Below, one piece after another: positions 1 to 64,000 of a stretch of 64,000 nucleotides of DNA. Position 1 is the stretch's first letter. Every line of letters begins with the position of its first letter. Under the pieces are notes generated by a model. The model had not been told where the DNA came from. It saw nothing but the letters and a program-made list of their open reading frames with translations, and did not search any database. Source of the DNA: Crotophaga sulcirostris (lineage: Eukaryota > Chordata > Aves > Cuculiformes > Crotophagidae). A program made the position numbers and the translations under genes. Where the stretch lies: positions 90,271-154,270 of the forward strand of contig VYZB01000295.1 of assembly GCA_013397455.1 (NCBI GenBank), read 5' to 3'.

Positions 1-3000
1 GCAGGCATTTACAGAAAAATAACCTTTGACGCTGTCTTGTTCTATCATAGCTTTTATAAAGAAAGTTAAGTAGGACTTACTTCTCAGAAGCATAGAAAGC
101 AACTTGAATTTAACAACATTACTGAGGTTCTCAGGAAGGATCTTACAGCAAAGAAGCCTGGCTCAGGAAGGCCAGGCAAGAGAAACTCCGCATTTGACAA
201 AACACCACTCCTGTTTCTCCCTTCCTGACTTTGTTATCTGTACAAAGAGTAATAACAACCGTGAAACAAATTGTCTTTGTCAGTGCATAAACATTAGAAA
301 TAGTGAGGTTCCAGAGAATTCCCAAGATACTGTAAGTTTGAAAAAATGACTTGCTAAACAAGCAACAAGATCTTAAAGCAACAAAAAGGGAACAGACTTA
401 TGGAGATGACACTGAGCTGATCTTAAACTCCAGAAATGGTATATTTCATCACCTTGGTGATGATAATTATTACTGTAACTTAAACTCAGTCCATTGAATT
501 ATTTATGTTGGAGTTACTGAGTTTGAACAGAATGATGCAGAATTGATGAGCAAATAAACTACTGAGCCAGCATAATGAACATCACATAGGAAAAAACAGA
601 GCAATAGTGGCGTGATTAAGACAACTATGAATAAAAGGAACAGTGCCGCTCAGTCAGTTCCTTGGAAGCAATCTCTCCACAGCAGGGAGGAAAACCATCT
701 GCAAGGAGATCACCATGCCCCAGGGCACAGCTGCCAGGGCTCTTAGGAGTGGATGAGATTCAGTGAAACACAGGCTGGGCAGGTTGCAGGACCAAGGAAA
801 AAAGTCAAAGGCTATGGCATTGGGTGGAAAGGGGGGGGAGCGAGGATGGAAAGACAACCCCAAAAATCATCATAGTGGGATCAGCAGAAGAGGACCAACG
901 TTGTAGACCTCAGTTGGTAAAAACCCTCTCCTGTGGAGGGCGGGATCTTCTCCAAACCACCTCAAGGCAGGTCAGTTTACTAATGCAGTTTAGGCAACAG
1001 GACGGGTAAGAAAAAACTAAGAAAGGTATTTCTTACTTATTCAAGATCTACATTATGTTTCACAGATGTTTTTTCTCTTTGACTGATAGTCTGCACATCC
1101 TTTCAGACTTTCTCCTCATGCCACAGGTACTCAAGAATGAGGAACACTTTTAACTTCATAAGTACAGAGTGCTCTGTCCAGCCTTCACCTCCTGCCAACA
1201 AGCTGGAGTGCTGTTTACAGCACGCCTGATGTCCTCAGCAGGCTCACTGCATGCACGTGCTTTATTAGCCCACTCTGACATTTGCTCCCATTTCCTACTT
1301 GTGTATCAGGATGGTTTTCATTATTGTTTCATTTTCTAAAGCCCTTAAAAGATGTCAACAGTTCATCTTGCCTGCAGCCTCTGTGAGGCCTGGTGCTCTC
1401 ACTGCACTTCGGTGCTCAGGTATCCGTTGCCTTCTTCCAGTTGAATTTTAGTTCCTGATGCCAAAACCCTTACCTTGCTTTGCCCAAAGCCATATCCAGC
1501 CTGTACCACTGCCAGTGCCTACAGCCCCGTGCCAGACTGTATTCTTGAGAACCAGGTGCTAGATCTGTTCCCAGCTCACAGCCCACAGGTGAAAGAGGGG
1601 CACGGCAGAGACTTCTCCTTACCCAGTCATTTGAGCGTTGCTCTAGACTTGCCGTGTCTGGATCAGCACGTTTTGTGTCACCAGTTCTTCTAGAGCTGTG
1701 CTTCCAAGACTGAGACAGGGCAGCTTCTTGGCCGAATATCCACAGACCCACCTGGTGCCTTAGCCCATACAGCCATCTTCGAGAGGAAATTTCACTGTTT
1801 CTAAAAGTGGTGATCAGCGACGCGCAGAGCCAAACCTTTCAGCTTTCCGGCAGAACTAAAGAAGACAGGTAAGGATGAAGAACCCAAAGCCTGAAATAAT
1901 CCAGATATGAGCAGCCCACCTGTTCTGCTAGCGTTTCGTGCCATACCAGGATTTTTCTTGGCATTTGTACTGGTGCTTTTAGCATTACGGATGCTTTCTC
2001 TGAGACTTGGCACCTATAGCAGATGTGTGCTTCCTGTAGATTCACCACTACCATCTTTAAACTTGGAAACACCTCATGTCATTGTCATCTTGGTGGGCTC
2101 TCAACTCTGACACCCCTCAAAGGAAGGGGAGTTAAACAGCCCAGTGTGCAAGTTACTGCAGTCTGGTAACCACAACCAACAGCACCTGCTTCCCATCCTT
2201 CTGCCCCTTGCCATTGTGATTGGTGACTCCTGGGGCCGTGGGTTGAGCAGAGCTGACACAGTGCGTAGGCTGACCCAGGTATTCTCTGGCAGCAGACCAA
2301 ACACAGCAGAACTTAAAAACAAAAACAAGCCAATTAACCCTCCTAAAGTGTTCTTTTAGCTCTTGGTCAACCATTGTGAATGCTAGACGTATACTATGCC
2401 TTCTCAGGAAATTCTGGTTACTGTTAAATTATTAACTTATTAACTATTATTTATTAAACTAGTTGAGACTAGATGCCTGGCTTTCACATAGCTGATTTCA
2501 GTAAGTGATGAATCCGGCCTCCAAGGCGTATTACTTGGCATTTGACTGACTGTGCACCAAAAAATTATTAAAATGACAAATGAATAATTTAGCTGAGTAT
2601 TTCAAGATGAATGTTGCCTTTTTTCCCAGTCAAAAGACTTAATTTATTGATCAGAGAATTTTGATAAGACATCTCCTCGGGATTTTGTTCAGACTATGAA
2701 GTGTGTTAGGACGTATAATAGGAAATAGGATTCAACTAGGACCTACCAGAGAATTGTTTACCTGCCTTAAGGTCCAGTAAGGGCTGAGAGCTCAAAATGT
2801 TTAACTAGGTCAGCATTACATGTGAAATTATAATTGAATGAGATAAGCTACTGTGGTTATTATTTAATACCTTCTCTTCTAACCAATTAGTTTCTTTAAG
2901 GAGCTACTAGTTTGGTTTAGAACTTAATTCCCTGTATTGAAATCCAAAAGTTTTCTGTTGACTCATTTGCTCAGCCTGTCCAGTGCGCTCTGAATAGTGG

Positions 3001-5350
3001 CACAACTCTCTGAGTCTTGTGCTGTCTATCCACTTGCTGTGTGCACTCTGTCCCATCATCCAGCTCATTAATGACGAAGTGAAGCGGTACTGGTGCTATT
3101 ATTGACTGCTCGGGTACATAACCAGTGACCAGACTCCAGATAATCATACGCAGCTGCTGAGGTGCATACACCTGAAGTTCTAGTTGGAATCCTTTTGTCA
3201 TGCTTATCTGTATTTGTATGGTATGCCTGCATCTTGGAAGTCCTACACTTCCTGCAGAAGACCTGAGGGCAGAATGCACCAGCTGTGCCTCCACGTCCTT
3301 TCACCTGCAGAATCCTACATAGGGTGAGTTATGAGGCAGTGGAAGACGACAGAAAAGTAACACAGACTACGTATCCTGAACAACTATTTTGGTGTAGACT
3401 TAGTTAAATGAAGTCTCATTCTATTAGTGATCATCCACGTTACGTAATTCTACTATTGCTGATTCCAGAATGTTTCATCACAGGTGGAATTATTAGTCTG
3501 ACGTATTACAGCATCTTCAAAAGGACAGGCAAACAATACTCTCCACCCTGTATCTTGCCAAAAGGAAATGCTTAGGAAAGGATAAAAGTAGGTATTCCTT
3601 CAGTATGCTTTCTCAAATTCTGGAAGTCAGTAGAGTAGGGAGTTTGAGTTCCTCAATTTTTACAGCTATCTAAGGATCTGCCTTCCCTGGAGTTCTGATT
3701 CCTATTTGTATTTGCTTACATATTTGGTATCCAGCATTTGGTTACTGTGGCAGTAAATTCCAAAGTTAATTACGTACAATGGCAAAAAAATTCCTTTTGA
3801 TCCAAAACTGCTTTCTGATTTCACTGTAGCTGGGGCGGAAATTATGAATAATAGTGAACACACATGTTTTCAGATTTGAGGATTACCTATCAGGACAGTT
3901 TCTCACTTTGTCATTACTATCGGAGGCCTTCAAGAGGGTTAATCTGACCAGTCATAGATTCAACTATTTCTACCTTGGACTCAGTGACAAAAGAAATACA
4001 TAAACTCTGGTAAGTGAAATCTCATGCTTTTAGATGTTGATGAGCACCTAGATACAAAAGGCATCTTGACAAGCAGTCAAAGCCTTTTTCTTCTGGGAGT
4101 AACCCCTGAAAGGCACAAGGCTGACTGGGATCAGGGCTATAGCCAAAGGCACTACTATTTTACAATACTTCTTTCTCCAGTGCTACATACTACTAACCTT
4201 GAAGGGAGAAATCCTGAAGCTGTTTATCTTAAACTTAAGTGACTTCACAATGCTGCTGAAACCTAGATCAAACAATAAAATAAAACTACTGCTTTTTAAA
4301 TTTTAGTACTGTATTTTCATCTGGCAGTAAATAACATTTCCCAGCCAGGTTAACTATTCAGATGTTCTTTTGCCTTCAGGGATAATCTATCATGTATCAG
4401 GTCTGCAGGCTTATTACATACCTAGGACAAAACTGGGAGTTCTGAAGAGTTAACACACAGTTCCCATTTCGCAATTGACCAGTGGCAGGTTATGGGTTAT
4501 TGGACTGTGGGGGAGTCAGCATTATCTAGTCCTGTCACCATAAGGACAGGAGAGGAAACCTTTGTGTTTTATTAGATGAGCCATTACAGAGTCCCTCTTC
4601 TCTCCTGTAAGCATTACAACACGCAGCCGATGTTCAAAGGGGAACAAAAGGCACATCAGTGACCCCCCACTAGATGGCAACCCAGGCCGAGGAACAAACC
4701 AGGACACGTCATCCATAGAATCAAGAAGAAAAAGAACATGGAAAATATATTCTACTCCTCTCAACTCTCAATTTCTGTGTGGCTTATGAGGAATCACAAT
4801 AAGTTCCATTATTTATGCCATGCCTTTTGGTATTACCAAGTTATCTTTACCCATAGAAATTCCCATCGTTAATGGCAGGAGAAAGATTTGCCATTCTGCC
4901 TGTTTCTTTTGCCCTCAAAGCTAACTGCAACACTTAATTTGCATACAACACTCAGCTGAGAAATACTGCTGTCAAAGCCACCTGAGACAATTTTTCTATT
5001 AAACCTATTTCACCGTATAAAGTATCTTGTTTTATAATTCACAAGGATTAGTAAAATGAGTCTAACGAAGTACTGCTTATAAGACACAAATTGCCTACTA
5101 GACAGTTGCCCCTCTGTTTAAGTACAGCTTAAAATAATTTCTTAGTTTAAGCATCCCTTATTTTCTCTAAATCTGCCACTTTATTTTTTAGTCACCATTG
5201 ATTCTGTCTGTTCTTCCGTGGATGACTGGATATTACATGATCTTCAAGTAATTGAGTGAATAGTGAAAAGATGAATACTTTTCCATATACTGTTTTTGTA
5301 TTCACATATTTCACAAATGCAATCACATACCATTAATAACTACATTTAGC
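1..5350. other. Region downstream of TDRD9, no gene recognised
   Basis: AT-rich non-coding sequence. Open frames are short, without convincing splice sites or family motifs on either strand. In human, ASPG follows TDRD9 on this side, but I found no asparaginase exon here. The only recognisable element is the old CR1 fragment near 3 kb. The stretch at about 1.4-2.3 kb is somewhat richer in GC and has several overlapping open frames, but nothing I can assign. Confidence 0.5.
2955..3190 (-). repeat. CR1 LINE fragment (reverse-transcriptase 3' part), old copy
   Basis: Read on the minus strand, this resembles the CR1 reverse-transcriptase region. The segment around 3045-3130 corresponds to the usual 'cccatcatccagctcattaatga' block seen when CR1 lies in reverse. 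The minus frame contains INELDDGTECT, a decayed form of the CR1 segment. It is strongly diverged and truncated at both ends, so it is an old insertion. Confidence 0.65.
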
Positions 5351-5351
5351 T

Positions 5352-5415
5352 TTTATTAAGCATGACCGCACAACAGAAGAGACAAATACCTTTTATTTAA
5401 CTTCTGCATTTTATT
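5352..5415 (-). promoter_or_regulatory. Cluster of AATAAA poly(A) signals, possible TDRD9 3' end
   Basis: Three AATAAA hexamers on the minus strand (5410-5415, 5392-5397, 5352-5357) lie 700-760 bases beyond the TDRD9 stop codon. That is a plausible 3' UTR length. In AT-rich DNA such hexamers also occur by chance, and no transcript evidence is available. Confidence 0.25.
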
Positions 5416-6108
5416 CTGCAACCACTGACCTCATTTTTAAGACTAAAAATCTCACAGATGAAAATAAGAGGAAAGGATGAAACAAAAGTGCCATATATCA
5501 GTAATTCAAAAGCATTCTTCTGCCACATAGAAAAATAAATCATATTATATCTTGCTGTATGAAAAAATCAATAAAAAATATATCCAACATATGGAGTTGT
5601 ATTTTGGAGCAGAACAGAATCTATATAGTCAGTTTCCTTTGAACTCTAGCTTTTGGTTAAGAAAAACCCCAAACACCTTTGTTGTATAGCTTTTTTACAA
5701 ACTAACGTTAAAGAAATAGAGCAATTCAACTTGCAGTTAAAATCAAAAAAATCATGCCCCATGGCTTATGAGCTTTTAGACAGAAAATTAACAACTAAAC
5801 CGAGACTTGCTTTGTCTTTCATGTACCTTGTCATAAATCTGCTCAGAAGCATTAGTAAAATGAAAACTCCATCCTGCCTGAAGTCAGTTGGTTTTATGAA
5901 TACACTCTACTGGCTCTAGGATCAGCAAACCATAGCTTTTTAAACAAGCATGAACATATTTCAAACTTTACTTTAGTAAACTTACAATAACCTTATGGAA
6001 CAGTCATGCAAAACAGACATCCAAGAGTTATCTAGAAGCCAAAAGTAACTTTTAGACTAGTTGTAATACCTCTTCCCTGTGAATGACTTCTAGAAGTACT
6101 TAAACATC

Positions 6109-6201
6109 TTACTTAAACAGAACAAGCTTATGTAGCTGATAAAGATCATTTTCTCTTCCACAATTGCCCTCAGGCGGGTCAATGATATCTCGAGAATCCA
6201 C
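6109..6201 (-). CDS. TDRD9: TDRD9 last coding exon with stop codon
   Basis: The exon follows an acceptor at 6202-6203 and reads 30 codons from VDSRDIIDPP to a TAA at 6109-6111. The end, LYQLHKLVLFK, matches the conserved C-terminus of vertebrate TDRD9 (human ends LYQLHKLVVLGT). It joins in phase 0 to the exon at 7479-7551. No lesion is visible. Confidence 0.85.
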   Translation of the reverse strand: MDSRDIIDPPEGNCGRENDLYQLHKLVLFK

Positions 6202-7478
6202 CTAATCAGAAGAAGCAAGATGAAAGTCAGAATGCATTCTCAATAATGTTTTCCTATATAACATAGTTAATGAAGAGTTTGGCAAGTTTTAAATCATAAA
6301 GACATTTCAGTTCCATGCCACACATTTCAGCTTGGGAGCCAGTACCATAAAATGCTGCATCTCATGGTTTGCCTGAGTCAGAATACTATTCCACAATGGA
6401 TTCCAAAGCATTACAGGTAGTATTTTATGTGATGATGTAAGGAAGATTTCCTGAGATTCTTCAGATTTCAGATGTAGTGGGGAAAATCCTGACCCAAGGC
6501 CTATCCATTAACTTGTTGCAACAAGCTGAGCACCAACATAACTAACTAGGAGATTACCTTCATAATACCAACTGCAACTGAAATATGAAAATAGAAACAC
6601 ACGGGCTTAAGGCAGTGTATCATGACATACATTAACCCCTCAGTGACTCCCTACTAGAAATATGTGCCCTTGGTGCTCATACATTGCTGTCAATCTTTGC
6701 AAGAAGAGAGACCTAAGCCCCTCATTTATGTGCCTTGTGCTGGGAGAGGCACAGGGAGGGAGTGTGTAGAAACCTTACTGTTGCACTCAGTAATTCCTCA
6801 CCCCCTTTTAATTAAGAAAATGCATTTCTTCGTGAGGAAATCTAGTGGCCTGCAGAGGCCTTGAAAGAAAGAAATGTAAGATTTCTAAGAGAGTAGGAAG
6901 TTAAGGCTTCTCATCTTTATGAAACCCTCTTGGACATCAAGCAAGCTAACCTTCTATCTGATCTCACCACATTCATTCTAAAGCAAGTTGTACTTCTCTC
7001 TGCTCAAAAGAGAGAAGCCACCTGAGAGCACAGCAACCCGAAAGAGAACAAAAATGCACTGCATTCAGATAAATCCTAAACAAAGAAAACGTATCAGTGT
7101 TTATCTTCTAGGCCACGGCTGTTTAACAGAAAGAATAATACAAAATTTAAGTTTCAACAAGTCTAAGTTGCTTTTACAGTCTCTCTCAACTTAAAAATCA
7201 TGAAGTGCTCTGTTTGAAAAAGCTAAGTATTTCTGTACACAAAATTTAAAAAAAACCCCAAACACTCAAAGACTCTACAAAAATAGGATACTGAGAGTGA
7301 TATATATACAACATATACCTTAAATTTGACTCTGCAGTGTTTCCATTATCTTTTAAGTTCGATACTCAAAAAAGACATCCTTCCAAAGGAAGCTCCTTTT
7401 CACCACTCAAAGTGCCACAGTACAGTTAGTTAACTACTCTTTTTAAGGTAAAACAAATACATGTATTTATAACCCTAC

Positions 7479-7551
7479 CTGATTCCATGCGTATGGCTTC
7501 TCATACCCTGTAGGAATGATTTTATGTTGAGGTTTTGATTTGCAGATTGAA
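7479..7551 (-). CDS. TDRD9: TDRD9 penultimate coding exon
   Basis: The exon is 73 bases, with its acceptor at 7552-7553 and donor at 7477-7478. After one base that completes a split codon it reads 24 codons including CKSKPQHKIIP and EKPYAWNQ. These match the human CQSKPREKIVP and EKPYEWNQ segments in the same order. Phases fit both neighbours and the frame is open. Confidence 0.85.
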
Positions 7552-10391
7552 CTGAAATTACATAAAAATAGCCTTAAGAAACACACTTGTATTTGAATAA
7601 TTATAAATAAAAAGGAATTTATATATTCGATACAACTAGCATCTGCCTGTGCTGAAGAACATCTTAAATTTCCTTGTTAACCAAGGCCGATTTGTTCTTT
7701 TCTCATTACTTAGCCCTTCTAGAATAAGAAGTGAAAATACAGATTTTCACAGGGACACTAAGTGTACCAGAATATATCTTCATTTAAATGCAGGGGTTTT
7801 TTTTACAAATTTACAAAGTACTAGAATCTGTAACTGTCCTTTATTCCCTAAGTTTTATGCATGTTTATTCACTAGAACATATAACAGAGCTATTTTTAGG
7901 ATATTTTGTTTTGCGTGACAACTCAATTACTATAGATTGTCTGTCTGCTCCAGTTATTTCCTCAAGCTGTGCAAAGTATAACAGTAGTAGACTTTAATTA
8001 ATTCTGTCTAGATGTGTTTTTCAAGCACTGATTTTAGGCTTAAGTAGTGGTGACATGTTGTAAATACAATTAGCTTTTGAAAAATGGAAAAAAGTTAAGA
8101 AAGACTGTTCAGGCTAAATTTTTACATATTTGCTCTTATTAATGAAAGCTTGGGCTTTTCCCAAGACATAAATCAAAGCACAGTCAGAAAAAGAAGTATT
8201 CAAAACAAAGAAAGATTTTACATAAAGGAAAAGACGACATCACAGCAACAACCAGATTGCCTCTCCTTCAAAAAGGGAAAGAAAAAAATATTAGGAAAAT
8301 AAACTGTAGGATTGTTGGAACAGAATCAGTAAAGCACTGACATCCCAAGACAAAACACTATGACAGAAAGGTATAAAATCATAAAGGAAAAAAGTCCAGA
8401 AAACAGATGAGTATGACCGAGTCAGGCAGTCACTGAACTGGGCACTGACTGAACTGGGCAACGCGTCAATGCTGAGGAGCTGCGCCAAGGAGCTGCACAG
8501 GCTGCTCCCTCCTCTCCCAGCTGGTTGGAGATGTCTGAACAATCAATGCTGAAAAGGTGCTGAAACCGTAGCAAGTATTCCCATGTCTAACGAAATAGCA
8601 GTGACATTTTGTACTCTGAACTTGGCATGTAAGCGCTGATGTCCAAGCATGAGCTCCTTTACTGTCACAGTCACCTCCAGAGAGGTTTTGTGGTTTTGCT
8701 TGTTTCAGCCTATCCACTTCCCTTGACTTCTCCCTACACTTACTACACCATGAATCACACAAGCCACCTTCACTCAGCTTTGAAGTCTGAACGTGGTACT
8801 AACATGGCAGTGTACAAATGCAGACACCAACTGGTCTGAGTTACTTGGACAGAAATAGGAAATTAAATACTGCATCAGCAGTATGCTTGACAGTTGCTAT
8901 TTCACCAGGAGTTTTCCAGACATGGAACACCAATACCCTGTTGCCAGCCTGCGCTGGTGCTCCGTAAGTAGAAAGCACAAGCAACAAGCACCCGAGGTAT
9001 GGACCTTGTGAGGCTGTACCACCACTTTCCAGAGGCACACAGAACCCACTTCAGCAGCTGGCTGGAAGCTGCTGTGTCCCAGAGAAAAGAGCACAGTGAA
9101 GAAGCCAGAACAAAAATAATCACCTTGCTCCCTTGTCATATCTAACATGTCTACTGGTCAGCTAACATATAATGGGAATCTCCACATCTCCCGGCAACTG
9201 CTGATGCTCTTTTAATCTCATTTCCAGTGCCTTCAACAGCAAGGCTGACTCCCCACACACTTTTTAATTTATTATAAAATGCATCACACTGAATCTTCTT
9301 TCAAGTTTTGAAAATAAGTATGGACACTTGCTTTCAGCCAAAGGCATTTTAATAGTTTTTTCACAGCTGGGGGTGTAAACAACTAAGCAGATACAGTCAA
9401 AACCAAGAAACACCTGAAAACTCAGCATAAACAGCTGCTCTGATAACAATTTCTACAATCTACGGTAAGTGCAGCTAAAGCTTAAAGGCTTTTGGTCTTG
9501 ATCAGCATGAGGAGTTGCCTCACTTTGCCACATAGTTACTTTAGAAAAGCACTATTCCTGCAAAAGGTCACATTTCCTAAAGATGAGGCCAATACTGGAG
9601 CATAACATAACTGAATTCATGGTTGAGCCAGAGCTGCTCTTGAAATCTGTTCAGAGCCAGGTAACCATGAGAAAAGTCTTCCAATGGTACAGACAGCACT
9701 AAAACACACCCACTACATTTAGAAATAAAGGAAGATTTTCCACAGCATGCTCAGCAGTAGCAGACATTAGAAGGAGCTTCATTTAACTGGCTCCCCTGAA
9801 CATTTCTGACACCACAAGCTGAAAAAATTCTCAAGACTGTCCACACAGACTCAGAACAGTCTTTTCAGAACCACTGCTTCAGTCAGGAGACACAGGAAGA
9901 CCTGCTGGAAAAAACAAGGCACGTGGACTTACTTCATAAATTAACCCAGGACTTCCAGCAATTAACTTCTCCAACATCTGACGTACACAGGTCTACTAGG
10001 GGAAGAAAGGCATCACACACAATCCAAACTTAAACGTATAGGGAGGAAGAATTCTAAATCCTTCTGCACTCTTATGCCATGTGACTTCATAAGCTTTGTT
10101 ATGGGTGTGCAAAGTGAAGATACATCGGAAAATACACATCTATATAGTAGAACAGGTTTTACAGTCTAGGTTTTATGACTCTTAAGCTTCCCTGAAGAAC
10201 CAGTGCTTCCACAAGAAATCTAAAGTTGATGAGTATACTGCTTTATAAACAAACAAAGTAAATTAAATGCATCATTAAATGAGAAGACATATTATTTCCC
10301 CAAAGCCTAATCTGAGCTATGCTTCAAGCAATCACTTATTGTGTTTTTGCTGACTGTGAAACAGAACATCTTAATTCTACAAAATTATTAC

Positions 10392-10501
10392 CATAGCAAT
10401 TTCTGACGAATGTTTTCCTGCAGCTGTCTCATATTCTCCTGTCCAGAACACACTTCACATTCATGAAGCATCTTATTAATGGTTAGCCTTAGGACGTTTA
10501 T
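10392..10501 (-). CDS. TDRD9: TDRD9 C-terminal exon (third from the end)
   Basis: The exon is 110 bases, with its acceptor at 10502-10503 and donor at 10390-10391. It reads INVLRLTINK at its start and MRQLQENIRQKLL at its end, matching human VNILRAAINK and VAQLQDIARQKLL. It has 36 whole codons plus two bases, in phase with the exons on each side. It is open, with good splice sites. Confidence 0.85.
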
Positions 10502-11164
10502 CTGTAAGAATACCAGTGACACAGTATAAAGCACTATAAACATGCACTAGTTCCGTATTATATTATACTAACATGAAGCTGGTTGTGGCACCCATACCAC
10601 CGAACTTCAGTTGGAGTATTATTAACATAAGCAAAAACATTTGAAGTTTTGGAAACACTTATTCCTCTGGATGCATGTCTGCCAGTCAAAGACATTAATA
10701 TTTAAGGTTACTCAGATATGCTGTGAACCATACAGGCTACCACTTGCCTGGATTTTTTCAAAACCAGAATACCTTCTGTAGATTTTCTCAGGATTTTTCT
10801 CCATCCGTCCGTAACATTCAAATGCACAACAGCTTGGTGATACCATCGTATCTCAGGTGTCACAAATACAGGCGTCACATAAACCAAGGCAGTGCTTTCA
10901 GAAAACAACAGCACAAATAAATGCACCCGCATGTCCACTGTGCCCTTAAAAAGCGTGTAGAAACCACTAGTCACCACCTGTACCTGCTCTGTACAGAATT
11001 TATCAGGGTGCGTAAGCTCCTTTACTGCCTAAAGCACACATCAGATCTAAGTACAGGTTAGTTAGATACAGCTCGCTGTCCTATATAACACAGGATGTGT
11101 ATACACTTCTCTCTGACACATCTGTGTCTAAAATTTTTAGAAAGGCTGTAAGGAGGAATACAGA

Positions 11165-11480
11165 GGGTTTCATCATTAGCTGGGGAGGAACTTTTTACAA
11201 GGGCTTGTAGTCACAGAATGAGGGGGAATGGCTTTAAACTGGAAGGGGGAAGATTTACATTAGACATTAGGAAGAAATTCTTTATGATGAGGGTGGTGAG
11301 GTCCTGGCACAGGTTGCCCAGGGAAGCTGTGGGTGCCCCCTCACTGGAAGTGTTAAAGGCCAGGTTGGATGGGGCCTGGAGCAGCCTGGTCTGGTGGGAG
11401 GTGTCCCTGCCCATGGCAGGGGGGTGGAACTGGATTGGCTTTAAGGTCCTTTCCAACCCAAACCATTTTTTGATTCTGTT
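11165..11480 (+). repeat. CR1 LINE 3' fragment
   Basis: Typical CR1 3' end in plus orientation, with 'ttaggaagaaattcttta', 'gcacaggttgcccaggga', 'ccatggcaggggggtggaac' and 'ccaacccaaaccatttttt'. It lies inside the TDRD9 intron between the exons at 11870 and 10501, on the strand opposite to that gene. Confidence 0.9.
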
Positions 11481-11869
11481 TGCTGGGCTGATCTGCTCTG
11501 GGAGAAGTAGCTTGACAAAGATGACTTATCAGAACTGTAAAATCAAACTGTAGATTTCAAAGCAGTAATGCCAGGCTGATTCTACAAACATAACTGACAA
11601 GTACTGACAACTGATTATTCCAAAACTGATGCTTTTGTTTTGAGAAGTGTACAATGTATTGTTCTATAATATTTTATTTTGTTCAAAGTGTGTGGAGGAG
11701 GTAACTGGTTTGGGTTTTTTTCCTGGTAAGAATCCGAAGTTATAAACACTAACAAATAAACCCCCAAACCCACAGCTTAAAACAAGTTTTCTTACTACAT
11801 ATAAGAGTTAACAAGCTCTGATGCACTGAATTCTACTTTATTCACACAAAATTCTAATGCATGTTTTAC

Positions 11870-12008
11870 CTCTCTTATGTCTTCCAGTCCAAAATGCACG
11901 TCAAACGCCAGTTCCATGTCATTTTCTGGAAGAAGTGGAGCCCCACGAGTCTGACTCCAACCCAAACCACACAGAGCACCAGTAAAACACTTGTGACTTC
12001 TACCAACT
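11870..12008 (-). CDS. TDRD9: TDRD9 C-terminal exon after the Tudor region
   Basis: The exon is 139 bases, with an acceptor at 12009-12010 (two bases downstream is an alternative) and donor at 11868-11869. It reads FTGALCGLGW, then LLPENDMELAFDV and LEDIRE. These correspond to the human YTGVLCGLGW, ILPEHDMELAFDV and VEDVVE block near residue 1250. One split base is followed by 46 codons, ending in phase 0, and the frame is open. Upstream, the next recognised exon (13904-13957) belongs several hundred residues earlier in the protein. Confidence 0.88.
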
Positions 12009-13903
12009 CTATAGGAAGAAGAAAGAAAATGGTCTCACCTAGAGATGAAGAAACTAAACTCATACAAAGACAAGACTTAAATGAATTAGTCAACTATGTC
12101 AAGCAAGATACAGGTGTGTTTTAAAGAAGCTGAAACAATTGAGAGGCACTCACACATAGTCATACTGGTTTTTTTCAAGTATAGCGATGAAACAAAACTA
12201 AAGTTCTGGTTATGAAAACATATACTCATAAAACTTAAAGGAAATCATTCATATGCAAAATGAAACTTTAATTAAGGAAAGTTGGCTTCACTATGCTGAA
12301 ATGACAGTCTACAGATACAAGAATTTTGAAGCAAATGTAGATAAGTACAGTCTACTCAACTGCTTCTTAACTACATTTTCACTTCTGCTGCTGACAGTTT
12401 TAGGATACTAAAATTCTTGTTATTTTCCCCATAGAACAACTACCATAATCAGAAAACAATCTGTGTGGCTACCTCAGTTCTGCAAATCCAATTCTAGACA
12501 AGGAATTACAAAATTAACGTCCGAAAGAGTGGCAAATAAAAAACCCCAAATCTTCTTACTAAGCATTAGTGTAGGTGTCTATTCTAAACTCCTGAACTAC
12601 TGTGTCATGTAGAACATCTTGAATTATCTGAACTCAGGCCAAAAGAACACCAACTATCCAGGAGGCTATCATGTAACACTGATCCTCCAGCTCCCCAGTT
12701 TTACACAAGTTGCTTTTTTCCTTATCTTTTTTTCCTTGATATCAGACATATAAACTAAAAAACTATTGGTATTTCTTATCCAGGTGGCTGCTTAGTATGA
12801 AAAAACTTTTTTTTGCCCTGTGCTTTTCAAATACAGGCCCTACATGGCTCATGCCAAAGTTATGACCTGGAATAACGGGTAGGCTGTGCTCTGCCCATCA
12901 CAGTTATTCAGGAGTTATACTTATTTCCCCTCTCAATGTACCACATTAAGCTTGAAACCCTTTGCTGACGCAGAGTTTTCATTATCTGCTGCAGTTATGC
13001 AAGCAACAAAGCCCCTTAAATTTTCAAGTCCAGTCCTCATTATAGAACAGTATTTGCTTAAAATTATCCTTACTATAAGACAAAAGTTATACAGCAACAG
13101 ACAGCAGTAACACCATAACCGGTGTATAAGGGACCTACAGAATTAGCAAATAATACTGCACGTCTCCTAAAAATGTTAAAAATATGTTAAAACTGTTAAT
13201 AATGTAACACCACTTTGTGTTGGAAAATTATTAATATTTAAAATTTGACAGGTCTGGCTAAGAATTTTATCCAAAAAAAAGGAAAATTCCTTTCATCTAA
13301 AAGCTAGCAGTCAGTGAACTAAGATAATACAGGATATGCCACTTCTACAGGCTTCACCAAGAGCCATCTCTCAATAGTGCCACCTGTGGTAGTTAACAAG
13401 CTACTGAGAGTCCATCCCTTCCAGGCATGGGTATTTGGCTTATTATCATATATAAATATATAAAATATTATCTGAAGTCCATTCTTCACAAGAATGTACA
13501 CTGGGCTTTGCTAACATTACAATCATTTTCCTCACCTCTTTCCTTTCTTTGAAATTGTATATAAACAGATAGGTTCTCTGCAACCACTTGACAGAAAGCA
13601 AGGAACAGAGGAAAAAATGCTGCCCAAATGTTTGCTCACTATGACCATAGTTAATAAAGCTTCTGCATGATCGGTCTTAAATCCCAATATTCTACAGCAA
13701 CTTTAAGTAGTATCAGTTCTCTCCTGTAAAGAAACAAAACCTAAATTTACAGTTACCTAATTTACAGTTTGATTAAGAAAAAACACATCTATATAATATT
13801 GATAGATATATAATAATATAGTAGGCTTATCCAAGATCTTATCTTTCCCTATTTTCTACAAGTTAAGTCTTGCTTATAAAAATTATTACCTATTTCATCT
13901 TAC
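12009..13903 (-). other. TDRD9 interval where the Tudor-domain exons should lie; none recognised
   Basis: The flanking exons are TDRD9 segments that in the vertebrate protein are separated by a few hundred residues, including the Tudor domain. This 1.9 kb is AT-rich and has no open frame resembling Tudor sequence (no F-x-D-Y-G-N block) on either strand. The missing exons are therefore deleted, moved elsewhere or decayed beyond recognition. Confidence 0.55.
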
Positions 13904-13957
13904 CTCTCTGATACTCTTGATATGAATATAATTTTTTTGACCCCACACAAGCTCATC
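13904..13957 (-). CDS. TDRD9: TDRD9 exon, end of helicase-associated region
   Basis: The exon is 54 bases, with its acceptor at 13958-13959 after a pyrimidine run and donor GTAAG at 13902-13903. Its 18 codons read DELVWGQKNYIHIKSIRE, against human DELNWGRLNYIQIKRIRE. It follows directly in the protein from the exon at 14909-14953. It is open and in phase 0 at both ends. Confidence 0.88.
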
Positions 13958-14908
13958 CTGGAAGTGAAAAATTAAAATGCAAAAATTGTTAAAAGCTCGT
14001 TTCTTCTACTGCTAATAACCTTTCTCTCATATTCTTCTGTGTAGACAAAAAAAATGGTTATTTTATATATATAATATTACATATATATAGTGGTTATTAT
14101 ACAGCAGTGGAAGAAGAATTTGATGTGATTTCACAGCTTTCTGTGCATCCGTATCAATCGAGTATTACAACATGTATGAAAATATAATACAATCACATAC
14201 TTGTCTAATAAACTATATCTTGGTTACCAACAGAGCAGCTGTGGGTTATCAAATTTTTCATATAAATCCACAACTAATTCCTCTCTATTGCTACTATACA
14301 ATCTAAAATGGACACTCCTTCAAAAAAACCCACAAGTTCTTTATTTGGATGCATAACTTCATCAGACAGATTGTGGCCATCTTGGCTACTCATTGTAACT
14401 CCATGTATGTTACACACTGGTGTTCCTAAAGCAAATTATGCTCTGAAAGAAAAAGGTTTTCTTATACATATAAAAGAAAGACTGAAGGCAGTTATAAGGT
14501 GCACACTACTGTTTTCCATGACTGATGCAATAAAGATCTTCTATCTTTCAGGGTTTTTTCCAGGGGGTGGGAAGATTTGTGTGTTTCTTCAAAAAATAGA
14601 GAGAGACACTTAGGCATATTAAAAGTATTTCTTTCAACTAGAGTTCAATTTCGCTTTTCAGTTTGGATTTCAAACCCTCTGGTCACTGTTGATCCACCTG
14701 TAAAAGGGACTACATAGGGTATTGCCTTCAAATACTCAGCACTGGATTCTAAGACCCGTTCTCTCAAAGACTATGCTTCTATTTACTTATGAAAAATTAT
14801 AACTACTACAAAGCAGGACTGCTAGCAAAATTCCTTACCAATAATATAAAATAGTGCAGCATCGAAGCCACTAACATCAAACAGAAAAGTAGAAAAAGTT
14901 TAATTAAC

Positions 14909-14953
14909 CTTGGGGTGTATCAGCTCCCCTCTTTGTCTGTACGCCTGCCATGC
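14909..14953 (-). CDS. TDRD9: TDRD9 exon, helicase-associated region
   Basis: The exon is 45 bases, with its acceptor at 14954-14955 (preceded by cttctttcttag on the minus strand) and donor at 14907-14908. Its 15 codons read AWQAYRQRGELIHPK, matching human TWKACRQTGELRYPK. It is open, phase 0 at both ends, and contiguous in the protein with the next exon. Confidence 0.85.
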
Positions 14954-15437
14954 CTAAGAAAGAAGCAGTGTAGTATTCAGGTAAAAACTGTTGTGCTTTA
15001 GTAATAACAATTACAAGTATTAATGTGACAGTTAAAACCATTAAGTTTTTTCCACTGAAGTTAATTTTTTTTAACACCAATTTAAAGACCAGAAATACCT
15101 ATGGGCTAACACAGACTACAAATATTTAAGCACAAAAGAGCGTAAGGAAATGTAAATGACAGTCATTTAAGTTGGACGAGACTTCATCAGATCAATTGTT
15201 CCAACATTACACACAGCAAGGCTAACTTAGATCAGGTTTTTGAGGATCTTGGCTATAAAACCTTACATAATCTTGACCGATGTCATGGTTGGACCCACTC
15301 TGAGTAGGAAACTAGACTACAGACCTCCTTATGACTTTTCCAGTCTTAAGTATTTAATGATTCTAGTTTAATATGATGCTTGCCTGGCTGGTTCCTAAGC
15401 AGATATAAATATATCTCACTCTTATGAATAGTCTTAC

Positions 15438-15508
15438 TTTATTTTCTTGAGGGTGGTCTTCTTTTGCTTATACGTGAGCACACAAAGTGGCATGGCTGCA
15501 AAACAATT
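15438..15508 (-). pseudogene. Tentative decayed TDRD9 exon (NFFAMPF segment)
   Basis: The segment lies between an acceptor (15509-15510) and a GTAAGA donor (15436-15437). It reads NCFAAMP, similar to human NFFAMP, and the preceding codon is a stop in place of lysine. It sits in the right order between neighbouring TDRD9 exons. The rest of the exon does not align and the exit phase is wrong for the next exon, so it is either decayed or a chance match. Confidence 0.3.
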
Positions 15509-16189
15509 CTAAGAATGCATCACTGGATGGTTTAAATGATTTCATTATTAAGTAGAAAAATCTATGACAGATGCTTGAAGAATCCATTTCTTCTAGTTTG
15601 ACAAGTCACCTCATATTACAATTTTCCAGCTTACCGTGGACACTGACTGTTAGCATAGTTGAATAGTCAGACTGAATTTCTCTACCTTAATTGAACAATA
15701 TTGACATACTGATTTTAAATAATGCTTTTGACACTCACCACTTCCATACCAAAGCCTTGCAATATGTCAGAAAAATAAAGTCCACTTATGATTTCAGAAA
15801 GCTTTTAAAAGAAAAAATGTCACATATCACATAAACCAGGCTCAACAGCCTTCACTTCCCTGGATTCTCCTATTTCTACTACCAAAGTTTTGGATCTTTT
15901 CTAATTCACCAAAAACTTTTCATAAGCAATGACTTAAAAAAGATGTGCTAATGATTCTATGAACTTGAAGCCTATCCTGGAAGAAATCTAATCTGAACCA
16001 CGGTGTTTGAAGCAAGTACTTTCTCTGTCCTTTTCTGACACTCAGCTTCCACATCACTGACATATAGAGATACTATATAGAAAGCTGTTTGAATGTCTGT
16101 GTTTCTTCTACAGGACAACATGCTGGTCTATAGAAATATCACCTGCAGATTAACAGGACATGAAAGAAATACAGTATACAGGGAAGTGA

Positions 16190-16300
16190 GACTGAGTGCC
16201 ATGGTTCAGGTGATCGGATGGTGTTAGTGTTGGCTTATAGGTTGGACTTGATGACCTCAGAGGTCCCTTCCAACCTTGTGATACTGTGATACTGTGAATT
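16190..16300 (+). repeat. CR1 LINE 3' end fragment
   Basis: Contains 'ggttggacttgatgacctcagaggtcccttccaacct' (quoted in part) and ends with tandem 'gatactgt' octamers typical of CR1 tails. It is a short truncated copy in plus orientation. Confidence 0.8.
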
Positions 16301-17412
16301 AAGAAAAGGTGATGCTTGAGCCTCAGAATCAGTGGGTATGCACGGCCTATGTGCCCATGTGTGTTTTGTAAGTCCGACAACAGAATAGAGAAAAACAAGT
16401 CAGCTTTCACCGAAGTGAAAAGAGGCCAACACACATAAAATGGAACAAATTACATCTGCAGCTGAAGATTTTCAAGTCTCCAGAAGATTACAGAACATGT
16501 CAGACCATCCATAATGTAAAACACCGCATTTTGAACAGTAGGTTCCTCTAGCTGAAATCTTTCCCATGCTAAACCGGTTCTGCTTGTAATCACTGGGATC
16601 GACCTCTGTCCATGGTACTGAGCCACCAAACAACCAAGTGTAAAGAAAAACCACACTTGGACAGAAAAAAATAATACGAATTCAAAGATATGAAGCCTGG
16701 AGAAAGGACACCAAACCCATTCAGTACTAGAATTTACCAGTCCAAATAATACAGACAAGAAGAGGCAACCTACTATTACCTGTAGTGTAACTTCTTAGCA
16801 AGCAGAACGAAGCAAGTACACACCAAAACAGTACAGTGTGATTTGCATCAATCAGTATTTGCAACAACAAAATGTCGCTATGTAAATTTGTTCTTCTTGA
16901 GCTGAAATGGGGCACTCACCAGACAGTAGTCATATGGACAAAGATGAGACATTTTTGGCAGAATAAATAAGGAACATTCTGCAAAACCTAGAACACACTC
17001 TTACTGGAATTTTCTCCTGATTACTGCTAATTACACAAATTACAGGAGACAAGCTTACCTGTATAAATACATTAATAAATGCTTAGAGGTTTATTTCTAA
17101 AAAATTAATCATATTTTAATATCATTTAAAAACCTCCAAGGTTGATGAAAAATATTTTGCACAAAACCCCTGGTATTTTCCTAAAAAGATGTTTTATTTT
17201 GAAAGAACAAGCAGAACTGCACTTTTTTTGTAACATGTATTATTTAAACTTCCTGAAGAAATGGAATTCAAAATTTTGTCCACAACTATGCTTTCTGAAA
17301 GACACAGGATATCAAAATTGGAATGAGATCATGAGATTTAGCTTTGTCTTCAAAAGAAGGCCAGAACAGAAACAGTCTTATTTACCAGTGAAATTAATCA
17401 AAATTAGGTTAC

Positions 17413-17514
17413 CAAAGATCTTAGAAAGTAGTAGTACACTGCTGCAGAACTCCTTGCAAACTTATTCACCAGTTTCTCAAGTATACGTAATACTCCTGTA
17501 TTCTAAAAACACCA
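17413..17514 (-). pseudogene. Tentative TDRD9 helicase exon with frameshift
   Basis: An acceptor lies at 17515-17516 and a GTAACC donor at 17411-17412. The minus strand reads VVFL, then ITYT in the same frame, then after a one-step frame change LEKLVNKFARSS and VY. Human TDRD9 has VFLPGLGEINYMHELL and VYPLH at nearly the same distance (73 bases here against 75 expected). The frame is interrupted. Position in the gene order is correct, but the similarity is weak. Confidence 0.35.
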
Positions 17515-18134
17515 CTAGTTTTAACAAAAAGTCTAGCATGTAAGAAAACTAACCATTATCAAGAACTACAGGTCATGACATTAATTGAAGATGTATACAT
17601 GGGAACAAAAACATTTCCTAAATACGTGGCCAGTGTTAGGCCAAAGTTGTAGAAACAACTGTGCGACATTTTCAAATAGTAAACATCAATTTAAAAAACA
17701 TAGACAGTAACAAAAATTAATATTTACTTATTTCAACAGACAGTAAGGAATTAGTTAAACACCCACTGAAAATTAATGCCTGGTTTGAATTTTTTCTTCA
17801 TGGCTTAATGTTATGTTTTAGTTTACAATGCAAAACAGTTGCCTGGTTTTATTCTTCATATAAACAATGTTCAGCTCTGGTCTGCAGCACAGAACCTGCT
17901 TTCCATAAGACACTTGAATAGTCACTTACACTCCAGGGCATTCAATAAGACCTACAAGCAGTCTTAGTATGAGTAACCTGAGTAGAAATCACACAAATAT
18001 ATAAAGTAAAAGCAGGGATGCACAGAAAATTAAGTTACCACTAATAACTGTAATGCATGGGCTGATGCTGTCCCTCAAGTAATGTCTTATTTCCCCGAAG
18101 AATCACTGTTCCCAGATTTTGAAATTTATCCTAC

Positions 18135-18219
18135 CTATTGCTCTTCATCTCCAACTCGTCAAATGACTGAATCAAAGACACTGCTGCTTCATACGTTTCC
18201 ATTCATATCTCTGGTTCTT
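18135..18219 (-). pseudogene. TDRD9: TDRD9 helicase exon with in-frame TGA
   Basis: The exon is 85 bases, with its acceptor at 18220-18221 and donor GTAGG at 18133-18134. It reads EPEI, stop, then METYEAAVSLIQSFDELEM. Human has EEPVITKDIYEVAVSLIQMFDDLDM. The TGA at 18203-18205 is in the frame fixed by the strong downstream match. No acceptor AG lies between it and the matching part, so splicing cannot easily avoid it. The lesion falls between the two helicase lobes. Confidence 0.8.
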
Positions 18220-18225
18220 CTATAT

Positions 18226-21200
18226 TTTGAGAAGGAAGCTGTGTGGAGAAGAAAGGACTGAGCTTAACACAATATAACAGACTAGAAGACTGTAGATCAA
18301 GAATATGTGCTTTTTGGTTAGAACGGATGCAGCATAGAAGCTGTACAAGTAACTAACTTAATCTCGATCATTCACTGCTTTCTGAATAGGCATTTTCCTT
18401 TTAGCATTCTACCACCATTCCAGTATTGTACTCAAGAAATACTTGTGATATTTACCTACTTAAGATATGCACTAGCCCACACTCCATCCCATAACATTTG
18501 GAGGACATGCTCCATAACTAGAAGTGTTAAGCATACGAGACTAAGCACAACCCATGGGAACAGGATCAAAAGCAGGAGGGGAATTTGTACAAGGCACGCA
18601 CAGACCTTCTCACAGGTCTATAATGCAGCTTTAAAAGAAAATGCTTAATGAACCAGAAATACTCTGGGAAAGGTCTACAGTATTACACATTTTTTCTTTT
18701 TGCTTTCAATCATTGCTCACCTTTCATTCTCAGGGTTTCTCCTCACTCTAGCAGAGTGGCGTTATCTCTAACTTTTCTAGAACTGTATTACAGTGTCATT
18801 TACCCTCCACACACTTCCCACTATCAGAAATCCTACAGTCAAACAGCACTTCTCCCCCTTACGTTATGCCTTAGAAGTTCTTTCCTCTTCCCTCCCTCTA
18901 TCCTCAAGTGAAATATTTCATTTTCTTTTATGCTGAAACCTATCAGTTTAAGCCATTCAAGACTTTCTCAAGAAAAACAGTAGGTTCAAGTGATCAGCCT
19001 CTACATTCTTTCTCTGCAGGTTGTGTGTGTATGCTTTAAGCAATCACGTATTTTCTCACTAATTAACAAACATCAATTTTTACGTATATGCTCAGCCCAG
19101 TATTTTTCCTAGCATATCAGTTGCCTTCACCTGCTGTTTGATATACTACAGTAGTAGTTCAGCATTTCAGTACATCCTTATTTAGGCTTGGACTTCTCAT
19201 TTTTACTTTTAAGGTACTGTAATTAAAGTGATAGTGAAAACAGCATTTTTGCTTTAAGCCTAACACTCCATAAGAGCCGGACTGTACAGTAGCAACAAAA
19301 ATGCAGTAGCCAGCAGGAATCAGTAAATACGTGCAGATAAATACTAACAAAAGCTAAGATGCAGCTGTAGCCAGGGAGATTTAACAAGGATATAAAATGT
19401 AAGGAAAAAGCTTCTGGAATCAAACTCAAAACGAAAGCTGAATTGCCAAGAATAATACTTCAAGGTTGCTACGCACAAAACTAAGATATTCCAAGTCTTC
19501 CCCTAAAAGAAGCAGAAGTTATTTACCAGTTATTCACATTTCACAGGGCTTTGATTTTAATCAAGCACAAAACTAAGATAACACTTATTCCAAGTCAGTT
19601 ATCATATAAGGAAAAGATGATTCTGCAAAAGTTTTCAATGAACAAAAACAGCAACAGAAAGACATACGATGAAGTTTGTATGTGTACTCATAAGACTATA
19701 ATTCATCTGTGTCCTTCAACTGTCTGAAGTGAGATAAAATTTAGTAAGACTGATCCCCTGGAAACAGCCAGGAAGACTTCTCAGGTTTACAACTTTGCCA
19801 ATCCTGGAGCTTCTTAACTGCACTTTACACCCACGACAGTAAAGCTTTTCCAATGAAGGTTGATTAGTCCATGAGAAACCACAGACAACGTTCCAGTAGT
19901 TTTGGTAAGTAGTACTTTTTTCCAACACATGTGATAAGCTAAGGAATTTATCTTCTCTGGGTTGTCTGAACATAAGAATTATATTTTTAGATTATCCCTG
20001 CTTAAGCAAGTGTCAAATTTGTCTTTTCAATTTTGTTATCAATTGTACCTTTAGTATTCTTTAACATGACAAGGCTGCCACATCACTCCTAATAAAAGGT
20101 AACAATGTGACAAACACAGCAGGTCCAAAGGCCCAGTCAGAGCTGACTGAAATAATAAAACCATAATTGGAATAGCTTTTGACAGCAGTTCGCTACCTTT
20201 CCTCTGGACTCTTGACTTCAGTTCTAGGAATATGAAAGAGGTTTTACATTTGCAAGCCAAAAATGGGACACACTTTTTTGCCTTAGGTAGAGACATGGGA
20301 TTTCACAGATCTACTGCCAAAGACTAACATCCATGCCTACATTTCTAAAATCTGGTCGCAGAATTAAGGCCATTATGCCAAAAGAAAAAGAAATCTACTT
20401 TTTATAAACCTATACTCGAAAACTCATCAATAGAATCCATAAATGACCCAATATCCAAGCCAAGGTAAGCCAGAGCTACACTGAAGAGTGTTTCTCTCTT
20501 CCCTCCCTCATTTTTATTCTTTCCTACAAATGAAGTGATTCAAGTGGAAAGCTTTATCTTTGATTCAGCTAGATGTCTATCTAGTCACACAGCAAAGGTT
20601 TTGCTGCAAACAGGCATACAAAAGAAAAAATTTCTACTGATTTTCCAAATCACAACCGACATCGATGAATTCCCAAGTTATCCAAGTCAAAACTGCTCAA
20701 AGAAAATTTTTCTTTTCAAGCATAGCATTAAAAATTATCACCTACAGAAATGAGTGATATATTCAAGCCCAGAACTCCACAGGATTCATAAAAGAATTCT
20801 ACATTTATACAGTAACATTCAACTACTTTAGATTTTTTTGAGAAGGGACCAAGGTTCGTACCTCACAGCAAACAAGACAGTTACAAAGGACTAAACTGAT
20901 TTCAATCAAGATGTTTTAAGGAATTAGTTCTGATTTAAGTCATCCAATTTTACAGTAATTAATTTTAAAATCTAAAGACAACTTAGAAAAAATACGTTTA
21001 TCTAAAAAGTAAATACTTTTTTAGCTTCTGTATTCTTTTTGTGTGAATTTTACAGGCTTTTATTGGCAAAAATAAAACCTTAAAAACTAAAGCCTGAAGC
21101 CTGTACCTCACGTAGCTAACTGATTTGATTTTAGTGTGATGAAAGATGTGGTCCTGCTTCCATATGGCGGCATTATCTCATTAAGTGCCTTAACACTCAC

Positions 21201-22360
21201 ACTCTGCCTTCATTTTCCTTAGGATGTTACATAATTCTTCTTGGACCATCCACGTTTTTAAGTATTTTTAAAATAAAACTACTAGTCAGAGAAAATCCCC
21301 ACAGGACACAAGAACAAGCATCAGTGCTTTCCTATTCACCTTCTTTTTTTTCTCCATCCATATTTAAAAAAAGGAAAATCAAGAGCACTTATGTGCTTCT
21401 ATTGTTGCCCTAAGGTACAAATAACTTCGACAATCATACTCTTCTCCTCCTACTAAACAACAGAATGACTACAGCTAGGAAAACACAACATAAAGAAACA
21501 GATGAAAACTTTAAAGAAATCAAGGCAAAATGCTCATATACACAGAAAAATATGAAAAGGCATAAGCACTTCAAGCACTTCCTTTTGTTCGTGATCTCTG
21601 AGATGAAAGGTGTGGCAGCTGACATTTGGCTCAAATAGCAGCTATGACAAATGCAATTTGACTGAAGTAGACTTCTTACTGAATTTCTTGGTTATCTTTT
21701 TGTTGCCATCTATCATCAGAAATCTTTTACAAAAATCACGCATTACATAATCTCTTCCATATTATCTGTCATATTAATGTGTGAAAACTGACAAGCCAAC
21801 TGCTACATGCATTTAGTTTGGGTTTTTTTGGCTACACTAAAACTTCAACAGTTTGACAGCCATTTATTCTAGCTTGCTCGTGCTCAGGCATAACCAATGT
21901 CCATGCGGCATACAGGATAACCAATTATTTTCTCCTGGGTTTCCCATAAACTACACATTTGTTTTATTTCTCTAGTTTCTGTAGAAATAAGGGATGAAAC
22001 CCAAAGATTCACTGTATAATAACAGGAGGACATACTGCTACTTTTTAAGTGCATCCCCTGTTTTCTTCATGACATTAACATCACAAGTGTTGTGGATTAT
22101 CAAAATGAGTTACTTCCATGGCCCAGATATTATAGCATGGTTGTTACTATTAAAGCACGAGTGCATTTATTCCACTTTGCTTTAATCTGTTCATTTTGCC
22201 TTGGACCATAATACTGAAAGAGTTCAGGAACTCAAGTAAATTCTTACGCAGTTGTTTTTCAACTGTAAAACAAACTCATATTATAAACCTACAGATACCA
22301 GATTAATTCAAACTTAACATTTATTCCTTCATTATGTATGCAGATACATGCTATACAATA
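18226..22360. other. TDRD9 intronic sequence, no exon recognised
   Basis: AT-rich intron. A short exon of about 20 bases, linking the ...YTVHFQ exon at 23.7 kb to the EPEI exon at 18.2 kb, is expected from phase but was not found. Open frames, such as the 85-codon minus frame at 19716-19973, match nothing I know. Confidence 0.5.
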
Positions 22361-22369
22361 GCATGCCAT

Positions 22370-23380
22370 GAGTTCTAACTGGCTGGCTGGTCACATCCAG
22401 GGAGTAGTGGTCCGTGGCTCAAAGTCAAAATCAAGACTGGTGACGAGTGGTGTCTCTCAGGGGTCCATACTGGGACCAGTGTTATTTAATATTTTCATCA
22501 ACAACATAGTGAGATCGAGTGCACCATCAGCAAGTTTGCAGATGACACCAAGCTGGGTGGTGCAGCTGACACACCAGAAGGACAAACTGTCATCCAGGAG
22601 GACATGGACAAGCGGGCCCACATGACCCTCATGAGGTTTAACAAGGCGAAGTGCAGAGTCCTGTGCCTGGCTAGCAGCAACCCTCTTTCTCTGGGAGATC
22701 AGAGAGCTGCCCTGTGGAAGAGGGCTTGGCAAGCTGGACACGAGCCAACAATGTGTACTCGCAGCCCAGAAGGCCAACTGTATCCTGGACTGCATCAAAA
22801 GAACCATGGCCAGCAGGTTGACTGAGTTGATTCTGCCACTCTACCTGGCTCTTGTGAGACCCCACCTGGAGCACTGTGTCCAGTTCTGGGGCACTCAGCA
22901 CAAGGATGATCATGAAGTTGTTGGAACAGGTCCAGAGGAGGGTTATGAAAATGATACAAGGGCTGGAGCATCTCTGCTATGAAGACAGGGTGAGGGAGAT
23001 GGGGTTGTTCAGCCTACAGAAGAGAAGGCTCCGCGAAGACCTTAGAGCAGCCTCCAGTACTTTAAAGGGGCTACAGGAAAGCTGGGGACAGACTTTTTAG
23101 CAAGGGCTGCTGTTACAGGACAAGGGGTAATGGCTTTAAACAAGAGAGGGGAGATTTTGACTGGATATAGGAAGAAATTTCTTACAGTGAGAGTGGTGAA
23201 ACACTGGCACAGGTTGCCCAGGGAGGTGACAGATGCCCCACTCCCTGCAAACATTCAAGGTCAGGCTGGATGGGGCTCTACGCAACCTGATTTAGTTGAA
23301 GATTTCCCTGATCACTGCAGGGGGGTTGGACCAGAAGACCTGTAAAGGTCCCTTCCAACCCAAAGCATTCTACGAATATT
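22370..23380 (+). repeat. CR1 LINE, 1-kb copy with reverse-transcriptase remnant
   Basis: A 5'-truncated CR1 in plus orientation. Near 22440-22500 the frame reads [20 protein letters not shown], the conserved reverse-transcriptase block preceding the catalytic motif. The downstream ORF2 end and the usual 3' untranslated part follow, finishing with 'cccttccaacccaaagcatt'. Several frameshifts and stops mean it is not active. It is inserted in the TDRD9 intron between the exons at 23712 and 18219. Confidence 0.92.
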
Positions 23381-23711
23381 CACTGAGTTTGTCAGCTGTA
23401 TTCAAAGAGCTCTATGAGCCCTCATATGTTACTTCCTGCACAGACTTCTACATTGTTCATCTTGGATGCAAACTACCAAAGAAAATGCCACATGCTGCTT
23501 CAGATTCCCCATACTTTTCATTCCATTTCTGTTACATGAAAGAAGAACTAGGCCACTGGTAAGGAGACTCCTGTTTTATCACCACATATTAATGTTTATC
23601 CAGAACTGCAATGTAAAATTGGTTATTTGTAATTTTATTACACAGTTTCCAATTAACCGTATCAATTTCTTTCTTATTATTCCCAAAGAAATAACGTTAC
23701 ATTTACAATAC

Positions 23712-23876
23712 CTGAAAATGAACTGTGTACTTCAAATCATCAAGATAATATTCTTTGACTTCATAAGGTCTGCCTTCCACCTTAAATACACAGGCTGGTC
23801 TCAAACCATTACGAACTGGAAGTGCAAAGTAATCAGCAAATTCTTTACAGTTGATAGAAGCAGACATCAATATCAC
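23712..23876 (-). CDS. TDRD9: TDRD9 helicase exon with motif III
   Basis: The exon is 165 bases (55 codons), with its acceptor at 23877-23878 and donor at 23710-23711. It reads VILMSASINCKEFADYFALP and later VKEYYLDDL. Human has VVLMSATISCKEFADYFAVP and VEEYYLNDL. Motif III is S-A-S instead of the usual S-A-T; this couples ATP hydrolysis to unwinding in the family. It is open, phase 0 at both ends, and follows the 25291-25371 exon. Confidence 0.88.
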
Positions 23877-25290
23877 CTGTTAAAAAATTCCACAGTACAT
23901 GTAAAACGTTATTTTTAGCACAAAATGCCACGCTACACTGGAATCTCCACTTATTCTTAACATGTAAATGGTCTAATTTTGTGTAATAGAGTATGTATCC
24001 TAGGCACGTTTAAGTCAAAGCTAAATGCTTAAGATTCCCTAGGTAGCATGTGGAGAAAGGCAAGCACCTGTAAGAGAACAGATCAGGCCTAGGGCAGACA
24101 ACGTGAAAAACATTTTCCTGTGGTAAAAGTTCAACTTGAAAAGAGATAGTACTCCTCCTTAAGCTTATGATCTCAACATAGTCTTCAAAAGAAAAAAAAC
24201 AAACATGTACGCTAAGTATTTTCAACTCCGATTTTACTAAAGAATTAGATTAGATATCAATGCCTTTAAATCCACCAAAAGATCAGCTTATTCCTACAAC
24301 AGGAAAGCTAAGAAAGGCTGATTTAGCTTCACACTACTATGTCTTTAAATTCAAAGGCAAGTGCATTTTCTTATTGGGAAGAAAAGGGATAAAAAGTAGA
24401 TGTGCACAGATGTGTCCTATGCCCACTGGTACGGCACTTCTGGTGAGTGAGTACATGCTTGGAAGATCTAAAGATCAAAGTTGTTTCAGTTTGAATCCAT
24501 GCAGTGGATTGTACATAAGAAAACATTTCCTCCCAACAGCACCAGAAACGGCCAATATAAATTCAGGTTAGATCTGTTTTGGACAAACCAGTTTGCATTA
24601 ACTGAACAATTAACTGAAGCACTTAAGAGATACATGCAGACTCAGAAAATTTCTGCAGTCCCCAGTAGCTGCACAGAAATAGAGTTAGACTAACTATCAC
24701 CTGTACTTAATGTCTTGCAATTCACAAATTCGTTACTTTGACACCACAAGGACTAAATATGTCATGCTAAATCTCTCAAACTCTGCTTTAGTACAAAGCA
24801 CAGTTACCTAACATGTAGAGGAAAAAATCCCAGCTATGTTTTAACATCAGTTCTGCCTAGAAATTGCAATATAGCATTTCCAGCTTTTACTTTTTTCCAA
24901 ATATCTTGTCCCATTAAAAAAAAAAAGCTCAGTAATTCCAAGAGTTAATGCTAACAAATTTAACCAAGGATAAGCACTGCCCCCAATAGCAATTACGTAA
25001 TTCTAGTCAAATATCTATCTTGCATGTTTTAGCCTTAAGCAAAATTTAGAAGCTAATGCATTCTAACATGAGGAAAAATAAAAAGTCTCTCAGAACACAT
25101 TATAGCAGCCAGGAAAAGAATGTCCTTTAGCTTGCTTGCTTATGAAGAATAGCAAACTAAATATTTTAGTAAAAAATAATGGCACATTTAAGGTAAGTTC
25201 TTTAAAACATGCCCTGTAAATTTTTGTAAATCAAAAACATGTAAAAATTCATCTTGGAAGAAAAAATTGCAGAATGTATTTTGAACCTAC

Positions 25291-25371
25291 CTTTACAGAT
25301 TGTGAATTTGTACACAACAGTTTACGGACCACCAAGAGCAAGAAATCCATTTCTTTTGTACGCTCATGCAC
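25291..25371 (-). CDS. TDRD9: TDRD9 helicase exon after motif II
   Basis: The exon is 81 bases (27 codons), with its acceptor at 25372-25373 and donor GTAGG at 25289-25290. It reads VHERTKEMDFLLLVVRKLL, matching human VHERTEEMDFLLLVVRKLL almost exactly. The first two residues complete the DExH box begun in the preceding exon. It is open and in phase. Confidence 0.92.
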
Positions 25372-26196
25372 CTGGAAGACGTTATCCACAATTTAATTTT
25401 CATTAATTCATGCTGCTCTTTCTGTCAATCTCTTCTTTTGCTACTCAATTTCATGCTTTATATTCATAGCTTGGAATAATACATTTCCACAGAAGAAAAC
25501 ACACCTTTTAAGACTATGCATATTAATCACAATTTAAAACCCTAACACAGCTTTTCAAATGACTATAGCACCCTTTCTGGAAGTCATATGCACTGTTAAG
25601 TCATTAAAATTGTACAATGACTAGAAAATCAGTTGTGAGCTCTAGCCACTAGTTCTACTGGACTTGATGACAACAGCTGAAGTGATCCTGAAGATGGGAA
25701 AGTCAACTGTACTAAGATCACAAATGATCCAAGCAGGAACTAAGTCAGATTGTCATGCACAACCGCTTTCTAAAACATTTTCCACCAGCATACATTCTAG
25801 CACCTGACTCTTCTGCTTGTTCCTTGCAGTTTGATAAATACTTCTTCTCAACATTACTGGTGATGATCATATCCCCTTTTTGAATCATCATAGTTTAAAT
25901 ATATTAAGCACAGCAGCTTTTCCCAGAGATTAACCTTCAAAGGTCAACATTTACCCCCTGCAAGGTAACCAGCATATTGTAACACAATACAAAGATACAC
26001 TTATATTCAATATTGTCCCATTACAGAAAAGATTTAACTAAGGCAGTTTTCAGGCTGACAGCAAGACCTTAGTGTGAAAAGTCATGATTTTCAGACTTAT
26101 TTTTGCTAGGGGATACTCCTCAACACTGCACTATTCTAACAGGGCTGACACCTGCAATTAAAAATGAATTGGAGAGCATCTGGTTGCTAAAATCTG

Positions 26197-26300
26197 TAGA
26201 ATCACAGAATGGTTTGTGCTGGAGGGGACCTTTACAGATCTAGTCCAACCCGCTTGTAATGAGCAGGGACATCTTCAAGAAATGGTTACCACTGGGCCAA
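26197..26300 (-). repeat. CR1 LINE 3' end fragment
   Basis: Reverse-orientation CR1 tail: 'agaatcacagaatggtttg' then 'ggaggggacctttacagatc' and 'tagtccaacccgct'. It is a short, truncated copy in TDRD9 intronic sequence. Confidence 0.85.
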
Positions 26301-27511
26301 GATCTCAATTTGTGAGGTAAATGTGGGGGGAAAGTGGCATATGCAGAATATGAGGGACAGGAATTTCAGCTGGGGAAGCAAAAAACCACATACAGTCTTG
26401 AAAGCTAGGACCTGCTGAAACAAGAGCTACAAGCTGATATCATCAGTTCAAACAGAGTATCCCAAACAAGGCTTTTCAAACCTCTGCATTTCCTTATTTT
26501 AGGATTAAAAAGATCAAGGTTTTGCAAAACCCTGCTTGATTAGAAGACTAGAGTGGTCTCAAATCTTTCCCATGAAGAAAACTGGTACAATTCTTTAGGA
26601 TTTGGGGTGGGGGTTGTTATTTTTGTCTGTTTGAATGAAGTCTTGAAGTTTCTTCATACAAAAGTGTAAATATTTGCTTCATCTTTTTCATTTTATCAAT
26701 GTGCCATCTCAAGTGTAGTCACAACAGCCTTCATTGTAACGGCAATAGTGTAATGGTATATCAAGTACTGACTCCCTGCTCCTCAAACATCCAAGAATCA
26801 GTCATTCTCAGCTAAAACACTGTAATGGAACAGAAATAAAACGAGCATTAAAAAAAAAAAGTCCTCTTCTGTGCCATTATATCCCAAGATTTAAAATATC
26901 GCCTTAAAATGTGATCTATATTCATGGTTTGGGAAAGCACAATTTCACATCTGACTAGGTTTAACAGTCAAATACTGCTTACCTCAGAAAACAAGCAAAA
27001 AAAATCACATAAAAATATACAAATTACAGAAAAGTCTTTAAAGTATATTTTCTTTAGCTTTTCAGTGAAGTGACAGTAATAATGATGAATCCCCATGAGC
27101 AGACTGTAAATCTAGCCAGAAAACAGAATTTTCAGAGGGCTGTTTCATTTTTCAGGACAACCATGAAGAGCAAAGGGGAGTAACAGCCAAGGGAGCAAAA
27201 ACTAGCCACCTCCTCCTCACAGATCTAGCCACAAATGTTCATGGAATCCAGGCAGTGGATTTCAGAATACATTTTACGGCTTTCATATCAAAAGCTAAGC
27301 ACTCCCAGACATCCTCCCCACAGCCTCAGTTCTAAAACTTCGTTGCTCAAAGGAACACAGAGACAAGTCTATTTAAAGAAGTGTTAGCTGAGACAACTTA
27401 TACAAGGCATCTTTACAACTGGATGTCTGCATTTTTCCCTCTCCAGCATGCTAAGAGACACAAAAGAAGGTAAATTTAAATTTCATATTAAAGACATTTC
27501 CACTAACTTAC

Positions 27512-27628
27512 ATCATCAATGACAATGTGTGTGAATTCCTTTAGGCTTTTGGCACAAACTACTTTTTCAAGAAGAACTCCAGTTGTCACCAATCTTGTCC
27601 TGTTTGAGGAAATGTTCTCCAAACTTAC
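27512..27628 (-). CDS. TDRD9: TDRD9 helicase exon with start of motif II
   Basis: The exon is 117 bases (39 codons), with its acceptor at 27629-27630 and donor at 27510-27511. It reads VSLENI, then RLVTTGVLLEKVV and KSLKEFTHIVIDD. Human has VGLEKI, RLIYMTTGVLLQKIV and KSLMEFTHVFIDE. Together with the next exon motif II is D-D-V-H, where the family has D-E-V-H. The exon is open. The exon that should precede it in the transcript is found inverted at 29 kb. Confidence 0.9.
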
Positions 27629-28929
27629 CTAACACAATGAGAAAAATAAAGACATGAGCAGATAGTGAATGGATTTACAGGAATTACGCAGCTGAAAGAA
27701 TTCCAAAATGAAATACAGATTAAGTCCATGAGAATTATTCATTCAAACTTCCAGAAGACTCTGTACAAATGAGTTCTCAAAGCTTGGAATCCACTAACTC
27801 AAGGAACAAATATTTTCTTTAGGAGAAAACAAAAAAACCTCAAAACTTTATTTTATAAAGGATCAAAAATTCCTGCAAAGTGCTATAGCCTGAGAATAAT
27901 CCTTCAAAGTTTTTTAAAAGGTAAGCACATGAAGATAGCATCAAGATCAGGCAACTTACTCTAGAAAGGAAAGTTCTACAATCCTATGTTAAACAATGGA
28001 TCTACCATTTCTAAAATAATTACATAACCTGAGCCATTTCAGGTGCTGCCTACCCAGGCAGGCAGGCAGAGCAATGATCATCTTTTCATTTTCCATTTTA
28101 GAACAGCTTAGAACAGACAAATCTACACTCAACTGTTTTTTTACTTCCTTTTTGCTCAACTCAAACAAGTACTTGTGAAACAAGCACTGCACATCCAAAT
28201 ACACTGTCCTGAAAAGAGTCTGGAAACACACCATCACCATTTTCAAGACTCATTAGTCTAATGAATCAATTTCGCAATTTTATGACTGTTCAATTCAAGG
28301 TATAAAGTTATATAAAACACTTTGTTTAGAAACTACTTTGGAAAAAGTAACATATATAACCCATAGTAATTCTACAAAGCAATAACCTGAGGTTATTAAT
28401 ATTGTCTTAGTTAAGACCTGAGAATGTCAGATAATAACTCCCACATAGTTACTCTAGAATGTTCACCTCTCTGAACTGAAACTTCTTTAGTAAGTGATGG
28501 ACCATAAACAGTATTTTTAGTTCATCTTCCAATTTACCTGTGAAAAAATTCAGAGTAGTATAAAAAAAGAAGGCAAAAAATAACTTTACCTACTATAGCA
28601 TTTGCTGTAAATATATCAAAAGAAACCACTAAGATTTGATACTTAAAGAACAGTATTCAGTAGGGATGATAAAGATCCTTTTGATGCGAAAATGAAGCTG
28701 ACGTATCTGTATAGCCCTGTAATATGGTATTGCTGGTACTCGTAACAGGCCATAAGCTTTGCACTGAGTCTGTGAGGCCTCAGGATTAAGGCATGTCTCA
28801 TTTCTTGATCTGCCTCTACCTTTGCTTTACTTGATCTAGTTGTGACAGCAATTTAGTGTAGAGATATCAGGTTTGGTACACTAGCAGAGGCCTTAAGAAA
28901 TGTAGACATGGGTTAACAAATGAAGAAGA

Positions 28930-29147
28930 GGCTGGGCACTGTAGACCCCAAGCTATAAACAACTCTGTAATGGTCAGTTGAAAACAAAAACCCCTCAGAC
29001 CTGGAACTGGACAAAATTGATTTTATGGGTAACAAAGAGTACTGCAACATTGCTGTTACCCAGCCTCAGAGAATCGGGGCCAGCAGCCTTGCCAGGTGGA
29101 TCTGCAGGGAAAGATCATGGACGTCAGGTGGATTTGTGGGATGCCAG
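28930..29147 (+). pseudogene. TDRD9: Inverted and damaged TDRD9 exon (Walker A and motif Ia)
   Basis: On the plus strand, opposite to all other TDRD9 exons, 29040-29147 reads YCNIAVTQPQRIGASSLARW and ends GGFVGCQ before a GTACGA donor. Human has YCSIVVTQPRKIGASSIARW and GGVVGYQ, directly before the VGLEK exon. Upstream, INNSVMV (28955-28975) matches human ESNSVVI. It is followed by a TGA at 28979-28981. About 64 bases lie between that block and YCN where 81 are expected, a loss not divisible by three. No GxGK[ST] survives, only a GGAACTGGA remnant near 29003. The P-loop is therefore destroyed in this copy. Motif Ia also has Q for R (TQPQR). No intact copy was found on the minus strand between 27.6 and 31.7 kb. 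Confidence 0.75.
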
Positions 29148-30543
29148 GTACGAGAAAATTTCAAGTTGTATGTAAAAACACATTAAAAAGTACTGTATCT
29201 TCTTTATTATTTACTTTTAAGCATATCTAGCATACTGAAGCAGTGTTAGAGAATCTGCTTTTAAAGTGGAATTGCAGATTTCTAGCTGTCCTCTGTTAAA
29301 CATTCATAATGAAATGCTTAAGCTTTTAAAATCGAACAACTATAAATGCTACTTCAATATTTAATCATCTGCATTTACAAAAAGTAACCAGGACAGGAGT
29401 TTGGTTAGCAATAATATGGCACATTACAACTAAACAATTTTGCTAAAAAGCCCTGCTATCCTGAAATCAGAAACAGAAATCCTCTCTATTTCAAAAGGGT
29501 TTCACTAGGTCCACAGTGACATTTACTTATTTGCATACAGACAATAAAAGCTTAGACTTCACTAAGAAATACATAGAGTAGTGCACAAGAAATCTAGTAT
29601 TCTACTTACAAAGGCAATATTTACTGTAAAATAAGGGTTATAGCCTAAACACCTGGTCGCACAGTTACAGCTGTCTGTCTTTGGAAGGGTTACTACCTTA
29701 CACAGTAATGAGACAGAAGCAGGCACAACTTCTTTTGTGTCTGTAACACACCTGAATGTGCTCCAACCCCCTCACCTTAAAACAAACCCCCCAAAGGCTG
29801 CACAGTTCACTAAAACAGTTTCATGAAGCACTAAAAACCAGAGTTCTCAGGAAGACACACTCCAAGAAAGTTTCTTTACCTAGATTCTATGTAAAGCAGC
29901 AGTTACAGGTGATCATTGCACAGTGATTTACTTAGCACTACAAATCAGAACTTAGTATCAGCAACCTTGGGAAATATTAACTATCCTCTTTAAAGTACTT
30001 TTAGTCAAGTTTCTAAATATATTCCCCGGGAAAAGTAATCTACAGCATTCTGTCACAGCAACACTGTACAACGGCTGACTGTCTTCCCTCTGGCACAAAC
30101 ATGTCACAACCGAGACATCAGTAGCTCTGCATGATTTGACCAATGCTAGAAGAAATTTCAAGCTGCTAGGGGAAAGATCCCAGTGTCAGCATATCCCTGC
30201 TAAAGCAACACAGCCTTCCCACCTCCATCTCATTTTCCCTGTAACAACTGCAATTGTGAAAAATGTGTTAAAAGTTCATCTTTGCTCATGAAACTTCTGT
30301 TCTCCGGTGTAATTCTTTTCAACTTGCATGTATTTTGAATACAAAAGGCTATTTGCTAACTAGATGTTGTCTAACTAAGTTACAACTGGAAGGCACAAAT
30401 AAATACTAAAAGATATAACTTTCAAGGACAAACTGTAGGGCAGACCAAGAGCTAAAAAAAGGTATTTATAAAACGAAGAACCAAGACAACTGTGAAGAAC
30501 TATTTCCCTACAAGCTTAAGTTATAACCTTGTTTCTTTTACAG

Positions 30544-30607
30544 GAGGAACATTGCTAGCATCGGTTCAATTCAAAATCAAGCAGGCCATCGGTGCTGCTA
30601 AATTCAG
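30544..30607 (+). other. Unassigned exon-like segment
   Basis: A good pyrimidine tract and acceptor (tgtttcttttacag) precedes an open segment reading GGTLLASVQF and ending before CAG|GTGCGAG. I do not recognise the protein, no flanking exon is visible, and it may be chance. Confidence 0.15.
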
Positions 30608-31597
30608 GTGCGAGCCTACCTTAGGCAGAATTCTGATTCAATATGTGAAGGACATTAAATGATTTACGGTATTGCGTTGAATTAATCAATACTACTACAC
30701 TTTTATAGAGACATCTAAGGAACTAACACTTAGTTAACTCATTGCTGTCCTTCCTTTGCCAGTCAAAGCACATGAAACACTAGGGAACACCACATTCCTG
30801 AACTACAATGTCGGAAGCTTCTTCCAGTCCCTTTATTGCCCCATCTTCAGTTTTCAACACCTCCTCCTCTTCCACAAGTTTTGTCACGTCAGGCAAACAA
30901 GAGACAGTATTTTGCAGTTAGGACAGGTGGTCAGATGCACAGCACTGGACAGGTCAGCTGCACCTACTGCCTCTCAGCTGATGGCAGGCCAGACAAACGG
31001 CTTCACCAGCTACCTGGGCTCCAGAGGCCATGGAATTTGTAGAAGCACTGAAGGACAGTCATTTCTAGACAATGTATCAATTTGACAAAGTTTGGTATCT
31101 TAGCAAAGGGATACAAAAGTACTACAGAGAATGACACACAGAACAGACAAAACACAAAAATACCCTCTTCTTGGGAAATCAGCTATATTAACAAATCTAG
31201 AAATTAAGAGGCACAGTAAAAGTTTGAAGCTGAGCTGTCCTGACAAGCGAGTCAGGCTCATACTGCGTTTACCAGAACTCCTAGGAAAGAAGTGCAAGCA
31301 GATTTCTCTCTAAAGGCAGTTCAAAGCAACAATCAAGTATACCCAGAAATAACGTGGAATAGAAAATGAGAAAACAGAAAAGACAGACATGAATCCAATG
31401 AGTGATACATTTTCCTTGCAGATATATTTCAACTACTTATCTACATTTGTCAATACAATAAATCAGATGAATGCATATATATCTATGCAACAGCATTATA
31501 CATTGTTGTTTCCATAAAACAGGGCATTTACTTTTTAATATCATGCACACACATCTTTAAACAAGAAATATACAGTAAGGTTTCATAACTTTGTTTA

Positions 31598-31655
31598 GGG
31601 GAGGAGATGGGAATAAAGACCGCAGGGAGGAGATGGGAATAAAGACTGCAGGGAG
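31598..31655. repeat. Tandem repeat, 26-base unit, two copies
   Basis: The unit 'ggaggagatgggaataaaga' plus 'c(c/t)gcag' occurs twice in direct succession with one substitution. It lies in TDRD9 intron sequence just downstream (minus sense) of the 31714-31820 exon. Confidence 0.7.
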
Positions 31656-31713
31656 GAAAAGTACAGATATATCCAAGTTTAGAAAAGGAACCAAATAAAT
31701 ATATTTTTTTTAC

Positions 31714-31820
31714 CTGGTTTACAGAAAAGTTGATGATTTTGAACTGCACCTAGTTCCTGTGCCTCTGCTTGGCCGTATTTTTCAGCACATTCAGTTGTAG
31801 TGATCTCTGTGATAGGCAGC
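31714..31820 (-). CDS. TDRD9: TDRD9 N-terminal exon
   Basis: The exon is 107 bases, with its acceptor at 31821-31822 (preceded by ctttccttttcag on the minus strand) and donor GTAAAA at 31712-31713. It reads ECAEKYGQAEAQEL, matching human EYINKYRQLEAQEL in the region before the helicase domain. One split base, 35 codons and one base are consistent with an internal exon. The first coding exon, with the initiator methionine, was not found upstream to 48.5 kb. Confidence 0.75.
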
Positions 31821-32229
31821 CTGAAAAGGAAAGTAATGACAAATCCATAAATGCTCCCTAATCTAGCAGTCATGGGACTAACAGCATTATACAGTAAGTT
31901 CAGAGTTTGAGTCATGTAGGAACTAATTCAATGAACAAACTTGAGAAATAAGTTTTCTCTCTGCAGATAGATATTAGCCTGAGGAAAGTGCCACACTGAA
32001 TCTTTTTGTCTAGATTTAAAAACTCAGCTCCCAAAATATCATCCTTTAAGTTTTTAATACCTAGGAATTTCTCTCCTAATGAAAGACTACGACTTTTTCT
32101 GAACAAAGATGAAATAGTTGTTTCAGCAATTCTTGACATAGCACAGCTGAGAAAATACATGTAATTCTTGCATGATTCCCTGGGGATAGGCAAAGTAGAC
32201 AGGAGTAAACACAATTATCTCACTGCTTT

Positions 32230-35200
32230 AAGGAAAGAACTTGTGTCTTTGAGCAAAAAAATGATGGTGGCCAGAAAAAAACCCACTAACATAATCACAG
32301 TTATGGAAGTTTATTACACACAAGACAGTCTATCCATATCATAAACAGAATGAAATAAGATAAAAAAAAATCTGAGATAAACAGTATGAAAAAAAGCACA
32401 TGGGTTTCACTAGAGAATAAAGCAGTACATATAAAATGACTGTTTGATTATTGTATCATAAATGAACTTAAGTGTAAAAGTTTTGGAAACATCAAAAGCT
32501 CCCTCTTTTTGTCTTTCTTTTTTTTAAATATACAAACTAGAAATCAAAAATACGGTTTTGCACTTCAAGCTCTGGTCCAAATGCAAGCCTTTGTTATGCA
32601 GTGCACAGCAAATCTGTTTGTCAGTAGCTATACTTTTGAGATATTTTATAGAAGGACACTGCTGCAGAAGTATGCATCTCTTGACCCAAATAATAAGCAA
32701 CATGGACTCCAAAACCAATGAAAACAAAAGATTATTAACATGGCACTGCGTCACACATCACAGAGAAATTCACAATATCTTGATGCCACAGAGCACCCAC
32801 CTCCTCTGACAAGGCAAACTGCACAGCTTGGCTCTGCTACAAACTGCTGGATCTATTCAAACCAGTCACTATTTCCTCCTACAGAAAATACCCAATATTA
32901 TATCCTACTGTTGTCAAACGAGGATGTGTGGCTTCTTACCCTGTTTTAAGATTATTCTACTCATAGAGCTAAAGCAATTTTTCCCTGGATGTCAAGTAAT
33001 TCCTAACAAAGGGTTCAAGAGGATAGCACACATCTGCACAGTCACTATGTGAGCAGCACCTGCTTACTTTCAGCAAGCAGATTACACCACTTTGATCACT
33101 CCAATCCTTCTGAAACAACTGGGACAGGGAACACTGCAACAGGCTTGAATCCAAGGTGCAGTTCAGAAAAGTTCATACACATCATGTTAGACCACTTGTC
33201 AAGGAAGTTATTCCACTGAATGTATATTAAACACATGAAAAACCCCAAAATACGATGAAGATATCAAAGTCAAGCATTCAGTAGTTGAAAATAACATAAC
33301 TGAGCCTGGCCACACTATCTCAGTTTGGCAGCACTGTGTGCACATACTCTACAGATTTTAGTGATATAACTAATTATTTTTCATTTCTGCAAGACTGCAG
33401 CCTCACTGAGCACACTGGACACACACCTTAAGACAACAAAATCTGGTTATGCAGTAAATGTAAGTTGCCCTTCATCCCTCCACAAGAAAAAATGCCATCT
33501 CATTAAGACAGTAAATGTTGTCATGGAGGAGCAGGTATTACTGGACTGTCAGAGCCCTGAGCAATAGCGAGCAAATAATTTCAACAAAAGTCTTCCAAGG
33601 AGTTATGGATAAGAAATGGTAGGACTGTGTTCCTCATTTGCCGCAAGGACCTTGCGGAAGCATCTGTATTTCAGTGGCAACTGAAACCAGCTAAGGAAGT
33701 TTTATATAATACCAGATATATTCAACTAAATGCTCCTGGAGACGGAGTATTAAGCATTCCAAAATAAGCACACAGAAGCGTGCATGTGCTTTTGACCTTT
33801 GCCTGTACAACTCCAGGAAAATGAGGACAGTATGACCTTAGTGATTTGTGAGAATACAGTATTATTTTTTTTTGTTTCGATATTTTCTTTCAGAAATTAG
33901 GTTTTCTGTCTTCAGAAAACAGCACGAAGTAAATAAACCTCAGGCTACACAATGAATAAAGAAAATATTTAATAGCCAGTCATTAAGAATGAACATTGCT
34001 CACTCGATGCACTGAATCAGGCTACAGTCTTGGGGAAATGTACATGCAATTGGAAAACTGCATACGGGCATACGAAATGAACAAACGACCTTCATTACAA
34101 CATTTTTCCATGTTTTACTGCTGAATTTTGCCGCTTTCATAAAATAAAAAGCTTAGGGCTTGGATATAAAATAAAAAACCAAAAGCTTTGTAATTTTTGT
34201 AAGTAAAACAGAAAAAAATCATTATGGAACCCCTCTGGCTTTCTCTTAAGTCATCAAAACTGAACGGTTCTTTCAAGTAATCATTAATAAGCCATCAGTA
34301 GGAGGTATCATGCTATATATGCCTGGTCAAAGAGATGGAACACTTTTATAACGAGTTTCAACAAACATTTGCTGATAGTAGAAAAATGACAAGATTCAGA
34401 AAATTGAAATCCATTCCAGGCTAGGAAAGGACAGCACTAATGAAGGCAATTCTCTCAATTCTACTTCTGAAGTATGCATCTGTCCAATACACCAGTTCAT
34501 CTCTTTCCCATTTCTATTCCTTCTGACACAGTCAAAACCCACATTTCAGTACACCTGTCCTGTTATAGCACATACGCCTTAGGCTTTCCAGATTCCAGCC
34601 TTAGCACTCACCTACTTTTAGACTCCCCCAGGTCTTTTGATCCTTCAAATGCACTATAGCATTGGCAAACAACAACTTTCCAGCTGTATGTATGAAACAC
34701 ATTCAGAATTTTACCAAACTAAGAGGCAACAAAAACATTCTTTTTGCTCCAACACAATTACTGAAAATTTAAAGTCATCAACTTAAGGAAATGCAGGAGA
34801 CTTTGACTTTAGAAGTTCTGTTTTTTCCTTCCTTCCCCCTCATTTAAAGAGGAAGAGTTTAACCTTATTCAAATCAAGGGCACATTTCATCCTCAAAAGT
34901 GATCAGATTTTTGTGGCTGAACCTAAAAACACCTGACATTACGTCCACTCTATGTGGAAAAAGGTAGACAAAATTATAAAGCACTGAGAACACAATCAAT
35001 CAGTAATGTCACTCAGCAAGTAACTCCTGATACTCCCTAGCATCCAGCAGTTATTTTTCTGAAGTGTCACTGATCTTGGTACATATGATCACTTAAACTA
35101 ATTTTGAGCATTTGATTGAGACAAAATCTCTAAAAATATTTCTTATTTGCGTTTAAGGGAAAATTCAGTGTCATAAACATAAAATTAAATACAGCTGCCA

Positions 35201-37900
35201 CTTCAGGGGAATTACTAGAAGGGAAACACAGTTTAACACCAGAAACTGTTGACACATCGAATTGTAAAGGCTTCCAAATACACTGAGGGTGCTTTTCTTT
35301 AAATAAATCCAGCCAGAAGAAGGTCTTCCTTTTCTTCAAGCTACAAAATGACCTCTAATAAATCAACAAGGCCATCATAAATAAAATAAATTACCAAATG
35401 TGCTCTGTTGAGTGTTTGAAATACTAACCAAAGAATTTTTGCATATACTTAGTTATCAGGAACAGAATCAATTTCTCAATCACCACCATAACCGTGACAG
35501 GTACTTTGCGTGGTTCTTTTCAGTAATATATACTACAATGCCAATGTATGCACTGGACACAGTTAACGTCCCTAGAAGCGATGCTTAAAAAAAAGTCTTA
35601 TTGAATGAACAGATACATACAGTCTTATTCCCTGAAAAAATAACACTGATTACACAGCAAACCTGATTGTATAAAAAACATATTTGAGATGTAATGAAAT
35701 CTCAACACTTAAAATGCTTGCTTATCCAATTTCAGGTAATTTTCAATTAATTTGGGGGTAGAAGCTCTTCTTCAAGGCCATATAACTTCAAGAACATTTC
35801 CATCTCAGAGACAAACAATTGAAAAATCCAAGTGTTCTAGGGTTGTGTTTTCAAAAATTCTTACAGACGCACTTCTTGTTTATCTTCTGCCTCATTTGAC
35901 ACAAAAATTCCTCTTCAGATGGGAGTGAGAGTTGAAGGTAAAACTAGTGTCACTCACTTCACAGATCACAAGAGAAGGACTGCTCTAAGTCATGGCTTCT
36001 ATCACACACACAAGCTGTCCTCCTACTCAAGAGATACTGGGGGGGATCACTTGAAAAAACACTTAGCCTTACAGCATACAGAACAATATTTTGCTATACA
36101 ATTTTAGTACAATATATACAGCAGACTGTTTCAAAGCCTCTTTTCTGAAACTAAAATAATGTGACACTTTACATAACTGAACATTTGCCATGACAGGAAA
36201 TAACCTTCCATTGGGTTTACTGAAGGACATACTAAAAATTACTTTCCTTTTAACTGGTAGTTGGCATTCCATACTTTTGTAAGACTGGTTTTATCTGCAG
36301 ATACACACTAACTTTAGAGAAATTATGTACTGCTGTTGAAAAACGATAGCGTTCTAGTCGCAAAAATAGAAGATTAATAATAGAGTTTGGAATACGTGAA
36401 ATCTATTAAATACTAAAATACAGATTTTACAAGGTGATTTACAGATTATTTTAAGGCCTAAGAATCAATGAAGTACATGGGTTTTTCCCACTTATGAGAG
36501 CTTTCTAAAATGCAGTTAGCTAGATTTAGCAATAAAGTTTTCATATCCAGGCATTTTAAAGGTTTGCACTGCTTTTCCTCATAGCAGTCATTCAGAGCTC
36601 CTGTTTTAAAAGCTTAACTAGCTGGAGAGAGGGAGTGCACTAAAACTGCTTTGCAAAATCCTGAAAAACTCAAATGCAAACATTTGGATAGACTATGTGA
36701 ACTCAACATCTCAGAAATATTTCTTCTATGTTGAACTAACTAATGACCTGTAAGACCTTCTGTCTTCAACCTTAGCCACAGTTGCTATCCAAGAAAAACA
36801 GCCACAGATGGCAGAATGAAACAGCCCAATTACTCAAATTTACTACCTACTGCTCTGGGATTTTATGTCAGAGGGAGAGATTGGGATGAACTTTTGGGCT
36901 TCAAAGAACTGGACTCCTCTTGGAGATGATCTGTCAATGAGCTTCTCTTTTTGCAGCCACAGCTCGAAGAGGGATGTTTGGAAGAGGGCACCTATTTCCT
37001 GTGATGGATGGTGACAACCTACACAGCAACTGCCTCTCCACTACACATGAAACAGTTATTAGTTATGAATTAGAAGCAGATCAGTGTTTGTATATTTTCA
37101 AGTTAAACAAAAAGCACAGTTCTTCTATGAAGCATTGTTTCTCATTCTTTAGCAACATTCACAAACCATCTACGCTCCTTAAACTTCAAAATCAATCCCT
37201 GCCCTCTAACCACAAAGAGAAGGAATGTGGTCAAATAGGAAAAAAAAAACTAAAAAGAAGGCATTTGATTATCAACTTGGTAAAATCCAGCTTAAACAAA
37301 TCTCTGAATAAAATACAACGCAAGCTGGATTAAAAAATGCCCCTGAAGACCAGTATCAAACGCAAGATCCCCTCAGTTTCAAACTGACACCTGTAATTCC
37401 CCTATTAGTGAAATGTCACCAGCACCAGAGACATTAATGCTACTGACTGTCCAACAGGAAGAAACCAGACTCAAATATGCCCTGATTTTGTTCATCACAG
37501 CAACAGAAGTACACTGATAGCTTACACAACCTTCTGCCAGGTAAAAACTGAAAGAAGAGAATTATTACTGTTGTTAGTTGCCACAGCCAAGGACCAAACA
37601 AGAGGCCTCTCGTTTAGGCTCATGGCAAGTTGTGCTCAAAGTTGTTAAAAAGCAAAAGCAGTACTCAAACGCTGTCTGAAGCGATCAGAGGAGGTAGACT
37701 CACCATCTGTCTGCAGCCCAAAAGAGTTACAGTGAGTTGTTCTGTCAAATCAAAAGAAAACGCACTGCAAATTGATCATTAAATCCAAGCAGTGAGGCTG
37801 CATTTTAAATAGAAGCAAATCACCTACCCTGCTAGCTATGGAGAGCTACAAAAATGAAACCTTGTTTTTCTCAGCCGACTGGTAGCATTGGTAACCTCTC
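32230..37900. other. Probable TDRD9 5' intron, no gene recognised
   Basis: AT-rich sequence with no convincing exon on either strand. A 119-codon open frame on the plus strand at 36974-37333 has lysine- and serine-rich composition without family similarity that I can see, and is probably chance. Further intron, equally empty, runs from 38.5 to 42.2 kb. Confidence 0.5.
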
Positions 37901-37904
37901 TATG

Positions 37905-38457
37905 TAAACTGTTCTGAGCCTGGCTGGGATGGAGTTTATTTTCTTCATAGCAGCTCTATGATGCTGCATTTTACGTCTGTGCCCAAAAAAATACACACAA
38001 CGCTACAGTGCTTGCTGAGCAGTGTTTGCACAGCATCAAGGTCCTTTGTTTCTCAGACTGCCCCTCCAGCGAACAGACTGGGGGCTGCCCAAGAGGGTGG
38101 GAAGCAGCAGAACCAGGTAGATAACACAAACTGGCCAAAGAGATATTCCATGCTATGTAACATCATGCTCAGCAATAAAAACGGCAAAGAGGAGGCTTTC
38201 AAGCAGATTTGCCATCTGTTCCTTGGGAACCAGCTGGGTGTTCGTCTACCAGTGTGAGGCAGTGTGCAACTGCCTTTGCATCACTTGTTTTCTTTCTCTC
38301 TCCTTCCACTTTACTTACTAAACATTTTTTATCTGAGCCCTAAGTTTTCTTCCTTTTAACTCTTCCATTCCTCTCCCCGTATCCTACTGCGGGTGAGTGG
38401 GGAGTAAGCAAGGGGCTGCGTGGTGCTTGGCTGCCTACTGAGCATAACCCAGAACAA
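37905..38457 (+). mobile_element. Solo LTR of a bird ERVL-type endogenous retrovirus
   Basis: The sequence matches my memory of a common avian ERVL LTR family. It has a 5' part with 'ggctgggatggagttta' and 'cagcagtg'-like text, a middle with 'cccctccagcgaacagactg' and 'catgctcagcaataaaaa' (promoter and poly(A) region), and a 3' part with 'actgcgggtgagtgg'. No internal gag-pol sequence follows, so it is a solo LTR. No clear target duplication is visible. It carries short open frames that are not genes. Confidence 0.7.
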
Positions 38458-41400
38458 TGAAATATCAGCCCTTCACACAAAACCCAAGGCAGAAAATCAC
38501 AGTACGTGACTATACTATCCACAAACGCTAACAGAGGCATGTGAAACGTACACCACTATGCCAATATGTTGAACTGTTAGCCAGCTATCAATGGTTATGA
38601 CCTGCTATCAAATCAAATAATAATGATAATTTCTCCATGTGTCATTATGAGTCTCATTCACAGAGATATACTTCTTGCTTCCTTCAACTGCAAGAGTCAG
38701 TAGCATCTCGAACTGTACAGATGCCATAAAATCTTCCAAAGTAAAGAATAAAAAGCTTTTCATCCACCTCTTCTCATCGTTTGTTACCCTGTTGCTCACA
38801 TCAGTGCAATACCTGGTTAATGGAAGTGTTTTTGAAAGTTTGCTTCCATTTTTACCACAAATCACTTAAGTGGGACAGTTCAGAAGCAAAGAGATCCCAT
38901 TTTATCCACAGTCTGCCACCCTTGTTTTCTTATTTACCCAATTCATTTTCAATTAGCATGTGCTCTTGTAAGGCTACTGTTTTGGAATTAAGCTCTTTGC
39001 TGATAAACCTGGACCTACCATAACAAGAAAGGAAAGACCACTAAAACTGGCTGAACTGATTTACAAAAAGAAATCTACGTTTTGAATCCAGCAACTCTTG
39101 CTGCTCCCTCAGTTCAATTTGAGAACAGCATCAGAAAACAAGACTAAAATATGCTACAGAAAAAGGGATGCTTATCTCAACTGAAAGCATGAGAAATGCT
39201 TATATGTAAAGACATCCTTTGTGATTTACCCACAGAAGAGGGGATATTGTTCACTGGAGTTCACTAAGTTACAGAAACAAGAGATCCTTCAGGAATTCAT
39301 TATGTTCTTTGCCTCAAAAATCAGGAAGAAAAAGTAAAAGCAGGTTTAAGTAAAGCTTAAAAAAAGTTCAAAGAATCTTCCATTTACATTTTATATTACA
39401 CACAGGTAGTTAGGGTTAATTTACAGGAAAAAGACCAATTTGCAAACAACTGCTCTGCTGCAGTAACAGAGAGGCAAAAATTACTCATCATTATATAATT
39501 AACGTTATGGTCCTGCTGAAGTATTATGTGTTTTAGCCACTAATACCAGTGAAGGAAAATTCAGAAAAGGGAAACAGACTATAAAAATATTGTTTTGGTA
39601 CACTACAAAAAGCAAAAGTTGACAGGAGAGGTTCAGAAGCTTAGAGCAATAATTGCTTTTAAAAACACAGCATCTCCGAGTTACCTAGACTTGCAGACTG
39701 AAGGGAAGCCCAAGATTGCCAGATTAATGTTTAAGATACCAAAGCATTTCTTCCCGCTCAATTAGAGGAAAAAAGATAGTCAAAGAACATAAAAAAAAAG
39801 ACTTCACACTATTTGTAATTTTATTATTGTAATTTTAGGAACGTGTAAAAATTAATGACAGGAATGAAAAACACAGCCACCCATTCCTCCTTTAACAATA
39901 ATCCATTAGGATTATTGTTAAATTCTAACAATAATTCTAGTTTATCTAATAAAGACAAACTAAGTAATGCCTTCAGGGAACAGATTCATCACTACTGGCC
40001 AAACTCAAGCCAAAATTTCCCTCCTGACATAGCGCAGTAGAACCACGAGTACATTTTGGGACAGATGGATTGAAATATAACTCTCCATGAAGCTTCCAAG
40101 ATTAACCACTGGCTAGCAACTGCATAAAATACTGCTCCACTTTCAAGTTCCAGTTCCCAGTGCCAGCCTCACATGAGCAGTCATCTCTTCCTGAATACAG
40201 ATCTGAAATGCATACAAAAGTTCAAGCAATACAAATTTTCAGCTTTAGTATTCTCTACCAACAGAAAGACAAATACCATTCTCAGTATCCCGCGTCACAA
40301 AATTTGATGATGCAACCTAAGATTATGTTAAAAAAAACCCAAACAAACCAAAAAAACCCACAATTGTGGTAGTTCTCTCATTTAATTAACCTGCACGCCT
40401 CCCAGTATGCATCTCTAATTCGCAAAGACACTACTATGGATTTAGACAGTACAGCAGTTTTACTTTCAGGTTTGATACAGTGGAAAAAAAGTGGTGACAC
40501 ATTAACTGTGCTGTAAAGGAAGTGGCAAGGAGCATTTTAATTTCATCTGAAAATCTGTCAGGACAGTTCTGTCATCATAAACCCAGCTCCCTTCCTTTTT
40601 CATAGTACCACATAGAATGCAATGTGAAAACCTTCCAGTTGCAGAGGATTAATACTGACATTTGAATTTTTCCAATGTATAAGTAATATCAGCTTTAATA
40701 ACAGCCATACACGTCATCCTTTATGTTGTATGACATGTAGAACAAATTTACAGAGTCCTTGTTCTCATAACAGTTCAACAAAAAAGCAGGGATGAAAAAT
40801 ACTTACAGGAGCAAAGATAGTCATTAGAACAAGAAAGAGGAGAAGAGAAGGCATTTCGTATCCATGCCCACTGTTTAGATTAATAGGAAGAGACCAGATA
40901 ACTGGAACGGAAAATGGCTGCTTCAGCGACCTTTAGTGTGCACAATGCCATCCCTGAATATGCATCTTAAAAATGGATATGTTCAAAATACTCATCAAGG
41001 AAAGAGGGAGCAGGCAACTGACAGCCACTTGAGAGAAAAGCAAAGTCTACGGTAAGACTTACAGTTCTGGGCTTTTTACATCAGTTTGATGCATCTCCTT
41101 ATCATTCTATTCCTTTAATTACATTAACGTGTCTTTCATGGCACACCCTTGGTGCTACAGACTGGCTTCTTTAAACACATTTGAAATGTTAATTTAAAAT
41201 GCTAACAGCTATGCACAGTAACAAAGAAGTGTACTATCATGAGATTGATGATATTCATCTGGAAGAAGTATTTAATATAGCAGCAAAATCCTGAGCAACT
41301 GTCAAATAGCTCTTTTCTGTCAACACTCACTTAACAAAGGCTTCAGATGATCTTTACTAGAGAAAGACTATTCTTAGCTGTTTAAAAATGACAGTAGAAC

Positions 41401-42234
41401 AGCCTGATCCCCCTCTAATGGAAGAAAAGTCTTCCAGCATCTCAATGGCCTGAAAGTTTAGTTTGATGATAAAAGCAACATAGCTATTTTTAGCACTCTA
41501 CAGGCATGAAGACACAGCTCTAAACTGTGACCTACAGCTATGCACAGCCAAGCATCACATCATACGACAGCCTTAACTTTAGCTAGAAGCACGTCTGTAG
41601 TTGCGCTTCAGACTATCGTTATTCATCTCGCTACCAACGATACCTTCCGATGGATTTAGCAACAAGCGTTTGAAATTGTTACCATCTTTTTTTAAATTGC
41701 TGCCACCGGCAGAACTCAAGACAAAGGTAGGAGATCTTAATGGACTTCCTACAAAGTATTTGAGAGACCATGTTAGGTTAAATGCATTACTGCTTCTTTC
41801 TGGTACAGAGGATGAAAAAGAACCTTAAAAGCAGAAAAACTTAAACTGTCATATTCAGTACAGAAAGTCATTTTTCTAAGCGCAGTTTGAGCAAATAAAA
41901 AACCAATACAAAAAACCTTGTTTTCTTCCAGCAGTAGTAACAGCCTGGAAACAAGACATGCTAGAGTAAGAGACCTTCAAGCAAACTCACCTGGAACAAG
42001 ACTGTTCACAGACAACTGCCAAGGTAATTTATGTTATTTTATTCCAATTAGTATCCTTGTGTCTGCATGATCTATAACAAACGGCAATTTAAAAGCCTAT
42101 TCCATCAGATTTCTGTTTCCAGATTATGTAAAAAAGAATTATTTAAAATAAAAATTGCTACAGAACTTTTTAAACAGATCATGCAGAGTTCTAGCACTTC
42201 ACTTAACTTCTTAAATGTACAGGTAACTTCAAAT

Positions 42235-42415
42235 TCTGGAGGTTTGGGGTTTTGTGTTTTGTTGGGAGGGAATTTTTGTGGTTGCTTTCTTTTGGGGGGG
42301 TCTTGTTTGGTTGGTTTTCCAGGATTTTTTGAGGGGCGGGGTGGGTTTTTTGAGAGTTGTGTGTGGTTTGGTTTTTCTTGTGTTTTTGGGTGGTTTTGTT
42401 TTTTTAAACCAAATA
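42235..42415. repeat. G/T-only low-complexity tract (A/C on the other strand)
   Basis: About 180 bases with very little A or C on the plus strand, including several runs of four to seven G. The open frames in it translate to low-complexity Gly/Phe or Pro/Lys/Asn sequence and are not genes. It ends about 310 bases before the RD3L start codon. Confidence 0.75.
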
Positions 42416-42527
42416 TAATACCAGGATAAAAAAAATGAATTATTTTCAAGATGACAGATTCGCACTTCTAAATGCTGTAAGCTTCACATAGTTATGTCAA
42501 CTCAGAAAACAGAAAAAAATACTATAA

Positions 42528-44218
<1,691 letters not shown>

Positions 44219-44517
44219 GTTGGTTTGTGTTTCTTTCAAAAAGCTATGTAGCCATTTGCATTCCTTTCTTGTAACTGGTACCCACAAACACTGGAATAAG
44301 AGATGTGACATGCTCCCCTTTTTTCCAAGTTCAGAAATTAAAATGCCTGACTAGAGCTAGTATGCAGTATACAAACTTTACATATCAACTCTCCTTTTAT
44401 CTTTATAGTATCTTAAAAATGTTTCAAGGCACCTTTTAACCAAAAATGTAGATGTTTCTGAAGAAAACTCTGATGCATTTTAGTTTTTAGCCATATACAG
44501 CCTGATGTGCTTAAACA

Positions 44518-44523
44518 ATAAAA
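44518..44523 (+). promoter_or_regulatory. RD3L poly(A) signal
   Basis: AATAAA 300 bases after the RD3L stop codon, the first canonical hexamer downstream on the plus strand. Confidence 0.55.
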
Positions 44524-45955
44524 GAATGTTTTCCTGATTTTGAAACAGCATCAATCCCTGAAGTGTTAGGCAAAAACTTATGTATTTGTCACATAGCTTG
44601 TAGGTTGTATGGGAACTTTATACTGAGTAAAATAAATTATTTAAAATAATATCAGTTATACCAAATCAACTGATAAATACTTTTTGAAGCTGTACAGTTA
44701 TTTCTTACCTTCAAGAGCAATTTCTAAAATTAAAACAATGTCAGAAGTTATAACATCCTGCATGTACTGTTTCTGTATTTTTTCCAGACTGTACTCTGCA
44801 CTTGCTGAAATACCGTGAAGACAGACAACTAAATGAAAACATTGGATATTTAATGGTGTTTAACAACTAGTTCTCTATTCTTTAAAAAGTTAATGAATTG
44901 TTTTATTTCAAATAGTTGTGCTCCTTCATTTGTCTTACTGGAAATTATCGTGAACTAGACTGTATTAAACTCAAACGCTTTGATCAAACCAGACAGTACA
45001 TTTCTAGAATAGCAAGAGTGTAAACAGACCAATTCAAAGCAAGAGGTGATCTTTTTAATTTTCAGTAAAATGAAATTTCATGTTTCTCAGTTGCCATCAT
45101 CTATCACTGTGGGTGTATAATAAAGTTTACAAGAGTGATTGGACATGTAGCAGTTAGGTCACAGTAGACAATTAGAGCAGAAAATCAATGAAAACATATG
45201 CCAAAATTTCCAATTGGGCTCCCATCACTGTATGTAACAAATTTTTATGAGTCTTACGTAATCTCTTCATCTCCAGATTCCCTTTTCATTCGTCTGCCAC
45301 ATCACAGAGAATGGGCAAGATTCACAAAGCTCAGGTCACAAAATGCCCTATATTACCAACACAGAGGGAAACTGCTTCCTCTGATCTTTTCTTCTAAAGA
45401 AAACACTCAGATTTCCTCATGTTGGTAACATATAGCTGAACGGGATTTCCTTAAGCTCCTCTGTTGTATCCTCCATTGAAAAAAGAATTTACTAATAATA
45501 CAACATAAATTCGGAAAAACAAATGGCACAATATTTTCATAAAAGATAAAAATACTATCTAAAAAAAACTTTGGAAAGCTTGTAATCTAGAGAACATTTC
45601 ATGCAGAAGAGTGGAACATAATATACGCAAAAGGTGAAACAATCAGAACTCTCACATACACCGAAATGACAAAGCACAGGAGGACGAGAGCAAATAAATT
45701 CCTACAAGTTTATAATAATAATTAATTGTAGCTCAATATCAGAAGTAACCAGTTCCTCCACTTTCCATAAACTAAAATACACAGAACTTAACAAGCATGT
45801 GCAAACTCATTATATGTGCACTCAGAACTGGCATTAACTTTTTGCCCCTCTTTTGTGCAGCTGCCAGTTTGTGGATAAGTAACAGAAGTCTTGATCTCAA
45901 CTTCTCTGTCCTACTGATGCAGAATAAAAATTATCAGATAATTCTCATCCAGTTG

Positions 45956-46188
45956 TTAACAATCCAGGCGTGGATCCCTGCATGAGGGCATGATCATTTG
46001 AAAGAAACATTTTTCCTCAGTAATAAAGCTTCCCACAGAGTTAAACTTCAAGTTCCTTTTCCATAGGAAAAAGGTAACAAGTACTAAGCATATAAAAGGC
46101 ATTACCAGAATTAATATTGCACTGAGAACTAATATCCGCGGCACTGGTTTCAGACAATAATTTTTATTTGGGCAAATGTGGAAGATTC
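45956..46188 (-). CDS. Unrecognised last exon encoding a transmembrane segment
   Basis: An acceptor (tatcattgcag on the minus strand, 46189-46190) precedes an open exon of 77 codons to a TAA at 45956-45958. It reads IFHICPNKNYCLKPVPR, with two cysteines five residues apart. A hydrophobic span of about 23 residues follows (VLSAILILVMPFICLVLVTF), then WKRNLKF as a positively charged stop-transfer and a short tail ending RLDC. This is the layout of a type I membrane protein's last exon. The family is not recognised. It sits on the TDRD9 strand inside its presumed 5' intron, 1.4 kb beyond the end of RD3L. It could still be a chance frame. Confidence 0.35.
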
Positions 46189-47205
46189 CTGCAATGATAA
46201 TTCACACAAATTAGTTTCTTGAAATGGTATCTTCACAGTTTTCTATTGGAAAATAGGTGAAAAAAATCCCTAGAAGTTTAGCTTAAATTTTAGTTTATGG
46301 AAAACAGCAGGCCAGTAAACAAACAACGTCCACTTCCCTTTATGATCATTGAAAAAACAGGTAGGTGAAAGGAGAAAAAAAAAACCAACAACAAAAAAAC
46401 CACCACAAAACCCCACAAGATGACCACAGGATCCAACTTACCTGTTCTTCGTAAATTTCACTTTAATATAAGCAAATGCAGTCTCAGTTCAGAAACAAAG
46501 ATCTTCAACTAAAACATACGCTAAAAGGCAGTCTCTGAATAAGTTAAAGAAACTATCTAGGCATCATAGCCAATTCAATGTTAAATCCCAATGCAATGCT
46601 AAGTAAATGCACAAAAAGGCTTACCTACTTCCATATGCATGTTTAATTGATGAAACTGATATTAGGTTACCTCATCCAGTTCTGGAGTCTACACTTAGGG
46701 AGAAACCAAACTGGGAATTGGAGAAGGCAGAGGGGAAAAAAAAACATCCAAAGGCTTAGAAAATGCCATCTGCTAAGACCTAATTTTGTCCATTTTTTCA
46801 AAAACAGAAATGAGGTAAACTTCAGAATATGAGCACTTCCATCTGATGAAAGCGTTATGTGCTGTCTCTCTAGTTAAAAAGCAGAGAAAAGTATAGTAAA
46901 AGCAAAGATGTAAGAGGAAAATGACGAACTAAAAAATTTAAATATGTTTTAAATGAATCTGCTAGGTTTACCTCAACATGCTACAAAGAGAATCTGTACC
47001 TCAGTCCACCAGCTAACATGAGCTACTTTCTAGAATTAAGCTTACAGTTAGATTTCAACTATATCAGACAGCAATAACGTGGCTGTAGGCCAGGCATAGT
47101 TTCCCCTGCTGCAGTTACTGTCCAAGAACTCAACTGTTTCTGTTGGCACTTTTTATTTATGGCCTGCATGAGGTGATCTGAAATTATATTGCTCCTTACA
47201 CTAAC

Positions 47206-47303
47206 CCAGATAATATTTCTGACAGTCAGGCAGCTGACACAAGCCACACCAGTGACAGATAGGAGAGTGGTAATAATTTCACAGGGCAGCAAATGTCTCC
47301 CAC
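47206..47303 (-). pseudogene. Possible cysteine-rich exon upstream of the transmembrane exon, frame broken
   Basis: A 98-base segment with a good acceptor (tgcctgactcctgtgcag) and a GTTAGT donor. In the frame whose exit phase fits the transmembrane exon it reads YYHSPICHWCGLCQLPDCQK, with cysteines spaced C-x2-C-x2-C-x4-C. A TGA at 47279-47281 precedes this block. The spacing recalls the small cysteine-rich domains of TNF-receptor family members such as BCMA. A competing frame is open for 131 codons but fits no partner. Confidence 0.25.
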
Positions 47304-47917
47304 CTGCACAGGAGTCAGGCAGGAAAAGAGCACACACAGCTTCCAGCTGAATATGCTGGCTACTAAAAAGGGCTAACTTGGTGAAATGCAAGAAATCAAA
47401 GAGAATAACTAACTTTTCTACGCTTAAGCCTTCAAGTTTTCTATCCTGAACCACGATTGTTTTGATAACAAGGAAGCATTTAAGGGTCTAAATTTCTTTT
47501 AATTCAGTTAAACTTTATCAGAGGAATTAAAAAGTTAATAAACAAGCTACTTAAGGATCAAGATTCCAACCACGATTCCTGAGAACTATTATCTTCCCCT
47601 AACAAGCTCAACTACTATCACTGCTATTCTAGAGGTAGTTTAGGTAACAAGATAAATTTAAATGCCTTAAAAAATGAGGTATCATTGGTACAGAAAAAGA
47701 GCACACTCTACATCTCTTTTTAAAGGACATGTGAGGCTTTTAGATCCCGTTAAGCAGTCTCAGTAACATTTCCATGAAATATTAGTTACTACACACACTT
47801 GTGTGAAGTAACTCACCTGTTATGACTCCTACCAATTTGGTATTAATCCCACACACTCTTACATGCAAATTTGGACAAAAAAAAGTGGAAAGAAAGTCTC
47901 CATCAACAATCCTTGGC

Positions 47918-48482
47918 CTATGTCAGAAACAGCGTGGCCAGGAGAAGCAGGGAAGAGAGCCCCTGTACTCAGCACTGGTGAGGCCATATCTCGAGTGCTG
48001 GGGTCAGTTCTGGGCCCCTCACTACAAGAAGGACATTGAGGGGCTGGAGCGCGTCCAGAGAAAGGCAACAAGGCTGGGGAAGGGGCTGGAGAACAAGTCT
48101 TATGAGGAGCAACTTAGGGAGCTGGGGCTGTTTAGGCTAGAGAAGAGGAGGCTGAGGGGAAACCTCATCACTGTCTACAACTGCCTGAAAGGAGGTTGTA
48201 GCGAGGTGGGTGTTGGTCTCTTCTCTCAAGTGACAGGTGATGGGACGAGGGGAAATGGCCATAAGTTGTGCCAGGGGAGGTTCAGATTGGATATCAGGAA
48301 AAAAATCTTCACCAAAAGGGTTCTCAGGCTGGAAGAGCTGCCCAGGGAGGTGGCTGAGGCACCACCACTCCAGAGGTGTTTAAGAGATGGGTAGATGAGG
48401 TGCTCAGGGCTATGGTTTAGTAGTGGACAGGTACGTTTGGACTCGATGATCTCAAAGGCCTTTTCCAACCAAGCGATCCCAT
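47918..48482 (+). repeat. CR1 LINE 3' part
   Basis: A 560-base CR1 in plus orientation. It starts in the ORF2 end (the frame reads [18 protein letters not shown], typical of CR1) and ends 'ctcgatgatctcaaaggcct'. The long open frame here (47822-48394) is CR1-derived, not a host gene. It directly abuts the CpG island on its left. Confidence 0.93.
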
Positions 48483-48489
48483 TCTTCCA

Positions 48490-48812
48490 TGCCGTGGGGC
48501 GGGGCCGCTCGCAGCCGCCGTGTCCTCCGCGGCGGGAGGGGGCGCTGCGGCGCCTCGCTGGGCGTGGGGGCCGGGTTCGCTATCGCGCCCCTTCCCAGCA
48601 TCCCCCGCGGCGGTAGCGGCAACCGTCTCCGTTCAGTGACCTTCGCTGCCGGCGGTGCTCTCCCGGCCCTCACGGTGGGTTCCGGCCGCAGCCAGCTCTG
48701 CCGGGGGCGGCTCGGGGTTGCGGGTTCAGCCTGGGGACTGGGGTGGCGGCGGCGGCGCTCGAGCTGTGCCGTTTCCCACTCGCGCCGCGCTGCTGGCGCT
48801 GGGTTGGTGAGG
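48490..48812. promoter_or_regulatory. CpG island, probable ATP5MJ promoter (possibly bidirectional with TDRD9)
   Basis: A sharply bounded GC-rich stretch with many CpGs, such as gccgctcgcagccgccgtg, in otherwise AT-rich DNA. It lies 1.8 kb upstream of the first ATP5MJ coding exon, where a non-coding exon 1 is expected. In human the TDRD9 and ATP5MJ genes start head-to-head, so a shared promoter is likely ancestral. No TDRD9 first exon could be read in it on the minus strand. Open frames through it are composition artefacts. Confidence 0.7.
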
Positions 48813-48814
48813 CC

Positions 48815-49258
48815 CAGGAAGATGACCTGAGGGCTGGAGCACCTCCTGTACAAGGACAGGCTGGGAGAGCTGGGGTTGTTCAGCCGGGGGAAGGGAAGGC
48901 TCGAGCGAGACCTCATAGTGGCCTTCTAGTACCTGAAGGGCCTACAGGAGAGGTGGAGAGGGACTTTTCACAAGGGCAGGTCGTGATAGGAGAAGGGGGA
49001 ACAGTTTTAAATGGAAAGGAGGGCGATTTAGATGAGACATTAGGAAGAAATTCATCACAAAGAGAGGGGTGAGACGCTGGCACAGGTTGCCCAGGGAAGG
49101 TGTGGATGCCCCATCACTGGAGATGTTCGAAGCCAGTTTGGATGGGGCTTTGAGCAGCCTGGTGTGGTGGGAGGTGTCCCTGCCCATGGCAGGGAGGTTG
49201 GAACTGAATGACCTTTAAGGTCTCTTCCAACCCAAACCATTCAATGATTCTGTGATTT
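48815..49258 (+). repeat. CR1 LINE 3' fragment
   Basis: A plus-orientation CR1 from 'gatgacctgagggctggag' to 'caatgattctgtgatttc', immediately right of the CpG island. It has all the usual 3' blocks, including 'cacaggttgcccagggaagg'. Confidence 0.93.
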
Positions 49259-49436
49259 CAGAAGAAAAAGGCCAATACGATGTCGTCCTCACTGAGGCCT
49301 TGGGGAAAAGTCTCTGCCCGGTTTAGCAGGGTGTTGGTTGGAAATAGGATTGCTTATTCTCTGTGTTTTGTAGTGGTGCAAAAATCCTTTCCTTCCTTTT
49401 TATTCAGTCTCCTTGTTGGTTAGTATGCCCTGATAT

Positions 49437-49493
49437 TCTGCTGTAGCAGAATTGTTGAAATAATTGAAATATTCTGCTGTAGCAGAATTGCTG
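49437..49493. repeat. Direct repeat with internal palindrome
   Basis: The palindrome 'ttctgctgtagcagaatt' (seven-base arms around GT) occurs twice, 34 bases apart, each followed by similar sequence (gttgaaat / gctgacag). It lies in the first intron of ATP5MJ. Confidence 0.6.
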
Positions 49494-50655
49494 ACAGTAA
49501 GGCACAACTCATCTGAAACTGCAAATACTGACAACTTTGGGGATGGTGCAGTGTTCTTAATAGTATTGCTGAAAGCTGTGTCTCAGCAAGTCTGTCCGCA
49601 ATAATAAATGTGATTGAAATGTCTGTCCATAAGCAAGTAAAGATAAATATGGCTTTGTCTATAATTACACATTAATTACCACGAAGATGCTTTCAGTCTT
49701 GATGAAGCATCTTTATTTTTCCAGTTGTTTTGACATTGGCTACCTTTGCATCCTTTTTGATGCTTGCCAAAGGATGCTTTACATTTAGTAATGGCAAATA
49801 AGTAAGTAGCATTACTTCACAAAAGATTAAATCTTTTTTTTCCTGGTACTCTGTTTTACCATATGCTGTCTATATGTGCGTATACCTGATTTTATTGGGT
49901 TGTAATAAGTGTAAGTAGTGACTATTGGGGTGAAGCACTGAATGTAAGACAGTAGAACATGCAGTATTTCAGTGCAGTGTGGTGCAAATGTGTACTAACA
50001 TGCTGAATGGGAGTTAGGGTAAGCTTTATTTTAAAACATATTGAAGTTTTCTTTTTGTCTAATGAATCTGCACAGAAAGGGAAGATCAGTGGTTTTTATT
50101 GGTAGGTTTCTTGCTCTTGGGGCATACTTTGGAAGTAAAATATTCATGATAAATCATGAATTCAGTACTTGATCATTATTTATATTGCTGTTTTGAGTAG
50201 AAATTACCATGTTGGGAGAGACAGCTATGGGGGAGGGAGGGAAATTGACTTGGTAGCGCAAGGAAGGAGTCTCTCTAGCTTGTATGAATGAGTTTTTCCT
50301 CCTGAGGGGATCTGAAAACATTAAGAAAAAAGCTGTCACTGTTAGGGAGAGAGGAACCTAGCTATTGTTACTCGGTAAATGTTCTGTTGAGTCATCTTTG
50401 AACCCTTTCATCAACCTTAATTTATTATTTTTTATTGTCTTAGCCCATAAATAGCAACCTTAACTCCGAATTTTCATTGTTTTGGAATAAGTACTTTTGC
50501 ATGTTTGGGGTTTTTTTTAACCTGTAAACTGCTGGTGATATAAATCAGGAGTGTGAATATGCATAAATATATATGCACGTATATATATTAAAAAATATAG
50601 TAGGTAAGAAAACATTCACAATACTCATCATGGCAAAACTTCTTATAATTTTCAG

Positions 50656-53500
50656 ATGGTACAGACAATGATTCCGAAGTCATGGAGAGCCATGAAATTC
50701 TACTTTACTACTGTGTATCAAGAAATATGGGTTGGTGTAGCATTAACAGCTTACGCCTATTACAAAATTTCATATGGTGGTAAGTTTCATGTTATAGTCT
50801 TCATTGGGTCTTACTTTTTAGTTAAGGTTTATAGATGAGAATATCCTGAACAGTTACAATTCAGTCATTGAAAATAGCCAGCAAATAAGATATTAATATC
50901 ATTACTTAAGAGCAGTCTCTCCCATAAAAATTCAGGTGTTTTAACGTGCTCAGTGTAGAAGGTCACACTAACAAAATACTCAAAGGCCAGGGTAATTGTA
51001 CCTACATTATGAAGATAAGATTAGGTAGGAATTGGTTTTAAAAACACACATCTTACCTGCAACATATACCCATACACTTCGCCTGTAGATTTGTTTTGAA
51101 GAGGAATATAAGACTGTTCTGAACTAGAGCTTAGTTTGAATAGAAATTTGTTTTAGAATCAATATGGTTTTGCATTTTTGCTCAAGACCTGTGAAAAAAT
51201 ACAGTTTGTAAAAGGTTTTCCCATGTGAACTTGTGGAAGTAAAGAACTCTAGTTTATTTCAGGCTGATACACCTCAAAATGTGAGGTACAGCACTGAATA
51301 TTAAAGTGTGTGTTACTTGGTGATATTGGATCACTTTATCAGAAGAAGAAACAGAACATCTAATGTAAAAATACCAAGTTTGAGTAGACCATGTCCCTCC
51401 AAGCAAAAGGGTACAACAGATTATGGTGTCTTAAAGGTCCTGATCTCCAATTTAGGCAATGCTGAAAAAAAAACCCATGTCAAACCCTTTACTAGCTGTC
51501 ATGCACAATGAAATAGTCTAAACTATAGTCAAACTCAACAGGGAGAGGAATCCCTCACTGTGGGAGTGTCTCAGTGGTGTCGCCTCAACATTTCTCTAGC
51601 TCTGTCCAAGTAACTTGTAGCATATCCAAAACTATTACACTACATTGACAAGCTTAAGTAAATGGAAGCAGTTGAACAGCCAGAAAAAAACCTTTTGATT
51701 TAACTTCTTTAATTTCAAGAATTCAGAATTGACAGATTGTTTCAAGTTTGTGTTCATGTCATGCTACTGTTATTTTCATTTATGATTTAGATAATAGATG
51801 TGGTTGTGTAGGGCTTCCGGGGCCAAAACCTTGATATGGGGCAACTGTATGCTAAACATTATTTTAAAGTGAAAGTAGCTCTTTATAGCTGTAGCCCTTT
51901 CTGCAGTTTGGGGAACAGTTTTGCAAATAATACATATATTTGTGGAAGACTATGTTGTAGAATAACTTAGATTGGAAGGGACCTCTTGAGCTTGCCACAT
52001 CCAAACCACTGTTTAAAGCAGTTAGATCAAAGGTAGATCAGGTTGCTCATGGCCTTATTCAGAATTCAAATTAATATTTCCAAGGGTGGAGATTGCACAA
52101 CCTCTTATGACTGTCTTCCTTGCAAAGAATTTTTCCATATATTTTTATCTGATCTCTGTGAATAGGTATTTTAGGAGGACAGTTACAAAGGGAATATAAG
52201 TTATTTTGCTTGCAAAGGAAGATCTTAAAGCAAACTGTGTTTTTATGACTTCAGTTTACATCCGTATGTTGTGTGTATATAGATCCATTTATTATGTAAA
52301 ATATTACCATTATATATATATGTTTCTTCTGAATTACAGTAGGAATCTTGATGGCTACAATTTCTACATGCATGGAGTCTTTGTTTTAATTTGAAACAGG
52401 CAACTCCTAAAGAAATTAAACACTTCCTAACACGTACCATGGAAAATGTGCTGTACGCTTTTTAAATCTTGTTCCAGCTAAGCAAGCAAATTGCAAGCAG
52501 TATCATCTAATTTAAATTTACCTGCAAAAAACAAAGAGGAAATATTTTTAAATGGTTATTGTTCAGCTTGTGTTTTCTTTTTTTTCCAGGCAAAAAAGCA
52601 GTAGCAGATAGTAAGTATTTAACACCTTTTTGTATTTTTTTAAAATGAATGCAGTAAAAATTAGCATATTTTATGTAAGTTTGGGGATTAAGTTATGGAT
52701 TTAAAAAATATTTAAAGACTACTTCAAAATATGTAGTTTTAGTTTTATTGGTAGTTTTATAACCTAGAAACATCTGTGAATCTGCACAGATGCTGCCTCT
52801 ATCTTCAATTGTCCTTTGCATAGGTTTTAGGAGTAGAATGGAAGTTGTATGCCTTGACTGAGGAGAGCATTCTTTAAATTGATAGTAGCAATCATTTAAT
52901 GGAATTATTTAAATCAGCAAAATCTCAACAGTTGCTGGTATTTTAGCTGTCAAGAAACTAAGAAGTTTAAGCTTGTGTTTTGAATTTACATCCTCTATAA
53001 ACTAGTGTTTAGATATTTATGGACAGTTTCTTCTAACATCACATTGAAATTCAATTTTTCATGAGTTGTGATATTTCAGTTAACTTTCTGCATCATGATA
53101 GCTCATTTGTGCCCAGTTGAATTTGTATATGCAAACATTATTTACATTTTAAAATGTGTAATTAGTGTAAATACTGCCTAGTAGACAAGGATAATAGCAT
53201 AAACAAACTCTTAATTTAGAAAGAACCATATGAAAACTAAGGAAGAATGAATGTTTGCCAATAATAGTACTTTGCAACTTGCAGAAGAGGATTATTAGTA
53301 TGGGTCAAGCTTATGTATGTAGTTTGAAGGTTTTGTTTTATTTGACAGAGCAGCTGAATCCACCAATTCTTGTGCTCAGATGTAGGTAACAGTTGCCTGT
53401 TCTAGGTTCTCAACAGCATTCCAGAATTGATTTGCTTTACTGTTTGAACAGTCTAAATCATGTCTTTGTTTCAGAGTCCTCTGGTTCTGGACATCATTAA
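50656..53500 (+). CDS. ATP5MJ: ATP5MJ, 6.8-kDa proteolipid subunit of mitochondrial ATP synthase
   Basis: There are three coding exons: 50656-50779, 52590-52610 (21 bases) and 53475-53500. All have GT-AG junctions and compatible phases, giving 56 codons. The protein starts MVQTMIPKSW, has KFYFTTVYQEIWVGVALTAY (residues about 14-33) and a basic tail ending SGSGHH. Human ATP5MJ (MP68, C14orf2; 58 residues) shares YxxVYQEIWIG and the GHH end. It is a single-pass inner-membrane subunit that associates with the Fo part and helps stabilise ATP synthase dimers. The ATG is the first codon after an acceptor (ataattttcag), so the 5' UTR exon is upstream, probably in the CpG island. It is intact. Confidence 0.95.
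51957..52170 (-). repeat. CR1 LINE 3' fragment, reverse orientation
   Basis: Reads 'gaataacttagattggaagg' and 'gacctcttgagcttgccaca', then 'ggttgctcatggcctt' and 'ccaagggtggagattgcac'. This is the standard order of a reversed CR1 tail. It is an old diverged copy in the ATP5MJ intron between coding exons 1 and 2. Confidence 0.85.
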
Positions 53501-53627
53501 AGACCTCTTCTCTTCTTGGAGTATGAATTTGGTGGTTCGTCATCCTGACTGTAAATGAAGCAAGTTACAGCCATAGGGAAGTTAATTCTAAAACTGTACA
53601 CAATCCATCTGTTGTAATTAGAGAAAG

Positions 53628-53633
53628 AATAAA
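53628..53633 (+). promoter_or_regulatory. ATP5MJ poly(A) signal
   Basis: AATAAA 128 bases after the ATP5MJ stop codon, consistent with a short 3' UTR as in other vertebrates. Confidence 0.7.
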
Positions 53634-53649
53634 TCCATTGAGAAACAAG

Positions 53650-56600
53650 GAATTAAACATGTTGGACTGTATGTATGCTGAAGTGTACTGTTAACCTACC
53701 TTTTAGAATAAGCATTTTCTGTTTTCTACGGTTCATCCAAGTTCCATGTTAAACTTTTTTCAGTAGTACTTTGAAGACAACCACATTTCTATAACCAAGC
53801 TTCATAATAGAATTAGCCAACACTTCTTACAATAGCATTAAGTCTTTTTTTTTTCTCCTAATGATACGGGTTTTTCAGCTAGAACTTTTGAAGTACTCAA
53901 TTTATTTTTTAAAAAGACATTTAATAGGATGTGAAGTGTGAGGGCTTAATTCTCAGCTTTTTGTCAACTTGCAGTGTAGTAACTAAGTGTACAAAACCTT
54001 ACAATATTTTAAGTTCTGTGAGGTTTAAGAGGACAAGCTGTATTGTTATTAAAACACCATGCTAAATGTTTACAAAGTTTTTTAATGAGCATGTTATTGG
54101 CAACTCTCATTTTGTCCTTCAGTAGAGCTAAGGAATTAGTCTGGAAGGCTCTTCCTCTAGTAATAGATTTTACCAAGAAGTAATAACCTGCCCATATTGT
54201 ACAAGAAAACCGATGTTGTATGGGCCCTGATCTGCCTTTTGAGCTTTTGAAAATCTCATAATTTAAAGGGAATAATGAAATCATGCGCTGTGGCAGCAAT
54301 TAATATCAGCATAAACAAATATCTAACTGACTTCAAGGAGTTTTCCTTTCTTTCGTGAAGATTTAGAAGTAATATATGTATTACTAGGGTGGTTTGTTAG
54401 TGGTTTTTGCAAATAGCTGTTAAAATAACTCCATAGCTGATATTATATTGTACAGACTCTAGGAGCCTATACTATCTTTTCAGAACTCTATGTACTGAAT
54501 TCAGTACCAAGGATACATACTGTGTAAACCCAAAACTGGACTTCATGTCATGTTTTGTTTAAATTTAGCCTAATCTGCCTCTGAGAAGATTAAGACGCTT
54601 AAGTCATTTTAATGACTTAATGCTTACGTACATCTTTTTAACTACTTCACTGAAATATCTTAAATCTTCTAGCTTGATTAAAGCTTTGGTTTTCAATCTC
54701 TCTGACTGCAGTATCTGGCCATAACTTAAATATTTTATATTGGAATACTCAGGAGCTCAATAACCTTAGCTGCTGCTGATAAGCATTCCAAACACTGTGT
54801 TGCCTTTAATTTCTTCAAAATGTATACTTAATAGCTATACCTACTATGAGTAGAGTAAAATTACCAGTCTTTTTTTTTTTTGAAAGCTTTATGCAGAAGG
54901 CAAGTATAGCATTATTCAGTTTGAAAGGAACAGGTGGCCTCTCACGCCTTCTTGATATTTCTTGCACGGTTTTCTTTGTTGTTGCATGTTCCCTTAAAAT
55001 GATTTAGCTGATTCTTTCATCATTTCTAGATGGGTTTTTCAGTGTTTCCTCACCGCAGAAGAAATGAATGAGAAGTAGAAAGAACTCACTATTTGTTTTT
55101 TTGCATAAAACAAAAAACATCCAGAAGAAGGGAATAAAAACTAGAAGAAAATGGAACTTTGAATGAACAAATATTAGGCCAGTGTTGATTACAGGGTGGG
55201 TCAGAGTTGTGGTATAGTTAATAAGTGGTTCAGATTGAAAACTTATGCCAGGTAAGGAGCTATACGTGCATTTGTAATGCAAATTTATGATCACTAAGTT
55301 ATAGTTCCTAAGATGCTACACATGCTTCAAATGACCTGCTTTAGCAGTTTTCCAATTAGAGAGCTGAGGAAAACAAGCTAGGGAAAAAACATTAATCACT
55401 GCAGGATTTGCTTCACCATAGCTATAACCTGGCACACTGGGACTGAACTACATTAGCGTGCTGTCTGATCACCTGGATGTTAATTGAAAAGCAAGAGGAG
55501 CTTCTGCTAACCTGCCCTTGGAGCACTGTTAACTGCACCTTTAGGTAAACTTAACCTGCTTCAACTAATGCTGCTTGGTATCTGACTTGCTTGATTTTCT
55601 AGTAGGGAAAGAAAGTATATAAGGGCAGGGATGTCTGGGTAATGAAAGCTACACTTTCTACTGAAATACTGCTATCTGCAACTGATTCTTCCGTTAGTGC
55701 ATTTCTATGAAGGTTGCAGAATATTTCTTCCTGTTTGTGGTTCTTACCACACAAATCTCTGCAAAACATAAGGGAAGTAAAAATGATGTTTATGTTTAAA
55801 TAGGTTTGGTTTTGTGTTGTTCTTCCTTACTTGAGTAGGATACAGAAGGAAGAAATTAGTGCTTAGTCAGTGGCTTGACTCAAAACCAGAAATCAACACA
55901 CCCATAACATGTAGCACCTGTAGTAGTCACTATATACTTTCTGCCCCTCTATGCTGAAGCATAACAGGTAGCATAAAAGACAATAGAGGAAAGTTAGCTA
56001 AGGCATTATAAGTGCTATTTCTTATTTTTACAGCGAGGTGTGGAAGGAATAATCAGTTTTCTTTGCAGCAGTGGAGTGTAGCCCAAGATAGAGAAGCATT
56101 GCAAAGGAGTACACTTGAAGTGAATACTCTTTGCCTTTTTCCCCTAATTTAGCCAAGGAGATTTGTAAAGCTAATTTAAACCAAAAAGGTTTTCTTGTTC
56201 CAGGTAAGTGTCTATATCAACAAGTCTCAGCTCCTGAACAAACCCATTTTCTATGCAAATGACTCTTTAAGATCAGGGCTTTAATCCATGATAATATTCA
56301 TCGTGATTCACAATTAAACACGGGGGGGAGAAATACTGCTCATCGTCAGATCATGCTATTTCCATTTAGCTGGTTCCTCTTCATGTTGCTCACATTTCTA
56401 AAACGAGGATTACATTTAAACTTTGTGTTGTAAAATAGTTCGGCAACTGCATTTTTCTTTTGTTGCCTCTGACAAGGCACCAGCAGTGACAAAACCTGAC
56501 CTGCTTACTACCTTTGCGATGTTAGGGGAATAGCAAAGTCCTATAGGGGTTGAAAAGGCTCACCTATTTCCTGCAGCACCATCTTGACTGATATTTGCTG

Positions 56601-59600
56601 TGGCATTGGTGTATTTTTTTTAATCAGTATGGAACATGAAAGCACAGCAGTAGGGAGCTGTATTAATGACAATGCTAATGCAGGATGCATTTTTTTAAAG
56701 TACTGCTGTTATTTGCCCATCCATGCTTACGGTCAGGATTTCTCATTGTGGAGCTCTGCAATTTCTAGAACATTTTCAAGTGTTGTCCTACAGTTAGGAA
56801 TCTTGGAGTATCCCCTGAATGATAATAAAGTATTAATGGGATACTCTAGGTGAGTAGCAAAATAGTCAGAGCCAAGGAAACATGAGTCATGGGGCTCAAC
56901 CTGCTCAACCTCTATAATGGCTAACCTGGGGAAAAAAAACCAAATGTGTATTCATGTTAATTGGGAGTATGAGTAAAGTTGCAGGAAATGACCTAAAGTA
57001 ACTGAAACAGCTGAACTAGTCTCCTGTTTATCTGAATCATGATAGCAAGCCACTGTTTGAAGTACAAATGCAGCCTGATACAAAGCTGGTATCTGTATTG
57101 TTACTTTCTGTCCCCAACGAAGGAAAACAATCAGGTGCTTGTTAGACACAGGTGATTATGTGTGACATCACCACCAGATGGCTGAAATGAAACTGAGGAA
57201 ATCAACTTGTGGAATCTCTATTGTTTCATTCACGGAAATCTGTAAAGCTACTAGGAAGGAAAGAATAGTAAGATAGGAGATTCCCCTAGGCATTAAATAT
57301 GCTGGTTAAAGTTCTGGTAAATGGTGGAACAAGAAGTAACAAGATAGTGCTTGAACAGCAAGTTCTTCATACTATAATTCCATGACCTGTAGCAAAGTAA
57401 CATTTAGCAGCTAACACCCTACTTTAAGAATATAAAGCCACGTGACTCTGATTTGGTAATTTATGAAGAACTTGTAAACAAGAAATTCCTGTACTCTGCT
57501 CCACTACTGCAGGCAGACTGCTTGGAAACAAATACTGTCCTCTAACTCAAAATGAACTGGCCACCCAAGAATGGATTTTTTGGAAGTTTTAATTAAATTC
57601 TGCTAAGGGTATTATGATTTCTTTGGTTGTGGTTTGACAGTATTGAGTACTCTGGCAGCTACACCAGCTTGTGGAATTTCCAACCTCCATACCACAGTGC
57701 CTTGCTCCTCATAGTTGTGCTGGTACAGCCATTTGTGAATCAGATCAGGCATTTTTTTCATAATTTTATGGAGGTTTTTTCCATCTAAAATAAAAATTAA
57801 AAGTACTCATTTTTTTTATTTTTTATTTAATTTGTATTCATCTCCTGATTCTGTTTACAGCAAATCTGCTTTATAACTGGCATTACAGCACAACAGCTGC
57901 TTTTTTTTTTCCAGTAAAATGGCAGAAGAATCAGTTTCTAGCTTTCCATTCAGTCACACAGCTTTCCTAAGTCATTGTGTCCCTTACAGTAATATGATGC
58001 AGGTTTCGTCCTCATACCAAGCTACGCATATGATCAAAGTAGTGTCACTCTTGCAAGACCTGTCATCACGGTCAACACTCACAGGAATAAAAAGAATGCA
58101 AAACTCCACCCTGTATACAGATCAGGAGTGTCAGCTTGTGCTTCAGCAAAAAGGCTGAACCTTGCTTCCTTCCTCTGTGACAGTACATTGCTTTCTCAAG
58201 TTTATAGTATCACTTGATTAATTAGGACAAAAGAACAAACAAATAGGGAACAGGTAAAAAAATTTTAGTCCAATATCCTAATGCTCAATACTTGCAGGAA
58301 GAATACTTTTTAGTAATAAAGTAATACCAAGTAATAAACTTGGTAGTCGTTCAAAACATATTGGTTGTCATAAAAAAGAAAATGCACTTTTAATTATTGT
58401 GACTTTCAAAAACCTAAAGTAATTTTTAATTGACATGGCCTTCAAATATTTTATATCTGTATCATCACGGTAACTTCAGCTCCCTGTTGGAACAGATAGT
58501 AGAGACTTCTTGAGAGCTAATGAAGTGTGTTTGCTAGGAAATGATAATAAGGATTCTGTGGGTGGTGGAACTAACAGCAGTGTACTGAATGAACCCCATC
58601 TGTGATGACTACTTCTGCCTACACATATTTTTACTGCAGTATCAGTTGTAGTCTTCATTTCTTGTTTTAACCTGTTGTGTTTAGCATGCTTTTGATAATA
58701 TTAAGAATTACTGCAATTAAGGGGGAATTCTTTAGGTATGAAGTAGTAACTTGTCAGATACATCATATGAAATGCTATATAGACAAACAAAAGGGCAACA
58801 ACTAAACTGTGAATACAACCAGAGTATTATGGGAGAAGAAAGGAGGGATTAATAAAATGGATTAGAATATGAACAGGCACTTGATACAGGACCAAGAATA
58901 CACGGAAGGACTCCCTTTTTAGGGGGTCTAACCAAAAGCATTTCCACTTCTAGAATTAACTCTGTTTTTTATCTTGAGGATATGCATAGCAAAGTCTCAA
59001 GATATGCTTTTTTGCAGCGCTATTGTTGACTCTTTACTCTTGATGCTTCAGGTATCTGTTTTTATTTAGTGTGCTTGTACAGAAAAATAACCTTGTTTAA
59101 ATTCTCTTGACATTGCCGTTCTGTCCTTGCAGTCCTTATGTTATATTCCACAGATCATATACAGCTTGAAAAACAGATTCTTTTGGTCCCAGTTAGGACC
59201 TAAAGACACTGCCTTAAGCGAAACTTTAAATTGCACATTTCTTTCAGTAAGCTAAGAATTGGAGACATACCAGTTTTAACAAAGGTTCAGACTCGTTTCA
59301 GTAAACACAGGGACATAAATACTTTTCAGTATACTTTGATTTAGTTAATTCTTTTGGAGTAATGCAACTAGAAAAGGAATCTTGCCATAAATATTTTTAC
59401 TTTGCTTTCAACTTAGGTATTCTTATTAATGCTAACTATCACACCTCTTTTTAAATTAAGGCTACTAATTAAAACATGTACTCAGGCCTGTCTAGAAGGA
59501 CAGAAACAGAAGGCAAGGAAAAAAATTATGTAGAACTTCCACGTAGCAATTGCAAGAAAAAGAGGAAATACTCAATTTACTTTACCTTGTGCTGTAGCTT

Positions 59601-62600
59601 GTCATTTTATAGAACAGAAATAGCGGGTTTGAATTTGAGACATAAGCAATAGTCAAACTTTTAAAGTATCATCTGATCATCCCCAAGCAAGTAGGTTATT
59701 ACTGTGTGTACTCCTCCATGATGGACATGCTCCTTTCCAGTCTTTCAGGGTTCAGCTGCATATTACAATATCTTATTTGAATAAATAAACCAAGAAGAGA
59801 TTCTAAACACATATTGGTGATGCATTTTCTTCTGCCGCTATTTCTAGGGCTTTTCACGGATCATTTTCCATAGGGTTCAATCAATGCCTTATACATTTCC
59901 CTTTACTGTTCATGTTCTTCTGTTTATGCAGTGAAGAACTGCAGTAAACCTTGGCATAGGATCACAAAAAATAAAAATTATTCAGAAATATGTTTTCAGA
60001 AGATTACAAACCAAGGCACTTGGAGGCAAAATCAACTTGTCTCATCAGTGTTCCCAAGACTAGAACATAATTACTTTATCTGGAAAAGCAATATTTATAC
60101 AAACAGAAAGGATGAAATTTAAGCATCAGTAAGGCACAAAACCAACATTTTTGTTTGTAACATGGAAAAAACATCATTGCAAATGTCTTCGATTACATCT
60201 GCTGGTCAGATTATCTGAGTGCAGCTGCTCATCTATAAAAATGCACTATTAAAAAAGTCTGTGACAGAAAAACTCAGATTGACAATATATTGTATGCACC
60301 TGTACAGAAGATAGCCATGTTCTGATGATTTTTAGTAATCAGAAAAGCCCAATGATTACTTAAGATGTGGGTGGGTTTTTTAATATATATAAATATATAT
60401 ACATTTGAAATCACTTCATACAGTGATTCTCAAAAACACTTGAGTATGTAACTCACTGAATCATGGCTGAGATACCTGAGAACAGTAACAAATTAAATGG
60501 CTGGACTCCATATTAAAACATGACCCATCCTCTTCCCCCTCAAACTTCAGGGAAGTGATACACCCAAAATGAAGTGGCATATAAAAAGTGGAGTAAAGAG
60601 TGGAGGATTGACATGTTACACTATTCCCTGACTAATTAATGTTTCAATTAATAACCCATCCCCTAGCTAGTGACAGATACTTCCACTCATCATTGGCACA
60701 CTGAAAAATTAAGAAAAATATTTTTGAGAGCCTAAAGGCACAAGCAGAGAGGACATTTAATTTTTTGTTTTCTCCCTTCAAATATATCTTATGGTTTCGT
60801 CATTAAAATTACAGGGGAGCAGAACAAGATTTTCCATCTGTATAAATGATGGCACGTAATCTGTTTTAGAGAGTTATATTTTTCATAGCTACAACATAAA
60901 AAATTAACAATACCTATTAGTGTTAAGATTTTTATGAGCGTATAGCAACACATTCCCAATGAGGCCACAGCATTCTCCAGTAAGTACGCTCTTTTGCATC
61001 ATGGGTATCGGATTAAGCATACCATTTATGTTATCGTTTAAAGAAATTACATCTCTAATCCACCAAATGCAGAGCTAAAACGCATGACGTATCAGTCAAA
61101 TCCCTAGAAGCGTACACAGCTATGCTATGTACAGATCATATGGCTTCATTCCTGCTTTAATTATTATACTTTCTTTCAGAATGACGCACTGAGTGGATTG
61201 TGCTATGGAAACTTTACAACATTAGTCATCTAGTCCAGCATACGTTACTTCAGAATATTACAAGGTAGTGGTGAAAAAGTATCTTTCTCCTGTTCACGTG
61301 TCTCAAATACTGTATACAAAATAGACATCAAAGTGTTTCCTTTAGATTATTATTTACAGTTTATCTCTGAACAGGTTTGGTGGGGTTTAAAGACATTGGC
61401 TGTATATTAATTGAAACAGGGCAGAATATGACTATTGTTCAGTTTGAATTCCTTATTATTGCACCCTTACGAAGTCAGCTTGATTCTGGAATAAGAGGTT
61501 AATTAAGGCCACAGTAACAAAATACCTTTCCTTTAAATGTACACACTTACTTTACACAGTATTTCACTAAAGATGTGAAAGGGCCACCTGCTGTGAAACT
61601 TCCCTTGAAATACTGACTCTCTTTGTTTGTATGGTCAGTTACACAGCATTGCACCTGCAAGTAACTGCCTGGCAAGTTAGAAGTACTTTCATGACTCAAG
61701 TTCTAAAATTGCTTACCTACTCATGGCCAGTTCCTCCTGCATTACAGCAAATGCAAAACATGATTTTTGAAAGGGGAGTTGTATTCTGAAATAAAGTAAT
61801 GCACTTATTCATTTACAAAGGATATATTAATTTTTTTGTACACATACCCAGAAAAACCCAATACTCCTACCCACACTCACTTTTTATTCTGCCAGGTGTG
61901 AGGAATCCCATCCTAACTGTAGCCATCCAAAACTGCTCTCTAATCTGAGCCATTCATCCAGGCTCCATCTTTAATCAATAGAGAGATAGGCATCTTCAAA
62001 GACCAAGAGATTTAGATAGTGGGATGAGTGTCTCAGCATGGAATGAATTGCCTGAAGAACTGCCTCTCTCCCTTCCCTCCCCACCCCAATTTATCTATAG
62101 AAGGAGCCCAGGTGACTGATTGAGACTACATGTCTAACTTTTAAAGCTGTGTAAGATGGATCCCACCCAAAGTGTGTGACCTCCGAGACTGTTTCTTTCT
62201 GGCTATAAATGGGAGTACCTGTTATTGAAACTTCTACCACATGAAAAGAAAAAGTGTTAAACTAATTAAAAATAAACACTTACTTTCCTGTGACACATCC
62301 AAAGCCTGAAAACATTTTCCTATGCTCCAGAAAAGCATCTTAGCAAGTTAATGCAAAACTGAAGAAAATTTGGATCTGAGAAGGGAGGAAAGCTAATTTT
62401 CCTCCTTTTGTCTATGAATAAAAAGAAGTAGGAGAGATTCAGACCAGGTAGCTTTGAAAACTTAAAAAAAAAAAATACATATTTGAAAATCTCACTAGAA
62501 GATACTTAAAAAACATAAGAATTGAAACTTCATCGGGAATATGCCTGAAAATCTCGTTAGTCTCCTACCTGTACCTTTGAGAATCTCTGCTTATCCAAAG

Positions 62601-62630
62601 AATATTGTGCATGATCAAATAAGAGGTCTA
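53650..62630. other. Intergenic region right of ATP5MJ, no gene recognised
   Basis: AT-rich sequence without recognisable exons. In human the next gene on this side is PPP1R13B, at some distance; none of its ankyrin or SH3 exons is seen. The plus frame at 57919-58158 starts four bases after a strong acceptor (tttttttttttccag) but has no recognisable content. Short AT dinucleotide runs occur near 60.38 kb. Confidence 0.5.
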
Positions 62631-62639
62631 CCCATTTAC

Positions 62640-62725
62640 CCATTGGTGGTGGGCTTGGAAGTCTTGGGTTTACAGTTGGACTTGATGATCTTAAAGGTCT
62701 TTTCCAGATGATTCTGTGATGCTAA
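62640..62725 (+). repeat. CR1 LINE 3' end fragment
   Basis: Short tail: 'acagttggacttgatgatct' then 'taaaggtcttttcc' and 'agatgattctgtgatg', plus orientation. Confidence 0.85.
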
Positions 62726-63344
62726 ATACACTGACAAGGATAAAGGATACACAATGAAATCTTAATTATGTATATATCAAGATAATTTACACAATAACCT
62801 GTCACAGAATCTTACAGTAATAGGTTACATTTAACATGCAAACTCATATTTGAGATTAATATGCTATTATTGCTTACCCCCAAAGACTTGCTTAAACTAT
62901 ACCTAAGGTCCTCTACAAAACTTTTCAAGTTCTAACTTTTTTCCCTCCTAGCTGAGATCTGTCAGGTTGTTCTACAAACACAGTAATAGAGGCTGGAAGC
63001 CAGCCATGGACAGGAATGGCTGAAGCACTGGGTAGGTCCGTGTATTTTGTAGATCAGGATTTGAGACTCACAGCAATATGAAATTCGTCTACATCGCATG
63101 TGTTGCAGTGCTGGCATATGGTGATGTTTTCACTTATAGTTGAGCTTGACTTCTTCCAAGCTGTTAACTTTCATCTCGCTGTCGTATCGCTACAGAATGA
63201 AACACCAGAACACGCAGAGACCAAACCCTACTTTCAGACAGGAGACGGTATCTCATAGGAGGCTGACCCCAGACTAGAGCCCTGAACACAGCCCTCTTCC
63301 CTCCTGCTGCAAAGGGCAGTCCTATGTCTCGGACAAATCAGAAG

Positions 63345-63895
63345 TGTGACCAGCAGGTCATGGGAGATGATTCTGCCACTCTGTTCTGCTCTTGTAAGGC
63401 CTTACCTGGAGTCCTGTGTCCAGTTCTGGAGTCCTTGGCACAGGAAGGACATGGATCTGTTGGAGCAAATCCAGAGGAGGCCACGAAGATGACCCGAGGG
63501 CTGGAGCACCTCTTATACAAGGACAGGCTGAGCGAGTTGGGGTTGTTCAGCCTGGAGAAGGCTCCAGGGAGACCTTAGAGCAGCCTCCCAGTACTGGAAG
63601 GGGCTCCAGGAAAGTTGGGGAGGGGCTCTTTGTCAGGGACTGAAGAGGTAGGACGAGGAGGAATGGGTTTAAGCTGAGAAAGGGGAGATTTAGATTAGAA
63701 GTTAGAAGAAATTGTTCACACTGAAGGTGGCGAGGCCCTGGCACAGGTTGTGCTGTGGGTGCCTCCTCCCTGGAGGTGTTCAGGGCCAGGTTGGATGGGG
63801 CCTTGAGCAGCCTGATCCAGTGGGAGGTGGGGTTGGAACTGGATGAGCTTTAAGGTCCCTTCCAACCCAAACCACTCTGTGATTCCATGATCCCA
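63345..63895 (+). repeat. CR1 LINE 3' part
   Basis: About 550 bases in plus orientation, from 'gattctgccactctgttctg' through 'ctggagcacctcttatacaa' to 'accactctgtgattccatga'. Open frames in it are CR1-derived. Confidence 0.93.
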
Positions 63896-64000
63896 CACAG
63901 GACAGAGGGGAAGGGACGCCACGGCCAGGGCCGTGACGTTACCCCAGCACCGCAGAGCAGCCCCGCGCCGGGCTGGGCTCCCGCAACCAAGCCCAGCTCT
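63896..64000. promoter_or_regulatory. GC-rich edge, possible start of a CpG island
   Basis: Right after the CR1 the sequence becomes GC-rich with several CpGs. It includes a CRE-like TGACGTTA at 63934-63941 and gccccgcgccgggctgggct. It runs off the window, so a promoter cannot be confirmed. Confidence 0.3.

What the first reader, a model, noticed from the sequence alone, without database searches (positions are those of the whole stretch)
6109..31820. TDRD9, a core piRNA-pathway helicase, looks broken in this bird
Several independent defects fall in one gene: an inverted Walker A exon with a lost P-loop, an in-frame TGA, changes in motifs II and III, and no recognisable Tudor-domain exons. 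Established knowledge: TDRD9 loss in mice derepresses LINE-1 and makes males sterile. A bird lineage living without it would imply compensation in transposon control. The last four exons are still open and in phase, which points to recent loss or to a retained C-terminal product.
Basis: partly seen in the sequence, partly recalled or inferred. Interest (0 to 1): 0.82.

Follow-up and report, generated by a model that had tools for sequence, protein, structure and literature searches.

The report
Broken TDRD9 gene, probably a cuckoo
A gene that mice need to silence jumping genes in sperm-forming cells is wrecked at its normal place in this bird's genome, and no second copy was found; the bird is probably a cuckoo, and two other cuckoos carry unusually worn versions of the gene.

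Summary
TDRD9 at its normal chromosomal place reads as a unitary pseudogene in this assembly. Remnants of 12 exons cover about 398 of 1350 residues (29%). The Helicase_C, HA2 and Tudor domains fall wholly inside two lost segments. No P-loop pattern exists in any frame. One exon is inverted, one carries an in-frame TGA (18205), and the catalytic DEVH reads DDVH. The eleven minus-strand exons keep AG/GT splice sites and the last four still join in frame. Flanking genes (PPP1R13B, ATP5MJ, RD3L, ASPG) are in order, so this is the orthologous locus. Two TDRD9 probes against the 1.058 Gb assembly match at TDRD9-level identity only here, while other Tudor and PIWI genes are found. New here: the remnant groups with the two cuckoo TDRD9 proteins (support 100/98, long branches). 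Those two full-architecture genes and this remnant are the three most deviant of 121 rows at conserved sites. TDRD9 therefore looks relaxed in cuckoos and dead in this one. Transcripts, copies outside the assembly, and effects on transposons are untested.

The parts
31714..31820 (-). N-terminal exon remnant ('LPITE..AEKYGQAEAQE'), AG acceptor and GT donor kept
29040..29147 (+). Motif Ia exon (TQPQRIGA instead of TQPRKIGA), on the opposite strand to all other recognised exons; 5' edge uncertain; donor GT kept
27512..27628 (-). Exon b, ends ...HIVIDD (DEVH to DDVH with exon c); 2-residue in-frame deletion at LLYMTTG
25291..25371 (-). Exon c, VHERTKEMDF..., open, splice sites kept
23712..23876 (-). 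Exon d, motif III LMSAS (normal for birds), open, splice sites kept
18135..18238 (-). Exon e, in-frame TGA at 18205; ends in phase 2, clashing with exon f (phase 0)
14954..18134 (-). Interval where residues about 356-645 (Helicase_C and HA2) should lie; no match beyond what shuffles of the interval give
14909..14953 (-). Exon f, AWQAYRQRGELIHPK, open
13904..13957 (-). Exon g, DELVWGQKNYIHIKSIRE, open; clashes in frame with exon h
12009..13903 (-). Interval where residues about 680-1213 (including the Tudor domain) should lie; only one weak match, on the + strand at 13575-13649 (5 of 120 probes)
11870..12008 (-). Exon h, first of four C-terminal exons that join in frame
10392..10501 (-). Exon i, open, in phase
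7479..7551 (-). Exon j, open, in phase
6109..6201 (-). Exon k, last exon with stop codon at 6111
42729..44215 (+). RD3L, two coding exons, open, beyond the N-terminal end of the TDRD9 remnants and on the opposite strand (synteny marker)
50656..50784 (+). ATP5MJ-like mitochondrial proteolipid exon (synteny marker)

Best explanation
This is the orthologous TDRD9 locus, turned into a unitary pseudogene. Shown: the P-loop, Helicase_C, HA2 and Tudor segments are not recognisable at the locus, one exon is inverted, one has a stop codon, the catalytic glutamate is changed, and no other copy was found in the assembly. Inferred: the bird is a cuckoo (Cuculidae); selection on TDRD9 was already relaxed in cuckoos, and rearrangements then removed the gene in this lineage. 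Inferred further: birds lack the nuclear partner MIWI2 with which mouse TDRD9 works (recalled; this assembly shows two PIWI-like genes), so TDRD9 may be easier to lose in birds once other silencing layers suffice. The order of the lesions and their date are not known.
For: Order PPP1R13B - ATP5MJ - RD3L - TDRD9 - ASPG on one 1.15 Mb contig. Exon matches to condor TDRD9 at 59-84% identity are all on that contig; all other listed hits with the condor and malkoha probes are at most 55% and 50%. Lost segments hold Helicase_C, HA2_C and Tudor. TGA, DDVH and frame clashes. Controls in the same assembly: 25 Tudor-domain matches including two single frames of 2000 and 2259 aa, whose best matches to TDRD9 are 20-42% identical, i.e. 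paralogues (best 15 of 138 rows seen); Piwi-domain matches in four AGO-like and two PIWI-like clusters. Cuckoo placement: 0.986 in FastTree, 100/98 in IQ-TREE; three residues shared only by this remnant and the two cuckoos. Relaxation: P0224 41/429, window 9/113, P0218 30/417 changed at conserved sites, ranks 1-3 of 121, median 3/421.
Against: No RNA or raw reads were available, so transcription and assembly error were not tested. The genome searches scored 37 of 58 and 34 of 64 first-look candidates. The cuckoos are not the most similar rows: the highest identity is to the petrel Hydrobates (79% over 318 columns), and the nearest rows by path are Gymnogyps, Cariama and Ciconia, because the cuckoo branches are long; its bootstrap had not settled (0.966, 0.99 wanted). 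Long branches can attract each other. The two cuckoo genes keep the full domain order and still avoid conserved sites (48 changes against 69.0 expected; 34 against 57.5), so they are relaxed at most, not dead. Observed/expected ratios of 0.60-0.67 also occur in at least three non-cuckoos (P0198, P0179, P0187), perhaps partly from poor gene models. A weak + strand match in the second gap could be a scrap of the region before the Tudor domain.
Confidence: 0.85

Rival explanations
1. Assembly artefact: the locus was collapsed or mis-joined, and the real gene is whole.
For: One exon is inverted and two exon blocks are missing, which mis-joins can produce; no reads were seen. One 31-base N stretch lies at 43684-43714 between the RD3L exons.
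Against: No N lies inside the TDRD9 remnants. The missing exons were not found in 1.058 Gb at TDRD9-level identity, whereas a mis-join should leave them elsewhere. Small lesions (TGA, 6-base deletion, DDVH) do not depend on any join. Flanking genes are in order.
Confidence: 0.07
2. A working TDRD9 exists outside this assembly (unassembled microchromosome, W, or germline-limited DNA) and the locus here is a replaced original.
For: An assembly of 1548 contigs may be incomplete. A germline-only copy would not show in a somatic assembly.
Against: No trace of a second copy with two probes. The orthologous locus is the broken one. Germline-restricted chromosomes are known from songbirds, not cuckoos (recalled).
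Confidence: 0.06
3. The last four exons make a separate short C-terminal product that is kept by selection.
For: Exons h-k are open, in phase and keep splice sites over about 5.9 kb.
Against: The Pfam domains of intact TDRD9 end at residue 988 of 1350, before these exons. Four short exons can stay open by chance for some time after loss. No start or promoter was looked for.
Confidence: 0.06
4. Ordinary fast-evolving but functional TDRD9 whose missing exons are merely too diverged to find.
For: Cuckoo TDRD9 evolves fast. One weak + strand match at 13575-13649 (5 of 120 probes, 24.6 bits) is a little above 20 shuffles (up to 24.3).
Against: 120 bird and reptile probes, two cuckoos included, find nothing convincing in gap intervals of 3.2 and 1.9 kb; in the first gap shuffles do as well or better in 4 of 20. 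The frame and stop lesions remain.
Confidence: 0.02

Closest known systems
Intact avian TDRD9 (e.g. chicken P0161, condor P0124)
   Same: Same gene; exon matches 59-84% identical to condor
   Different: About 70% of the protein is missing here, with an inverted exon, a stop codon and an altered catalytic motif
Cuckoo TDRD9 of Phaenicophaeus curvirostris (P0224) and Centropus bengalensis (P0218)
   Same: Group with this remnant in the tree; comparably deviant at conserved sites
   Different: Annotated with helicase, HA2 and Tudor domains present; read here as relaxed, not as lost
Mouse Tdrd9 E257Q catalytic-dead and knockout alleles (PMC5481186)
   Same: The glutamate of DEVH is changed here too (to D); in mice DQVH alone abolishes ATPase activity and male fertility
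   Different: Here the change sits among much larger losses, in what is presumably a breeding bird
Unitary pseudogenes generally
   Same: Single-copy gene disabled at its own locus with no intact copy found
   Different: The gene is a piRNA-pathway factor annotated in birds of many orders

Membership tests
TDRD9 orthologue (locus) | Position between ATP5MJ/PPP1R13B and ASPG, with RD3L next to it on the opposite strand | tested here: met
   (human gene order recalled)
TDRD9 orthologue (locus) | Closer to TDRD9 than to other DExH helicases | tested here: met
Functional TDRD9 | Walker A P-loop | tested here: not met
   none in six frames of the window
Functional TDRD9 | DEVH catalytic motif | tested here: not met
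   DDVH; DQVH is dead in mouse, DDVH not assayed there
Functional TDRD9 | Helicase_C, HA2 and Tudor domains | tested here: not met
Functional TDRD9 | One open spliced reading frame | tested here: not met
   TGA at 18205; e+f and g+h out of frame; one exon inverted
Unitary pseudogene | No intact copy elsewhere in the genome | tested here: met
   within the assembly held and the candidates scored
Unitary pseudogene | No functional transcript | not testable with these tools
   no RNA data
Cuckoo (Cuculidae) origin | Groups with cuckoos in a protein tree | tested here: met
   placement within cuckoos unresolved (p-AU 0.135 and 0.257)
Cuckoo (Cuculidae) origin | Independent genes agree | not tested

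The most novel reading that the evidence does not exclude
Cuckoos as a family have stopped depending on TDRD9: constraint was relaxed in their common ancestor, helicase motifs drift in species that still keep the gene, and at least one lineage has lost it outright, making cuckoos a natural TDRD9 knockout among birds that keep both PIWI genes.
Probability: 0.5. Interest if true: 0.75.

Novelty: new member of a known kind. Interest (0 to 1): 0.62.

Why it matters
In mice TDRD9 ATPase activity is essential for LINE1 silencing and male fertility, though dispensable for making piRNAs (PMC5481186). A bird that breeds without the gene, beside relatives in which it is worn, would allow a direct test of which step of transposon silencing is really indispensable in birds. 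The test is cheap: small RNA and transcript sequencing of cuckoo testis.

Tried and rejected
Rejected: motif III change as a defect. Rejected: a decayed P-loop exon near 38.8-39.0 kb on the minus strand (two probes at E 0.011 and 0.039; the reversed control of that interval gave three chance hits). Left open: a weak + strand match to the region before the Tudor domain at 13575-13649 (5 of 120 probes, 24.6 bits; reversed control none, 20 shuffles up to 24.3 bits). Rejected as TDRD9 coding: 36846-36965, matched only by an odd N-terminus of one gene model, P0193. Led nowhere: repeats that might explain the inversion (only short inverted arms, 71-85% complementary); tandem repeats; Rfam (none); IQ-TREE on 95 rows timed out. 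The Maelstrom family search (PF13017) did not complete. The species was not identified. No paper on TDRD9 loss in birds was seen in the listings, nor on cuckoo piRNA or transposon silencing in those; sought a roadrunner assembly and found none. These cover only open-licence PMC papers.

Dropped rows: searches used 94 of the 120 listed bird and reptile proteins, chosen by hand (isoforms, near duplicates and some short models left out); one search used 46 of those 94; one search used 30 of 120 mammal rows with all 120 others; one search used 110 birds, the 10 reptile rows left out. Only the best 120 of 631 hits were listed and of 5430.
Full report
What was checked. The window lies on contig C753 (1,152,702 bases) of a 1.058 Gb assembly with 1548 contigs. 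A search scored on the window's own stretch a-e listed bird and reptile TDRD9 proteins, the best 120 of 631. All 120 were used as probes.

Anatomy. Twelve exon remnants remain. Ten on the minus strand have coordinates by splice site: b 27628-27512, c 25371-25291, d 23876-23712, e 18238-18135, f 14953-14909, g 13957-13904, h 12008-11870, i 10501-10392, j 7551-7479, k 6201-6109. An N-terminal exon lies at 31820-31714. The motif Ia exon lies inverted at 29040-29147. Together they cover about 398 residues of a 1350-residue bird protein (condor numbering for the first exon, chicken for the rest). The eleven minus-strand exons have AG acceptors, and GT donors except the last exon, which needs none. 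Exon e has TGA at 18205, and e+f and g+h do not join in frame; exons h to k do join in frame and end at a stop.

What is missing. Condor residues 1-56, 92-160, 356-645 and 680-1213 were sought with up to 120 probes. In the intervals for 356-645 and 680-1213 the best real matches have 24.3 and 24.6 bits; dinucleotide-block shuffles reach or pass the first in 4 of 20 and the second in 0 of 20, where they reach 24.3. The second match lies on the + strand at 13575-13649, 37-41% identical in the rows seen, and is not listed when the whole window is searched; I treat it as unproven. In the condor protein Helicase_C lies at 358-476, HA2_C at 581-637 and Tudor at 877-988, all within the lost segments. 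No P-loop pattern exists in six frames. Whether the P-loop was in the inverted exon is not settled, since the 5' edge of that exon is unclear.

Motifs. DEVH reads DDVH, motif Ia reads TQPQR instead of TQPRK, and two residues are gone from LLYMTTG. In mice DEVH to DQVH (E257Q) abolishes ATPase activity and male fertility (PMC5481186, abstract and section 15 read); a change to D was not assayed in that section. Motif III LMSAS is found in 103 of 108 other birds, so it is no defect.

Orthologous locus. RD3L (Pfam RD3) and an ATP5MJ-like proteolipid exon lie to the right in the window. PPP1R13B's N-terminal exon lies further right and ASPG exons lie to the left on the same contig. This is the gene order of human chromosome 14 as I recall it.

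Second copy. Probes P0224 (malkoha) and P0124 (condor) gave 26 and 33 matches in the assembly; 37 of 58 and 34 of 64 first-look candidates were scored. Matches at TDRD9-level identity (56-74% and 59-84%) all lie on C753; the rest are at most 50% and 55% and read as other DExH helicases. The same assembly holds 25 Tudor-domain matches, among them single frames of 2000 and 2259 aa. Their best matches to TDRD9 are 20-42% identical (best 15 of 138 rows seen), as expected of paralogues. The 26 Piwi-domain matches fall into four AGO-like and two PIWI-like clusters (the names rest on recalled sequence). The loss therefore looks specific, not a hole in the assembly.

Which bird. On 363 columns the remnant groups with the two cuckoos Centropus bengalensis and Phaenicophaeus curvirostris: 0.986 in FastTree with 95 rows, 100/98 in IQ-TREE with 47 rows, whose bootstrap had not fully settled. 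Three residues (R12, V73, I204 of the extracted columns) are shared by these three and seen in none of the other 92 rows. Of the window's rare states Phaenicophaeus shares 8 of 52 and Centropus 6 of 40; the next best row shares 3 of 44. Against this, by plain identity the cuckoos are not nearest: Hydrobates is, at 79%, and non-cuckoos head the hit list (Hydrobates 81%, Centropus 73%, Phaenicophaeus 70%). That fits long cuckoo branches but leaves long-branch attraction as a caution. Position within cuckoos is open.

Relaxed constraint in cuckoos. At sites conserved in at least 97% of rows, Phaenicophaeus differs at 41 of 429, the remnant at 9 of 113 and Centropus at 30 of 417, the three highest of 121; the median is 3 of 421. 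Motif VI has R to H in Centropus, and motif Ib and V residues differ in Phaenicophaeus. Against this: both cuckoo proteins keep all four Pfam domains, and their rare changes still avoid conserved sites (48 against 69.0 expected, 34 against 57.5). On the remnant's columns 5 of its 29 unique changes hit conserved sites against 8.1 expected, not distinguishable from neutral (P 0.12). At least three non-cuckoo rows also have observed/expected ratios of 0.60-0.67; the median bird has 0.23.

Reading. Most likely TDRD9 lost importance in cuckoos and was then broken in this lineage by deletions and an inversion. That the bird breeds without it is inferred from its existence. That it controls transposons by other means is inferred and untested. 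In chicken TDRD9 is counted among the silencing genes whose median abundance in testis was 164 fpkm (PMC5383398, passage seen; its own value not seen) and among genes expressed unequally between left and right gonads (PMC5486120, passages seen), so the gene is not idle in birds in general.

Noticed in passing
window 36846-36965 (-): A stretch between the N-terminal TDRD9 exon and RD3L is 80% identical over 40 residues to the odd N-terminus of one flycatcher gene model (P0193); it may be a conserved non-TDRD9 element or a repeat.
   Followed up: partly
window 13575-13649 (+): Weak match (5 of 120 probes, best 41%) to the part of TDRD9 before the Tudor domain, on the wrong strand, inside the second lost interval.
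   Followed up: partly
window 11152-11553, 22457-22982, 47807-48394, 63267-63578: Open frames that look like CR1-type LINE 3' ends (recognised by eye, not by a call), some inside introns of the broken gene.
   Followed up: no
window 43684-43714: A 31-base run of N between the RD3L exons, the only one in the window.
   Followed up: no
G000 contigs C1173 (207-211 kb) and C455 (1.378-1.384 Mb): Two very long single-frame multi-Tudor genes (2259 and 2000 aa open) in the same genome.
   Followed up: partly
P0218, P0224: Annotated cuckoo TDRD9 proteins deviate at helicase residues nearly invariant in other birds, e.g. motif VI R to H in Centropus.
   Followed up: yes
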